Assembly (NCBI RefSeq): GCF_019059575.1
Contig: NW_024881849.1
Location: 248,001-312,000 of the forward strand
Origin: Amphibalanus amphitrite
Taxonomy: Eukaryota > Arthropoda > Thecostraca > Balanomorpha > Balanidae
Direction: 5' to 3'
Length of the DNA stretch: 64,000 nucleotides
In this document: positions 1-64,000 of the stretch, one piece after another
How the letters are laid out: every line of letters starts with the position of its first letter
How positions within the stretch are numbered: position 1 is the first letter of the stretch
Translations under genes and position numbers: made by a program
The notes under the pieces: generated by a model
Told to the model about the DNA's origin: nothing
What the model saw: the letters and a program-made list of their open reading frames with translations, nothing else
The model's database searches: none

Positions 1-1015
1 CCGGAAATCACGTCAGAGTGACGTCATGTTCGGCCGATTTCGACGCAAAACATTGAACCACGGCAATCGCTCCCAAGAGCTCAGTTTTTAAGCTAGATCC
101 AATTTCTTTGCATGAGAGGACTCAGAATAGACTGCGCTATCAAACTGCTATCTCGGATTTTCGAAATTTTGAAAATTTGGAACATTTAATATAATAAAAT
201 CAAAAATTAATATTTTTACATTTTTTCAAAAAGTTTTAGACTTTTCGAAAAAACGGAATATATGTGATAGAACGCATTATTATGACTAACTCTAGCAAGT
301 TTTAGCTAAATATCTTCAAAAATGGCCAAGTTTTACGCATTATTGCAAAAAAATCACAATTATTAATTTTTCAAATCAATTTTTCAGCACGTATTTGACA
401 TCGTACGCCAATATAAATAGCACCATCGTGTTCCTGAGCTCAAACTGCATCCAACAGACACCTTTTTTTTTGTTGAAAAATTTCAACTTCAAAATTTGAC
501 CTTTTTTGACCTGAAAGTGACCTGACCTAAGCTAAATTCGACTCAAAATGACCTACAATGACACAGACGACATCAAATTCGAAATCTCGGACCTAAATGG
601 ACCATAAAACGTGTCACGTGACCGACTCATGATATAATATTTTCGTGAACTGAGATGACCTGACCTTGACCTGAAAATCAAAGTACAAGTTTGGTACCCT
701 CAGGGTATCTAGAGCATCTCTTCACGAGTGTGTGATCCAAAAATGAGCCTGATCTGACTTGTAAGACGGCGGCCAGAGCCCAAAACGTGAACAAGCCAAA
801 ATGCTAATAATTTTTACTTTGACCTGACCTGTGACGTCATCGGTGACCTCGAGGTCAATGAAATTAGGTTTCGCTCGACAGTTTTCCAGGGCTATCAGAC
901 GCCGTTTGAATTTTGACGATCGGCCCAGTAGTTTCGGAGTTAGGAGGGGGGGCTATGAATAGCCCCCCCCCCCCCCAGTAGGGCGTGTTATACGCAGACC
1001 CCAGTGGGGCGCGTG
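1..1015. mobile_element. TTAA-flanked non-autonomous element, cut by the window edge
   Basis: The right end is visible. A TTAA lies at 1016-1019 and, reading inward, a CACGCGCCCCACTGGGGTCT-type terminal sequence is followed by a C run (about 962-976) and a short palindrome around GCTATTCATAGC. This matches the layout of the complete elements at 3493-4667 and 42912-44093 (TTAA, CG-rich terminus with GGGGTCT, homopolymer tract, palindrome). The body has no credible gene. It contains several GACCT/AGGTC words and a TGACGTCA site near position 19. The left end lies outside the window, so its size is unknown. TTAA target sites are typical of the piggyBac superfamily; membership is inferred. Confidence 0.55.
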
Positions 1016-1019
1016 TTAA

Positions 1020-1435
1020 AGCCGCGATAGTGGACGGGGCATCAACTGATCGTCGCTGACCAACGGGTTGGTGGGTGGGTGAGTTGTACATACCTGTGGT
1101 ACTACGAAAGTGTCTCTGTCCGTGCTTTGACGTGAGTGAATGTGTGAATGCTGTGAATGTTTAGATTAGTAACCGCGGATACGGATTCTGACCAGTAATC
1201 GCCACGCACTTTCAGAATGTGGATCGCTCATGATTGTTCAATACAATACAATGGGAGCTGATGGCTTGTCGCGTCAACATTGCCGCTACCGCCCACTGCG
1301 CTCACCAAGGTGATCTGGAAACGCGACCCGCTGCGTGGGTCATCTCTGGGCGTCGTGATTGTTCCAGTGTATGTGTGACCTGCTTTGGCATGCAACTTGT
1401 TTAAGGGCCTTTCTTTTTTTCTGTGTATTCTTCAG
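1020..1435 (+). other. Upstream segment of zinc-finger exon 1, with a possible small exon
   Basis: No large open frame. From about 1255 this stretch is clearly homologous to 44460-44641, the segment just before the third zinc-finger exon, so it was duplicated together with the zinc fingers. Both copies share an open reading of about 35 codons beginning near MACRVNIAATAH (copy at 44 kb: MTCRVNIAATAH). The two copies differ there by an in-frame 3-base indel. The reading ends at a GTGTATGT donor-like site near 1369-1376, and a pyrimidine-rich tract ending in TTCAG follows at 1435. A short exon plus a 60-70 base intron is plausible but unproven. Confidence 0.35.
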
Positions 1436-2463
1436 GCATAAGTGGCTCGGTTCAATGTCCCCACTGCGACTTCCGATGCTGGGGAAAGCAACGTCTGGAC
1501 GGACACGTGAAGACAAGTCACGGCCACATCGACAGGAGCGGCAGATTCAAGTGCGAGTGGTGTCAATACTCGACCGACAGGTCCAGAAACATGAAACACC
1601 ACCAAAGGACTCACGCTGGGGAACGGCCGCACCGCTGTGATGTCTGTACGGCACGGTTCACTCAACGGTCACACCTCACGGCACACATGCTGACTCACAC
1701 TGGAGTGCAGCCGTACGGCTGCTCCATCTGTATGGCGCGGTTCACTAAACGGTCACACCTCAATAGGCACATGCGGACCCACACTGGGGAGCGGCCGTAC
1801 GGGTGTTCACGTTGCCAAGCCCGTTTCGCGCTACGGGAAAATCTCAGCGAACACATGCTTACCCACACGGGGGAGAGGCCATACGGCTGCTCCATCTGCC
1901 CGGCACGGTTCACTAAACGGTCACACCTCAATAGGCACATGCGGACCCACACTGGGGAGCGGCCGTACGGCTGCTCTATCTGCACGGCACGGTTCTCTGA
2001 ACGGTCCACCCTCACCAGACACGTGCGAACCCACACTGGGGAGCGACCACACGGCTGCTCCATCTGCACGGCACGGTTCTCTAAACGGACAAACCTCAAC
2101 AACCACATGCGGACCCACACTGGGGAGCGGCCATACGGCTGCTCTATCTGCAAGGCACTGTTCACACACCGGTCACACCTTACCAGACACATGCGGACCC
2201 ACACTGGGGAGCGGCCGTATGGCTGCTCTATCTGCAAGGCACGATTCCCCGCTCGATCAGGTCTTATCAAACACATGCGGGTCCACACAGGGGAGCGGCC
2301 GTACGGCTGTTCACACTGCCAGTCCCGGTTCACTCGACGGGCACATCTCATCACGCACATGCGTACCCACACGGGGGAGCGGCCGTATTGCTGCTCCATC
2401 TGCACGGCACGGTTCGCTCAATGGTCCACCCTCGCTGGACACATGCGAACTCATAATGGTTAG
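1436..2463 (+). CDS. C2H2 zinc-finger protein, terminal exon 1 (array cut by in-frame stop)
   Basis: The exon begins at a 3' splice acceptor (pyrimidine tract ending TTCAG at 1435) in phase 1, a position conserved in the other two zinc-finger exons; no Met-initiated start is visible. It encodes 12 C2H2 fingers. The first is isolated (CPHC, 12 residues, then H-x4-H). The second is FKCEWC type. Ten then follow in register, joined by TGERP linkers, with the framework CSICxARFxxRSxLxxHMRTH. Helix positions -1, 2, 3 and 6 vary strongly from finger to finger while the framework is nearly constant; fingers 4 and 6 of the exon are identical in sequence. The expected product is a nuclear sequence-specific DNA-binding protein. 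The reading frame stops at TAG 2461-2463, where a linker GAG codon has become TAG, although more fingers follow in the same frame. It is either a shortened gene or a young pseudogene. Upstream exons were not identified with confidence. Confidence 0.75.
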
Positions 2464-2838
2464 CGGCCGTACGGCTGCTCCATTTGCACGGCACGGTTCA
2501 CTGAACGGTCTACCCTAACAAAACACATGCGCACCCACACGGGAGAACGGCGATACGCCTGCTCGATCTGCAAGGCCCGGTTCACTGAACGGCCCACCTT
2601 CACCAGACACGTGCGAACCCACACTGGGGAGCGGCCATACGGGTGCTCCGTTTGCACGGCACGGTTCACTCAACCGTCACGCCCCACTAAACACATGGGG
2701 ACCCACACGGGGGAGCGGATGTATGGCTGCTGTTACACGATTAGGCAAGGCACGATTCATTGTTCAATCAAGTCTCATCAGACACATGCGGACCGACGAG
2801 AAGAGCGGTCCGCATGCGTCCGCAGTCCGCAGTTTTAA
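2464..2838 (+). pseudogene. Continuation of the zinc-finger 1 array beyond the stop
   Basis: After the TAG at 2461-2463 the same frame resumes with three further fingers (starting YGCSIC, YACSIC and YGCSVC). A damaged one follows in which the second Cys pair is lost and the frame slips near 2735. The terminal GCACGATTC...CACATGCGG block matches the last finger and tail of the other two arrays, so these bases were once coding. If the stop is real in the population they would be 3' untranslated sequence. The finger starting at about 2467 is almost identical at DNA level to one in the second zinc-finger exon (about 6958-7041). Confidence 0.7.
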
Positions 2839-3488
2839 AACATTAGGTATACTAAAACCTCTGTAAAACTGTGGTGGTATATGCTGCTTTCCGCGCAACA
2901 TCTGCGGCACTGTTAAGATACCATCTTTCTTACCGACAGACAGACCATGCTCTTCTTCAGTCCTTGGCGTTGAAGTTTTGCTGCTCTGATGTATGTTGGT
3001 TTAACGTTTACTTACCTAAATTTAAAGCTACGTGGGTTTGGTTCGCTGGACTGACATTTCGGCTGGCGAATAGCAATCGGTCCTGTTAAAGACTAGGTCC
3101 ACTATGTCGATTCGATTGTTTCGGAAAAAAACTTCTACCACATCGTTCAGTAGCCTTTATTTGGACCTTTATCCCTCGCCGGGCCGGGGGATGGGGTGGT
3201 CGCCTCCCCCGTCCTCTTTTTCGCAGACATCTAAAAAGCGGCTGTCGGAGAGGCCAGTGTCAGCCAATGTGCAGCTGTGTTTTTTTTTTTTAAGAACGCA
3301 ATATGATTGGTGAACGCGTAATATCCTCCGCCACGATGTTTGGTCCCAACGGAAGATAGAATATAATTCTTCGTATACCTGTTTTAAGTTAAAAATCATA
3401 AACATGTTTTTTAATCGGCATCATTTTTGTCATAAAATAATCATTTATTTGTAGCAAAAAAAAATATATTTGGGAGTGGTATATATCC
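2839..3488. other. Intergenic, no gene seen
   Basis: Contains a fragment around 2850-2915 (GTGGTATATGCTGCTTTCCGCG) resembling the interior of the TTAA MITEs at 32007-32473 and 47596-48061. A T run lies near 3280. No convincing open frame or RNA gene. Confidence 0.4.
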
Positions 3489-3492
3489 TTAA

Positions 3493-4667
3493 CCCGCGCG
3501 GGGCTGGGGTCTCCAGCCGAACGCGCGGGGCTGGGGGGGGGGGGTAAATTTTACCCCCCTGTTATCTCCCGAACTAATGGTCCGATTTGGAAAATTCAAA
3601 CGCCAATCGAAAGCCCTCATCACGAACAACTAAAAACATGTACTTAATTTAAAGTTTGAGGTCAAGGTCAAGGTCAGGTCAAGGGTACAAATTGCAAGTT
3701 TCTACAGTGTCGACCTTGCACCGTAGTTGCCGAAGAATGGAGTCATGGACTGAGACTGATCGCCCAAAACGCGTTCTTAGGCTACCAAGACAATATTCGT
3801 TGCATACAATATCATTCAGAGGTCAAGGTCAAGGTCAGGTCAGGTCAGGTCACCAAAAAACAAAATATAGAAAGGGCATGTGCGACCCATGTTTTATGGG
3901 TCATTTTACTCATAGAATTCAATAGGCACACTCAATAAGTGATATGGACCACCTCTGGATGAATTTCAGGTCGAGGTCAGATCAAGGTCAGGTCAAGTGA
4001 GGTCAAATTTTGAAGTTGGTCGTTAAGGCCTAAAAAGGTGTCTATCTGATGCAGTTTTTCACGGCGAATCGAATGGTGCTATTTTTGTTTCCGTACGAGG
4101 TATAGAACTTCCAAAAAAGTCATTTTTCAAAAATTTTGTGTGTCGTGACGTCATAAAATTTTGAATAACTCCCACATTTTTGAACCGATTCTTCTAAAAT
4201 TTGGTATGTAGGTGCACATATACCACTTCTCTGACATATATTCCGGTTTTTTCGATAGACTCAAAATTTTGGATTTTATAATCATTTTCCCAAAAAAGTC
4301 AGTTTTTTTAGAAAAAAAATTTAGGCCAAAATCCAAAATTTTCAAAAAACCGAGATAGCCATTTGATAGACAAAGTAAAATTACGTATAACCTTTTTTTG
4401 TTACGTCTTGATTTTTTAAAAAATGAAGATGTTAGCGGCGTTTGAACTTTTGCCGTTTTTGAGGCGAAAATGGCGAACATGACGTCACTAAAACGTCAAT
4501 TCCTCGAAAATTTCCCGACGGATTTCGCTCAAATTTTCAGGGAACGTGTCAAATTGATGTAAGAAAAGGTACTGAAAGTTTGGCGGCGCTGCGCGCCGCC
4601 GTTTTTTAGATATCGCAAAAATTCGCGAGGGGGGGGGGGTAAAATTTACCCCCCAGCCCCGCGCGGG
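3493..4667. mobile_element. 1.18-kb TTAA element, complete copy A
   Basis: Flanked by TTAA at 3489-3492 and 4668-4671. The terminal inverted repeat begins CCCGCGCGGGGCTGGGG and ends CCCAGCCCCGCGCGGG. Each terminus is followed inward by a G or C homopolymer and the word GGTAAATTTTACC or its complement. The interior has runs of AGGTCA half-sites near 3660-3680, 3820-3850 and 3969-4015, and TGACGTCA-like words; no gene. A second, very similar copy in the same orientation lies at 42912-44093. The TTAA target duplication suggests a non-autonomous piggyBac-type element. Confidence 0.85.
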
Positions 4668-4671
4668 TTAA

Positions 4672-5025
4672 AGGACTGCTGAGGGGAACGATTTTGCCTT
4701 TTAAAATGGTTTTGAATAGTTGATGGCCGATGGGTAGGGAAGATTGGGGCAGATAGTGTCACGGGGCACATCCTGTCAGCAGGGTTTTCTCGAAAACTAT
4801 CGAGCGCATTTATGTTGTTGAAGTTAAAAGGTTTGTTTTTGCTTGACAAAGTCCGGTACTATCAATTCAACAACGTGCCGGTGACCAGGCTGTAGTCACT
4901 GGCATACCTGTAACGTGTTCGTTTTACATGATGTCATCGTGTGAATTTGCCCTTTTTTATATGAGGTATCCAGTCTCTTTAATTACTTAATTGTTTTGGG
5001 ATATTGCGTAATATTAAGGATCAGT
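4672..5025. other. Short spacer between two TTAA elements
   Basis: About 350 bases without a recognisable gene or repeat unit. Confidence 0.3.
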
Positions 5026-5029
5026 TTAA

Positions 5030-5546
5030 AGGGACTGTCCCACCTTTGCATTAGTTCTGAGTTGAGATAGCCAAGTTGGCGGCCAGGTTCAGAAACCACT
5101 ATATATCCTGGTCGCAATATCCTCAGTTTCGTGGTGTTAAAGAAATTCGTTCCCTTCATTTGAAAAGTGGGCCTTAGCTAAGGCCCTATCTCTTAACTAT
5201 TAACGGCCATTTGATGACGTCATTTGCATTTTGAACGCCTGTCACGCATGTGAAGTTTCACTTGATTTACGAATAAGCTAATCAGAGACACTTGTTATTG
5301 TATGAGCCGCGTCATATTTGAGAGCAAATACCTATATTTGCTGCCAAATTTCCCCCACATTGACATGAAGTAAATCCTTCATTACTCACAGATCCGATCT
5401 AAATGACGTCACGCTGAAATATAAAAGTCGCAATATCTAAAAAAGTATACAATGAAAACGCGTAAAAACCTGCAGAATTCGTCACAATATCAAGAGTAAC
5501 ATTTCCGAATCCTAAATGGTACTTTTTTGAAGGTGGGATAGTCCCT
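5030..5546. mobile_element. TTAA MITE family A, copy 1
   Basis: Flanked by TTAA at 5026-5029 and 5547-5550. Terminal inverted repeats are AGGGACTGTCCCACCTT and its near complement AAGGTGGGATAGTCCCT. Shares GAGTTGAGATAGCCAA with the copies at 32007-32473 and 47596-48061. No coding capacity, so it would depend on a transposase elsewhere. Confidence 0.85.
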
Positions 5547-5550
5547 TTAA

Positions 5551-6354
5551 CGAAACAAGATTTCAATGTCTAAAACTATCAAATAGATGCGGTTTTTTAC
5601 TCCCGAAGAAGTTTGCACCATGACGTCAGCATTCTCTCGTGACGCCACTTAGTACATATTTATCGCCTTGCCTGTGGCCATGTTGGATGAAATATAAAAA
5701 ACTTTGTATTTGCAACGGAAATCCAAACTTTTTGACAAGAACAAAACGCTAGTTCATGACTGTGCAGATAGCGTGATGGTGACATTGAATACCGTGTCGG
5801 GTAGTCTTGAATGTCAACATTTTTTTTTTCTGAACATATTGTCCATATTGTCGAAGTTTTCAATGAGAACCACAACATTTTTATTGACATCGAGTGGGGC
5901 ACATCATGTTACTCAATCCGCAATCTAGCCCATCTGTTCAGCATTGTTGGAATTTATGCAAGCGCTGCATTTTAAGGAGCTGCATCAAAAACCTGGGGGT
6001 CTTGAGCCATCCTTGCGTTTGGGGACATTACATTTCATAGGGTGTTGCGGCACCCATGCCTTTGTGGACGTTCAATTTTCATCTGTGTCAGCCAACCGAT
6101 CTTGTCCATTACGTGTTTATCGCCGTCGCAAGTTTATCGGCTGGTGACTGTTAATTCCACCACCGCTCCTCGACGTCTCTTTACGTCGTGACCGCATATC
6201 AGGCATCGGTCAGTACCTTCAGTGGCTCTCAAACTTCTTCGTCCAGATGCGGACGGCAAAGCTGGGGCCCTAATCCTGCTTCACCGACAACTAATGCATC
6301 GCTACTAAGGAAGCGATGCATGTCCTTCATTTTTTATATTGAGTATCACCCAGG
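5551..6354. other. Upstream region of zinc-finger exon 2
   Basis: About 800 bases with only short open frames of no recognisable similarity. A TCTCGTGACGCC-type stretch at 5634 and a T run at 5821 are the only low-complexity features. The promoter and earlier exons of the zinc-finger gene could lie here but I see no compelling signal. Confidence 0.3.
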
Positions 6355-6433
6355 ATGAAATCATTTTTGCCTGATTTTTCATATATGGCCAGAAACATTG
6401 TCGACATCCCTCTTCTCTCAATGTGTTTCACAG

Positions 6434-7605
6434 GTGTTGGTCGCACACTTCAGTGTCCCCACTGCGACGTCAGATGTCTGGGACAACATCTGGACAGACA
6501 CGTGAAGATAAGTCACGGTCACATCGGCAGGAACGGGAGATTCAAGTGCGAGCGGTGTCAATACTCGACCAACAAGTCCACCCGTATGAAACGCCACCGC
6601 ATGGCTCACACGGGGGAGCGACCCCACTGCTGCTCTATCTGTACGGCACGGTTTGCTCAGCGGTCCACTCTCACCACACACACGCGGACCCATACCGGAG
6701 AACGGCCGTATGCCTGCTCCCTCTGCCATGCACAATTCGCTGACCAGGCGCACCTCATCAGACACAAGCGAACCCACACTGGGGAGAGGCCGTATGGCTG
6801 CTCCCTCTGCAAGGCACAATTCAATGAACGGACAAAACTCACCGGGCACATGCGAACCCACACTGGGGAGCGGCCACACAGCTGCTCTATCTGCAAGGCA
6901 CGGTTCTTTGAACGGTCACATCTTACTGCACACATGCGGACCCACACTGGGGAGCGGCCGTTCGGCTGCTCCATCTGCACGGCACGGTTCACTGAACGGT
7001 CTACCCTAACAAAACACATGCGCACCCACACAGGGGAGCGGCCGTACGGCTGCTCAACCTGTGCGGCACGGTTCGCTCAACGGGCATATCTCAACGAACA
7101 CGTGCGGACCCACACGGGGGAGCGGCCGTACGGCTGCTCACACTGCGAGGCCCGGTTCACTCAACGGTCAAGCCTCAACAAAGACATGCGGTCCCACACG
7201 GGGGAGCGGCCGTACGGCTGCTCACACTGCGAGGCCCGGTTCACTCAACGGTCAAGCCTCAACAAACACATGCGGTCCCACACGGGGGAGAGGCCTTTCG
7301 GCTGCTCCATCTGCCCGGCACGGTTCTCTCAACGGTCAAGCCTCAACAAACATACGCGTACACACACGGGGGAGCGGCCGTACAGTTGCTCCCGGTGTCA
7401 GGCCCGGTTCGCTGAACGAGGAAGTCTCAACAAGCACATGCGGACCCACACGGGGGAGCGGCCGTACGGCTGCTCACACTGCCAGGCCCGGTTTACTCAA
7501 CGGGCATATCTCTTCAGACACATGCGGACCCACGCGAAGAGCGGCCACACGGCTGCCTCTACATCAGCAACGGTTCGGCAGTTTGACACAAAAAATACGT
7601 TTTAA
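6434..7605 (+). CDS. C2H2 zinc-finger protein, terminal exon 2 (intact array of 13 fingers)
   Basis: Starts at a phase-1 3' splice acceptor (GTTTCACAG ending 6433), equivalent to that of the other two arrays. An in-frame ATG at 6355 would add 26 residues if the region is not spliced. Thirteen C2H2 units follow. The first is isolated (CPHC, H-x4-H, one residue shorter than its paralogues). The second is FKCERC type. Eleven TGERP-linked fingers come next, then a short tail ending VRQFDTKNTF and a TAA stop. Finger 9 has Asp in place of the first zinc-binding His (NKDMRSH); finger 10 is an almost exact 84-base tandem duplicate of it with the His intact, which marks a very recent duplication. Contact residues at helix positions -1, 2, 3 and 6 vary while the framework is fixed. 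Probable nuclear DNA-binding protein; the target site and any effector domain are unknown. It is the best preserved of the three arrays. Confidence 0.8.
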
Positions 7606-7906
7606 AGTGGTTGGTACACTGGTGAGAATAACAAGCTGTGAGTGACCGAAGCGGTAAATCGTTTGAATGTCGAAACACAGTGCTGAGGCTTCACGACAAG
7701 TGCATGACCAGCCCCGTTGTACGTTAGTTATTCGTGTTATAGCTGTGACTCTCGTTTGTGAGCTTCGTGGCTACCAGTGTCATATCTGGTTTGTTTGTAC
7801 ATACTTATCCAGTGTGATTCAGTGGTTGTGTATTTAAAATAGCCGCCCTTACATAGGAGGAAAGGACTGTCGAACTGTCGTTATTTTAAGCGCCGTAGCG
7901 CCATTT
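7606..7906 (+). other. 3' flank of zinc-finger exon 2, duplicated at the third array
   Basis: Homologous to about 45900-46340 after the third array (shared words such as GACAAGTGCATGACC, TTCTCGTTTGTGAGCTTC with small changes, and TGATTCAGT). This shows that the duplicated block extends well past the stop codon. Probably 3' untranslated sequence. The homology resumes after 9354, so the element at 7911-9349 inserted into it. Confidence 0.5.
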
Positions 7907-8460
7907 TTAACCCATTAGTGCCGCTTGGGTCATATATGACCCAAAAGCAAAATCTTAATGTTCCTTCTCAATGGAGGCAAACGGCACTTTGATGAACTTG
8001 CGCGTGTGTTTTGTCGATTTTGTGGGTTTAGTGACGAGAGTTGGAGCGGCATAAAACTGGTGTGAGCTCGTCCACTGAAGTTTCTGGAGCCAAAGACGAC
8101 GGGACTGCACAGCCGCCGGTCACTGGCAATGGTGCGCCGTCCCAAAAAGTAATGTTGTATTATGTTTGCAATTTACTATCTGTTGAATGATCGTCTACCT
8201 ATTTAAATTTGTCTGAAAAAGTATGATGTGTATTTTTGCCCTTCTTCTCGTCACCGGATAACTTTTGTTCCTCAATAAATATCCTTGGGTCATAAATGAC
8301 CCAGCCGGCAATAGTGTTATCAATTTACTCAGTATGTTAAATACAATGGAAGCAACTGATGATTATACGATTATTTATTTCTGGGGGTTGTGATCAGATC
8401 ACAGTGGCGGATCCGAAGGAGGGGATCCGCACATCACATGGGTCACTCATGACCCCCCCC

Positions 8461-9045
8461 CCTTGGGGCCCGGGGCACCACCGACCTATCAGGAGCACCA
8501 CAGGCCTGCAGACAGGGGCACCACAAGCCTAGCAAGGGCACCACGGGCCTGTCAGGGGTACCACTGCACAGGCTTGTTAGGGGCACCACAGGCCTGCAGG
8601 AGCACCATCGGCCTAGCAAGAGCACCACAGACCTGCCAGAGGCACCAGATGCCTGCCAGGGGCACCATCGGCCTACCAGGGGCACCATCGGCCTCGCAGG
8701 GACACCTTGGGCCTGTAAAGGGCTCCACGGGCCTGTTGGGAGCACTTCAGGCTTGTCAGGGGCACCACAGTCATGCCAGGACCCAGGGGCACCAGCGGCC
8801 TAGCAGGGGCACCACAGGCCTGCCAGGGGCATCACAGGCCTAGCAATGGCACCGCGGACCTGTCAGGGTCTCAAAAAGCCTGTCAGGGGCACCTCAGGCT
8901 TGTCAGGGCCCAGGGGCACCACAGTCCTTCCAGGGACACCATAGGCCTGTCAGGCCTATGGTGTCCCTGACAGTGTCAGGGGCACCAGAAGCCTAGCAGG
9001 GGCACCACAGGCCTGCCAGCAGCACCACCAACCTCGCCAATGAGA
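8461..9045. repeat. Minisatellite, units of about 20-30 bp
   Basis: Many degenerate head-to-tail copies of a GGGGCACCACAGGCCTGCC-like unit with variable spacer length. It lies inside the TTAA-type element at 7911-9349. The open frames across it are by-products of the repeat. Confidence 0.85.
8931..8969. repeat. Near-perfect 39-bp palindrome in the minisatellite
   Basis: Two 19-base arms (CAGGGACACCATAGGCCTG and its exact complement) separated by a single T at 8950. Looks like an inverted duplication of one repeat unit. Confidence 0.85.
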
Positions 9046-9353
9046 CGTCGCAAAGCATTGCAATGCAGTGCGTCTTAATATTGATTGGCTGGGACCGCCA
9101 TACAGTAGGTATACACTTATACAGTATGCACAATAAGGTATCTAGATAAATCAGTTTTCGTGATAACTCCCATTTGTGACTATACCAATGGCGGTTGGGT
9201 CTTTTATGGCCCATGCCTATAACTTGAGAACCGATGGAACAGTTTTTTAAAGCTTGCACAGTTTTTTTTTTTTTTACTGGGACCCATGTGGCTAACATTT
9301 GTTAAGAATAACTTAAGAATCAAAAAGTAAAAATTCCGGCAGTAATGGGTTGA

Positions 9354-9638
9354 GAGCGTCCGGTTATATCGAAGTAATGCTTCTTTGTACGGCTTTGGCT
9401 CCCTCCAGTATTTGCAGCATTCCGCATTATGTGCGCAGTCTTTGTCGACAGGGCGCCGGTCTAACGTAGGTTGGCATGTTGTGTAAATCTTTATACTCTA
9501 TTCATCCCGTGTACATAAAGGCGGCTACTGTTGCTATGTGCTGTCTGTACCTACAACTTTACAAGCTTGACGGGGTGTTCCTGTCGTGTCGCCTTCGGCA
9601 GATTATGTGCCACTAAAGGCATTGTTTGCATTGCTCTA
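9354..9638 (+). other. Distal 3' flank of the duplicated zinc-finger block
   Basis: Resumes the homology with the third array's flank (about 46370-46490; shared CTTTGTCGACAGGGCG versus CTTTGTCAACAAGGCG, then GGCATGT). No gene seen. Confidence 0.45.
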
Positions 9639-9642
9639 TTGA

Positions 9643-10112
9643 GGGGCATTCCACGTCAAATCGAACAAAAATCGGCTGTTTTGCACCTTACCATCAGCGA
9701 TTTCATTATAAATTTGTGAGCGAGTTCCTGTGTCGCCCCGGACATTACATTGATGTTTTTTGCACATTCTGACCACAGGTCTTCTAAATATAGAGCATCA
9801 AATTTTTAAAAAATGTTGCATCTTTATATTTTTGAACGACCATAACTTTGGTTGTACTTGTTTGATATGAATGAAATAAACCTTACTGTTTAGGTAATTT
9901 CCTAAGCATTTGTTTAGAATTGCATCGACTTAAATATATGACCTTGAAATTTGCTTAACTCTGTTCTTAAGCACAGAAATTGAAATAGCAAAAAATATGC
10001 CACCTTCGATTTGGCTCATTTTCATATATTTTATTGCCTACCATATTCTTAACAACCTGTGAAAAAATTAGAGTGGGCCATTCATAAGTTTTGAAGAAAA
10101 TGGCACATATGC
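9643..10112 (+). repeat. Left inverted-repeat arm flanking the 27-kb array
   Basis: Begins GGGGCATTCCACGTCAAAT after TTGA (9639-9642). An inverted, diverged copy lies at 37963-38401, ending ATTTGACGTGGAATGCCCC and followed by TTGA (38402-38405). Shared inner blocks include GCCACCTTCGATTTG and GTGGGCCATTCATAA. The pair could be the two ends of one foldback-type element now split by the array, with a 4-bp TTGA duplication, or two independent insertions. Confidence 0.6.
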
Positions 10113-10119
10113 AAACGTA

Positions 10120-11982
10120 CCAGCATCTGCGATGCTGGGCTCCGCATCGCGGGACCGCAGGTTGTTTGAGCAAGCACCTCTGTAACGCCGCAAAAACGCC
10201 CGCCGCCAAACGAGAGGATGAGCCTTGCACGTGCAGACCGGAGCGGGTGTGCCACGAACTGATGTGCACTGCACTCTACTAACCGGTCTCTAGCGGTTTG
10301 CCAAATTTGAGTGCAATCGACTCGGCCGTTTTCGAGATCTGGAAGCGACACCCTGCACGTGCGCACGTGCAACCTGGGTCCCAATTGACTTGTGCACGGC
10401 ACTCTATTCGCCGGTCTCTAGCGGTGTGCCAAATCTGAGCACAATAGGCCCGCCCGTTCTCGAGATTTGGAAGCGTCGCCCTGCACGTGCGCACGTGCAG
10501 TTGCACCCCAATCGTGGCGCATGGAAATACATACTAAATGACTGGTGGACGGCGCCCTACTGATCGGTATCAAGCGGTATGCCAAATTTGAGCACAGTCG
10601 GCCCAGCCGTTCTTGAGATCTGGAAGCGTCAGCCTGCACGTGCGCACGTGCCAAATGGGTCCCATCTGACTTGTGCACGGCACCCTACTCGCCGATCCCT
10701 AACGGTGTGCCAACTTTGATCACAATCGGCCCAGCCGTTCTCGAGATCTGGAATCGTCACCCTGCCCGTGCGCACGTGCAGCTGCACCCCAACCGTGACA
10801 CATGGAAATGCATTGCCCGGCGGTTGCCTACATCCATGCCAAGTATCAGCGCAATCGGCAAAATAACTACAGAGTTATTAGACTTGTTACCGAACTGACA
10901 CCTTATCGTTTTGCACGTGGCACGTGCATTAGGGGTCACCCATACGCATCGAGAATAGCACACTACGTGTAAGAAAGGAAGGAGCTATCCCACACAAAAG
11001 ACCGCGAGTGAATCAGTCAAGCAGTTGTGGAGATAGAAGCTTTGCAAGGCGCCCCCACGGCGGCCGACTGCTAATATTTAGCAATAATCAGTGTCGCATC
11101 CGCACACGGGAGGTATCCCCGTCACCTGTTCGTATACTCTAATGTGGTTGGGTTCAAACCACAGTCGAACCCTGATTTTTTTACGGCTTTTCTTAAAAAC
11201 GGCACATCGTGCAGTGACGTTCAATGCATCAGTGGAAAGAGCATCAAAAGTTGTATATTATATTAACTTTTCACCTATATATATTACGAACGATAAAAGT
11301 TATAGAGGAATAAAGACGCTCCCATTGACTTTCCATGTTAAAAATTTCCATTTTCAAACGAACTTTATTAGAAAAAACGATTTTGCACAGCTTAACGAAG
11401 CACAACAGCATATACTATGTTCCTTCCTCAACAACTCTCGAATGTTTGGACGAAATCGTGACACATAATTTTTTACAATGCACGAATGAAAATAGCTCTG
11501 CAAAATTGTCCATTCACTTAACATGGGACACAACAAAATTCCAACTTTGACCTCGTGCAAAGAAACGTTCCGAGATTCTGACGGGTAAACGGCGCACACT
11601 GGCGTGTACCGGAACGTGTTTGCCATTAAATGCCTGGAAGAAAACCACCCCTTTCTTGGCTCGTTTTTCCGCCATTAGCGATGGCGCAAAAAAAGCCCCA
11701 AACCCCCATTGACTTAACATGGGGAAAATGGAAGCGCACGTGCCACGCGCAAAAGAATTCTGAGCGAGTAGCGACCGGTACCAGCAGCTAGATCGCCTCC
11801 GCGAGCCCATGCTCTGAAATTTTTACGAAAATCGTTGCAGTTGTTTGGGCAGGTAGCAAGGTGCCCCAATCCGCGGCCAGACATGCAAAACATAGCCCGA
11901 TGAACGACTGCTCCGGTTGTTTTTCAATAGAAAAACACAATTCTAACGAATAGTGTTTGTCTTTTCAAACAACCTGCGGTTA
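10120..11982 (+). repeat. Array unit 1 (full length, first in array)
   Basis: Begins at CCAGCATCTGCGATGCTGG directly after the left inverted-repeat arm, without a preceding 3'-end block, as expected for the first unit. Carries sub-repeats with E-box palindromes (about 10360-10790) and the full terminal block. Confidence 0.8.
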
Positions 11983-13855
11983 CCGGCATCTGCGATGCCG
12001 GGCTCCGCATCGCGGGACCGCAGGTTGTTTGAGCAAGCACCTTTGTAAACGCAGCAAAAACGCCCGCCACCAAACGAGAGGATGAGCCTTGCACGTGCAG
12101 ACCGGAGTCGGTGTGCTACGGACTGACGTGCACGGCACCCTATTCGTCGGTCTATAGCGGTGTGCCAAATTTGAGTGCAATCGACCCGGCCGTTTTCGAG
12201 ATCTGGAAGCGACACCCTGCACGTGCGCACGTGCAGCCTAGGCCCCAATTGACTTGTGCACGGCACTCTATTCGCCGGTTTGTAGTGGTGTACCAAATTG
12301 GAGCTCAATCGGCCCCGTCAATTTTAAGATCTGGAAGCGACCCCTACACGTGCGCTCGTGGAGCTGCACCCCAACTGTGGCACATGAAAATACATACTAA
12401 CTGACTTGTGCACGGCACCCTACTAACCAGTCTCTAGCGGTATACCAAATTTGAGCACAGTCGGCCCAGCCGTTCTTGAGATCTGGAAGCGTCAGCCTGC
12501 ACGTGCGCACGTGCATAACGGGTCCCATCTGACTTGTGCACGGCACCCTACTTACCAGCCTCTAGCGGTGTGCCAACTTTGATCACAATCGGCCCAGCCG
12601 TTCTCGAGATCTGGAAGCGTCACCCTGCCCGTGTGCACGTGCAGCGGCACCCCAACCGTGACACATGGAAATGCATTGCGCGGCAGGTGCCTACAACCAT
12701 GCCAAGTATCAGCGCAATCGGCAAACTAACTACAGAGTTATTAGACTTGTTACCGAACTGACACCTCTTCGTTTTGCACGTGGCACGTGCATTAGGGGTC
12801 ACCCATACGCATCGAAAACAGCACACTACGTGTAAGAAAGGAAGAAGCTATCCCACACAAAAGACCGCGAGTGAATCGGTCCAGTGGTTGCAGAGATATA
12901 AGGTGTGTAAAGGCACCCCACAGGCGGCCTACTGCTAATATTTAGCAATAATCAGTGTCGCATCCGCACACGGGAGGTATCGCCGTCACCTGTTCGTATA
13001 CTCTAATGTGGTTGGGTTCAAGTCACAGTCGAGCCCTGATTTTTTACAGCTTTTCTTAAAAACGGCACATCGTGCAGTGACGTCCTATGCATCAGTGGAA
13101 AGAGCATCAAAAGTTGTATATTATATTAACTTTTCACCTATATATCTTACTAAAGCTAAAAGTTATAGAGGAATAAAGACGCTCCCATTGACTTTCCATG
13201 TTAAAAATTTTCATTTTCAAACGAACTTTATTAGAAAAAACGATTTCTGCCAGCTTAACGAAGCATACCAGCAAGTACTATGCTCTTTTCTCTACAAGAT
13301 ATAAGAGTTTGGGTGAAATCTATCTCTAAAATTTTGTACAAAGATCGAATGAAAATGTCTCTGCAAAGTCTCGACATCGCCGTCCATTGACTTAACATGG
13401 GACACAGCAAAATTCGAACTTTGACCTCGTGCAAAGACACGTTCCGGGATTCTGAGGGGTATACAGCGCACACTAGCGTGTACCTGAACGTGTTTGCCAT
13501 AAAATGCTGGGAAGAAAACCACCTCCTTCTTGGCTAGTTTTCCCGCTATTGGCGATCGCGCAAAAAGTGTCCAAAACCCCGTTGACTTAACATGGGGAAA
13601 ATGGAATCGCACGTGCCACGCGCAAAAGACTTTTTAGCGAGTAGCGACCGGTGCCATCAGGTAGATCGCCTCCGGGAGCCCATACCCTGAACTTTTTACG
13701 ACGATTGTACATTTCGTCTAGGCTGCGACCAAGTTGCCCCAATTCGCTGCCAGACTTGCAAAACATAGCCCGGAGAAGGACCGCTCCGGTTGTTTTTCAA
13801 TAGAAAAACACAATTCTAACGAATAGTGTTTGTCTTTTCAAACAACCTGCGGTTA
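11983..13855 (+). repeat. Array unit 2 (full length)
   Basis: Starts CCGGCATCTGCGATGCCGG, where both sides of the stem are changed relative to unit 1 so pairing is kept. Otherwise a complete unit. Confidence 0.8.
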
Positions 13856-13941
13856 CCGGAGAAGGACCGCTCCGGTTGTTTTTCAATAGAAAAACACAAT
13901 TCTAACGAATAGTGTTTGTCTTTTCAAACAACCTGCGGTTA
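13856..13941 (+). repeat. Array unit 2b (86-bp 3' fragment)
   Basis: Consists only of the terminal hairpin block, from CCGGAGAAGGACCGCTCCGG to GCGGTTA, inserted directly after the identical end of unit 2. Confidence 0.85.
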
Positions 13942-15944
13942 CCGCCGCCAAACGCAAACACCGAAAAACGCAAACACCGCCGCAAAAACGCCCGCCGTAG
14001 GCAAAACGCAAACACTGACGCATTAAGACAAATATGGCGCCCTGCGGCAAATGTGGTGCATTCATATCTACCGTTTAAGCAGCCATCCCTTAATTACAGC
14101 GCATCCTAATCGTCCAATTTTCGACAAAATAACGCACATTCCGCACTTTGTGGCCAAAATGGCGCTTCGAGACAAACGTGGCGCACTGCAACAAACGTGC
14201 CGCATTCGTTCATGTCGCTTAACAACTCATCAACCCACCAAATTCTAGTCCAATCGGACTTAAACTGACAAAGTTATGTACATTTGAATATTTCACAATA
14301 AAATATATCCGCAACGGAGGTGCCCAAATTTGCACGTGTGCCACGTGATCGCCGGTGATGTAGGCAGGACTTGTCTCCTCACTGATTGCACCATTTCAGT
14401 ATTCCTGGCTTGTGCTGTTTTCGTGCTATAAGGCCACAAATCGGCAAATATACGATAATCTGGGAGGTACGCGACTCAAACACGTGGCCACGTGGCACGT
14501 GCCGGACCTCTGATAGTTTCACCGTTCACACCACGTGATGATTCATCGACGTGGCCATCAGCATGTAAAAAATGACCCCGGCCGGTGTCACCGTCCCTGA
14601 ACAGTGGACGGTTAAACTCGAAAAACGGGAAAATTTAGGGAAATTTCACCTTTCGAATATATAATTTCCCCAGAATTTTATTTTTTTTTTATTTTACAAA
14701 AAATCCGAGATAGCAGTTTTTTAGTCCCCTTCATTCTATGCCTATACCAGTTTTCAGATCGACCCTATCATAAAAACTGACGGCCTGACGGCTATTTCCC
14801 CCACTCCTTGCATTTCACAATGCTAGTATATTTAAGCACCAAAATTGACCCCGTGCCACGGCACGTGCAATAGCACGTGCGACACGTGACCACTAGTGCG
14901 ACAAGCTGGACTCATCTGCTCACCGGCTGCAATGATTTGGTGTCGCTAGGTGGAGTGGTTTCCACGCCATAGGACCCCGAGTAGGCCAATGTCGGATTTT
15001 CCCGGAGGTTACCCCATCAAACACGTTTGCACGTGGCACGTGCTTTTCAATCGCCCCATATCTGACCCATACCATGTGGTAGCCGACACCCTGGGGCACA
15101 ACATATTGGAACATTTTCAAAATCTAACGTGGAAATTTTTGACAAAATCGATTTGAAAATATTTTTTTCGAAATCGCCATAGGCTCAACATGGGGTAACT
15201 TTTTGTGACGATTACCCGAAATTTTGTCAATTATATTTTAAATAATTACCACCGTCAGTTGGGGTGCCAGCCCGAGATCCGACCCTAAAAATATCAGCAA
15301 ATGTAATTGACGAAATTTTTCGCAAATCGCATTTTAATTTTTCCCCATGTTAACCCTATGGGAAAATGCACGTGCCGATTACCCCAAAACGGGCCATTAT
15401 ATTTCATAACGAAGCAAAACAACATGTTCTATGGTCGTTTCTCAACAGGTCCTGAAAGTTTAAACAAAATCGTATCATATAATTTTGTGCAATGAACGAA
15501 TGAAAATGTCTCTGCAAAAACGTCCATTGACTTAGCATGGGGAGCAAAAAAAGTTCAACTTCAAACTCGTGCAACTCAAGTTAACAAATTCTGACGGGTA
15601 TACGGCGCCCACGGGCGTGTACCTGAACGTGTCGGTCATAAAATGGTGTGCAGCAAACCATACCTTGATCGGCGATTTTTTCCGCTATTCGCGATCGCGC
15701 AAAAAGTGTCCAAAACCCCATTGACTTAACATGGGCGAAAATTGAAACGCACGTGCCACGCGCAAAAGAATTCTGAGCGAGTAGCGACTGGTGCCATCAG
15801 GTAGATCGCCTGCGGGAGCTCATACCCTGAACTTTTTACGAAGATTGAGCGATTCGTTTAGGCCCCAATCAAGTTGTACTGATTCGCTGCCAACCATGCA
15901 AAACATAGCCCGGAGAAGGACCGCTCCGGTTGTTTTTCAATAGA
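13942..15944 (+). repeat. Array unit 3a (strongly diverged)
   Basis: Starts with CGCAAACACCG-rich sequence and has a mostly unique 13942-15340 portion, still with GCACGTGGCACGTGC words. From about 15390 to 15930 it follows the standard 3' part in a variant also seen in unit 10 (shared TATGGTCGTTTCTCAACAGG). It stops at TTTTTCAATAG, before the last 53 bases of the terminal block. Represents an older subfamily. Confidence 0.65.
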
Positions 15945-17436
15945 CTGCACCCCAACCGCGGCACATGAAAATACATACTTACTGACTTGTGCACGGCACC
16001 CTACTAACCAGTCTCTAGTGGTATTCCAAATTTGAGCACAGTCGGCCCGGCCGTTCTCGAGATCTGGAAGCGTCACCCTGCACGTGCGCACGTGCAAGAT
16101 GAGTGCCATCTGATTTGTGCACGGCACCCTACTCGCCGATCCCTAACGGTGTGCCAACTTTGATCACAATCGGCCCAGCCGTTCTCGAGATCTGGAAGCG
16201 TCACCCTGCACGTGTGCACGTGCAGCGGCACCCCAACCGTGACACATGGAAATGCATTGCGTGGCAAGTGCCTACAACCATGCCAAGTATCAGCGCAATC
16301 GGCAAACTAACTACAGAGTTATTAGACTTGTTACCGAACTGACACCTCTTCGTTTTGCACGTGGCACGTGCATTAGGGGTCACCCATACGCATCAAGAAC
16401 AGCACACTACGTGTAAGAAAGGAAGAAGCTATCCCACACAAAAGACCGCGAGTGAATCGGTCCAGTGGTTGCAGAGATATAAGGTTTGTAAAGGCATCCC
16501 ACAGGCGGCCTACTGCTAATATTTAGCAAATAATCAGTGTCGCATCCGCTCACGGGAGGTATCGCCGTCACCTGTTCGTATACTCTAATGTGGTTGGGTT
16601 CAAGTCACAGTCGAGCCCTGCTTTTTTACAGCTTTTCTTAAAAACGGCACATCGTGCAGTGACGTTCTATACATTGTTGGAAAGAGCATCGAAAGTTGTA
16701 TATTTTATTAACTTTTCACTTTGGTATATCTGCAACGTAAAAAGTCATTAAGCAACAAAGAAGCTCCCATTGACTTTCCATGTTAAAAATTTTAAATTTC
16801 AAATTAACTTTATAAGAAAAAACGATTTCTGCCAGCTTAACGAAGCATACCAGCATGTACTATGCTCTTTTCTCTACAAGAAATAAGAGTTTGGGTGAAA
16901 TCTATCTCTAAAATTTTGTACAAAGATCGAATGAAAATGTCTCTGCAAAGTCTCGACATCGCCGTCCATTGACTTAACATGGGACACAGCAAAATTCCAA
17001 CTTTGACCTCGTGCAAAGACACGTTCCGAGATTCTGAGGGGTATACAGCGCACACTAGCGTGTACCCAAACGTGTTTGCCATAAAATGCTGGGAAGAAAA
17101 CAACCTCTTCCTTGGCTCGTTTTTCCGCTATTGGCGATCGCGCAAAAAGTGTCCAAAACCCCGTTGACTTAACATGGGGAAAATGGAATCGCACGTGCCA
17201 CGCGCAAAAGACTTCTTAGCGAGTAGCGACCGGTGCCATCAGGTAGATCGCCTGCGGGAGCCCATACACTGAACTTTTTACGAAGATTGTACATTTCGTC
17301 TAGGCCCCGGTCAAGTTGCCCCAATTCGCTGCCAGACTTGCAAAACATAGCCCGGAGAACGACCGCTCCGGTTGTTTTTCAATAGAAAAACACAATTCTA
17401 ACGAATAGTGTTTGTCTTTTCAAACAACCTGCGGTT
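15945..17436 (+). repeat. Array unit 3b (5' truncated)
   Basis: Starts inside the sub-repeat region (CTGCACCCCAACCGCGGC) and runs to the standard 3' end. Confidence 0.75.
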
Positions 17437-19399
17437 AAGTGGTAAGAGTGGCTACAGACTTCAGACTTTATGCAGACTTAACATTGAGGTATTATATATG
17501 CAACTAAATGACACACATGGTGTTTGTTCTAACCTTCTCAACAGAAAGTGAACGTGTCAGGACAGCACCCCTTGGTGACCATTATACCTTTGTAAACGCA
17601 GCAAAAACACCCGCCGCAAAACGAGAGGATGAGCCTTGCACGTGCAGACCGGAGTCGGTGTGCTACGGACTGACGTGCACGGCACCCTATTCGCCGGTCT
17701 ATAGCGGTGTGCCAAATTTGAGTGCAATCGGCCCGGCCGTTTTCGAGATCTCGAAGCGGCACCCTGCACGTGCGCACGTGCAAGCTGGGTCCCAATTGAC
17801 TTGTGCACGGCACTCTATTCGCCGGTTTCTAGCGATGTACCAAATCTAATCTGAATCGGCCCAGCCGTTTCCAAGATCGGGAAACGACCCCTACACGTGC
17901 GCACGTGCAGCTGCACCCCAACCGCGGCACATGAAAATACATACTTACTGACTTGTGCACGGCACCCTACTAACCAGTCTCTAGTGGTACTCCAAATTTG
18001 AGCACAGTCGGCCCGGCCGTTCTCGAGATCTGGAAGCGTCGCCCTGCACGTGCGCACGTGCAAACTGGGTCCCATCTGACTTGTGCACGGCACCCTACTC
18101 GCCGATCCCTAACGGTGTGCCAACGTTGATCATAATCGGCCCAGCCGTTCTCGAGATCTGGAAGCGTCACCCTGCCCGTGCGCACGTGCAGCGGCACCCC
18201 AACCGTGACACATGGAAATGCATTGCGGGGCGGGTGCCTACAACCATGCCAAGTATCAGCGCAATCGGCAAACTAACTACAGAGTTATTAGACTTGTTAC
18301 CGAACTGACTTTTCTTCGTTTTGCACGTGGCACGTGCATTAGGGGTCACCCATACGCATCGAGAATAGCACACTACGTGTAAGAAAGGAAGAAGCTATCC
18401 CACACAAAAGACCGCGAGTGAATCGGTCCAGTGGTTGCAGAGATATAAGGTTTGTAAAGGCACCCCACAGGCGGCCTACTGCTAGTATTTAGCAATAATC
18501 AGTGTCGCATCCGCACACCGGAGGTATCGCCGTCACCTGTTCGTATACTCTAATGTGGTTGGGTTCAAGTCACAGTCGAGCCCTGCTTTTTTACAGCTTT
18601 TCTTAAAAACGGCACATCGTGCAGTGACGTTCTATACATTGTTGGAAAGAGCATCGAAAGTTGTATAATTTATTAACTTTTCACTTTGGTATATCTGCAA
18701 CGTAAAAAGTTATTAAGCAACAAAGACGCTCCCATAGACTTTCCATGTTAAAAATTTTAAATTTCAAATTAACTTTATAAGAAAAAATGAGTTCTGCCAG
18801 CTTAACGAAGCATAACGGCATGTACTATGCTCTTTCCTCTACAAGATATAAGAGTTTGGGCGAAATCTATCTCTAAAATTTTGTACAAAGATCGAATGAA
18901 AATGTCTCTGCAAAGTCTCGGCATCGCCGTCCATTGACTTAACATGGGACACAGCAAAATTCAAACTTTGACCTCGTGCAAAGACACGTTCCGAGATTCT
19001 GAGGGGTATACAGCGCACATTGGCGTGTACCTGAACGTGTTTGCCATAAAATGCTGGGAAGAAAACCACCTCCTTCTTGGCTCGTTTTCCCGCTATTGGC
19101 GATCGCGCAAAAAGTGTCCAAAACCCCATTGACTTAACATGGGCGAAAATTGAAACGCACGTGCCACGTGCCACGAGGTTTTAAGCGAGTAGCGACCGAT
19201 GCCATCAGGTAGATCGCCTCCGGGAGCCCATACACTGAACTTTTTACGAAGATTGTACATTTCGTCTAGGCCCCGGTCAAGTTGCCCCAATTCGCTGCCA
19301 GACTTGCAAAACATAGCCCGGAGAACGACCGCTCCGGTTGTTTTTCAATAGAAAAACACAATTCTAACGAATAGTGTTTGTCTTTTCAAACAACCTGCG
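17437..19399 (+). repeat. Array unit 4 with 145 bp of foreign filler at its start
   Basis: The first 145 bases (17437-17581) match nothing else in the array. Unit sequence starts at CCTTTGTAAACGCAGC. Its last four bases (GTTA) are displaced by the 55-bp fragment that follows. Confidence 0.7.
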
Positions 19400-19454
19400 T
19401 AGAAAAACACAATTCTAACGAATAGTGTTTGTCTTTTCAAACAACCTGCGGTTA
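19400..19454 (+). repeat. Array unit 4b (55-bp 3' fragment)
   Basis: A second copy of only the last 55 bases (TAGAAAAACACAATTC to GCGGTTA), placed at CCTGCG of unit 4. It is the shortest unit and shows that the extreme 3' end alone can be duplicated. Confidence 0.8.
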
Positions 19455-21246
19455 CCCGCCACCAAACGAGAGGATGAGCCTTGCACGTGCAGACCGGAGT
19501 CGGTGTGCTACGGACTGACGTGCACGGCACCCTATTCGTCGGTCTATAGCGGTGTGCCAAATTTGAGTGCAATCGACCCGGCCGTTTTCGAGATCTGGAA
19601 GCGACACCCTGCACGTGCGCACGTGCAGCCTAGGCCCCAATTGACTTGTGCACGGCACTCTATTCGCCGGTTTCTAGCGGTGTACCAAATTGGAGCTCGA
19701 TCGGCCCCGTCAATTTCAAGATCTGGAAGCGACCCCTACACGTGCGCTCGTGCAGCTGCACCCCAACCGTGGCACATGAAAATACATACTAACTGACTTG
19801 TGCACGGCACCCTACTAACCAGTCTCTAGCGGTATGCCAAATTTGAGCACAGTCGGCCCAGCCGTTCTTGAGATCTGGAAGCGTCATCCTGCACGTGCGC
19901 ACGTGCATAACGGGTCCCATCTGACTTGTGAACGGCACCCTACTAACACACCTCTAGCGGTGTGCCAAGTTTGATAACAATCGGCCCAGCCGTTTTCGAG
20001 ATCTGGAAGCGTCACCCTGCACGTGCGCACGTGCAGCGGCACCCCAACCGTGACACACAGAAATGTATTACCCGGCGGGTGCCTACCCCCATGCCATGTA
20101 TCAGCGCAATCGGCAAAATAACTACAGAGTTATTAGACTTGCTACCGAACTAACACCTCTTCGCTTTGCACGTGGCACGTGCATTAGGGGTCACACATAC
20201 GCATCGAGAGTAGCACACTACGTGTGAGAAAGGAAGAAGCTATCTCACTCAAAAGACCGCGAGTGAAGCGGTCAAGCGGTTATGGAGATATAACCTTTGC
20301 AAAGGCGCCCCACAACGGCCGACTGCTAATATTCAGCAATAATCAGTGTCGCGTCCGCTAATGGGAGGTGTCCCCTTCACCTGTTCGTATATTCTAATGT
20401 GGTTGGGTTCAAGTCACAGTCGAGCCCTGCTTTTTTACAACTTCTCTTAAAAACGGCACATCGTGCAGTGACGTTCTATACATTGTTGGAAAGAGCATCG
20501 AAAGTTGTATATTTTATTAACTTTTCACTTTCGTATATCTGCAACGTAAAAAGTTATTAAGCAACAAAGACGCTCCCATTGACTTTCCATGTTAAAAATT
20601 TTCATTTTCAAACGAACTTTATTAGAAAAAACGATTTCTGCCAGCTTAGCGAAGCATACCAGCATGTACTATGCTCTTTCCTCTACAAGATATAAGAGTT
20701 TGGGCGAAATCTATCTCTAAAATTTTGTACAAAGATCGAATGAAAATGTCTCTGCAAAGTCTCGACATCGCCGTCCATTGACTTAACACGGGACACAGCA
20801 AAATTCCAACTTTGACCTCGTGCAAAGACACGTTCCGAGATTCTGAGGGGTATACAGCGCACACGAGCGTGTACCTGAACGTGTTTGCCATAAAATGCTG
20901 GGAAGAAAACCACCTCCTTCTTGGCTCGTTTTCCCGCCATTGGCGATCGCGCAAAAAGTGTCCAAAACCCCATTGACTTAACATGGGGAAAATGGAATCG
21001 CACGTGCCACGCGCAAAAGACTTTTTAGCGAGTAGCGACCGGTGCCATCAGGTAGATCGCCTCCGGGAGCCCATACACTGAACTTTTTACGAAGATTGAA
21101 CGATTCGTTTAGGCCCCACCCAAGTTGCCCCAATTCGCTGCCAGACTTGCAAAACATAGCCCGGACAACGACCGCTCCGGTTGTTTTTCAATAGAAAAAC
21201 ACAATTCTAACGAATAGTGTTTGTCTTTTCAAACAACCTGCGGTTA
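19455..21246 (+). repeat. Array unit 5 (5' truncated)
   Basis: Starts at CCCGCCACCAAACGAGAGG, just after the branched hairpin region, then continues as a standard unit with the CTGCAACGTAAAAAG version of the 3' region. Confidence 0.75.
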
Positions 21247-23119
21247 CCAGCATCTGCGATGCTGGGCTCCGCATCGCGGGACCGCAGGTTGTTTGAGCAA
21301 GCACCTCTGTAACGCCGCAAAAACGCCCGCCGCCAAACGAGAGGATGAGCCTTGCACGTGCAGCCCGGAGCGGGTGTGTCACGAACTGACGTGCACTGCA
21401 CTCTACTAACCGGTCTCTAGCGGTTTGCCAAATTTGAGTGCAATCGACCCGGCCGTTTTCGAGATCTGGAAGTGACACCCTGCACGTGCGCACGTGCAAC
21501 CTGGGTCCCAATTGACTTGTGTACGGCACTCTATTCGCCGGTTCCTAGCGATGTACCAAATTTAATCTGAATCGGCCCAGCCGTTTCCAAGATCGGGAAA
21601 CGACCCCTACCCGTGCGCACGTGCAGCTGCACCCCAACCGTGGCACATGAAAATACATACTAACTGACTTGTGCACGGCACACTACTAACCAGTCTCTAG
21701 CGGTATGCCAATTTTGAGCACAGTCGGCCCAGCCGTTCTTGAGATCTGGAAGCGTCAGCCTGCACGTGCGCACGTGCATAACGGGTCCCATCTGACTTGT
21801 GCACGGCACCCTACTAACCAGCCTCTAGCGGTGTGCCAAGTTTGATCACAATCGGCCCAGCCGTTCTCGAGATCTGGAAGCGTCACCCTGCCCGTGCGCA
21901 CGTGCAGCGGCACCCCAACCGTGACACATGGAAATGCATTGCCGGGTGCGTGCCAACATCCATGCAAAGTACCAGCGCAATCGGCAAACTAACTACAGAG
22001 TTATTAGACTTGTTACTGAACTGACTTCTCATCGTTTTGCACGTGGCACGTGCATTAGTGGTCACCCATACGCATCGAGAATAGCACACTACGTGTAAAG
22101 AAAGGAAGAAGCTATCCCACACAAAAGACCGCGAGTGAATTGGTCAAGTAGTTGTGGAGATAGAAGCTTTGCAAGGCGCCCCCAAGGCGGCCGAATGCTA
22201 ATATTTAGCAATAATCAGTGTCGCATCCGCACACGGGAGGTATCCCCGTCACCTGTTCGTATACTCTAATGTGGTTGGGTTCAAGTCACAGTCGAGCCCT
22301 GATTTTTTACAGCTTTTCTTAAAAACGGCACATCGTGCAGTGACGTCCAATGCATCAGTGGAAAGAGCATCAAAAGTTGTATATTATATTAACTTTTCAC
22401 CTATATATCTTACTAAAGATAAAAGTTATAGAGGAATAAAGACGCTCCCATTGACTTTCCATGTTAAAAATTTTAAATTTCAAATTAACTTTAAAAGAAA
22501 AAATGAGTTTTGCCAGCTTAACGAAGCATAACGGCATGTACTATGCTCTTTCCTCTACAAGATATAAGAGTTTGGGCGAAATCTATCTCTAAAATTTTGT
22601 ACAAAGATCGAATGAAAATGTCTCTGCAAAGTCTCGACATCGCCGTCCATTGACTTAACATGGGACACAGCAAAATTCCAACTTTGACCTCGTGCAAAGA
22701 CACGTTCCGAGATTCTGAGGGGTATACGGCGCACACTAGCGTGTACCGGAACGTGTTTGCCATAAAATGCTGGGAAGAAAACCACCCCTTTCTTGGCTCG
22801 TTTTTCCGCCATTCCCGATGGCGCAAAAAGTGCCCCAAACCCCCATTGACTTAACATGGGAAAAATGGAATGGCACGTGCCACGTGCCACGAGGTTTTAA
22901 GCGAGTAGCGACCGGTGCCATCAGGTAGATCGCCTCCGAGAGCCCATACACTGAACTTTTTACGAAGATTGTACATTTCGTCTAGGCCCCTACCAAGTTG
23001 CCCCAATTCGCTGCCAGACTTGCAAAACATAGCCCGGACAACGACCGCTCCGGTTGTTTTTCAATAGAAAAACACAATTCTAACGAATAGTGTTTGTCTT
23101 TTCAAACAACCTGCGGTTA
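21247..23119 (+). repeat. Array unit 6 (full length)
   Basis: Begins with the branched hairpin block. Its 5' half is nearly identical to that of unit 9, which is not its neighbour (shared CATCCATGCAAAGTACCAGC variant). Confidence 0.8.
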
Positions 23120-23389
23120 CTTAACATGGGGAAAATGGAATCGCACGTGCCACGCGCAAAAGACTTCTTAGCGAGTAGCGACCGGTGCCATAAGGTAGAT
23201 CGCCTCCGGGAGCCCATACACTGAACTTTTTACGAAGATTGAGCGATTCGTCTAGGCCCCCGTCAAGATGTCTCGATTCGCGGCCAACTTTGCTAAACAT
23301 ACCCCGGAGAACGACCGCTCCGGTTGTTTTTCAATAGAAAAACACAATTCTAACGAATAGTGTTTGTCTTTTCAAACAACCTGCGGTTA
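23120..23389 (+). repeat. Array unit 6b (270-bp 3' fragment)
   Basis: Starts at CTTAACATGGGGAAAATGG, about 270 bases before the common end. Confidence 0.8.
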
Positions 23390-24083
23390 TAGCGGTGTGC
23401 CAAATTTGAGTGCAATCGGCCCGGCCATTTTCGAGATCTGGAACAGTCACCCTGCACGTGCGCACGTGCAACCTGGGCCCCAATTGACTTGTGCACGGCA
23501 CTCTATTCGCCGGTCTCTAGCGGTGTACCAAATTGGAGCTCAATCGGCCCCGTCAAATTCAAGATCTGGAAGCGACCCCTACACGTGCGCACGTGCAGCT
23601 GCACCCCAACCGTGGCACATGAAAATACATACTAACTGAATTGTGCAAGGCACCCTACTAACCAGTCTCTAGTGGTATGCCAAATTTCAGCACAGTCGGG
23701 CCAGCCGTTCTCGAGATCTGGAAGCGTCAGCCTGCACGTGCGCACGTGCAAACTGGGTCCCATCTGACTTGTGCACGGCACCCTACTCGCCGAGCCCTAA
23801 CGGTGTGCCAACTTTGATCACAATCGGCCCAGCCGTTCTCGAGATCTGGAAGCGTCACCCTGCCCGTGCGCACGTGCAGCGGCACCCAAACCGTGACACA
23901 TGGAAATGCACTGCGCGGCGGGTGCCTACATCCATGCCAAGGATCAGCGCAATCGGCAAAATAACTACAGAGTTATTAGACTTGCTACCGAACTGACAGC
24001 TCCTCGTTTTGCACGTGGCACGTGCATTAGGGGTCACCCATACGCATCGAGAATAGCGCACTACGTGTAAGAAAGGTAGAGGC

Positions 24084-26150
24084 CATGGGCGGCGCCACCG
24101 GGGGGGACGGGGGGGACAGGTCCCCCGCTATCGAAAGTTAGGGGGGTACAGTACCCCCCTATCGGCGAGGCCCGTTCAATAGTTGATAATAATGCATTGT
24201 AGAGTTATCCGTCGCATTTAATGCATCGTTGGTTAATCAAGGCAGATTCTGAATAAATATTGCTGTTGGGATGTATCGCAGGGGGTCCTGGTCATCTGCA
24301 AAAGGTGCATGGAGCTGTGATGCCTGTAGTTATAAGGTGATCGGCAGCCGGCAGGGCCTCGGGGATCGTGCCCCCCCCCCCTTCTTGGGGCGCCAGGCAG
24401 GGTTATTACCTCCCCACCCCACTGCCAGACCCCATTGCCGACAAAACCAAGTTTACTGAAATTCCATAGAGTTCCGTTACTATATGGATATTTTCCATTC
24501 CTAATTAGTCAAATTCAAGCATGGCAGTTCTACCACAGGAACCATTTGAAATCTATGCCATTTAAACCCAGCACTTGTGGGGACAAGTGTTCGGATAGAT
24601 CACAGGCATGACCAAAAAAACACGCAGTAGCCCAAGACCTTATAATTGGGTAGCATCGGCTCCCTCTCGTCAAGGGGTTCGATAGCACTCGTTTTTTTCT
24701 GCAAAACTAAGCTCGGTCGGCGGCCGAACGGCTGGGGGTCCAATCGAGCCCCCCCCCTCCCCTTCTTACATCAGCGGCTGTGAAAATGCCATTACCAGCT
24801 GTTGAAACATGGCAGTTGCTTTTGCATGAGTGCACGAAAGGGTTTTAGGTACGTGATACGTGAAAGGTTCTACATGAAAATTGAGATATTGTAAGGTGGG
24901 GCTATTTGAGACAGTGGGGCTATTTGAGACAGTATTTAGATTTGTTATAAAATAAAAACCGTTTGAAATTTATGCTTAATTTCTGCTCAGGCGATTTACC
25001 GCTCGATTCCACACCTTCCTGAGCAAAAATATCACATAAAACTCAAACGCTCTTCATTTTATAGCCATTTTAAAAATTGTCTCAAATAGCCCCACTGTCT
25101 CAAATAGCCCCACTTTACGGTACACCAGCTTACCAAATTGTGCTCACTGTGGTGCGCTCGGTTTTACCTTGACTAGTCTTTGAATTCTGGGGTGAAACAG
25201 ACCAGTCAAGAAACCTGTTCCATAAGGAGAGCCACTAATGCTAAAGAGATGAGGGATGAGGTTTCCAGAGACCTTCATTACCTCCCAAAGGGAGTGCCCC
25301 GCCATTTGCCAATCCCTGCTGTAGTTGTTACGATTGGAGGGTGAATATGAGAACGACTGCAGGTCGTGCCAGCTCGATCATGACGAACACAATGGTGCCG
25401 ACATCACAGCTCTACTGCCATTTTTGACGAAGTTAATCAACAAGGACCGGAATCCTACCCTGGGGCATTTCACCTGCAGAGGTCGCCGGACCTGATCCCC
25501 TTTCACTCAATTTTTTCAACGGTGCATGCGCTCGTTTTTCCCGCGAAGCTCTTGGTAAGTAAAATCCATCAGAAAGTGTGAACAAATAACGGCTGGTGAC
25601 CTTCCATGACCTAGCATGACCTTTTGAGTGACCACTGACCACCGATGACATGACCACTGATGGCTAGCCATTAGCTGCACCCTGCCCGTTGCATATGGAT
25701 CAGGTAGTGATGTCATGATTCTGAAATTATATTGCAGTTTTGACGCACTTGTTAGAGCAGAAGACATTCCCACTTTTCCTCCATGACTTTATGATGGTGA
25801 AGCCATGAAGCTGACCAGACGTAAGATCGAAAATTTTAAAGTACGAAACGTAAGAATAGCTACTCATACCTAAGCAATTCGCAGCTTGTAGGAAACCAGC
25901 TTTGAGTTGGCAAGACTGCAAATTTTGATTTAGAGGCAAGGAGGCCTGAAAAGGTGATCGATCTTAGGTGTCCTAGGATAAGTTTGGAAACGGGATGCTC
26001 CATTCGATGTGTTTTGGGCTTTGCCAAGTGTCGCGGCATTACGTGCCTCGTTTTTTTTTTTTTGCATATACGATCAGTATCTACTTTTGGGATTTTCGGT
26101 CAGGCAAGTCCCCCGTCCCCCCCTATTGAAAACCCGTGGCGCCGCCCCTG
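24084..26150. mobile_element. hAT-type non-autonomous element (2.07 kb) inside array unit 7
   Basis: An exact 8-bp target duplication GTAGAGGC occurs at 24076-24083 and 26151-26158. Terminal inverted repeats are CATGGGCGGCGCCAC and GTGGCGCCGCCCCTG. Eight-base duplications and CAGGG-type ends are hallmarks of the hAT superfamily. Sister array units give the empty site (AAAGGAAGAAGCTATCCC). No transposase frame is visible. The interior contains a smaller TA element (24894-25115) and a GCTCGTTTTTCCCGCGAAGC word shared with other elements. Confidence 0.9.
24894..25115. mobile_element. 222-bp TA-flanked MITE nested in the hAT element
   Basis: Each end carries two direct copies of TGGGGCTATTTGAGACAG, in inverted orientation between the ends, flanked by TA (24892-24893, 25116-25117). 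The TA target suggests Tc1/mariner-type mobilisation. Confidence 0.75.
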
Positions 26151-27165
26151 GTAGAGGCTATCCCTCACAAAAGACCGCAAGTGAATCGGTCAAGCGGTTG
26201 TGGAGATATAAGCTTTGCAAAGGCGCCCCAACGGCGGCCGACTGCTAATAATTAGCAATAATCAGTGTCGCGTCCGCACATGGGAGGTGTCCCCTTCACC
26301 TGTTCGTATATTCTAATGTGGTTGGGTTCAAGTCACAGTCGAGCCCTGCTTTTTTACAGCTTTTCTTAAAAACGGCACATCGTGCAGTGGCGTTCTATAC
26401 ATTGTTGGAAAGAGCACCGAAAGTTGTATATTATATTAAGTTTTCACCTATATATATTACTAACGATAAAAGTTATAGAGGAATAAAGACGCACCCATTG
26501 ACTTTCCATGCTAAAAATTGTAATTTTCAAATTAACTTTAAAAGAAAAAATGAGTTTTGCCACCTTAACGAAGCATACCAGCAAGTACTATGCTCTTTCC
26601 TCTACAAGATATAAGAGTTTGGGCGAAATCTATCTCTAAAATTTTGTACAAAGATCGAATGAAAATGTCTCTGCAAAGTCTCGACATCGCCGTCCATTGA
26701 CTTAACATGGGACACAGCAAAATTCCAACTTTGACCTCGAGCAAAGACACGTTACGAACTTCTGAGGGGTATACGGCGCACACTGGCGTGTACCGGAACG
26801 TGTTTGCCATAAAATGCTGGGAAGAAAACTACCTCTTTCTTGGCTCGTTTTTCCGCCATTCCCGATGGCGCAAAAAGTGTCCAAAACCCCATTGACTTAA
26901 CATGGGGAAAATGGAATCGCACGTGCCACGTGCCACGAGGTTTTAAGCGAGTAGCGACCGGTGCCATAAGGTAGATCGCCTCCGGGAGCCCATACACTGA
27001 ACTTTTTACGAAGATTGTACATTTCGTCTAGGCCCCGCTCAAGTTGCCCCAATCTCAGGCCAACCATGCAAAACATAGCCCGGTGAACGACTGCTCCGGT
27101 TGTTTTTCAATAGAAAAACACAATTCTAACGAATAGTGTTTGTCTTTTCAAACAACCTTCGGTTA

Positions 27166-29034
27166 ATTTTCCCCTCAACAGGCAAATCCTGGAACCAGCT
27201 TCCCGTATTTGAGCAAGCACCTCTGTAACGCCGCAAAAACGCCCGCCGCCAAACGAGAGGATGAACCTTGCACGTGCAGCCCGGAGCGGGTGTGTCACGA
27301 ACTGACGTGCACTGCACTCTACTAACCGGTCTCTAGCGGTTTGCCAAATTTGAGTGCAATCGACCCGGCCGTTTTCGAGATCTGGAAGTGACACCCTGCA
27401 CGTGCGCACGTGCAACCTGGGTCCCAATTGACTTGTGCACGGCACTCTATTCGCCGGTTTCTAGCGATGTACCAAATTTAATCTGAATCGGCCCAGCCGT
27501 TTCCAAGATCTGGAAACGACCCCTACACGTGCGCACGTGCAGCTGCACCCCAACCGTGGCACATGAAAATACATACTTACTGACTTGTACACGGCACCCT
27601 ACTAACCAGTCTCTAGCGGTATGCCAAATTTGAGCACAGTCAGCCCAGCCGTTCTTGAGATCTGGAAGCGTCAGCCTGCACGTGCGCACGTGCCAAATGG
27701 GTCCCATCTGAGTTGTGCACGGCACCCTACTTGCCGATCCCTAACGGTGTGCCAACTTTGATCACAATCGGCCCAGCCGTTCTCGAGATCTGGAAGCGTC
27801 ACCCTGCCCGTGCGCACGTGCAGCTGCACCCCAACCGTGACACACGGAAATGTATTGCCCGGCGGTTGCCTACATCCATGCCAAGTATCAGTGCAATCGG
27901 CAAAGTAACTACAGAGTTATTAGACTTGTTACCGAACTGAGACCTCTTCGCTTTGCACGTGGCACGTGCATTAGGGGTCACCCATACGCATCGAGAATAG
28001 CACACTACGTTTGGGAAAGGAAAAAACTATCCCACACAAAAGACCGCGAGTGAATCGGTCCAGTGGTTGCAGAGATATAAGGTTTGTAAAGGCACCCCAC
28101 AGGCGGCCTACTGCTAATATTTAGCAATAATCAGTGTCGCATCCGCACACGGGAGGTATCCCCGTCACCTGTTCGTATACTCTAATGTGGTTAGGTTCAA
28201 GTCACAGTCGAGCCCTGATTTTTTACAGCTTTTCTTAAAAACGGCACATCGTGCAGTGACGTCGTATGCATCAGTGGAAAGAGCATCAAAAGTTGTATAT
28301 TATATTAACTTTTCACCTATATATCTTACTAAAGGTAAAAGTTATAGTGGAATAAAGACGCTCCCATTGACTTTCCATGTTAAAAAATTTAAATTTCAAA
28401 TTAACTTTAAAAGAAAAAATGAGTTTTGCCACCTTAACGAAGCATACCAGCAAGTACTATGCTCTTTCCTCTACAAGATATAAGAGTTTGGGCGAAATCT
28501 ATCTCTAAAATTTTGTACAAAGATCGAATGAAAATGTCTCTGCAAAGTCTCGACATCGCCGTCCATTGACTTAACATGGGACACAGCAAAATTCCAACTT
28601 TGACCTCGTGCAAAGACACGTTCCGAGATTCTGAGGGGTATACAGCGCACACTGGCGTGTACCCAAACGTGTTTGCCATAAAATGCTGGGAAGAAAACCA
28701 CCTCTTCCTTGGCTCGTTTTCCCGCCATTGGCGATCGCGCAAAAAGTGTCCAAAACCCCGTTCACTTAACATGGGGAAAATGGAATCGCACGTGCCACGT
28801 GCCACGAGGTTTTAAGCGAGTAGCGACCGGTGCCATAAGGTAGATCGCCTGCGGGAGCCCATACCCTGAACTTTTTACGAAGATTGTACATTTCGTCTAG
28901 GCCCCACCCAAGTTGCCCCAATTCGCGGCCAGACTTGCAAAACATAGCCCGGACAACGACCGCTCCGGTTGTTTTTCAATAGAAAAACACAATTCTAACG
29001 AATAGTGTTTGTCTTTTCAAACAACCTGCGGTTA
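27166..29034 (+). repeat. Array unit 8 with 44 bp of filler at its start
   Basis: Filler ATTTTCCCCTCAACAGG to about 27209 is not array sequence. Unit sequence starts at TTGAGCAAGCACC, just inside the 5' inverted repeat. Confidence 0.75.
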
Positions 29035-30904
29035 CAGCATCTGCGATGCTGGGCTCCGCATCGCGGGACCGCAGGTTGTTTGAGCAAGCACCTCTGTAAC
29101 GCCGCAAAAACGCCCGCCGCCAAACGAGAGGATGAGCCTTGCACGTGCAGCCCGGAGCGGGTGTGTCACGAACTGACGTGCACTGCACTCTACTAACCGG
29201 TCTCTAGCGGTTTGCCAAATTTGAGTGCAATCGACCCGGCCGTTTTCGAGATCTGGAAGTGACACCCTGCACGTGCGCACGTGCAACCTGGGCTCCCAAT
29301 TGACTTGTGCACGGCATTCTATTCGCCGGTTTCTAGCGATGTACCAAATTTAATCTGAATCGGCCCAGCCGTTTCCAAGATCGGGAAACGACCCCTACCG
29401 GTGCGCACGTGCAGCTGCACCCCAACCGTGGCACATGAAAATACATACTAACTGACTTGTGCACGGCACACTACTAACCAGTCTCTAGCGGTATGCCAAT
29501 TTTGAGCACAGTCGGCCCAGCCGTTCTTGAGATCTGGAAGCGTCAGCCTGCACGTGCGCACGTGCATAACGGGTCCCATCTGACTTGTGCACGGCACCCT
29601 ACTAACCAGCCTCTAGCGGTGTGCCAAGTTTGATCACAATCGGCCCAGCCGTTCTCGAGATCTGGAAGCGTCACCCTGCCCGTGCGCACGTGCAGCGGCA
29701 CCCCAACCGTGACACATGGAAATGCATTGCCGGGTGCGTGCCAACATCCATGCAAAGTACCAGCGCAATCGGCAAACTAACTACAGAGTTATTAGACTTG
29801 TTACTGAACTGACTTCTCATCGTTTTGCACGTGGCACGTGCATTAGGGGTCACCCATACGCATCGAGAATAGCACACTACGTGTAAGAAAGGAAGAAGCT
29901 ATCCCACACAAAAGACCGCGAGTGAATTGGTCAAGTAGTTGTGGAGATAGAAGCTTTGCAAGGCGCCCCCAAGGCGGCCGAATGCTAATATTTTGCAATA
30001 ATCAGTGTCGCATCCGCACACGGGAGGTATCCCCGTCACCTGTTCGTATACTCTAATGTGGTTGGGTTCAAGTCACAGTCGAGCCCTGATTTTTTACAGC
30101 TTTTCTTAAAAACGGCACATCGTGCAGTGACGTCCTATGCATCAGTGGAAAGAGTATCAAAAGTTGCATATTATATTAACATTTCACCTATATATCTTAC
30201 TAAAGATAAAAGTTATAGAGGAATAAAGACGCTCCCATTGACTTTCCATGTTAAAAATTTTAAATTTCAAATTAACTTTAAAAGAAAAAATGAGTTTTGC
30301 CACCTTAACGAAGCATACCAGCAAGTACTATGCTCTTTCCTCTACAAGATATAAGAGTTTGGGCGAAATCTATCTCTAAAATTTTGTACAAAGATCAAAT
30401 GAAAATGTCTCTGCAAAGTCTCGATTTCGCCGTCCATTGACTTAACATGGGACACAGCAAAATTCCAACTTTGACCTCGTGCAAAGACACGTTCCGAGAT
30501 TCTGAGGGGTATACAGCGCACACTAGCGTGTACCCAAACGTGTTTGCCATAAAATGCTGGGATGAAAACCACCCCTTTCTTGGCTCGTTTTTCCGCCATT
30601 CCCGATGGCGCAAAAAGTGTCCAAAACCCCGTTGACTTAACATGGGGAAAATGGAATCGCACGTGCCACGTGCCACGAGGTTTTAAGCGAGTAGCGACCG
30701 GTGCCATAAGGTAGATCGCCTCCGGGAGCCCATACACTGAACTTTTTACGAAGATTGTACATTTCGTCTAGGCCCCTACCAAGTTGCCCCAATTCGCTGC
30801 CAGACTTGCAAAACATAGCCCGGACAACGACCGCTCCGGTTGTTTTTCAATAGAAAAACACAATTCTAACGAATAGTGTTTGTCTTTTCAAACAACCTGC
30901 GGTT
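29035..30904 (+). repeat. Array unit 9 (full length)
   Basis: Starts CAGCATCTGCGATGCTGG, one C shorter than units 1, 6 and 10. Its 5' half is almost identical to unit 6. Confidence 0.8.
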
Positions 30905-33155
30905 ACCAGCATCTGCGATGCTGGGCTCCGCATCGCGGGACCGCAGGTTGTTTGAGCAAGCACCTTTGTAAACAGCCTTTAGCGGTGTGCCAAATTTGAG
31001 TGCAATCGGCACGGCCATTTTCGGGATCCGGAAGCGTCACACTGCACGTGCGCACGTGCAAGCTGTGTCCAATTGACTTGTGCATGGGACCCTATTCGCC
31101 GGTCTCTAGCGGTGTACCAAATTTGAGCTCAATCGGCCCAGCCGTTCTCGAGATCTGGAAGCGTCACCCTGCACGTGCGCACGTGCAGTTGCACCCCAAC
31201 CGTAGCACATGGAAATACATACGAACTGACTTGTGCACGGCACCATACTAATCGGTCTCTAGAGGTGTGCCCAATTTGAGTGCAATCGGTTCAGCCGTTG
31301 TTGAGATCTGGAAGCGTCACCCTGCACGTGCGCACGTGCAAGATGGGTCCTATCTGACTTGCGCACGGCACCCTACTAACCGGTCTCTAGCGGTGTACCA
31401 AATTTGAACTCAATCGGCCCGGCCGTTCTCGAGATCTGGAAGTGTCACCCTGCACGTGCGCACGTGCAGTTGCACCCCAACCGTAGCACATGGAAACGCA
31501 TGGTTCGGTGTGTGCCTACAACCTTGTTAAGTTTCAGCGCAATCAGCCCAGCACTTACCGTGTTATTGTCATAACAACAAAAGTGACACCTGTCCGTTTT
31601 ACACGTGTCACGTGCAGTAGGGGTCACCTGCACGCATCGTGCGTAGTAAAATACTTGTAAGAAGGGTATAAGCTACCCCACACAAAAAACCGCAAGTGTA
31701 TCGGTCCAGTGGTTGCGGAGATATAAGTCGTACAAAAACGTGCCCACGGCGGCCGGCCGCTAATATTTAGCATTAAATCGCATCCTTCTATGGGAGGTAT
31801 CCCCGTCACCTGTTCGTATACTGTCTGAGCAAAGACCATATATAGCTGTGAGCTCAAATCTCGGTTATGTCGTGTTTTTTTTACTAAATTTCTCAAAAAC
31901 GGCACAACGTGCAATAACGCTCTATATATCATTGGAAAGAGCATCAAAAGTTGTATATCCTATCAACTTTTCACTTAAATATATCTTCAACGTACAAAGT
32001 TATTAAAGGGACCCTCCCACCTTAACATTAGTTTTGAGTTGAGATAGCCAAGTTTGCGGCCAGGCTCAGAAACAACCATTTATCCTGGTCGCATCCCCCG
32101 CAGCTTTATGGTGTTCAAGAAATTTCTTCCCTTTACTTGCAGGGTGGGACCAGCGTGGTCCCTATCTCTTAACCATTACGGGAGTCTGATGACGTCATCA
32201 GGCTTTCGAACGTCCGTTAAATGTTTGACTAAAACGTTTTGTAGCACGCGGTGGTATATGCTGCTTTGCGCGCAACAAATGCCGCACTTTCAAATAAAGT
32301 CGCTAGGAACAGCGGAGATCCCAAAAAGTAAACAAAAGTAAAAGTCTAATATCTTGAAAACCGGTGAATATTTTTCGATGAAATTTGGTAGATATTCGTT
32401 TTTGCTCTTTCTGAACCGAGCGACATCACTTTCATGCCAATTCATTAACTTTTTTGAAGGTGGGAGGGTCCCTTTAAGCACCAAAGACGCTCCCATTGAC
32501 TTTCAATGTTAGAAATTTTCACTTTTAAACGAGCTTAAAAAGAACAAACGAATTCTGACAGCTTAACGAAGCATAACAACATGTTCTATGGTCGTTTCTC
32601 AACAGGTCCTGAAAGTTTAAACAAAATCGTATCATATAATTTTGTGCAATGTGCTAATGAAAATGTCTCTGCAAAAACGCCCATTGACTTAACATGGGGA
32701 GCGAAAAAAGTTCAACTTCAAAGTCGTACTACAAAAAATATCGACTTCTTACGAGTAGACGGCGCATATGGGCGTGTACCTGAATGTGTCAGTCATAAAA
32801 TGGTGTGCAGCAAACCATACCTTGATCGGCGATTTTTTCCGCTATTCCCGATCGCGCAAAAAGTGTCCAAAACCCCGTTGACTTAACATGGGGAAATGGA
32901 ATCGCACGTGCCACGTGCCACGAGGTTTTAAGCGAGTAGCGACCGGTGCCATCAGGTAGATCGCCTGCGGGAGCCCATACCCTGAACTTTTTACGGAAAT
33001 CGCAATGCACGTTTAGGCCCCGGTCAAGTTGCCCCAATTCGCTGCCAGACATGCAAAACATAGCCCGGAGAAGGACCGCTCCGGTTGTTTTTCAACAGAA
33101 AAACACAATTCTAACGAATAGTGTAGTGTTTGTCTTTTCAAACAACCTGCGGTTA
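30905..33155 (+). repeat. Array unit 10 (diverged, contains TTAA MITE)
   Basis: Standard hairpin start, then a diverged body (about 30975-32006 and 32474-33060) resembling unit 3a. The terminal block carries a 5-bp TAGTG duplication near 33121. Confidence 0.75.
32007..32473. mobile_element. TTAA MITE family A, copy 2, inside array unit 10
   Basis: Ends AGGGACCCTCCCACCTT and AAGGTGGGAGGGTCCCT, flanked by TTAA (32003-32006, 32474-32477). Sister units show the uninterrupted site with a single TTAA (GTTATTAAGCAACAAAG), proving the TTAA duplication. Confidence 0.92.
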
Positions 33156-34962
33156 CGCAGCAAAAACGCCCGCCGCCAAACGAGAGGATGAGCCTTGCAC
33201 GTGCAGACCGGAGTCGGTGTGCTACGGACTGACGTGCACGGCACCCTATTCTCCGGTCTATAGCGGTGTGCCAAATTTGAGTGCAATCGACCCGGCCATT
33301 TTCGAGATCTGGAAGCGACACCCTGCACGTGCGCACGTGCAGCCTGGGCCCCAATTGACTTGTGCACGGCACTCTATTCGCTGGTTTCTAGCGATGTACC
33401 AAATTTAATATGAATCGGCCCAGCCGTTTCCAAGATCGGGAAACGACCCCTACACGTGCGCACGTGCAGCTGCACCCCAACCGCGGCACATGAAAATCCA
33501 TACTTACTGACTTGTGCACGGCACCCTACTAACTAGTCTCTAGAGGTATGCCAAATTTGAGCACAGTCGGCCCAGCCGTTCTTGAGATCTGGAAGCGTCA
33601 GCCTGCACGTGCGCACGTGCCAAAGGGGTCCCAGCTGAGTTGTGCACGGCACCCTACTCGCCGATCCCTAACGGTGTGCCAACTTTGATCACAATCGGCC
33701 CAGCCGTTCTCGAGATCTGGAAGCGTCACCCTGCCCGTGCGCACGTGCAGCTGCACCCCAACCGTGACACACGGAAATGTATTGCCCGGCGGTCGCCTAC
33801 ATCCATGCCAAGTATCAGTGCAATCGGCAAAGTAACTACAGAGTTATTAGACTTGTTACCGAACTGAGACCTCTTCGTTTTGCACGTGGCACGTGCATTA
33901 GGGGTCACCCATACGCAGCGAGAATAGCACACTACGTGTAAGAAAGGAAGGAGCTATCCCACACAAAAGACCGCGAGTGAATCGGTCCAGTGGTTGCAGA
34001 GATATAAGGTTTGTACAGGCACCCCACAGGCGGCCTACTGCTAATATTTAGCAATAATCAGTGTCGCATCCGCACACGGGAGGTATCGCCGTCACCTATT
34101 CGTATACTCTAATGTGGTTGGGTTCAAGTCACAGTCGAGCCCTGCTTTTTTACAACTTTTCTTAAAAACGGCACATCGTGCAGTGACGTTCTATACATTA
34201 TTGGAAAGAGCATCGAAAGTTGTATGTTTTATTAACTTTTCACTTTGATATATCTGTAACGTAAAAAGTTATTAAGCAACAAAGACGCTCCCATTGACTT
34301 TCCATGTTAAAAATTTTCATTTTCAAACGAACTTTATTAGAAAAAAACGATTTCTGCCAGCTTAACGAAGCATAACGGCATGTACTATGCTCTTTCCTTT
34401 ACAAGATATAAGAGTTTGGGCGAAATCTATCTCTAAAATTTTGTACAAAGATCGAATGAAAATGTCTCTGCAAAGTCTCGACATCGCCGTCCATTGACTT
34501 AACATGGGACACAGCAAAATTCCAACTTTGACCTCGTGCAAAGACACGTTCCGAGATTCTGAGGGGTATACAGCGCACACTAGCGTGTACCCAAACGTGT
34601 TTGCCATAAAATGCTGGGAAGAAAACCACCTCTTCCTTGGCTCGTTTTCCCGCTATTGGCGATCGCGCAAAAAGTGTCCAAAACCCCGTTCACTTAACAC
34701 GGGGAAAATGGAATCGCACGTGCCACGTGCCACGAGGTTTTAAGCGAGTAGCGACCGATGCCATAAGGTAGATCGCCTCCGGGAGCCTATACACTGAACT
34801 TTTTACGAAGATTGTACATTTCGTCTAGGCCCCAATCAAGATGTCTCGATTCGCTGCCAGACTTGCAAAACATAGCCCGGAGAAGGACCGCTCCGGTTGT
34901 TTTTCAATAGAAAAACACAATTCTAACGAATAGTGTTTGTCTTTTCAAACAACCTGCGGTTA
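33156..34962 (+). repeat. Array unit 11 (5' truncated)
   Basis: Starts CGCAGCAAAAACGCC. Its 3' half is nearly identical to that of unit 12. Confidence 0.8.
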
Positions 34963-35084
34963 TCTCGATTCGCTGCCAGACTTGCAAAACATAGCCCGGA
35001 GAAGGACCGCTCCGGTTGTTTTTCAATAGTAGAAAAACACAATTCTAACGAATAGTGTTTGTCTTTTCAAACAACCTGCGGTTA
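34963..35084 (+). repeat. Array unit 11b (122-bp 3' fragment)
   Basis: Starts TCTCGATTCGCTGCC. It shows a CAATAG-TAGAAAAACAC join between the second hairpin and the final 55 bases. Confidence 0.8.
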
Positions 35085-35226
35085 CCCCGGAGAACGACCG
35101 CTCCGGTTGTTTTTCAATAGACAACTTTGCAAAACATACCCCGGAGAACGACCGCTCCGGTTGTTTTTCAATAGAAAAACACAATTCTAACGAATAGTGT
35201 TTGTCTTTTCAAACAACCTGCGGTTA
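35085..35226 (+). repeat. Array unit 11c (142 bp, two joined 3' fragments)
   Basis: 35085-35120 carries the CCGGAG/CTCCGG hairpin block. A second start follows at ACAACTTTGCAAAACATACC, and the segment runs to the common end. Confidence 0.75.
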
Positions 35227-37096
35227 AGCATCTGCGATGCTGGGCTCCGCATCGCTGGACCGCAGGTTGTTTGAGCAAGCATCTTTGGAAACGCAGCAAA
35301 AACGCCCGCCGCCAAACGAGAGGATGAGCCTTGCACGTGCAGACCGGAGTCGGTGTGCTACGGACTGACGTGCACGGCACCCTATTCGCCGGTCTATAGC
35401 GGTGTGCCAAATTTGAGTGCAATCGACCCGGCCGTTTTCGAGATCTGGAAGCGTGACCCTGCACGTGCGCACGTGCAGCCTGGGCCCTAATTGACTTGTG
35501 CACGGCACTCTATTCGCCGGTTTCTAGCGATGTACCAAATTTAATCTGAATCGGCCCAGCCGTTTCCAAGATCGGGAAACGACCCCTACACGTGCGCACG
35601 TGCAGCTGCACCCCAACCGCGGCACATGAAAATACATACTTACTGACTTGTGCACGGCACCCTACTAACTAGTCTCTAGTGGTATGCCAAATTTGAGCAC
35701 AGTCGGTCCAACCGTTCTTGAGATATGGAAGCGTCAGCCTGCACGTGCGCACGTGCAAACTGGGTCCCATCTGACTTGTGCACGGCACCCTACTCGCCGA
35801 GCCCTAACGGTGTGCCAACTTTGATCACAATCGGCCCAGTCGTTCTCGAGATCTGGAAGCGTCACCCTGCCCGTGCGCACGTGCAGCGGCACCCCAACCG
35901 TGACACATGGAAATGCATTGCGCGGCGGGTGCCTACAACCATGCCAAGTATCAGCGCAATCGGCAAACTAACTACAGAGTTATTAGACTTGTTACTGAAC
36001 TGACTTCTTTTCGTTTTGCACGTGGCACGTGCATTAGGGGTCACCCATACGCATCGAGAGTAGCACACTACGTGTAAGAAAGGAAGGAGCTATCCCACAC
36101 AAAAGACCGCGAGTGAATCGGTCCAGTGGTTGCAGAGATATAAGGTTTGTACAGGCACCCCACAGGCGGCCTACTGCTAATATTTAGCAATAATCAGTGT
36201 CGCATCCGCACACGGGAGGTATCGCCGTCACCTATTCGTATACTCTAATGTGGTTGGGTTCAAGTCACAGTCGAGCCCTGCTTTTTTACAACTTTTCTTA
36301 AAAACGGCACATCGTGCAGTGACGTTCTATACATTATTGGAAAGAGCATCGAAAGTTGTATGTTTTATTAACTTTTCACTTTGATATATCTGTAACGTAA
36401 AAAGTTATTAAGCAACAAAGACGCTCCCATTGACTTTCCATGTTAAAAATTTTCATTTTCAAACGAACTTTATGAGAAAAAACGATTTCTGCCAGCTTAA
36501 CGAAGCATAACGGCATGTACTATGCTCTTTCCTTTACAAGATATAAGAGTTTGGGCGAAATCTATCTCTAAAATTTTGTACAAAGATCGAATGAAAATGT
36601 CTCTGCAAAGTCTCGACATCGCCGTCCATTGACTTAACATGGGACACAGCAAAATTCCAACTTTGACCTCGTGCAAAGACACGTTCCGAGATTCTGAGGG
36701 GTATACAGCGCACACTAGCGTGTACCCAAACGTGTTTGCCATAAAATGCTGGGAAGAAAACCACCTCTTCCTTGGCTCGTTTTCCCGCTATTGGCGATCG
36801 CGCAAAAAGTGTCCAAAACCCCGTTCACTTAACACGGGGAAAATGGAATCGCACGTGCCACGTGCCACGAGGTTTTAAGCGAGTAGCGACCGATGCCATA
36901 AGGTAGATCGCCTCCGGGAGCCTATACACTGAACTTTTTACGAAGATTGTACATTTCGTCTAGGCCCCAATCAAGATGTCTCGATTCGCTGCCAGACTTG
37001 CAAAACATAGCCCGGAGAAGGACCGCTCCGGTTGTTTTTCAATAGAAAAACACAATTCTAACGAATAGTGTTTGTCTTTTCAAACAACCTGCGGTT
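35227..37096 (+). repeat. Array unit 12 (full length, last in array)
   Basis: Starts AGCATCTGCGATGCTGG with a slightly altered second arm (CGCTGGACC instead of CGCGGGACC). Ends with the complete terminal block, after which the sequence is unrelated. Confidence 0.8.
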
Positions 37097-37962
37097 ATGT
37101 TAGCACGCGCAGTGGAGGGGAAGAGTGAATTTCGCCCCACCCCTCCTGTTTTTCGCCAATATCTCATAATATTGATGCGAAATTACTTATGGTTACCTGT
37201 CCAGAATTGGATTGCACATCTCATCGTGCAAGCAATAAGAAAATCGGTTCACAACTGTTCAAGTAATAGCGGTGTAAAGTGAACCGACGCGGCGACTCGG
37301 CAGCCGGCGCCGACCGCTACGCGCCGCCTGAATTGTAGACTGTGCCGGGACGGAACGGAACGGTTCCGTCTTTACATCGCGCTCCTTACCGCTGATTACG
37401 TTCGATTCGCGTCAAATTTTGTGAGAAGACTAAGAAATGTACAGGCAATCTTATGGTGAAAGAATTCTGAAAATAGGTTGGTAAACAATTGAAATATGAA
37501 CGTGTAAACACAAAATTGTGACTGCTGCGTTTCCCGCGTCGGCCGATCCCGCCTCAGCCGGCGACATGTTACTCTTAGCAGGACTCTAACTGCCATATTT
37601 ATTATCGGATTAACTAGAAATTCCCCATACATACTCAAAAATGTATGTTCCTTCGTATAGTGAAGATCAAAAGACGTGAAGATATCGTTGCGTGATAATG
37701 TTTTCGTTGAATTTATTTCATGATGCATTTTCACACAGCTCAAAATTCACCGCAAAATACCGTTTGCCTGAGACACTTTTACAATGGAACGTGAATGCTT
37801 GACTACGATGACTATGCATTTCCATTCTCGCAGAGTTTGGGATATCACTAATCAGCAATCATTCATTTCAGAAAGTGTACACAAGCAAGCATGTCTTGAC
37901 TCTGTCTTTCAAGGTCACGCGCGGTTGCGTGATGTTGATGCATGAAAACGGCGTTTGCCGCG
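37097..37962. other. Segment between array and right inverted-repeat arm
   Basis: About 865 bases. A frame of 115 codons on the minus strand (37396-37743) has no recognisable domain. A GC-rich patch lies at 37285-37390. No confident gene. Confidence 0.3.
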
Positions 37963-38401
37963 AAAGTTATGAATGGCCCACTCCAATTTTTTCACAGATG
38001 GTTAGGAACATTGTGACGGACATAATATGTAAAAATTACTCAAATCGAAGGTGGCGTGTTTTTTGCTATTTAAATTTTTCTGTTTTAATTCAAGGTCAAA
38101 TGCATTTCAAGGTCACTTCAATTTAATTCTATAATTAAAAATCAAAGCCTTATCAATTGCCTACAAGACCCTGTTAATATCATTTTGATACCAGAAAAGG
38201 AACCAGAGTTATAAGCATTTAAAAAAATGATGTGTGGCATTTTTGGCTATATTCGATGACCTATATCTCGGCGATACGTTATCAAATTTCGAAAATATTA
38301 CACGTAACTCAGTTTTGAACCATGCCCAGTCTGCCTACAAATTTTCAGAAAAATCGAAGGGGATGACGGATTTCGGTGTTTGATTTGACGTGGAATGCCC
38401 C
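37963..38401 (-). repeat. Right inverted-repeat arm flanking the array
   Basis: Inverted, diverged copy of 9643-10112. From its outer end it reads GGGGCATTCCACGTCAAAT on the minus strand and is followed by TTGA (38402-38405), the same four bases that precede the left arm. Confidence 0.6.
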
Positions 38402-38405
38402 TTGA

Positions 38406-39857
38406 AGAATGTACTGACACTTCCTAAGGACACTGGACACATGTCTACTAACCAATACCTACTACATGTGTCTTAGTGTTATGGTGTTCATGTTGAAGCA
38501 CATATATTGCCATGTTCGAATAAACGCGTGCATAACAATTTTCGGCTTTTTATAAGTTTTATTACTTGTTCAACGCGTGTTTTTCTCGCTATTTATTTGT
38601 ATTGCTTTGTATTAAAATGTAAAGAAAATATTTAATGCAACCTTGTGTATCATGTATGTTTTATGTTGGTCGTGGTGTGGAATACGGGAGGCGTGCGTGC
38701 CACGGTGCACTGTAGGCGTTCGGGCCGGTCTAGCCTCTTACGGAGCAAAAATATTATTTTGCTTTTATGAAAACAAAAAGCATACCAATCGACTACAAAA
38801 TGTCCATACATTATATAAATGACCATTATCTGGTCATGCAACAACTTAGTATAGGGTGAAAGGGGCTTCAAACACAAAGATTTCTTAGGCCGTAGACAAG
38901 TCATAGTTTTCGGGTGTTTGAAGAGTCAAAGTAGATGCCATGGGGATCCTAATGTGCGTGAGTTTTACACGCCAATGATTTTATGAGTTGTTCTGTGACA
39001 TGTTGCGATCAATTCCGCGCAACGAAAAATGAGGTTGCAAAAATAATTTAGCAGCATGAGAGATAAACATATCACCGAGTTATTTTGTATGCTTAAAATT
39101 AATTTACCACATGCCGAGATATCCCTTTAACATTAGCACGTGCATTTGGGAAATGGCTTCGGCCCGCCTCGGCTAATGTTGAAGGTATTTGGGAAACGAT
39201 TCGGCCCTAGGGCTTTTTGATTTTCCCAGACAAAATTTTACTGAATATTCTGAGCGGAAGAACCAATTTCAAAGAAGATATTTACGGATTGTGTGTTCAC
39301 TAACAGCAACAGCAAAAGTAAGTGACTGCGTGTTTAACTTACTTTTGCTGTCAACGTAATTCAACTAAACAAGGTTATCGTATCGTTCCAAAGCCAATGT
39401 ATTTATTGCTGCAGAACATGGTCGGAATAATCATTATTTCTACATAATGCACGCAAAAACGAACAATTTAAATGCGTGAAGCATCTTAACGTGCCACAAT
39501 GAAACAATTGATATTGTTCCAGCTGGGATCCAAGACGCGCTTGATTCAGCGTTTCACCCAATTTTCAGTTTTCCTCACAGTTTCCTCACTCCTGCTGGAC
39601 TCCATATCTTTATTCTAACATCTGGCGCTTCACCATCTTCATCCTCAGCTTTTTCAAACCCTAAATAAGGGGGAAGTAGGAATTTCATCTTTCATACTCA
39701 ACGCAGCCCAATAATGAAAAACACAAAAAATAATCACGGTGACTATAAATATGAACATAGTACTAATATAATATTAACACAATATTAAGATTAAAGTGTA
39801 AAACATCAAATGAATATGATATTAACTGTTGCGCCAGTACGGCATGTGGTAAATCTC
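38406..39857. other. Intergenic, AT-rich, no gene seen
   Basis: Contains short open frames only. The one structured site is the hairpin at 39309-39351. GGCTTCGGCCCGCCTCGG (39152-39169) is an isolated GC patch. Confidence 0.3.
39309..39351. repeat. 15-bp perfect hairpin
   Basis: Arms ACAGCAAAAGTAAGT (39309-39323) and its exact complement (39337-39351), loop 13 bases. Function unknown. Confidence 0.8.
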
Positions 39858-39992
39858 TTCCCAACCTTGGGCTGTGAAAATGCAGTTTTATTCACCTCGG
39901 TTTTTTGCTACGGACCTCGTGCCTACCGGCACTCGGTCCTCCGCACAAAAACCTCGGTGAATAAAACGCATTTTCCCAGCCCCGGTCGGGAA
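39858..39992. mobile_element. Foldback MITE, ~135 bp, loop of four bases
   Basis: Nearly the whole element is one hairpin. The left arm runs from TTCCCAACCTTGGGCTGTG to CGGACCTCGTGCC, then TACC, then the complementary arm GGCACTCGGTCCTCC ... CCCAGCCCCGGTCGGG, with a few mismatches. No target duplication could be fixed. Confidence 0.75.
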
Positions 39993-41096
39993 TATATAAT
40001 CACTCACTATGTTAAGCCGATCTTTTGAGTTCCCCCAGGTCCCGCTCTAAATCGAGTGTCACAATGTGCATTGTGATGTTATTGAACAGGCCAAGCAATA
40101 AAAAAGTGCGCAAACTTGCGCCATTTGCTGCTATGCAACATTTTGCAATACGCCGTCTAGCCTTTATTAGCTCCATAGTGACAGGAACAAACAAATCAGC
40201 CTGCATTTTAGCTTATGTTATTTCAAGTGATGACAGTAACACCAGCCAGTGTTATCTCGTGGGTCAGAAACATTCTAATTGACCGGAGGATGAGCTGTAA
40301 CGTGACCGGAAATGCCTCAGGCGATGCACAGTGGGCGATCCGGCCGGTCTGGTCTCGCGAAACCTCAAACACATTTTGTGTCCTAAAAAAAAATTGAGAA
40401 GTATTGCACATGAGTTAATTGGAAATTCTGCATAAGTCACGCCCCCCCCCCCGAGGCCGGGGGGGGGGGTGCCGCCCCCTTATAGGTTTTAACGCGATAG
40501 CTCACAACACGCCGGCGATAAAGAGCTGAAACTTGGCACATTTGACCTTTGATTCAAGCCGGATCTTGTTAAATCAACCGCATTTTCAGGTCAGGTCAGG
40601 TCAGGTCGCTATCTATGACGTCATAAGTGAAACTCTGCACGGTCCTCAGATGTCGCAACTTCGCAACGCCCTCAGTGCCAGAGGGACGTTCACAGGGAGA
40701 TGAAGCTTTCAGGACGTAGCATACCCCGAGGTCTCACAACTTGCATATTTATATCTCGGATTTTTTGCTAAAGTTCACATGCGGTCAGGTCGGTCGCGTG
40801 ATCTCACCGTTATAAGTCAATGAGGAAAATATGGAAACTGTTATTTTAGCGCCAGGAATGATCTAAAACTATCTCAATCACATGGTATCATGGTTTCATG
40901 CGCTTCCTGCAAGGTACGGTGCTGCACCTTTGCATTGCTAACCTTGCATGACGTCATTTATGACGTCACTAGGGCCATATTAGTTTCCGTCAATAACTCC
41001 GGAACAAAGCAAGTTAGACAGTCGACCTCCTTTGACCAAGTTCGTGACCTGAGGGACTCTGACCAGACTTTGACTCGAGGTCAACGACTCAAAACC
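39993..41096. other. Repeat-derived intergenic region with homopolymers and AGGTCA clusters
   Basis: C and G runs at about 40441-40470. Beyond them lie AGGTCAGGTCAGGTCAGG (40589 onward) and TGACGTCA words (40617, 40949). It resembles the interiors of the TTAA elements but clear ends were not found. Short open frames only. Confidence 0.4.
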
Positions 41097-41100
41097 TTAA

Positions 41101-42880
41101 CCCTCGGACTTATAGGGGGTCGAACAGACCGCCCTCGTTTTTTCGCGAATAACTCGCGTAAAAAGTGGCCGATCAAGACGAAACTTTCAGTACATTAGAG
41201 TTCATCAATTTCGCCCCTACATTGAAAATTTCAGGACCCTGACCCAAATGACCTTTGACCTGTGACCTATTTCTCGAGACCATGTTTGGCCGGAATCGCG
41301 ATTCAGCGTATGTCGGCTCACATTATCCGCGCGTTTGCATTTTTTTGTGGTTTCAAACGTTCAACCATGTGAAATGATATTGGTTCCATGCATTAGGGGA
41401 AGTTGGGGGAACGCCGAAGACTTTTTTTCTGACGCCCGTAGCACGCAAGGTAGACAACATAAGCTATTCTTGTTGGCGTCATTCGAGAGGCCAGTCTTTT
41501 GCCTTTCAAACATACCAGGCGCATTTGATGAATTCGCATACCGTTAAGCGCACAAACTAAAAATATCAAAGAAGTGACTTTTTCGGCGTTGCCCCGGACT
41601 GCGGGGAAAGCCGAAAATGGGAGAAATGATCTACGGGGAATGCCGACATTGATGTTTTGCCATTTTATCTCAAACTTTATCCAGAATTTATCAAAGCTGA
41701 CACGCGTTTTAAGAGCTTGAGGACGCGGTGCACACTGGAAGTTATAATTGTGTGATATAATAAGAAAATGCCAGGTAAATCATTCCTTACAGGTAACAGG
41801 CCGTTGTGTCGGTTGAAAGTGTAATTTGTGTGACTAAAAACACGCGTTGCTATTCTACAGCAGTAAAGTCCACGTAACGTGCTTTTAACACGCTCGTAAT
41901 CGCACGTTTTCGGCATTACCCCAGCCTGCCATACTTTCATTTGCAGGCCCATAACTTTTCAACGTCCTGTATAAATTTCAAATAGGCAGCACACTTATGC
42001 AAAGACATGCTAAAGATTACTTGACCGAATTGGCCAGACAAACGGTAGCATAATGAGTAAGAAATGCAGCTTAAAAGGCGCATGTAGTACAAGGGAAACG
42101 TACCTTGAAAACGCTCTTGGCGCCCTCACAGTCGAAGTATTCCGAATGACGACTCGTAACAAACATGCGATAATTGTAGTCACTTAAGCTTCAGAGCATC
42201 ACTGACAGGTGGCATCCATGTCTTACGGTTTTCGAAATATCTCGAATTTCGGCTTTGCCCCAACTCCGGCATTGCCCCAACTTCCCCTATGCTGGGTGTC
42301 AAGGTCACCTGAAGGTCAGGTCAGGTCGTTGACCTTTGGTGACCTCGGTTCACTTTTTCGAGTTTTAAATGTTTCTAGGCTAGTTTTTTAGCTGATTTCG
42401 AATTTAGCAACCATTTGAGCATTTACGAAGTAGTTTTGGTGCCTTCGTATGATGTTACGAGGCTGTCAGTAGCGGTTGACACCTACTATGAATACCCGGC
42501 AGGACGCATACTGGTTGACCTGACCTGACCTGACCCGACCTGGCCTAAATGCATGACGAAATCATCTGTGATCAAAACTAGCGTGAAATTCGTGATCAGC
42601 ACCCCGAAAAGCCTCAAAGCACCTCACTTTACGATGTTTTAACAGGTTCCGATTTTCCCGACTTTTGGGTAATTGACCTGTCCTGGAAGGTCAACCAATG
42701 ACCTAGGACCTTAAAGTTGGGTGTCAACGGCTTCCTCTCATCACGGGCAGCAAGCTCGTTTTTTCCGCGAAGCTCTAGCTCGACCAGGGGCCAAACTGCA
42801 AGGGGGAATGGAAGTGCTCCGTTTTGCCACGTTTATGCAACATTTCATGCAGTTCCTGCACATTGCGAAAGCTTATAACA
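41101..42880 (-). mobile_element. TTAA element of the 49.9-kb type, reversed and interrupted
   Basis: Starts after TTAA (41097-41100) with CCCTCGGACTTATAGGGGG. 41130-41395 and 42288-42790 are homologous, in reverse, to about 49980-50690 of the element at 49912-50714. A TA element (41396-42287) interrupts it. The far terminus is not recognisable, so the right boundary is approximate. Confidence 0.65.
41396..42287. mobile_element. 892-bp TA-flanked element nested in the reversed TTAA element
   Basis: Ends GGGGAAGTTGGGG and CCCCAACTTCCCC, flanked by TA (41394-41395, 42288-42289). The related copy at 50 kb is uninterrupted at this place with a single TA, which defines both ends. No transposase frame. 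Confidence 0.88.
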
Positions 42881-42911
42881 TGGGAAACCGTCATGCATTC
42901 ACGTTCTTTAA

Positions 42912-44093
42912 CCCGCGCGGGGCTGGGGTCTCCAGCCGAACGCGCGGGGCTGGGGGGGGGGGGTAAATTTTACCCCCCCCCCTGTTATCTCCCGAACTAA
43001 TGGTCCGATTTGGAAAATTCAAACGCCAATCGAAAGATCTCATCACGGACAACTAAAAACATGTACTTAATTTTAAGTTTGAGGTCAAGGTCAAGGTCAG
43101 GTCAAGGGTACAAATTGCAAGTTCCTACAGTATCGGCCTTGCACCGTAGTTGCCAAAGAATGGAGTCATGGACTGAGACTGATCGCCCAAAACGTGTTCT
43201 TAGGCTACCAAGACAATATCCGTTGCATACAATATCATTCAGAGGTCAAGGTCAAGGTCAGGTCAGGTCAGGTCAGGTCAGGTCACCAAAAACAAAATAT
43301 AGAAAAGGGCATGTGCGACACATGTTTTATGGGTCATTTTACTCATAGAATTCAATAGGCACACTCAATAAGTGATATGGACCACCTCTGGATGAATTTC
43401 AGGTCGAGGTCAGGTCAAGGTCAGGTCAAGTGAGGTCAAATTTTGAAGTTGGTTGTTAAGGCCTGAAAAGGTGTCTATCTGATGCAGTTCTTCACGGCGA
43501 ATCGAATGGTGCTATTTTTGTTTCCGTACGAGGTCTAGAACTTCCAAAAAAGTCATTTTTCAAAAAAATTGTGTGTCGTGACGTCATACAATTTTGAATA
43601 ACTCCCACATTTTTGAACCGATTCTTCTAAAACTTGGTATGTAGGTGCACATAGACCACTTCTCTGACATATATTCCGGTTTTTTCGATACACCCAAAAT
43701 TTTGGATTTTATAGTTATTTTCCCAAAAAAGTCAGTTTTTTGAAAAAAAAATTGGGCCAAAATCCAAAATTTTCAAAAACCGAGATAGCCATTTGATAGA
43801 CAAAGTAGAATTACGTATATCCTTTTTTGTTACGTCTTGATTCCTTTAAAAATGAAGATGTTAGCGGCGTTTGAACTTTTGCCGTTTTTTAGGCGAAAAT
43901 GGCGAACATGACGTCACTAAAACGTCAATTTCTCAAAAATTTTCCGACGGATTTCGCTCAAAATTTCAGAGAACGTGTCAAATTGATGTAAGAAAAGGTA
44001 CTGAAAGTTTGGCGGCGCTGCGCGCCGCCGTTTTTGAGATATTGCAAATATTCGCCAGGGGGGGTAAAATTTACCCCCCCAGCCCCGCGCGGG
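42912..44093. mobile_element. 1.18-kb TTAA element, complete copy B
   Basis: Flanked by TTAA (42908-42911, 44094-44097). Same orientation as, and very similar along its length to, 3493-4667, including the CCCGCGCGGGGCTGGGG terminus, homopolymers and AGGTCA runs. One AGGTCA array is longer here (43254-43284). Confidence 0.88.
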
Positions 44094-44097
44094 TTAA

Positions 44098-44641
44098 TTA
44101 ATTTGCTACAGTTTGGTATGTAATTCGTAGGCGTAGGTCTCCTAGATCCAAGGCTATGAGGGTTGAAAGGTTGTGAGAGGCTAGAACCCTTGAAACGCCC
44201 ACTGTGCGGTGGAGTTTTCCCAAATAGAGACATTCCTTAGAGAAAAAAAAATTGATTGCGTTTTGTCCTCTCTTTATCTTTCAAATTTTTATTCCTTGGT
44301 GTTGTCAAATAGGCCCTTCACTTTATGGTTAAGTTGGGTCGGATTTCTGACCCTGTGATATAGTTATTAGTTAATAAAGGGCAAGTGAACTATTCTGTAC
44401 GAGCTCAGCGTTCCCTTTCTGATGGCTGTATTTCGAACGACAAACCGATCAACTCATGGAAAGCTGATGACTTGTCGCGTCAACATTGCCGCTACCGCCC
44501 ACGGCGACCACCAAGGTGACCTGGAAACGCGACCACCAGCTGCTTGGGTCTTCTCTCGGCGTCGTGATTGTTCCAGTGTATGTGCGACCTGTTGGCATGG
44601 AACGTTTTTAATGGCCTTTCTTCTTCTTGTGTATTCTTCAG
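44098..44641 (+). other. Upstream segment of zinc-finger exon 3
   Basis: From about 44460 it is homologous to 1255-1435. Here the frame stays open from an ATG-like start at 44422 right into the zinc fingers, so an unspliced 485-codon reading is possible. The paralogue at 1.4 kb is not open across the same stretch (indels out of frame near 1385-1420), which favours the view that about 44575-44641 is a short intron. Confidence 0.4.
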
Positions 44642-45879
44642 GCATCAGTGGCTCGGTGCAATGTCCCCACTGCGACTTCCGATGTCTGGGACAGCAACAT
44701 CTGGACGGACACGTGAAGACAAGTCACAAATACTTGGGCAGGAGCGGCAGATTCAAGTGCGAGTGGTATCAATACTCGACCGACAAGCCCACAAACATGA
44801 AACGTTGCCGAAGGATTCACACTGGGGATAGGTCGCAATGCTGCTCCATCTGCACGGTGCGGGTCACTAACCAGTCACACCTTAACGAACACATGGCGAT
44901 CCACACTGGAGAGCGGCCGCACGGCTGCTCCATCTGCCATGCACGGTTCACTCGACGGTCACACCTCACCAGACACCTGCGAACCCGCACTGAGGATCGG
45001 TCGTACGGCTGCTCCATCTGCTCTGTACGATTTCCTGACCGGTCACACCTCACCAGACACATGCAGACTCACACTGGGGAGAGGCCGCACGGCTGCTCCA
45101 TCTGCACTGCACGGTTCACTGTTCGATCAAGCCTTAAAAATCACATGCGGATCCACACTGGGGAGCGGCCATACGGCTGCTCTATCTGCTCGGCCCGGTT
45201 TACTGAACGGTCCACCTTCACCAAGCACGTGCGAACCCACACTGGGGAGAGGCCGCACGGCTGCTCTATATGCACTGCACGGTTCGCTCAACGGTCACAC
45301 CTCATCACGCACATGCGTATCCACACGGGGGAGCGGCCGTACTGCTGCTCCATCTGCATGGCACGGTTCGCTCGACGAGAGAATCTCATCAAACACATGA
45401 GGACCCACACGGGGGAGCGGCCGTACGGCTGCTCACACTGCCAGGCCCGGTTCGCTAACCGGTCACACCTCACTACACACATGCGGACCCACACTGGAGA
45501 GAGGCCGAACGGCTGCTCTATATGCACTGCACGGTTCATTAATCGATCACACCTCACCAGACACATGATGACTCACACTGGGGAGCGACCGTTCGGCTGC
45601 TCCATCTGCACGGTACGGTTCGCTGAACGGGGACACCTCAAGGCACACATGCGGACCCACACTGGGGAGCGGCCGTACGGCTGCTCTATCTGCAAGGCAC
45701 GCTTCACTCAAGGGACAAGTCTCACCTCACACATGCGTACTCACACGGGGAGCGGCCGTACGGCTGCTCACACTGCCAGGCCCGGTTCGCTCAACGGGCA
45801 AAGCTTATCAGACACATGCGGACCCACACGAAGACTGGCAGCACTGCTGCGACTACTGTCTAACGGTTCAGCAGTTTGA
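44642..45879 (+). CDS. C2H2 zinc-finger protein, terminal exon 3 (frameshifted at the last finger)
   Basis: Starts at the same phase-1 acceptor as the first array (TGTATTCTTCAG ending 44641). Thirteen finger units are readable. The first is isolated (CPHC, H-x4-H). The second is damaged: its second Cys is Tyr and its first His is Cys (KRCRRIH). The fourth has lost its final His (HLRTR). The other fingers keep all four zinc ligands, though several linkers around fingers 2-4 are changed. Near 45748 one G is missing in the TGERP linker (ACACGGGGAGCGG), so the annotated frame ends in about 40 unrelated residues. The next frame encodes a good last finger (YGCSHCQARF) and a tail homologous to that of exon 2. 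Recent decay or an alternative C terminus are both possible. Variable contact residues on a fixed framework are again seen. Likely nuclear DNA-binding protein. Confidence 0.72.
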
Positions 45880-46500
45880 CGCAAAAACTCTATTTTAACT
45901 GGTACACAGTTTTGAGAATTACACAGGTTTGACTGATGCGGTAAATGGCTTGATTGGCGAAATGCAATGCTGAAATATGCCGACAAGTGCATGACCGGCT
46001 GTCGTCATACGTTTGATATATTAGTGTTATACAGCTTTTTACGCCCAATTTAGGGCGGCAGTGCGCACATTTCAGTAATGGTGCGGGCGATTCCGACAGT
46101 ATGCCATAGTCTGTCAATGGCGATTTGTCGCAATCGGTTGCACTATTATTGAGCTGCGTGCACTATGTCTATATTTAGTCGTAAAAAGGTGTAGCTGTGG
46201 TTCTCGTTTGTGAGCTTCTTGGCTACCCGTGTGAGTGTCACATCTTGTTTCTTTATGTTAACACACGGTGATTCAGTAGTTGTGTTCTTAACTATCCGCC
46301 TCCACATAGGAGTTAAGGAGTGTCGCTGTTTGGTACAGTGTCGTAGCGCTGTGATTTGTGAATAATGTCCAGCTACTTTGAGGGACAATACATTTTTCGT
46401 GACCACCACTCATTCCTTTATTCGTAGCATTTCTGCGCGGCCTTTGTCAACAAGGCGAAGGCCGAAAGGAGATCGGCGTGGCATGTAAAGCTTACAATAC
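45880..46500 (+). other. 3' flank of zinc-finger exon 3
   Basis: Homologous to the flank of exon 2 (7606-7906 and 9354-9500) apart from an extra segment at about 46040-46185. No gene recognised. Confidence 0.45.
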
Positions 46501-46504
46501 CAGT

Positions 46505-47090
46505 ATAACGCCTTTTGGGGCGACTAACGGAGCGAGCGAGAGGGTGGGCCTTGCACATGCGAAATTGTGAGGGGGTATCTCCAACTGACGTGTGCACAGC
46601 ACCCTACTAACCGGTCTCCAGCGATTTGCCAAATTTGAGGACATGATCGGCCCAGCCGTTCTCGAGATCTGGAAGCGGCACCCTGCACGTGCGCACGTGC
46701 AAAATGGGTCCCAAGTGACTTGCACGGCACCCTACTAACCGGTCCCTAACTGCGTACCAAATTTGAGCGCAATCGGTCCTGCCGTTCTCGAGATCTGGAA
46801 TCGACCCCTGCACGTGCGCACGTGCAGCAGCACCCCAACTCTGGCACATGGATAATGGATATGCATTGCCTAGTGGGTGACTACCTACATGCCAACTTCA
46901 AGCGCAATCGGCCAAGTAGTTACCGAGATATTGCAACTATTACAAAACTGACACCCCTCGTTATAGGGTGACCCCTTACGTGGCACGTGCGTAAGGGGTC
47001 ACCCACATGCATCGGGAATAGTCCAATACTTAGTAGAAGGAATGAAGCTACCCTACAAAAATTACCGCATGTAAATCGGTAGAGCGTTCC
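46505..47090 (+). mobile_element. Single diverged copy of the array repeat, 5' part
   Basis: Matches the leader (GAGCGAGAGGGTGGGCCTTGCAC), two to three sub-repeats with TGCACGTGCGCACGTGCA, and the downstream ACGTGGCACGTGC and GGGGTCACCCA blocks of the array units. It is much more diverged and lacks the 3' half. It shows that the repeat also exists outside the array and is a dispersed element rather than a local satellite only. Confidence 0.75.
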
Positions 47091-47591
47091 CCGTCCTTTG
47101 ACCTTGACCTTGACCTTGAAGGTCATGACCTAGTGACCTGGAAATCGCCGTCAACCTGCAATAAGGAACGAGGAATCGAATGAGGGCCTTTTCATCAAAA
47201 TCGGTTCACTGGTTCTTGAGTTATTGCGTTCCCCGTCCGAATATCGAATTTTCAGTTTGATATTCGCGAATATCAACCTGCTGCTAAATTGATGGACGTT
47301 AATTTCGATGACCCTGAGCCTTGGATTTCGACATTTATGACGCAGTTTTGCTGCAGTACCACGTGAGAGCACGCGTCGTGTGTAGCTAGTGATGCGCACT
47401 TCAACTTTGACTTGAACTTATTCTCATCAAGGCCATCTATAGAATTCTCATTCTGAGCGGACTCGCACAGAAAACGAGGGATCTTGATTTGGAGATTGAG
47501 ATGGATCAGCATGGTAAGTTCGGTATAATAGCATCGACTCACTTTTCAAAAGTAAGTAGTGCCTACTTACGTAATATGTATTCTTCCATTT
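47091..47591. other. Intergenic with AGGTCA-type repeats
   Basis: CGTTCCCCGTCC occurs twice (47086 and 47229), bracketing a TGACCTTGACCTTGACCTTG run at 47098. No gene seen. Confidence 0.35.
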
Positions 47592-47595
47592 TTAA

Positions 47596-48061
47596 AGTGA
47601 CCATCCCACCTTAACATTAGTTTTGAGTTGAGATAGCCAAATTGGTGGCCATGGCCTTCAGTACCGGTTTGGGCACTCACAACAACATCGAAATATGCTT
47701 TAATTTGGAGATATGGAATTTCAAACGTGCAGTTTTCGGATTCTAAGGGGCGACTGCACCGGAATGCCCCCTTAGATTTTGTGATGTCAGCGGAGATCTA
47801 ATGATTTTAAATGTTTTACTAAAACGTTTGGTAGCACGTTGTGGTATATGCTGTTTTAAGCGCAACAAGTGCCGCACTTTCAAATAGTCGCTAGGAACAG
47901 CAGAGATTCCAAAAAGTAAACAAAAGTAAAAGTCTGATATCTTGAAATCCAGTGAATATTTTTCGGTTAACTTTGGTACATATTCATTTTTGATCTTTCC
48001 GAACCAAGGGACATCACTTCTATGCCAATTCATTAACTTTTTTGAAGGTGGGAGGGTCCCT
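47596..48061. mobile_element. TTAA MITE family A, copy 3
   Basis: Flanked by TTAA (47592-47595, 48062-48065). Ends AGTGACCATCCCACCTT and AAGGTGGGAGGGTCCCT. Interior closely related to 32007-32473. Confidence 0.85.
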
Positions 48062-48439
48062 TTAATGCGCTAAATCAGTAGGCGGAACTATGGTCAAGCG
48101 TACCCATTTTCGGGAACGCATTTTCGTTCCCATGTTTGGGAACGATAAACCCAAATATGGGAACGCCATGTAGGCATTATTTAAAACAAGAAAAAGAACC
48201 GTTAAATGACGTCCAAAAAATATAAAACGACCGTGAACCGCCTGATATTTGTCTCAATATTGTTGGGAAAGAGTTTGATATTGTAAGGCCCATCGTAATT
48301 TCAAATCGTTCCCCTATTTCTAAAGCAGTCCATCATCCGGGCCGCGAGCCCAAATTTGGGAACGCTCTCATACACTGGCGCTGCAAGCGTTCCTTATTAT
48401 GGGAACGGAGTACCCAATATTGGGAACGATTTCACCGAC

Positions 48440-48850
48440 GCCTTTCAGGGGCTCTTTTCATTAACAAGCATCACGTCCAACGCCGCAAATCATTGTCAAC
48501 GCAACAATCATCAGATGACCTTTCCGGCAAGACCGTCGCATGTTTCGCCCGGTCTTCTGCGCTTTTATTCCCGTCGATCTCGCAGCGGGCACGCCCCCCT
48601 CTGCAGGATTACGTAATTCACAACGCTCAGCGATGTTCAACAAGGTCTTCCATACCTATATCCACCGTCCGCGCCGAGGGCAAGGGCCGAGGGTGGAGAC
48701 TGGAGACATGTCAAGCACCCGTCTGTTAAACACTGATGGTTGACGAGCACAAGGAAGTATCCAAAAATGGGAACGCTGAATATGTTACACACTCAAAACA
48801 CCTAGTCCCAATGAAAATCTAGTTTTTTCCTTTCTTAATGAGTGTAAGTG
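48440..48850. other. Unrecognised sequence inside the composite element
   Basis: Overlapping short open frames in several phases, none with a recognisable domain. One more AAAATGGGAACG word at 48764. Confidence 0.25.
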
Positions 48851-49228
48851 CACGGAAAAAAAAATTTACTCCGCGAGAGATTAACATACACCTTTTTTTG
48901 AAAACTCCTTTTGATGGTGTTCATATACCATTCATTTTGGAGTATTTCATGGCGAGGAAGAGTAATAAAAGTACCTCACTTTATCTGTCGGAGTAAAGGA
49001 AAGAGATTGGGATTTCATTTACTCCCCATGCATAACCGCTCGGAGTATACAAACCCGGTCGGAGTTTTGTTACTCTGCTGTGACAGTTCGAATAAGCATG
49101 GAAGTACGCAATGCAGAGTAATTCACCGCAAAGGGAGTTAACGAAGAACCGAGAGGACAGTCAAAAGAAAAGAAGAGTAACTGAACTCCGAAAAAAGACC
49201 TGAAACTCCTCTTGAAAGAGTTTTGCCG
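48851..49228. repeat. ACTCC/GGAGT-rich repeat with CACGGAAAAAA end, left copy
   Basis: Starts GCACGGAAAAAAAAATTTACTCC and contains many ACTCC and GGAGT words. An inverted relative ends at about 57413 (GGAGTAAATATTTTTTTCCG). May be the termini of another element. Confidence 0.45.
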
Positions 49229-49907
49229 CCATCGCGGCACTGATGCACGTGCGTTATTCGACGCCATTTTCAAGGCAGCAGTCGGTTGGCAGTTGCGCCT
49301 ACAGTGAACATGCCGGTGGTGGTGTCAGTGGACTGTCAGTGGGTTGTGAGAGTTTTCGGCGGAGAGTGGTGCAGGAAAAGGTGGGAGTGGTGACGATACG
49401 CTCGGAGACGACGCTCTCGCAGCAGCAACTATCATCTCACTGCATATAACTGACAGGATCTTCGAGCTCACAATTCAGGCAAGTCCCTTCTCGCTGCGAC
49501 TTTGGAGATGCGTTCAACAGTTATATTTGCTTCGTGACATATTAATGTTTTTTTTTCTTTGCCCAATATATTGACGTCCAGTACCTATGCCGGCTCTTCC
49601 CGGAATCATTCTTTTTTGGTAGCTATACACTTTTGGCAAAATTAGAGAATGCAATGAACGTCATCACCGCCTGTTCCCCTTTGTCGTAGACTTGTCATGG
49701 CAGAATATACAAGGGTTGAAAACGAAAATTAATAAAAGATTTACAGTTTTTGGAAACCCGGGGTAATGGTTTACATGTTCCGGTTTTTTGCTCTATTTTG
49801 CTCCTTTCTTTGAAAAATAATCTGAGTACCTGAATGTCATTGGTTATCTGTGCTGCATGATCCATGCCCCATATTCAGTGTAGCCTTTTCATAAGGTAAT
49901 TAATACT
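49229..49907. other. Intergenic, no gene seen
   Basis: Short frame 49243-49449 without recognisable similarity. Otherwise featureless. Confidence 0.25.
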
Positions 49908-49911
49908 TTAA

Positions 49912-50714
49912 CCCTTGCCGGCACAGGCCCTTTTGCGTCCTTCGACGGCACAAGGGGGGGGGGGGTACGACCTCCCTGGCGTTTGGCTCCTGATCGAGCT
50001 AGAGCTTCGCGGAAAAAAAACGAGCGTGCTGCCCTTGACAAGAGGAAGCCGATGATACCCAATTTTGAGGTCCTAGGTCATCGGTTGACCTTCTAGGTCA
50101 GGTCAATGACCCAAAGGTCGGGAAAATCGGGACCTGCAAGAACATCGTAAAGGGTGGCTGCTGTTTCTTTAGGGGCGCTGATCACGAATATCATGTTGGT
50201 TTTGATCACAGATGATGTCTTTATGCATGTAGGCCAAGTCAGGTCAGGTCAACCAGTAAGGGTGCTGCCAGGTATTTGTAGTAGGTGTCAACCGCCTCTG
50301 ACAGCCTCGTAACATGTTACGAAGGCACGAAAACTACTTTGTAAATGTTCAAATGGTTTTTAACCGAGGTCACCAAAGGTCAATGACCTGACCTGACCTT
50401 CAGGTGACCTTGACACCCATCCTAATCCATGAGACCAACATCATATCACATGTTTGAACGCTTGAAACCACGAAAAGACTGCAAACGCGCTGGTAATGCG
50501 AGCCGACGTACGCCGAATCGCGATTCTGGCCAAACATGGTCTTGGAAAATAGGCCACAGGTCAAAGGTCATTTGGGTCAGTGTCATGAAATTATCAGGGT
50601 AGGTGTAAAATTGATTAACACGAGGGTACTGAAAGTGTCGTCGCAATCAGCCGCTTTTTGCGCGAGTTATTTGCGAAAAACCTGCCCCCCCCCCCCCCCC
50701 TGTGCCGGCGAGGG
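49912..50714. mobile_element. TTAA element with AGGTCA-rich interior (0.8 kb)
   Basis: TTAA at 49908-49911 and 50715-50718. Ends CCCTTGCCGGCACAGG and CCTGTGCCGGCGAGGG. G and C homopolymers lie just inside. Multiple GGTCA and TGACC words. Reverse relative at 41101-42880. Confidence 0.85.
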
Positions 50715-50760
50715 TTAAACAATGAAACTGGTTTTAATGAAAGGCATATGAAAAATACGT

Positions 50761-50799
50761 GTATGTATATATATGTATATATATATATATATATATATT
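50761..50799. repeat. (TA)n microsatellite, left part
   Basis: Ends directly at the terminus of the element 50800-53561. The right part resumes at 53562. Confidence 0.9.
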
Positions 50800-51930
50800 A
50801 GGGGTACCCATTTTTCCCGATTTTGAAGGGTGGGGGTGGTTTTTCCCATTATTTCACGGCTCCTGATTCCAATGATGCCAAAAATATTGAAATCAAAGGT
50901 GGTTTAGGGGTCGCGAATTGAGATTGAAATTTGCGTATTTACCTAGAAATATGCCTATTTTACGCTGATAGTAAATCGCACCAAAGGCAAACTTTTTGTT
51001 TCGAAAGTCGGGTAGAGGGGTCATTGAGCGCTTCTTTTTCATCCAGATCGATGTGCTCCATCACGTGGTTCCGGTTAAATGCCTTACTAGCGATCAATAC
51101 AAGTCGATATTGCAACATTTGGTGAAAAGCGCCGTGATGTTTTGCTCCTGTTGTTGGTATCATTCTGGTCGGCGTGTAATCATTTTTTATATCTTCTGCC
51201 TTCATGTGACCTTTGGTGACCTTTGGTATTGGTGACCTTTGATGACTTGTGAGGTCAAACTTAAATATGACGTTTCAGTTGCCACATCTCAGTTCATGAC
51301 AGGCTTTTTGTGTCCATACAATTAAAGTTTCCGCAAATTAGCTCAGGATACATCTCACAGGTTATGGCTCCGAATGGACTTCAAACCATGCAATTCAAAA
51401 ACGATCAAACCAATTTTTGACCGTATACTTCCACAAGACACGCCGTCCTGATCGCTGACCACAGGCGGCGGAACGGGGAGGGCACCGGAGCACCGTGCCC
51501 CCCTTTGATTTTGGCATTTTAACATTAGCCCCAGGGGCGTTGCATGGAAAGAATGGGACCAAAAGTCGGCAGTGCCCCCCTTAATTGAAGGTGTTCCACC
51601 GCTACTGTCGCTGACGGCTACGATGTAATACACGTATGAGACAAGGTAGAATAACTCTGGGTGTTCTACCCAAAAATATCAACTTCTAATCCAAAAACAT
51701 AAACTCCAAAGCGTCGATTCTTTCCATGCCTACCAACCATGTACCTACTATTCCATTTCTTCAGTGGGGATACGAGTACACGTTTTAAGTGTAAGAGGTT
51801 CCGATACAATGCACATTCCACATCATTTACGACTTTGCATTTTCGACCACGGGCGACTAGCCATGCGCTGATACGTACATAGCTGATAAGTGACGAAGAC
51901 CTTTCACTGCTCCTTGCACAGATCACTTGT

Positions 51931-51964
51931 GATCACCTCAGATCACTTGTGATCTGAGGTGATT
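51931..51964. repeat. 34-bp palindrome
   Basis: GATCACCTCAGATCAC, TT, then its complement with one terminal mismatch. A half copy (GATCACTTGT) precedes it. Confidence 0.8.
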
Positions 51965-53103
51965 GGCGTATGAATCTGAAGAACCTAATGAAACAGAAGA
52001 TTTTCATCATGCATGGGCCGTATATGGTGGTAACCAGGACGCGGCGTCATATAAAAGAGTGTGCGTGCAGAGGCTGAAGACGAGAACAAGGTCCGCCACC
52101 TAAGGTCCATGGCCCACCCAATGCGTCGGCCCCCAGGCAATGCCAGGAGTCAGTAAACGGATCTGCCTCGGAGTTGGCTGAGTCGTTTAGACTTGGCACC
52201 TTCCTAATTTCCAGCTTTAGCCAATGCCATTCGACTTCAGTTCAGCACCATCTGAGGGTTTGGACTGGGCATGTAGAGTGCAGCGTAAGGTCCGTTATCT
52301 TGCAAGGACGCTGCTGGCAGCGGCCATCACCAGGCACTAGTTCCATGACATGATATCTGCACCCGTCTCAAGTTAACAATATGTCAACAGTCTAAACAAA
52401 AGTCTGAATGTGGGTGTGGGTGTTTGTGGGAGAGGGGCAAAGCTACACTCATACAGCTCAGTCACCCAACGGCGCGGTGGTGTAAAGCTTGCGCCCCTCC
52501 CTCAGCCGTGTCTGCAACTCCGGGACTATAGGGGAGGTCGGCTAGCGAATTGGCAAAGGTCATGCATACCGGCATAGCTTCAGTGCTGTTTTCATCTCGT
52601 TAAAGATATAAATAGGCCATTAACAACTTATTTATCTACTTCATGCCATATTTCCGTTACAATACGACACACGAGTTATATCGTCACAACCGTAACGGCT
52701 TTTAATGCCCCTCCCACCCAGATTGTGTCAATATTCATTGTTTACGTCCTGGGGTTCAGTCATTTCTTTTGCTGAATAAGACGACTCATTGAAAACTAAA
52801 TGGTCCTAATGAGAAAGCTTCGATCACTGATTTGAGCCCTCTGACTATGTACATAGCCAGTCGTTCTAAGAGTTCCGGTCTTGTATATATGTAGGTACTA
52901 ATGACGGTCTAAACCACAGTGAGTGTAAATGAGCATACGAGTATGCTGTTCATTGACCAAAATGATATTTTTGGTGCTCTCTTTTACCGCTGCACGTCGA
53001 ATACCACTGCAACTGCACATTCAGGCTTTGCGCATTTATATCCATTCATATGAAGTCATTTTTCCAAGTAAAATTAAAACTTCCAATGCAAGCTCGCGAT
53101 CCC

Positions 53104-53520
53104 TAAAAGTGGTCTGATATCGTTATTTCTGTTACTGCTAGATCCAGAACGGAGCAAATAATGATAAAATTGACCCCAAACCGTTGGCATGGTAACTTTG
53201 TCCCAACATAAAATAATGTTAATTTGGTCGATTTTCCGCTAAAATTGACCTTTTCATTTTGAATACGTGACCTCTACAAATAGTTTGGTTTCGTTATTTT
53301 TGGCACAGATGGAATCAGAATGGACCAAATAATGGGAAAATTGTCTCCCACCTATTAGCATGGTAACCTTGTTCCAAAATAAAATAGCATTAATTTGGTC
53401 GATTTTTCGCTAAAACTGGCATTTTCATTTTGAATTCGCGACCCCTAGAAATCGTTTGATTTCACTATTTTTGGCACAGATGGAATCAGAATAGACCAAA
53501 TAATGGGAAAATCCACCCCC
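53104..53520. repeat. Tandem repeat, period about 171 bp, 2-3 copies
   Basis: TGGCACAGATGGAATCAGAA recurs at 53301 and 53472. A more diverged copy begins near 53120. Each copy includes AATTTGGTCGATTTT and a CATTTTGAAT block. Confidence 0.7.
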
Positions 53521-53558
53521 ACCTAAAATTTGAAAAATTGACCCAAAAATGGGTACCC

Positions 53559-54346
<788 letters not shown>

Positions 54347-54350
54347 TTAA

Positions 54351-55248
54351 CCCGCTCTGACCGGGGAGAGCGTTTGGACACCCCCCCCCCCGTGGTTTTC
54401 GCAGATAGCTCACAAATGGCTGCGTGGAGCCACCGTCTTCTTTGGCACACCTGCTCATGCAGCTTTTCCCACAAATGTTGTTATAAAAGTAATAGAATCT
54501 ATAAAATATACCTATATCTCAGAACTTTCATATCGATGACCTAATGCCAGGGCAATTTTGCGCAATCTCCATTATAAGTGAATGGGAGAAAACGTCGTTC
54601 TAAACACTCTCTAAGTCTATAACATCGATTGAGAGACATGCTATAGAGCGGTAAAAAACCTCAGATGTGTTCAGCTTGACGAAAAGAATCGACCGATATG
54701 CAGCATGACCTTTTCCGGTCAAGTCATGACCTTGACCTTAAGTAAAATTTTCAAAATTACCCCTCAAGGTCAAATTATAGTTCATTCAATGCGTTTCGAC
54801 AAGAGGAATATGATGCTGCCAACAGCAATGTCGCGACTCTATTGAGTCAAAGGTGATTACAGAAATACACTATTATTTTCGTAAAACGGTTATTTGTGGA
54901 GTTCTTTTTCTCTCTAGAGGCTAAACTGTTGACCTGAGGTCACATCTGAGGACACATTACGAAAGAGCGTTAAAAAATGGCTATCGAACGCGCCTTTTCG
55001 CGGTGCTGTGGCTCTTTTTGGTTCCCAAGTTATGCGTCGGTTTTCAAAAACTTTAAACTATTGAAAGAGGTAAAATTTGACCTTTGATGACCTCTGGTGA
55101 CCTGATCTTTGACATGATCTAAAAATGACAGGATTATTTTCTTCATTATTTTTGACTATCTAAGTGCCGTTTACCGCGTGTCGCTAGATGACCCGAGAGC
55201 CGAGTTAGACTGGGGCGCGAAAACGCCGTCCCCCCCCCCCCCCCCCAG
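54351..55248. mobile_element. Degenerate TTAA-type element
   Basis: TTAA (54347-54350) followed by CCCGCTCTGACCGGGG, then a C run at about 54381. At the far side another C run (about 55229-55247) is present but no clear TTAA end. AGGTCA/TGACCT words inside. Boundaries uncertain. Confidence 0.4.
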
Positions 55249-55385
55249 CACTCCACGGAAAACTCGCACCACCAGCACGGCGCTGGATATGTGTGTTTAG
55301 AATCACACCCCTATGACCGTGTTACAGTGTTATGGAGAGTCTCACATCTCAATTGTTTCTGCATAAAAATGTGTTCATTTTTTAA

Positions 55386-56460
55386 CCCTCACCCTGGCAG
55401 GTCATTTTTCATAACAAGGGTCGGGTCAAATGAGGTCAACTGAGGTCAAATGACGTTTGTGCCGATAACTTGTCACATAATAAAGATAAAGCTTTCAAAA
55501 TGGTACCATTCTGTTCCTCTTGAACAGCCGAGTCGAATGATATGCAACATTAATGCCTCCTATGGCACCTAGAAACACCAAATTTGGTAGGTAGGTGGGC
55601 CTCCTGGAGTTCTCACCCCTGTGCAACGCTAAAACAGGTCAAAAGTTTTTCGCTTCTAACCTTTTATCTAATTAAGATAGAACAAAAACAAAAGCACCAG
55701 TGAACTCAGCACGTCAAGGCGCGTCGAACGATGTACTTTTTTTGCTTGCTTAGGTGTACTTGAAATACTAAGCACAACCTAAGTACAACTTAAGTCTTAA
55801 GAATGGTCGAAATGCTTAATATTTCATATCATTCGACTCGGCTGTTCAAGAGAAACAGAATGGTACCATTTTGAAAGCTTTATCTTTATTATGTGACAAG
55901 TTATCGGCACAAACGTCATTTGACCTCAGTTGACCTCATTTGACCTGACCCTTGGATAAGTACACCAAACAAAGAAGCACCAAGTGACATAATGTTAAGT
56001 ACTGTGGTTTCAAACTTTCAAAGCACAAAAGTGATAGAACGAAGCGGATATCTTCAATATTTTCCGAATTGAATATTTTCCCATAGGCTTAACATTACGA
56101 CGTAATGAACCAGTCTCTTCCGTCACTGTCATGTCATTATGTCACTGACCTCAGGTCAGTGACATAAAAACCCGAACAATATGTTATACAACTCGGTGAA
56201 CTTAGTACATCCTGAAAGTTTGAAGGAAAGCAGTCCAAAACTGTGAGTTGGACAGGTGCATAAACAAATTGAAATTTGACCATGACCTTGTACCGGTTGT
56301 TCTGACCTGGTGACCTGACCCAAGGTCACCCGGACCTGAAATTTTCAGGTCTTATGTAAAATGGTTGCCCAAAGATAGCGCCGTTTTTACGCTATCTTTG
56401 AAAACCCTTAGGGGGGTGGGGTCGCATCGACCCCCCCCCCCCCCCCTGCCAGGGCGAGGG
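55386..56460. mobile_element. 1.08-kb TTAA element with a long internal hairpin
   Basis: TTAA at 55382-55385 and 56461-56464. Ends CCCTCACCCTGGCAGG and CCTGCCAGGGCGAGGG. C run near the right end. Contains the 130-bp inverted repeat 55415-55544/55825-55954. No gene. Confidence 0.85.
55415..55954. repeat. Long inverted repeat, 130-bp arms, ~98% matching, 280-bp loop
   Basis: Arms 55415-55544 and 55825-55954 match with about two mismatches by eye, and include AGGTCAACTGAGGTCA. Transcription across it would give a long double-stranded stem. Confidence 0.9.
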
Positions 56461-56464
56461 TTAA

Positions 56465-56900
56465 CATCTATGATAGCTGCTTCGTTCACCATTGCTGTAC
56501 TTGCTGGACGCTGCTATACTGGATGCTGCTGCAGATTTTCTGTAAACCCAGTGGCAAATCCTTGTGGCTCCTGGCCATCTTGTGCTAAATCTGCTGTTAC
56601 ATGCATGATTTGGTTGACGAGAATACAGAAGAAATATTGTGTAGAATCCAGTGTTTTTGTTGGATATGCTCGAGATTTTTTTTCGTCTGCTGGTTATTTA
56701 TTACACTATAGCTAAACTGTGTCTCCGAAATGCGCGAAAGAAATAGGAAGAGACTGGTTCTTATTTCAGCCTCACAACACACGTCACGTCATAGCATCAT
56801 AGTAACTTTTTTGCAATGATAACGGTATAAATGATCCATATTTGTTAAAATTCCAGCTGGAAATGCTCTGATTATGTCAGTTGGGGCTTGTGCAATGTGC
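56465..56900. other. Intergenic, no gene seen
   Basis: One frame (56365-56715) runs out of the adjacent element and shows no domain. Confidence 0.25.
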
Positions 56901-56929
56901 GTCCTGCCCAAAATTAGGAGTGACTCAAC

Positions 56930-57413
56930 CCGTATATTTGGGGTGACATCACACTCTTTTTGGAAAACTCCAGAATGTTAACTTTATCTACTCTAATATA
57001 AGTACTGTATTTGGGATGAGTACCTTTTTGGGAGTTTTGGAACCACTTAGCATGTCTCGTTTTCGGTGTGACATTACTCCACAGACAAATTTAAAGGAGT
57101 TTCACTTGCAGAACAGGAGTAGTGAAACTCCCTTTTGCGATCATAACTCCAGAATAAGGAGTAGTTAATAAGGAGTTTTATTACTCCTCTTAGGTTCCAC
57201 TACTCCCTATTATTTTTCACTCCCTAAAAGGGAGTTTCAATTGCGTTTTACAAGGGAGTTTCAAAACACCAAGAGAGTAATGAATCGCCTTTTGATAGTT
57301 TTAGGGAGTTATGGATAGAACTCCAAAATAGGGCGAATATCTACTCTAATATAGGTACTGTATTTGGGACGTCAGAACCCCACCTAGGGGAGTAAATATT
57401 TTTTTCCGTGTGG
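56930..57413. repeat. ACTCC/GGAGT-rich repeat, right copy
   Basis: Many GGAGT/ACTCC words, a direct duplication of CTACTCTAATATA (56990 and 57342 regions), and a terminus reading TTTTTTTCCGTGTGG, inverted relative to 48851. Confidence 0.45.
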
Positions 57414-58358
57414 CAAAAGGCCTGGTAGGATGGGCACGAGGAATGATCGAAATCAGCATAAAAATTATAAACAAGCCACACAGAGCGACCAATATAAGAG
57501 AAATTCCCCCAAAACGATCATGCTTAGAAACACGGAAGACAAAAACCACGCTCATGACGCTCCTTATAAAACAACGCTACACAGCTAGCATCCAAATAAA
57601 ATATGTCTTTCCGGGCTGATAAAATACAACTGAATAATTTTAAACCACTAAAACTGAGTTTACACTAGTAGTTCGGTGAAATCACTGACGTTCCACGAGG
57701 TCGTGCGCCCCGACACCAAAAGTCAACAATATTACCTCGGGACTGTCCGCGTGTTCGCTTGCATATGTCAGCATCTGGTGTCGCTAATATGAAACTTCAT
57801 AACCAGACGAAAAATATCATACTTGACCTCAAAATGTAAAAAACGCTTCATTTTCCTTAAAATTGCATGTTAAATGTAGAATAACCCATGTTTTCACCAT
57901 TCCGTCATTTCAAAAAATCATTAAAAATATCATTCGACGGTCAATTTCCTTGTTCGACGGTCAGATTAAAGATAATTTTATAGAGACTTAGTAGATACTT
58001 AAATTAGCGTGCACTTTTTTGAGACGTGGTGCACTAATGAGATTTAGTGGGCGAACGGCCGAAAAATTACCTTCCGTTCTCATAAATGGGAACGCCAGTT
58101 CCCATATTAAAAATGGGAACGTTCCTATATTTGGGTACTCATGACCATAGTTCCACCTACTGAAATCCAGATATGATGATAAGGTAGGTGTCTCCAAAAT
58201 ATTAAAAAAGAAACATAACCAGACCTTACCTAACCTCAAACCTGACGCAATGATTTTGTCTAGGCATCCATGGGTAAGGAAGAAGCTTCAACAGTGGGAA
58301 ATTGAAAGTACCATCATGTAGGTCGCCACGAGACAATTCTAATAGTATTTACCCAGTT
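57414..58358. other. Intergenic, includes right end of the composite element
   Basis: No gene recognised. GGGAACG words at 58088-58130 belong to the right terminus ending at 58162. Confidence 0.3.
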
Positions 58359-58362
58359 TTAA

Positions 58363-58640
58363 CCTTTGCCCCAGTGGGGGGGGGGGGCATTTGTTACCAC
58401 CCTGTCCAGTTTTTTGCGTGTGAATAAAAAACTGGTGCGAAGCGCCTCACCGCTTGGAGTAGCTTGTAGTTCATCATTTTTTGACAACATATGAAATTTT
58501 TGACCCCAGGTTGAGGTCATGTCAGCCTGCCAGGTCAGGAGGAACAATAAAAATATTTCAGAATCGCAATGATTTGGACTACTTGTGGCAACAAAGGTGT
58601 CTTTGGCTGCTAGCCTGCCCTCTAGAAAAGTCATCAGAGA
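58363..58640. mobile_element. Fragment of a TTAA-type element
   Basis: TTAA (58359-58362), CCTTTGCCCCAGTGGGG, a G run, then GAGGTCATGTCAGCCTGCCAGGTCAGG. No matching right end found. Confidence 0.4.
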
Positions 58641-58914
58641 TCATTTGAGGCTACAGTTTTTTCATATAAAGCCAGGATCTAAATGCTAGGTATAGGAGCA
58701 CCTCCATTATTTTCCTGCTGCATTCTTGTTGGCAAACCATGTCATTGTCATTATTGAGAGATGTTTTATGGGTATTAATTCCATATGGAATATTCAATTA
58801 TTGGAGGTGATAACTCTGCAACTTTGTATTTTCTTGCTACATAACTTCTCCGTTTTGTGCTTTCATCTAGTCAACTCAATGTGAACTGACAAAGGACATT
58901 GGACCCTATTCCAG
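58641..58914 (+). other. Immediate upstream region of the PRDM9-like gene
   Basis: Two possible 3' splice acceptors (ending at 58870 and 58914) precede the first readable coding exon. No TATA box or clear first exon was recognised, so earlier exons may lie further upstream or this exon may hold the start. Confidence 0.35.
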
Positions 58915-58943
58915 ATCCACCAGTGTCTGAACTACTGCCGCTC

Positions 58944-61900
58944 ATGCGGGCTGCATCAATGTCACCAAAAGGACCAAAGTGGTCTCTGGGGGGCTCCGCT
59001 GACAGCGACGGGGAATGGGGTCCGTCACAGAGTGTGAGGAAGTCTCAGAGGCCGAGGAACTGCACTCCCATAGACAGTGGCTCTGAGAGCGACTTTCGGC
59101 CAGTTGTGAAGGAGGAGATAAAGATTGAAGTCACTTCACCAAGGGTACGTCTTCAAATGCATGGTGCTCACCTCTCATTGGTTTTTAGCTGCGAGGTTAA
59201 TAAAAGGGAATGACAGCGGATAATGTGTTCCAATTTGTATATCTGTGGAGGATAAACATCTCATGTTTCATTGAATATTGTTCGTCTGTTGATCCGGTCT
59301 AGGTTGAGCGGCCGTCGTCTCCCTCGGTGTCGGACGACGATCCTTTCTCGGACCGCGCTCTGCATTCTTTAGTGAAGGAGGAAAAGTACCGACCTCGATC
59401 ACCGTCACCGTCTGAGGACTTCATCGGGTTCACTGAGGTGGACCGGGACAGGTTAGGGCATGATTCAGTGCTGTTGTTGAAATTTTAGTTGTTATTTGAC
59501 ATAGTAGACAATGATATATTATCCTTGATGAATTCTAATAATATTTGCATTTGTCTGTTCTTTCAGTGCCTGTTTCATCTCCAATGCAAAAAGGAGTCTG
59601 TTACTTGGTTGTTCGTCTGCCATTCGAGACTCTACTGAAGGTAAGTTTATATATGTGAAGAGACTGTAAGCAATGGGTTTATCGTGATATCCTCGGTCTT
59701 ACTTTTGTGCCCTTTTCAGAGAAAATGTTAGTTTTATTTTTATTTTTGGTTTCGTACTCTACAAAGTGATTGAATGGCATTATCGAACCATTCTTATGTT
59801 CAATCGCATGCACTCTATTGAACTGACGCGTTACCGAAATGCCACCGAATTGTGAGAAATATCGTTTCCATCTGCTCTGAGCGGCTAGTCGGCGACACTC
59901 ATTATTTCCAGCGACGGGAAGCGCCCCGTCAGTCGGCCCGGAGGCCAAGGCCGACCAACCGGTGGCGGCTCGCTCGGTTCCTATCTCGCTGACCTCCACC
60001 GTTCGCCCACAGCAAAAACACTCGGCGAGGGTTAGATTGTGAAAAACTGAACGTGGTATCAGTAAACAACTGATAATGGGTTGACGACACACCAAGGGCA
60101 AACGACTGTCGGATAGGTATAAAACGGGCGCCAGACGCAGCAGCGACACACTCACACAGTCCACACCACACTCAACAACATCCACTCTCCAACACTATCA
60201 CTCGACATGCACACGTAAGTATAAGAGAACGGGCGGTCTGCCCCAGCCAGCTCTCGGGGAGCTGCGCTGCACTATGGGGACGAAGGTAGCTGACCTTCCT
60301 CTTTCAGAAAGTCCGTCTGACAGGGACTAAGTCAACCACTCGGAAGTCGGTATGAGGTTGTACGGTTATGTTTTATCGTTTTCGGCTTGTCCTTTGGTTA
60401 TCCCTTTCGGCCCTTTTCGATGACAGTGTCCGGTCTTATTTAGCTAACTTATGTTTCAGCCTGCCTGCTGTCGTGGAGCTGACGAGAAAGGCCATTGGCA
60501 CGACTTGGCAGCTGCAGACTGTTCTTTCGGCACTTCCGGCTTCTTCATCAGCCTGCTCGAGTGCGATAGCAGCTCGTGCAGGACTGATTTTCGGACTCTT
60601 TCGGTTCTTCATATCGGCCTGCTCGATTGCCTTAGCAACTCCTGCAGAACTGATTTTCGGCCTTGTTGGTTTCAGTCTCATCTTTCGGCTCATTTCAATA
60701 TATCTACTTTTTGTTCATGTCTGTGTGCTGGTGGAATGGATAGTGTTAGAAGAAGAGGAAACACACACATACATAGATCTTGTTTTCAGTGCAGTAGTTA
60801 ATACCCCTAGACAACACATAGAGTAATACAGGGTGCGGCAAAAGTTTTGATACCTTACCATTCATTCCCTCCCTCCCGTAAAATTAAAACAACAGTTTCA
60901 TTTCAGCGGTCAATGTATTCTCCACGAAGCTGGACACAGAGTGAGAGACGTGCGGGCATGCTGGCCACCAGGTTCTTCAGAGTCTGTGGGCTGATGTTCG
61001 CCCACGTCCTCTTGAGCGCCTTCTCGAGCTGTCCAAGGTTGCTGGGAGGTTTTTTCTTGTCCAGCTCCTGCTGCATTATCCCCCAGAGCTCTTCAATTGG
61101 ATTCAGGTCAGGGCTGTTCCCTGGCCACGTGTCCTTAGCCCAGAAGTTGGGGAGGTGCTCCCGGCACCACTTCTGCGCTCTGGCAGACCGATGAGCCGGA
61201 GCGCCATCCTGCATGAAAATGCTGTCCGACCTGCGCTCGACCATGCGGCGCGTGAGGACGGAGCCCGTCGTGGCCGTCCTGTTGATGGCAGGGAGGCAGA
61301 CTTCCTCGAGGATGTGCTCCACGTAGTACTCGGCATTGACCGACGTCTTCTGCGGGATCACGTGCAGCTGGCTCAGTCCCTCGTAGGACATCATGCCCCA
61401 CACCATCAGTTTCGGCGGGAATTTGACGCTGAACGCCTTCGGGATTTCAGCCGGGTTCTCAGCCCACACTCGCTCGTTCTGGCGGTTTGGGTGGTGGAAG
61501 AGTTGAAAGGGAGACTCGTCGCTGAAGAGTACCCGTTTCCACTCTTCCACAGTCCAGTTCTTGCGTACCTTGCAAAACTTAAGCCTCTGTGCTCGCTGTT
61601 TTTTCCGTTAATTTTGGCCTTACGCGGATCTTGTAGGCCTTCAGTCCAAGGGTGTTCCTCCAGTACCGGCGGACAGTCCTCTCGGACACCGGATATTTCT
61701 TCCGAGTGAGCTGTTTGGACAGCTTCCTCGCCGAGTGGCCAGATTTTCCAGCCGCTTTCTTCATCACGATCTTGGCGACGGTCGAGATGCTGGAAGGGCG
61801 CCCTGACCCCGGTCTATCTGCGACGCTCCCTGCCTCCTTAAACTTCTTCCACCAGCGTTTGATGGTGAGGACTGGGACCCCAAAGTGTGAGGCAACGTCC

Positions 61901-64000
61901 CTCTGCGTCTTGCCGGCTTGGAGCATACCAATGGCGCGGCTGCGAGCCTCCAAAATGTATTGTTTGACCTTCATGGTTCGGCCGTGGCTACTGCAGCGGC
62001 CACCGGGTGGATAATGACCCCGGCCGGCGACCCTCTGGGTCGAGGTCAGCTGTTCAGCTAATCCCCGCCTCGGGGAAGGATGCGGGTACGCAAGGGCGCG
62101 CTCAGAAATGTCATATTCGGGGGCATGTTGGAAATGCATTGAGTTATTACAAAAAGACGGAAGGTATCAATACTTTTGCCGCACCCTATATAGTGAAGGA
62201 CACAATCCCCTAGACATACCTAGCGATAAGAGCAGCATAGCAGCATATACAAAGGGACAACTTTCAAATTACAGAATTATTTATTACCCTGTTGAATTCA
62301 TTGCAGTTTTTACTGAAGGAGTGTTCATCAAGAGTCAACGTCTCGTCATTAACTACCGAGATGTGGACGGTCTCGATGATAATAACATATGTAAGTATTC
62401 TCCCGATTTTAGTCAGCTACCTTGTCCTCATCAACGGACGAATGTACACGATAAGCACTCATATTGCAGACAAATTAAACCGAATACAGACGCATTGTTT
62501 CCGTCTAACGGAACCTTGAACGATTAAACCTTGGTCTGCTCTTCATCAAATCGCTAATAATTTTTTCGCCCTTCTTTCTGACAGTTTGTGACGTGTGCTG
62601 CCGCGATTGGGACGGTGAATGTCCCGTCCATGGACCGCTGAAGATCATACACGATACCAAGGTAAGGACTGGTCCATACTGGTCTGATTCGTATTCTTTA
62701 CAGATGACTCCTCTCACATTTAGACATTAAATAATATGACCGATTGTGCCTGATGCCCTAGTGACGGAACGACATGAGCTTCATGTAAAAATGATCTATT
62801 TTTTTTCACATTTACGAAATCCTCTTCCTTATAGCATGGATGAAGTATTTGCTCTAATCCATGCTCATAGTTATATTATTGCTTTGCTTCTGTCTTGTTA
62901 GCAGGTAATACTGTCATGGGTACGTGGTCAAGAACAGGTTCATGATCTATATCCACAAAACAACCCCGTCTGATTTACAAACAGGCTTAAGATAATCTCA
63001 ATGCGTGGATTGTATTGTCGACATTGCGCCCCACATGCGCTGAACATTCCAGGCACGACCCGGTATCGGAGATGTCGACAGGGACGTCAAGACCCTGCCG
63101 CCTTCTCTCAGCTCTGGTCAGTCGACAAATCCAGCGTCTGGCACCGGTAAGTTAATGAGGCAAGACAAATGGCGATGCGTAACAACTGCTGCTGGACGTT
63201 TGATGCATCATTTGGTGATGGTTGCTTGTATTGTATTATTTCATGTCCCATGTATCAGTACATGTTGTGTCCATTTAGTTGAGGTGAAGGCTTGTATTTA
63301 TTTGATTCCAGGAGTTTTGGCGGAGAAGGACATACCTGCGCGCCAAAGACTCGGTCCTTACGAGGGAACCTTGACCACCGAGCAGGGTCAGGCCCGAAGT
63401 CGAACAACCGGGTACAGATGGCAGGTCAGTTCAGTTGTTTTGTTTTGCAGGTAAAAACGCATGTTTCCACTTAAGACTTGCTTCAACGATAAAAACTATA
63501 AAAACATTTTAGACCAATGTTGGCTACATGGGAATTTGATAATGTTTCCATTGCGTATGTCATATTTTTACTTTGTTCTTTGAATTGATGAACTATGTTT
63601 TTGTTTGGTACTACAGATCAAGAAGGGTAAGCGCGTGCATCACTCGGTGAATGCCGTAGACCCGAGCTGCAGCAACTGGCTCAGAAGGGTCAACTGTGCC
63701 CGCTCGGAGGAAGAACAAAACCTAGTGGCCTTCCAGTACCGGGGCCAGGTATACTTCAGGTGCGTTGTAGTCTTGGAATCCACGGATCTATTCTTCCTAA
63801 CTGCGTTACGTATTTTATGCGCGGTTCGTCCTGTGGCCCATATTTTTCTTTAAGGGATTCGTCGAAGTTATTAATGACAGTGTAAGTGTTGTGACTACAC
63901 CAATCAAGCTTTCATCAATAATGCTATATTTTTCTCCCTATGCAGGACGTCAAAGGCCATTCCGCGGGGCTCTGAGCTGCTGGTGTACTACGGAGACGAC
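58944..64000 (+). CDS. PRDM9-like: PRDM9-like PR/SET histone methyltransferase, 5' part, nine exons, continues past window
   Basis: Exons joined with matching phase: 58944-59144, 59303-59451, 59567-59640, 62307-62390, 62585-62661, 63053-63146, 63312-63424, 63617-63759, 63946 to edge; 990 coding bases, 330 residues. All introns are GT-AG. Residues 1-141 are acidic/Ser-rich and of unknown fold; no KRAB domain is seen. Residues 150-170 (KSQRLVINYRDVDGLDDNNI) resemble the SSXRD-type segment of PRDM9. Residues 171-185 form its C-x2-C...C-x2-H zinc knuckle (CDVC...CPVH). From 210 (LPPSL) to 330 runs the PR/SET domain with GPYEG, NCARSEEEQNLVAFQY and LLVYYGDD. The family trimethylates H3K4 (and H3K36) at meiotic hotspots. 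Of three tyrosines important in human PRDM9, Y276 (here 243) and Y357 (327) are kept but Y341 is Phe (311). The Met at 58944 is the first in frame; 58959 is an alternative. The zinc-finger exon would lie beyond the window. A transposon occupies intron 3. Confidence 0.88.
60118..60220 (+). promoter_or_regulatory. Core-promoter-like block with donor site inside the PRDM9-like intron
   Basis: TATAAAA at 60118-60124, a CACACAGTCC initiator-like context about 30 bases later, an A/C-rich leader, ATG at 60206 and an immediate GTAAGT donor at 60215. The two coding bases left over (phase 2) do not fit the next exon of the host gene (which needs phase 1). So this is either a promoter of other origin or a non-coding leader. 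Confidence 0.3.
60368..60826 (+). CDS. Hypothetical 152-codon hydrophobic open frame
   Basis: Open from ATG 60368 to TAA 60824-60826, just before the transposon. It encodes Ala/Leu/Phe-rich segments that could span a membrane, with an imperfect tandem duplication of about 65 bases (60540-60603 and 60606-60670; the peptides share AELIFGL/AGLIFGL). No family recognised. Other frames are also open here, so the reading may be accidental. Confidence 0.15.
   Translation: MFYRFRLVLWLSLSALFDDSVRSYLANLCFSLPAVVELTRKAIGTTWQLQTVLSALPASSSACSSAIAARAGLIFGLFRFFISACSIALATPAELIFGLVGFSLIFRLISIYLLFVHVCVLVEWIVLEEEETHTYIDLVFSAVVNTPRQHIE
60829..62188 (-). mobile_element. Tc1/mariner-superfamily transposon (DD37E type)
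   Basis: Terminal inverted repeats CAGGGTGCGGCAAAAGTTTT and AATACTTTTGCCGCACCCTA, similar over about 28 bases, flanked by TA at 60827-60828 and 62189-62190. About 1.36 kb with one transposase gene on the minus strand. It is inserted in intron 3 of the PRDM9-like gene, in opposite orientation. Confidence 0.95.
60903..61974 (-). pseudogene. Tc1/mariner transposase, one frameshift
   Basis: Start ATG at 61974-61972 (MKVKQYILEARSRAIGML). A first helix-turn-helix follows (QRDVASHFGVPVLTIKRWWKK), then the GRPS linker and a second helix-turn-helix (SERTVRRYWRNTLGLKAYK). The frame then slips by one base at a run of six A (plus-strand T run 61599-61604), and the catalytic domain continues to the stop at 60903. 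Acidic residues: VLFSDES, FMQDGAPAH and SPDLNPIEELW. The second Asp and the Glu are separated by 37 residues, which is the DD37E signature rather than the DD34E of classic Tc1. Expected intact length is about 355 residues, normal for the superfamily. Apart from the single extra A no other break was seen, so the copy is young. An intact product would act in the nucleus, cutting and pasting at TA. Confidence 0.9.

Follow-up and report, generated by a model that had tools for sequence, protein, structure and literature searches.

The window, the whole 64,000-nucleotide stretch that was analysed, carries at 10120-37097 a 27-kb array composed of noncoding mobile elements. Tiling with unit references resolved it into 19 head-to-tail units, nearly each of which has one exact and one ragged end. 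Judging by the sequence, these units are probably (about two chances in three) Helitron2/Helentron-type rolling-circle transposons, non-autonomous and oriented along the minus strand; the "3' end" of the plus strand would be their 5' origin and the ragged end their 3' termination.

Units and ends of the array

On the plus strand, 16 of the 19 units end in ..CTGCGGTTA, one of these with a base change. One further unit stops four bases short of this end, and the remaining two stop 51 nt before it, at an alternative site where CAATAGA is followed by C (unit ends 15944 and 35121); this site occurs twice more, in loci L025 and L028. The start point of the following unit differs widely from junction to junction: six units have a full start (10120, 11983, 21247, 29035, 30906 and 35227, two being 1-2 nt short) and 13 are truncated. 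Unit lengths run from 37 bp to ~2.2 kb, unlike the fixed period of an ordinary satellite. The first-pass annotation had thus been right in denying such a satellite and in describing one exact and one variable end. The 17 end positions it listed are all present, though 17436, 30904 and 37096 were one base low (17437, 30905 and 37097) and 19399 has the shortened form ..CCTGCG.

The sequence CAAACAACCTGCGGTTA occurs on the plus strand of the window in 15 exact copies and one with a single mismatch. With up to two mismatches there are 22 matches on both strands, against 0.03 expected from shuffles, and the six minus-strand matches are the partner inverted repeat described below. The long "filler" at 13942-15944 belongs to a second unit type, M, of which it is a truncated copy. 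The pieces without a unit match are 17438-17585 (148 bp), 27166-27207 (42 bp), the insertion at 24087-26149 and ~490 bp at 31988-32473. The parts are collected in Table 1.

Table 1. Parts of the array, in window positions
Feature	Position	Strand	Basis or remark
Whole array, 19 units head to tail	10120..37097	taken as minus	origin end is right side of each unit
Host TA adjoining ragged (3') end of outermost unit	10118..10119	.	junction read
Unit 1, full length, U type	10120..11982	-	tiling
Unit 2, full length, reference unit U	11983..13855	-	
Unit 3, 86-bp origin-end fragment, 100% identical to neighbour; could be local duplication	13856..13941	-	
Unit 4, truncated M-type copy (M:634-2636), alternative end	13942..15944	-	
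Unit 5, truncated U	15945..17437	-	tiling
Unit 6, truncated U, exact end 4 nt short	17586..19399	-	tiling
Unit 7, 55-bp fragment	19400..19454	-	tiling
Unit 8, truncated U	19455..21246	-	tiling
Unit 9, full length	21247..23119	-	tiling
Unit 10, 270-bp fragment	23120..23389	-	tiling
Unit 11, truncated U interrupted by an unrelated insertion at 24087-26149 (U:858-869 overlapping, 12 bp)	23390..27165	-	tiling
Unit 12, truncated U, host CGTA at ragged end	27208..29034	-	tiling
Unit 13, full length minus 1 nt	29035..30905	-	tiling
Unit 14, full length, rearranged U2-like body, ~490 bp unmatched	30906..33155	-	tiling
Unit 15, truncated U	33156..34962	-	tiling
Unit 16, 122-bp fragment	34963..35084	-	tiling
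Unit 17, 37-bp piece, alternative end	35085..35121	-	
Unit 18, ~100-bp fragment	35122..35226	-	tiling
Unit 19, full length minus 2 nt	35227..37097	-	tiling
Origin (5') end of reference unit: TA, 16-nt inverted repeat, long hairpin	13782..13855	-	
3' end of reference unit: partner inverted repeat stopping 34 nt before terminus, then terminal hairpin	11983..12032	-	

Exact ends and landing sites across the genome

Exact ends were found at 3,961 places genome-wide (1,786 + 2,175; up to one mismatch), the reversed-pattern control giving none. The 105 ends read come from the window and from loci chosen among the first 100 places that one search for exact matches gave (contigs C1-C16); the survey comprised 27 loci, and L034 and L035 hold no end. 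The next unit after the exact end was full-length in 25 cases and truncated in 45. The end is common to unit types with different bodies (U, U2 and M), while V carries a diverged form, and M-type units adjoin U-type units in the window tiling. The same junction, GGTTA joined to CCTACCA, recurs on many contigs (42 of 100 places among the matches listed) and contigs of the assembly are as long as 3.8 Mb; hence, it is unlikely that the array is an assembly artefact.

A satellite that expanded through unequal exchange and local duplications, breaking preferentially at TA or at the hairpin, was already disfavoured and is very improbable. It would account for adjacent repeats of 86 and 51 bp that match perfectly (short units beside an identical neighbour may be local duplications), for three 2,055-bp units in L024 and for the recurrence of the GGTTA-CCTACCA junction every 6.6-6.9 kb over part of contig C281. 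However, it leaves unexplained why single copies dispersed through the genome share this exact end at unrelated TA sites, why there are many distinct ragged starts and why M-type units adjoin U-type ones.

Dispersed copies sharing the end, which the first-pass annotation had proposed to look for, do exist, and those read mostly consist of just 21-135 nt of the exact end; they were collected by searching for the tail, so that their exact end is partly selected. The set was picked from longer lists as 59 loci, of which 54 were distinct after five duplicate rows were dropped. For 42 of the 54, TA is found no more than one base from the ragged end, against a background of 12%; the figure is 35 of 47 when seven look-alike pairs are counted once. 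At array/filler junctions TA was seen by eye in 17 of 18, two of which, in L025, share one flank. On the minus strand, the exact end of these 54 copies is preceded by A (31 copies), G (18) or T (5), no background having been computed. Insertion is mostly at (A/G)^TA, the dispersed copies lying mostly between a purine and TA. The insertion site proposed earlier, CCTGCG^GTTA, holds at one window junction (19399) but elsewhere the new unit follows TA. Among the first 100 exact ends listed of the 3,961, 96 lie less than 20 kb from another. Of the places with the TCTATTTC tail, 7 of the 41 read (of 80 exact) are in arrays (C6:2346574, L057, L058 and L060-L063). There are two classes of copy, one mostly dispersed and one almost only beside itself.

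The end GGTTA corresponds to one (TTAGG) unit and the copy at L009 sits in (CCTAA)n, as a telomere-seeking retroelement would have it, but this explanation is scarcely credible. Exact CCTAACC follows the end only once genome-wide (119 places with up to two mismatches), a count on which telomere targeting as a general rule was rejected, and the arrays read are internal to large contigs.

No target duplication of at least 7 bp adjoining the copy was found in the first 20 solo copies; the solo L047 has a 9-bp repeat 162 nt away. Duplications of 2-3 bp or longer are possible at L068/L070 and at some array joins, duplications of 10 to ~153 bp adjoin eight ends, and a possible 37-bp target duplication surrounds a multi-unit insert (L025/L026). 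A 284-bp candidate in L017 was rejected, as the sequence repeated there is the U2 body. Microhomology of at least 2 nt was seen at 12 of 40 ragged joins, against 4.5% expected (mean 0.95 versus 0.35). Two of these observations speak against a Helitron: duplications of 10 to ~153 bp are unexpected unless they are local tandem duplications, and microhomology at joins is usual for reverse transcription.

Terminal anatomy and the search for a partner

The minus-strand ends of U, M and U2 read TAACCG.. and ..GATGC(T/C)GG. Their exact (origin) end is TA-ACCGCAGGTTGTTTG followed by a hairpin; it is also written TAACCGCAGGTTG.., the other side of the insertion being ..hairpin and then TA, and its plus-strand form is the tail ..CAAACAACCTGCGGT. 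In all three types a 16-nt inverted repeat, beginning at nt 3 of the exact end, joins both termini, and its partner stops 34 nt (U), 36 nt (M) or 33 nt (U2) before the other terminus. In 300 shuffles of each, the maximum was 10 (U), 8 (M) and 9 (U2), and 200 pairs of internal windows of U gave 9 at most. The three types therefore have asymmetric terminal inverted repeats of the Helitron2/Helentron kind. A hairpin was predicted in 15 of 15 distinct origin ends chosen by pattern, including V with its differing other strand. A 3'-terminus hairpin is the best predicted fold in U and U2, whereas the best fold of the last 50 nt of M differs. A few exceptions aside, truncation occurs only on the side opposite the exact end. 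Helitrons are known for 3' read-through; among the loci read, no run past the full terminus was seen apart from L025, where 81 bp shared by two units beyond it could be read-through and could also be a duplication.

The other process that came into question was target-primed reverse transcription of a non-autonomous retroelement (SINE/LINE-like or Penelope-like) on the plus strand, which we consider unlikely. Its RNA would end in the hairpin and then ..GGU(UA), i.e. ..CCUGCGGU(UA), and an endonuclease would cut at TA. Reverse transcription would begin exactly at the 3' end and often stop early, with the 3' ends of old copies as preferred target, and template jumping could join several units in a single event. 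Such a process predicts an exact 3' end combined with 5' truncation to many different lengths, as seen here; the very short dispersed 3' fragments, the microhomology and the possible target duplications described above agree with it, and the second exact end 51 nt away is like a Penelope "tail" (PMC11167929). As precedent, PMC11371274 describes template jumping by R2 proteins in vitro; with endonuclease-dead R2 proteins, head-to-tail repeats were observed in cells. This process explains truncation but gives no reason for the two termini to share a 16-nt inverted repeat, and duplications beside short fragments may equally be tandem duplications. Only one of six GIY-YIG loci on contigs C1-C15 lies less than 20 kb from an exact end, and the tail is absent from all three Penelope-like 3' flanks read (0.7-1.1 kb). 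An HDV-like or hammerhead ribozyme at unit ends was rejected: nothing was found by Rfam in window positions 10000-38000 (hammerhead, up to E 5) or by scanning U, M and two V copies for the motif. The first-pass annotation had named both target-primed reverse transcription and rolling-circle copying into its own end; the latter is ranked higher owing to the inverted-repeat layout on the other strand, which the former leaves unexplained.

The choice of a Helitron rests on anatomy, since no autonomous element with the same ends was found among the loci examined. The genome has 148 matches to Helitron Rep domains, 25 within open frames of more than 1,000 aa; Rep open frames lie on contigs C575, C64 and C105, and C173 has matches too. 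None of eight Rep loci on contigs C1-C15 lies less than 20 kb from an exact 17-mer match, the kind of match to which this proximity listing is confined, and diverged ends would escape it. Upstream of one Rep domain, the frame is open throughout 1,001 bases and the element terminus was not reached. In V, M and ancestral solos, the sequence preceding the tail showed no long ORF where it sufficed, nor was a reverse transcriptase-encoding partner joined to the tail in the translated stretches. Of 14,921 reverse-transcriptase candidates in the genome 150 were scored, too few to bear on the question. Insertions within arrays were rejected as partners, L022 and L023 being LTR-type polyproteins and L032 an L1-like fragment, none joined to the tail (translations by eye).

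Known systems, proposed mechanism and significance

Canonical Helitrons (Helitron1) begin with 5' TC and end with 3' CTRR, and the array units lack these ends. Such noncanonical ends, the R^TA site and the position of the 3' hairpin weigh against the Helitron reading. In plant centromeres, tandem arrays of truncated Helitrons reportedly have many 5' ends and few 3' ends; by description they resemble the head-to-tail truncated copies here, which occur in an animal host and on many contigs. Bacterial IS91-type one-ended transposition likewise leaves one exact and one variable end, with a short target sequence also present at the origin end, but its variable end lies beyond the element, whereas here it is nearly always inside.

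The first-pass annotation recognised no described family, which was too strong. According to PMC5148889, Helitron2-type elements have asymmetric terminal inverted repeats, terminal hairpins, multiple 5' ends, self-insertion and partial copies reduced to the first 31 or 65 bp of the 5' end, and the FoHelis of Fusarium oxysporum include partial copies with just 31-85 bp of the 5' terminus. The array units resemble them in the placement of the inverted repeat, which lies at the very 5' end with its partner tens of bp in from the 3' end, and in hairpins, short 5'-terminus partial copies, multiple 5' termini and self-insertion. As far as that source goes, they differ in lacking a Rep gene, in the R^TA site instead of TT and TTTT^T/C (Helentrons and Helitron2), in thousands of copies mostly in arrays, in a much longer origin hairpin and in a 3' hairpin placed after the inner repeat rather than within it as in FoHeli1/2. 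Penelope-like elements (PMC11167929, PMC3846280) likewise form partial tandems head to tail, with truncated copies, a pair of adjacent exact 3' ends and microhomology at joins; here no hammerhead, no long ORF and, in three flanks read, no tail was found. In the telomeric retrotransposon arrays HeT-A, MoTeR and FoTeR (PMC12857005), truncated copies keep one end, but the arrays here are not at telomeres.

For a Helitron2/Helentron-type element, a Rep/helicase supplied in trans would nick R^TA at the origin and unwind toward the 3' terminator. The released strand may stop early, perhaps often near the origin hairpin, and would be joined at another R^TA. The origin itself starts with TA, so existing copies would be prime targets and new units would enter at that TA; they would hence pile up beside old origins and head-to-tail arrays would grow. 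Local tandem duplication and amplification of composite units may contribute too. We tentatively propose, as one possible account, a Helitron2-like element whose nicking site is restored by its own origin and which has come to land mainly at existing origins. The origin hairpin would terminate rounds early, and the arrays would record thousands of abortive rolling-circle rounds, each starting at an exact base and stopping at a readable point.

How eukaryotic rolling-circle transposons choose their stop and make tandem arrays is still debated. Here ~4,000 copies have one base-exact end, and their stops range from less than 20 nt up to the whole unit; models of how such elements terminate, transfer by one end and target themselves thereby become testable from sequence. 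If reverse transcription were the true process, the element would be an unusually clean self-targeting retroelement.

The shared exact end and the units of the array

The window spans positions 248001-312000 on contig C352. The first-pass annotation had located at least 17 copies of a shared end in the array at window 10120-37097; all 17 positions it gave were found, three one base off. The end sequence CAAACAACCTGCGGTTA is present on the plus strand in 15 exact copies and one with a single mismatch (window 11966-37097), and a search of both strands of the window with up to two mismatches gave 22 matches against 0.03 expected. Genome-wide (807.6 Mb searched, at most one mismatch), it was located at 1786 + 2175 places; the reversed pattern, searched as a control, gave 0 places.

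The window array is tiled by 19 units, of which 16 terminate at ..GGTTA, one stops four bases short (at 19399) and two (15944, 35121) use an alternative end lying 51 nt earlier. Six units start at the full terminus, two of these being 1-2 nt short. Four unit types with different bodies were distinguished, and the exact end is common to all, the V form being about 85% identical; the opposite terminus is common to U, M and U2, that of V lying outside the sequence seen. In total, 105 exact ends were read from the window and 27 long loci of the same genome, and were classified against U and M only. A full-length unit came next in 25, a truncated unit followed immediately in 45, 16 were separated from the next unit by a gap, and beyond 19 no element was found, a count that refers to these two references: one locus (L017) was scored as having none because U2 was not among them, and U2 was later found after its end. 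At 40 truncated joins, unit length ranged from 18 to 2,650 bp.

Coordinates of unit types and neighbouring features
Feature	Location	Length	Strand	Remarks
Unit type U	window 11983-13855	1873 bp		full unit, reference
Unit type M	L009	2687 bp		
Unit type U2	L030	2691 bp		
Unit type V	L024/L018/L025			partial only
ACGTGCGCACGTGC sub-repeat body	window 46584-47067; L034:5878-6384; L102:845-981			without either terminus
Long C2H2 zinc-finger open frames	window 1405-2463, 6343-7605, 44389-45879			named by eye
Open frames like Tc1/mariner-type transposase	window 60903-62166		minus	by eye

The zinc-finger frames consist of 84-bp tandem repeats and flank the array on both sides. One unit contains a 2-kb insertion (window 24087-26149) with GC-rich inverted ends, at which 12 bp of the unit overlap, and a hairpin with GTGGGGCTATTTGAGACA repeats; Rfam MIR868 scored 49.6 bits here, under the 200-bit cut-off. 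Elsewhere, locus L020 presumably encodes a cuticle-like protein, and one (CCTAA)n stretch was present in a locus read; both features suggest an arthropod genome.

Element termini, dispersed copies and insertion site

The exact end had been described on the plus strand as a 3' end; the end itself is real, but a minus-strand reading puts it at the start of the element. On that strand, the element starts with TA-ACCGCAGGTTGTTTG followed by a long hairpin; at its other end, ..CAAACAACCTGCGGT is separated by 33 to 36 nt from the terminus, where a further hairpin lies. The 16-nt repeats of the two ends are in inverted orientation and asymmetric in position; the longest inverted repeat was 10, 8 and 9 nt in shuffled end windows of U, M and U2 (300 per type) and 9 nt in 200 internal window pairs of U. 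Each of 15 distinct origin ends picked by a pattern was predicted to form the hairpin, and that of V is predicted to be kept despite a different 3' strand. A report on Helitron2-type elements describes a 5'-terminal repeat whose partner lies some 20-51 bp internal to the 3' terminus, as well as hairpins, multiple 5' termini, self-insertion, and partial copies limited to the outermost 31 or 65 bp at the 5' end (PMC5148889).

A variant tail, TCTATTTC, was found at 164 + 170 places genome-wide (up to two mismatches). No two of its 80 exact matches lie within 20 kb of each other, and 34 of the 41 read were solitary, with 7 in arrays; in the general exact-end search, 96 of the first 100 exact matches listed were within 20 kb of another. 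The scattered class is presumably the older one. The dispersed copies sampled (59 loci read, 5 duplicates dropped, 54 kept) are reduced to 21-135 nt at the exact end, with lengths clustering at 20-25 (7), 35-44 (12) and 48-62 nt (17), one copy of 30 nt and 17 longer ones. The clusters lie roughly near the near base, apex and far base of the hairpin, a correspondence to be taken as a lead and not as a test. TA was present within one base of the ragged end in 42 of the 54 copies (background 12%) and, by eye, in 17 of 18 array units not directly after another unit, two of the 18 having identical flank. Beyond the exact end of the dispersed copies, the minus strand has A in 31 cases, G in 18 and T in the remaining 5. 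Given TA on the ragged side and this A/G preference on the other, the site is therefore mostly (A/G)^TA.

Probable rolling-circle transposition and the rival reading of reverse transcription

The best-supported explanation of the array is rolling-circle transposition with Rep/helicase supplied in trans, the steps being read from the anatomy of the element. Copying would start exactly at the origin and stop at the terminus or early, and the new copy would be joined at R^TA. Because the origin itself begins with TA, old origins would serve as targets, and joining there would build up head-to-tail arrays in which the origins are exact and the 3' ends ragged. Sequence capture is a known property of Helitrons, and the different bodies between shared ends fit it; the unit body looks captured from another repeat, since ACGTGCGCACGTGC sub-repeats occur without termini. 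In L025, two units continue past the full terminus with an identical 81 bp that is joined behind a TA, which is possibly one case of 3' read-through, though duplication would look alike.

The Helitron Rep family has 148 matches in the genome, and 25 of these lie in frames of more than 1,000 aa. Exact matches of the end were listed in full for contigs C1-C15, and none of them lies within 20 kb of any of the eight Rep loci there; upstream of one Rep domain an open frame continued throughout 1 kb, with no element terminus reached. Rep matches are spaced about 13.0 kb apart on C173 and C2217 (one C173 spacing is 11.5 kb), in frames interrupted by a TGA, and C64 and C575 have 1847-aa frames with Rep matches, repeated every 13-17 kb.

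It is rather unlikely that target-primed reverse transcription built the units, although it accounts for 5' truncation behind an exact 3' end, for short copies and for the microhomology of at least 2 nt seen in 12 of 40 joins against 4.5% expected; the inverted repeats of both termini are left unexplained by it. In 8 joins, an insert next to an older end is flanked on either side by the same 10 to about 153 bp, resembling a target duplication, but for short-tail inserts local tandem duplication would give the same repeats, and the 37-bp repeat around a multi-unit insert (L025/L026) is the sole case beyond that explanation. Penelope-like elements, which possess a second 3' end (PMC11167929), are abundant in the genome (92 GIY-YIG matches), yet the tail was absent from all three of their 3' flanks read. 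At C5:1127350-1130746 (L105, L018), a Penelope-like 3' end directly adjoins a copy of type V and an array; of the 6 loci checked, no other showed such a pairing. GIY-YIG matches also occur as divergent pairs (minus then plus) a few kb apart on C1178, C781, C406, C698 and others, as head-to-head Penelope-like copies would lie.

Array growth and relation to known elements

Part of the array growth is due to ordinary processes, as is seen in perfect neighbouring repeats of 86 and 51 bp and in three 2,055-bp units at L024. The junction GGTTA|CCTACCA was present at 42 of 100 places listed and is spaced 6.6-6.9 kb along part of C281, and this recurrence indicates that composite units were also amplified. 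At C1:1625000-1685000 (L012, L014), the arrays are duplicated in inverted orientation and the two arms share their junctions, which may be either a biological or an assembly effect.

Arrays of truncated Helitrons are reportedly already known in plants (cited in PMC5148889). Helitron2-type self-insertion is already known in fungi (PMC5148889). The titles and abstracts searched contained nothing on this element family and, as far as they show, what is new is a family of arrays in an animal that combines base-exact origins, measured stops, a mostly dispersed class and a second class of copies that are almost confined to sites next to their own kind.
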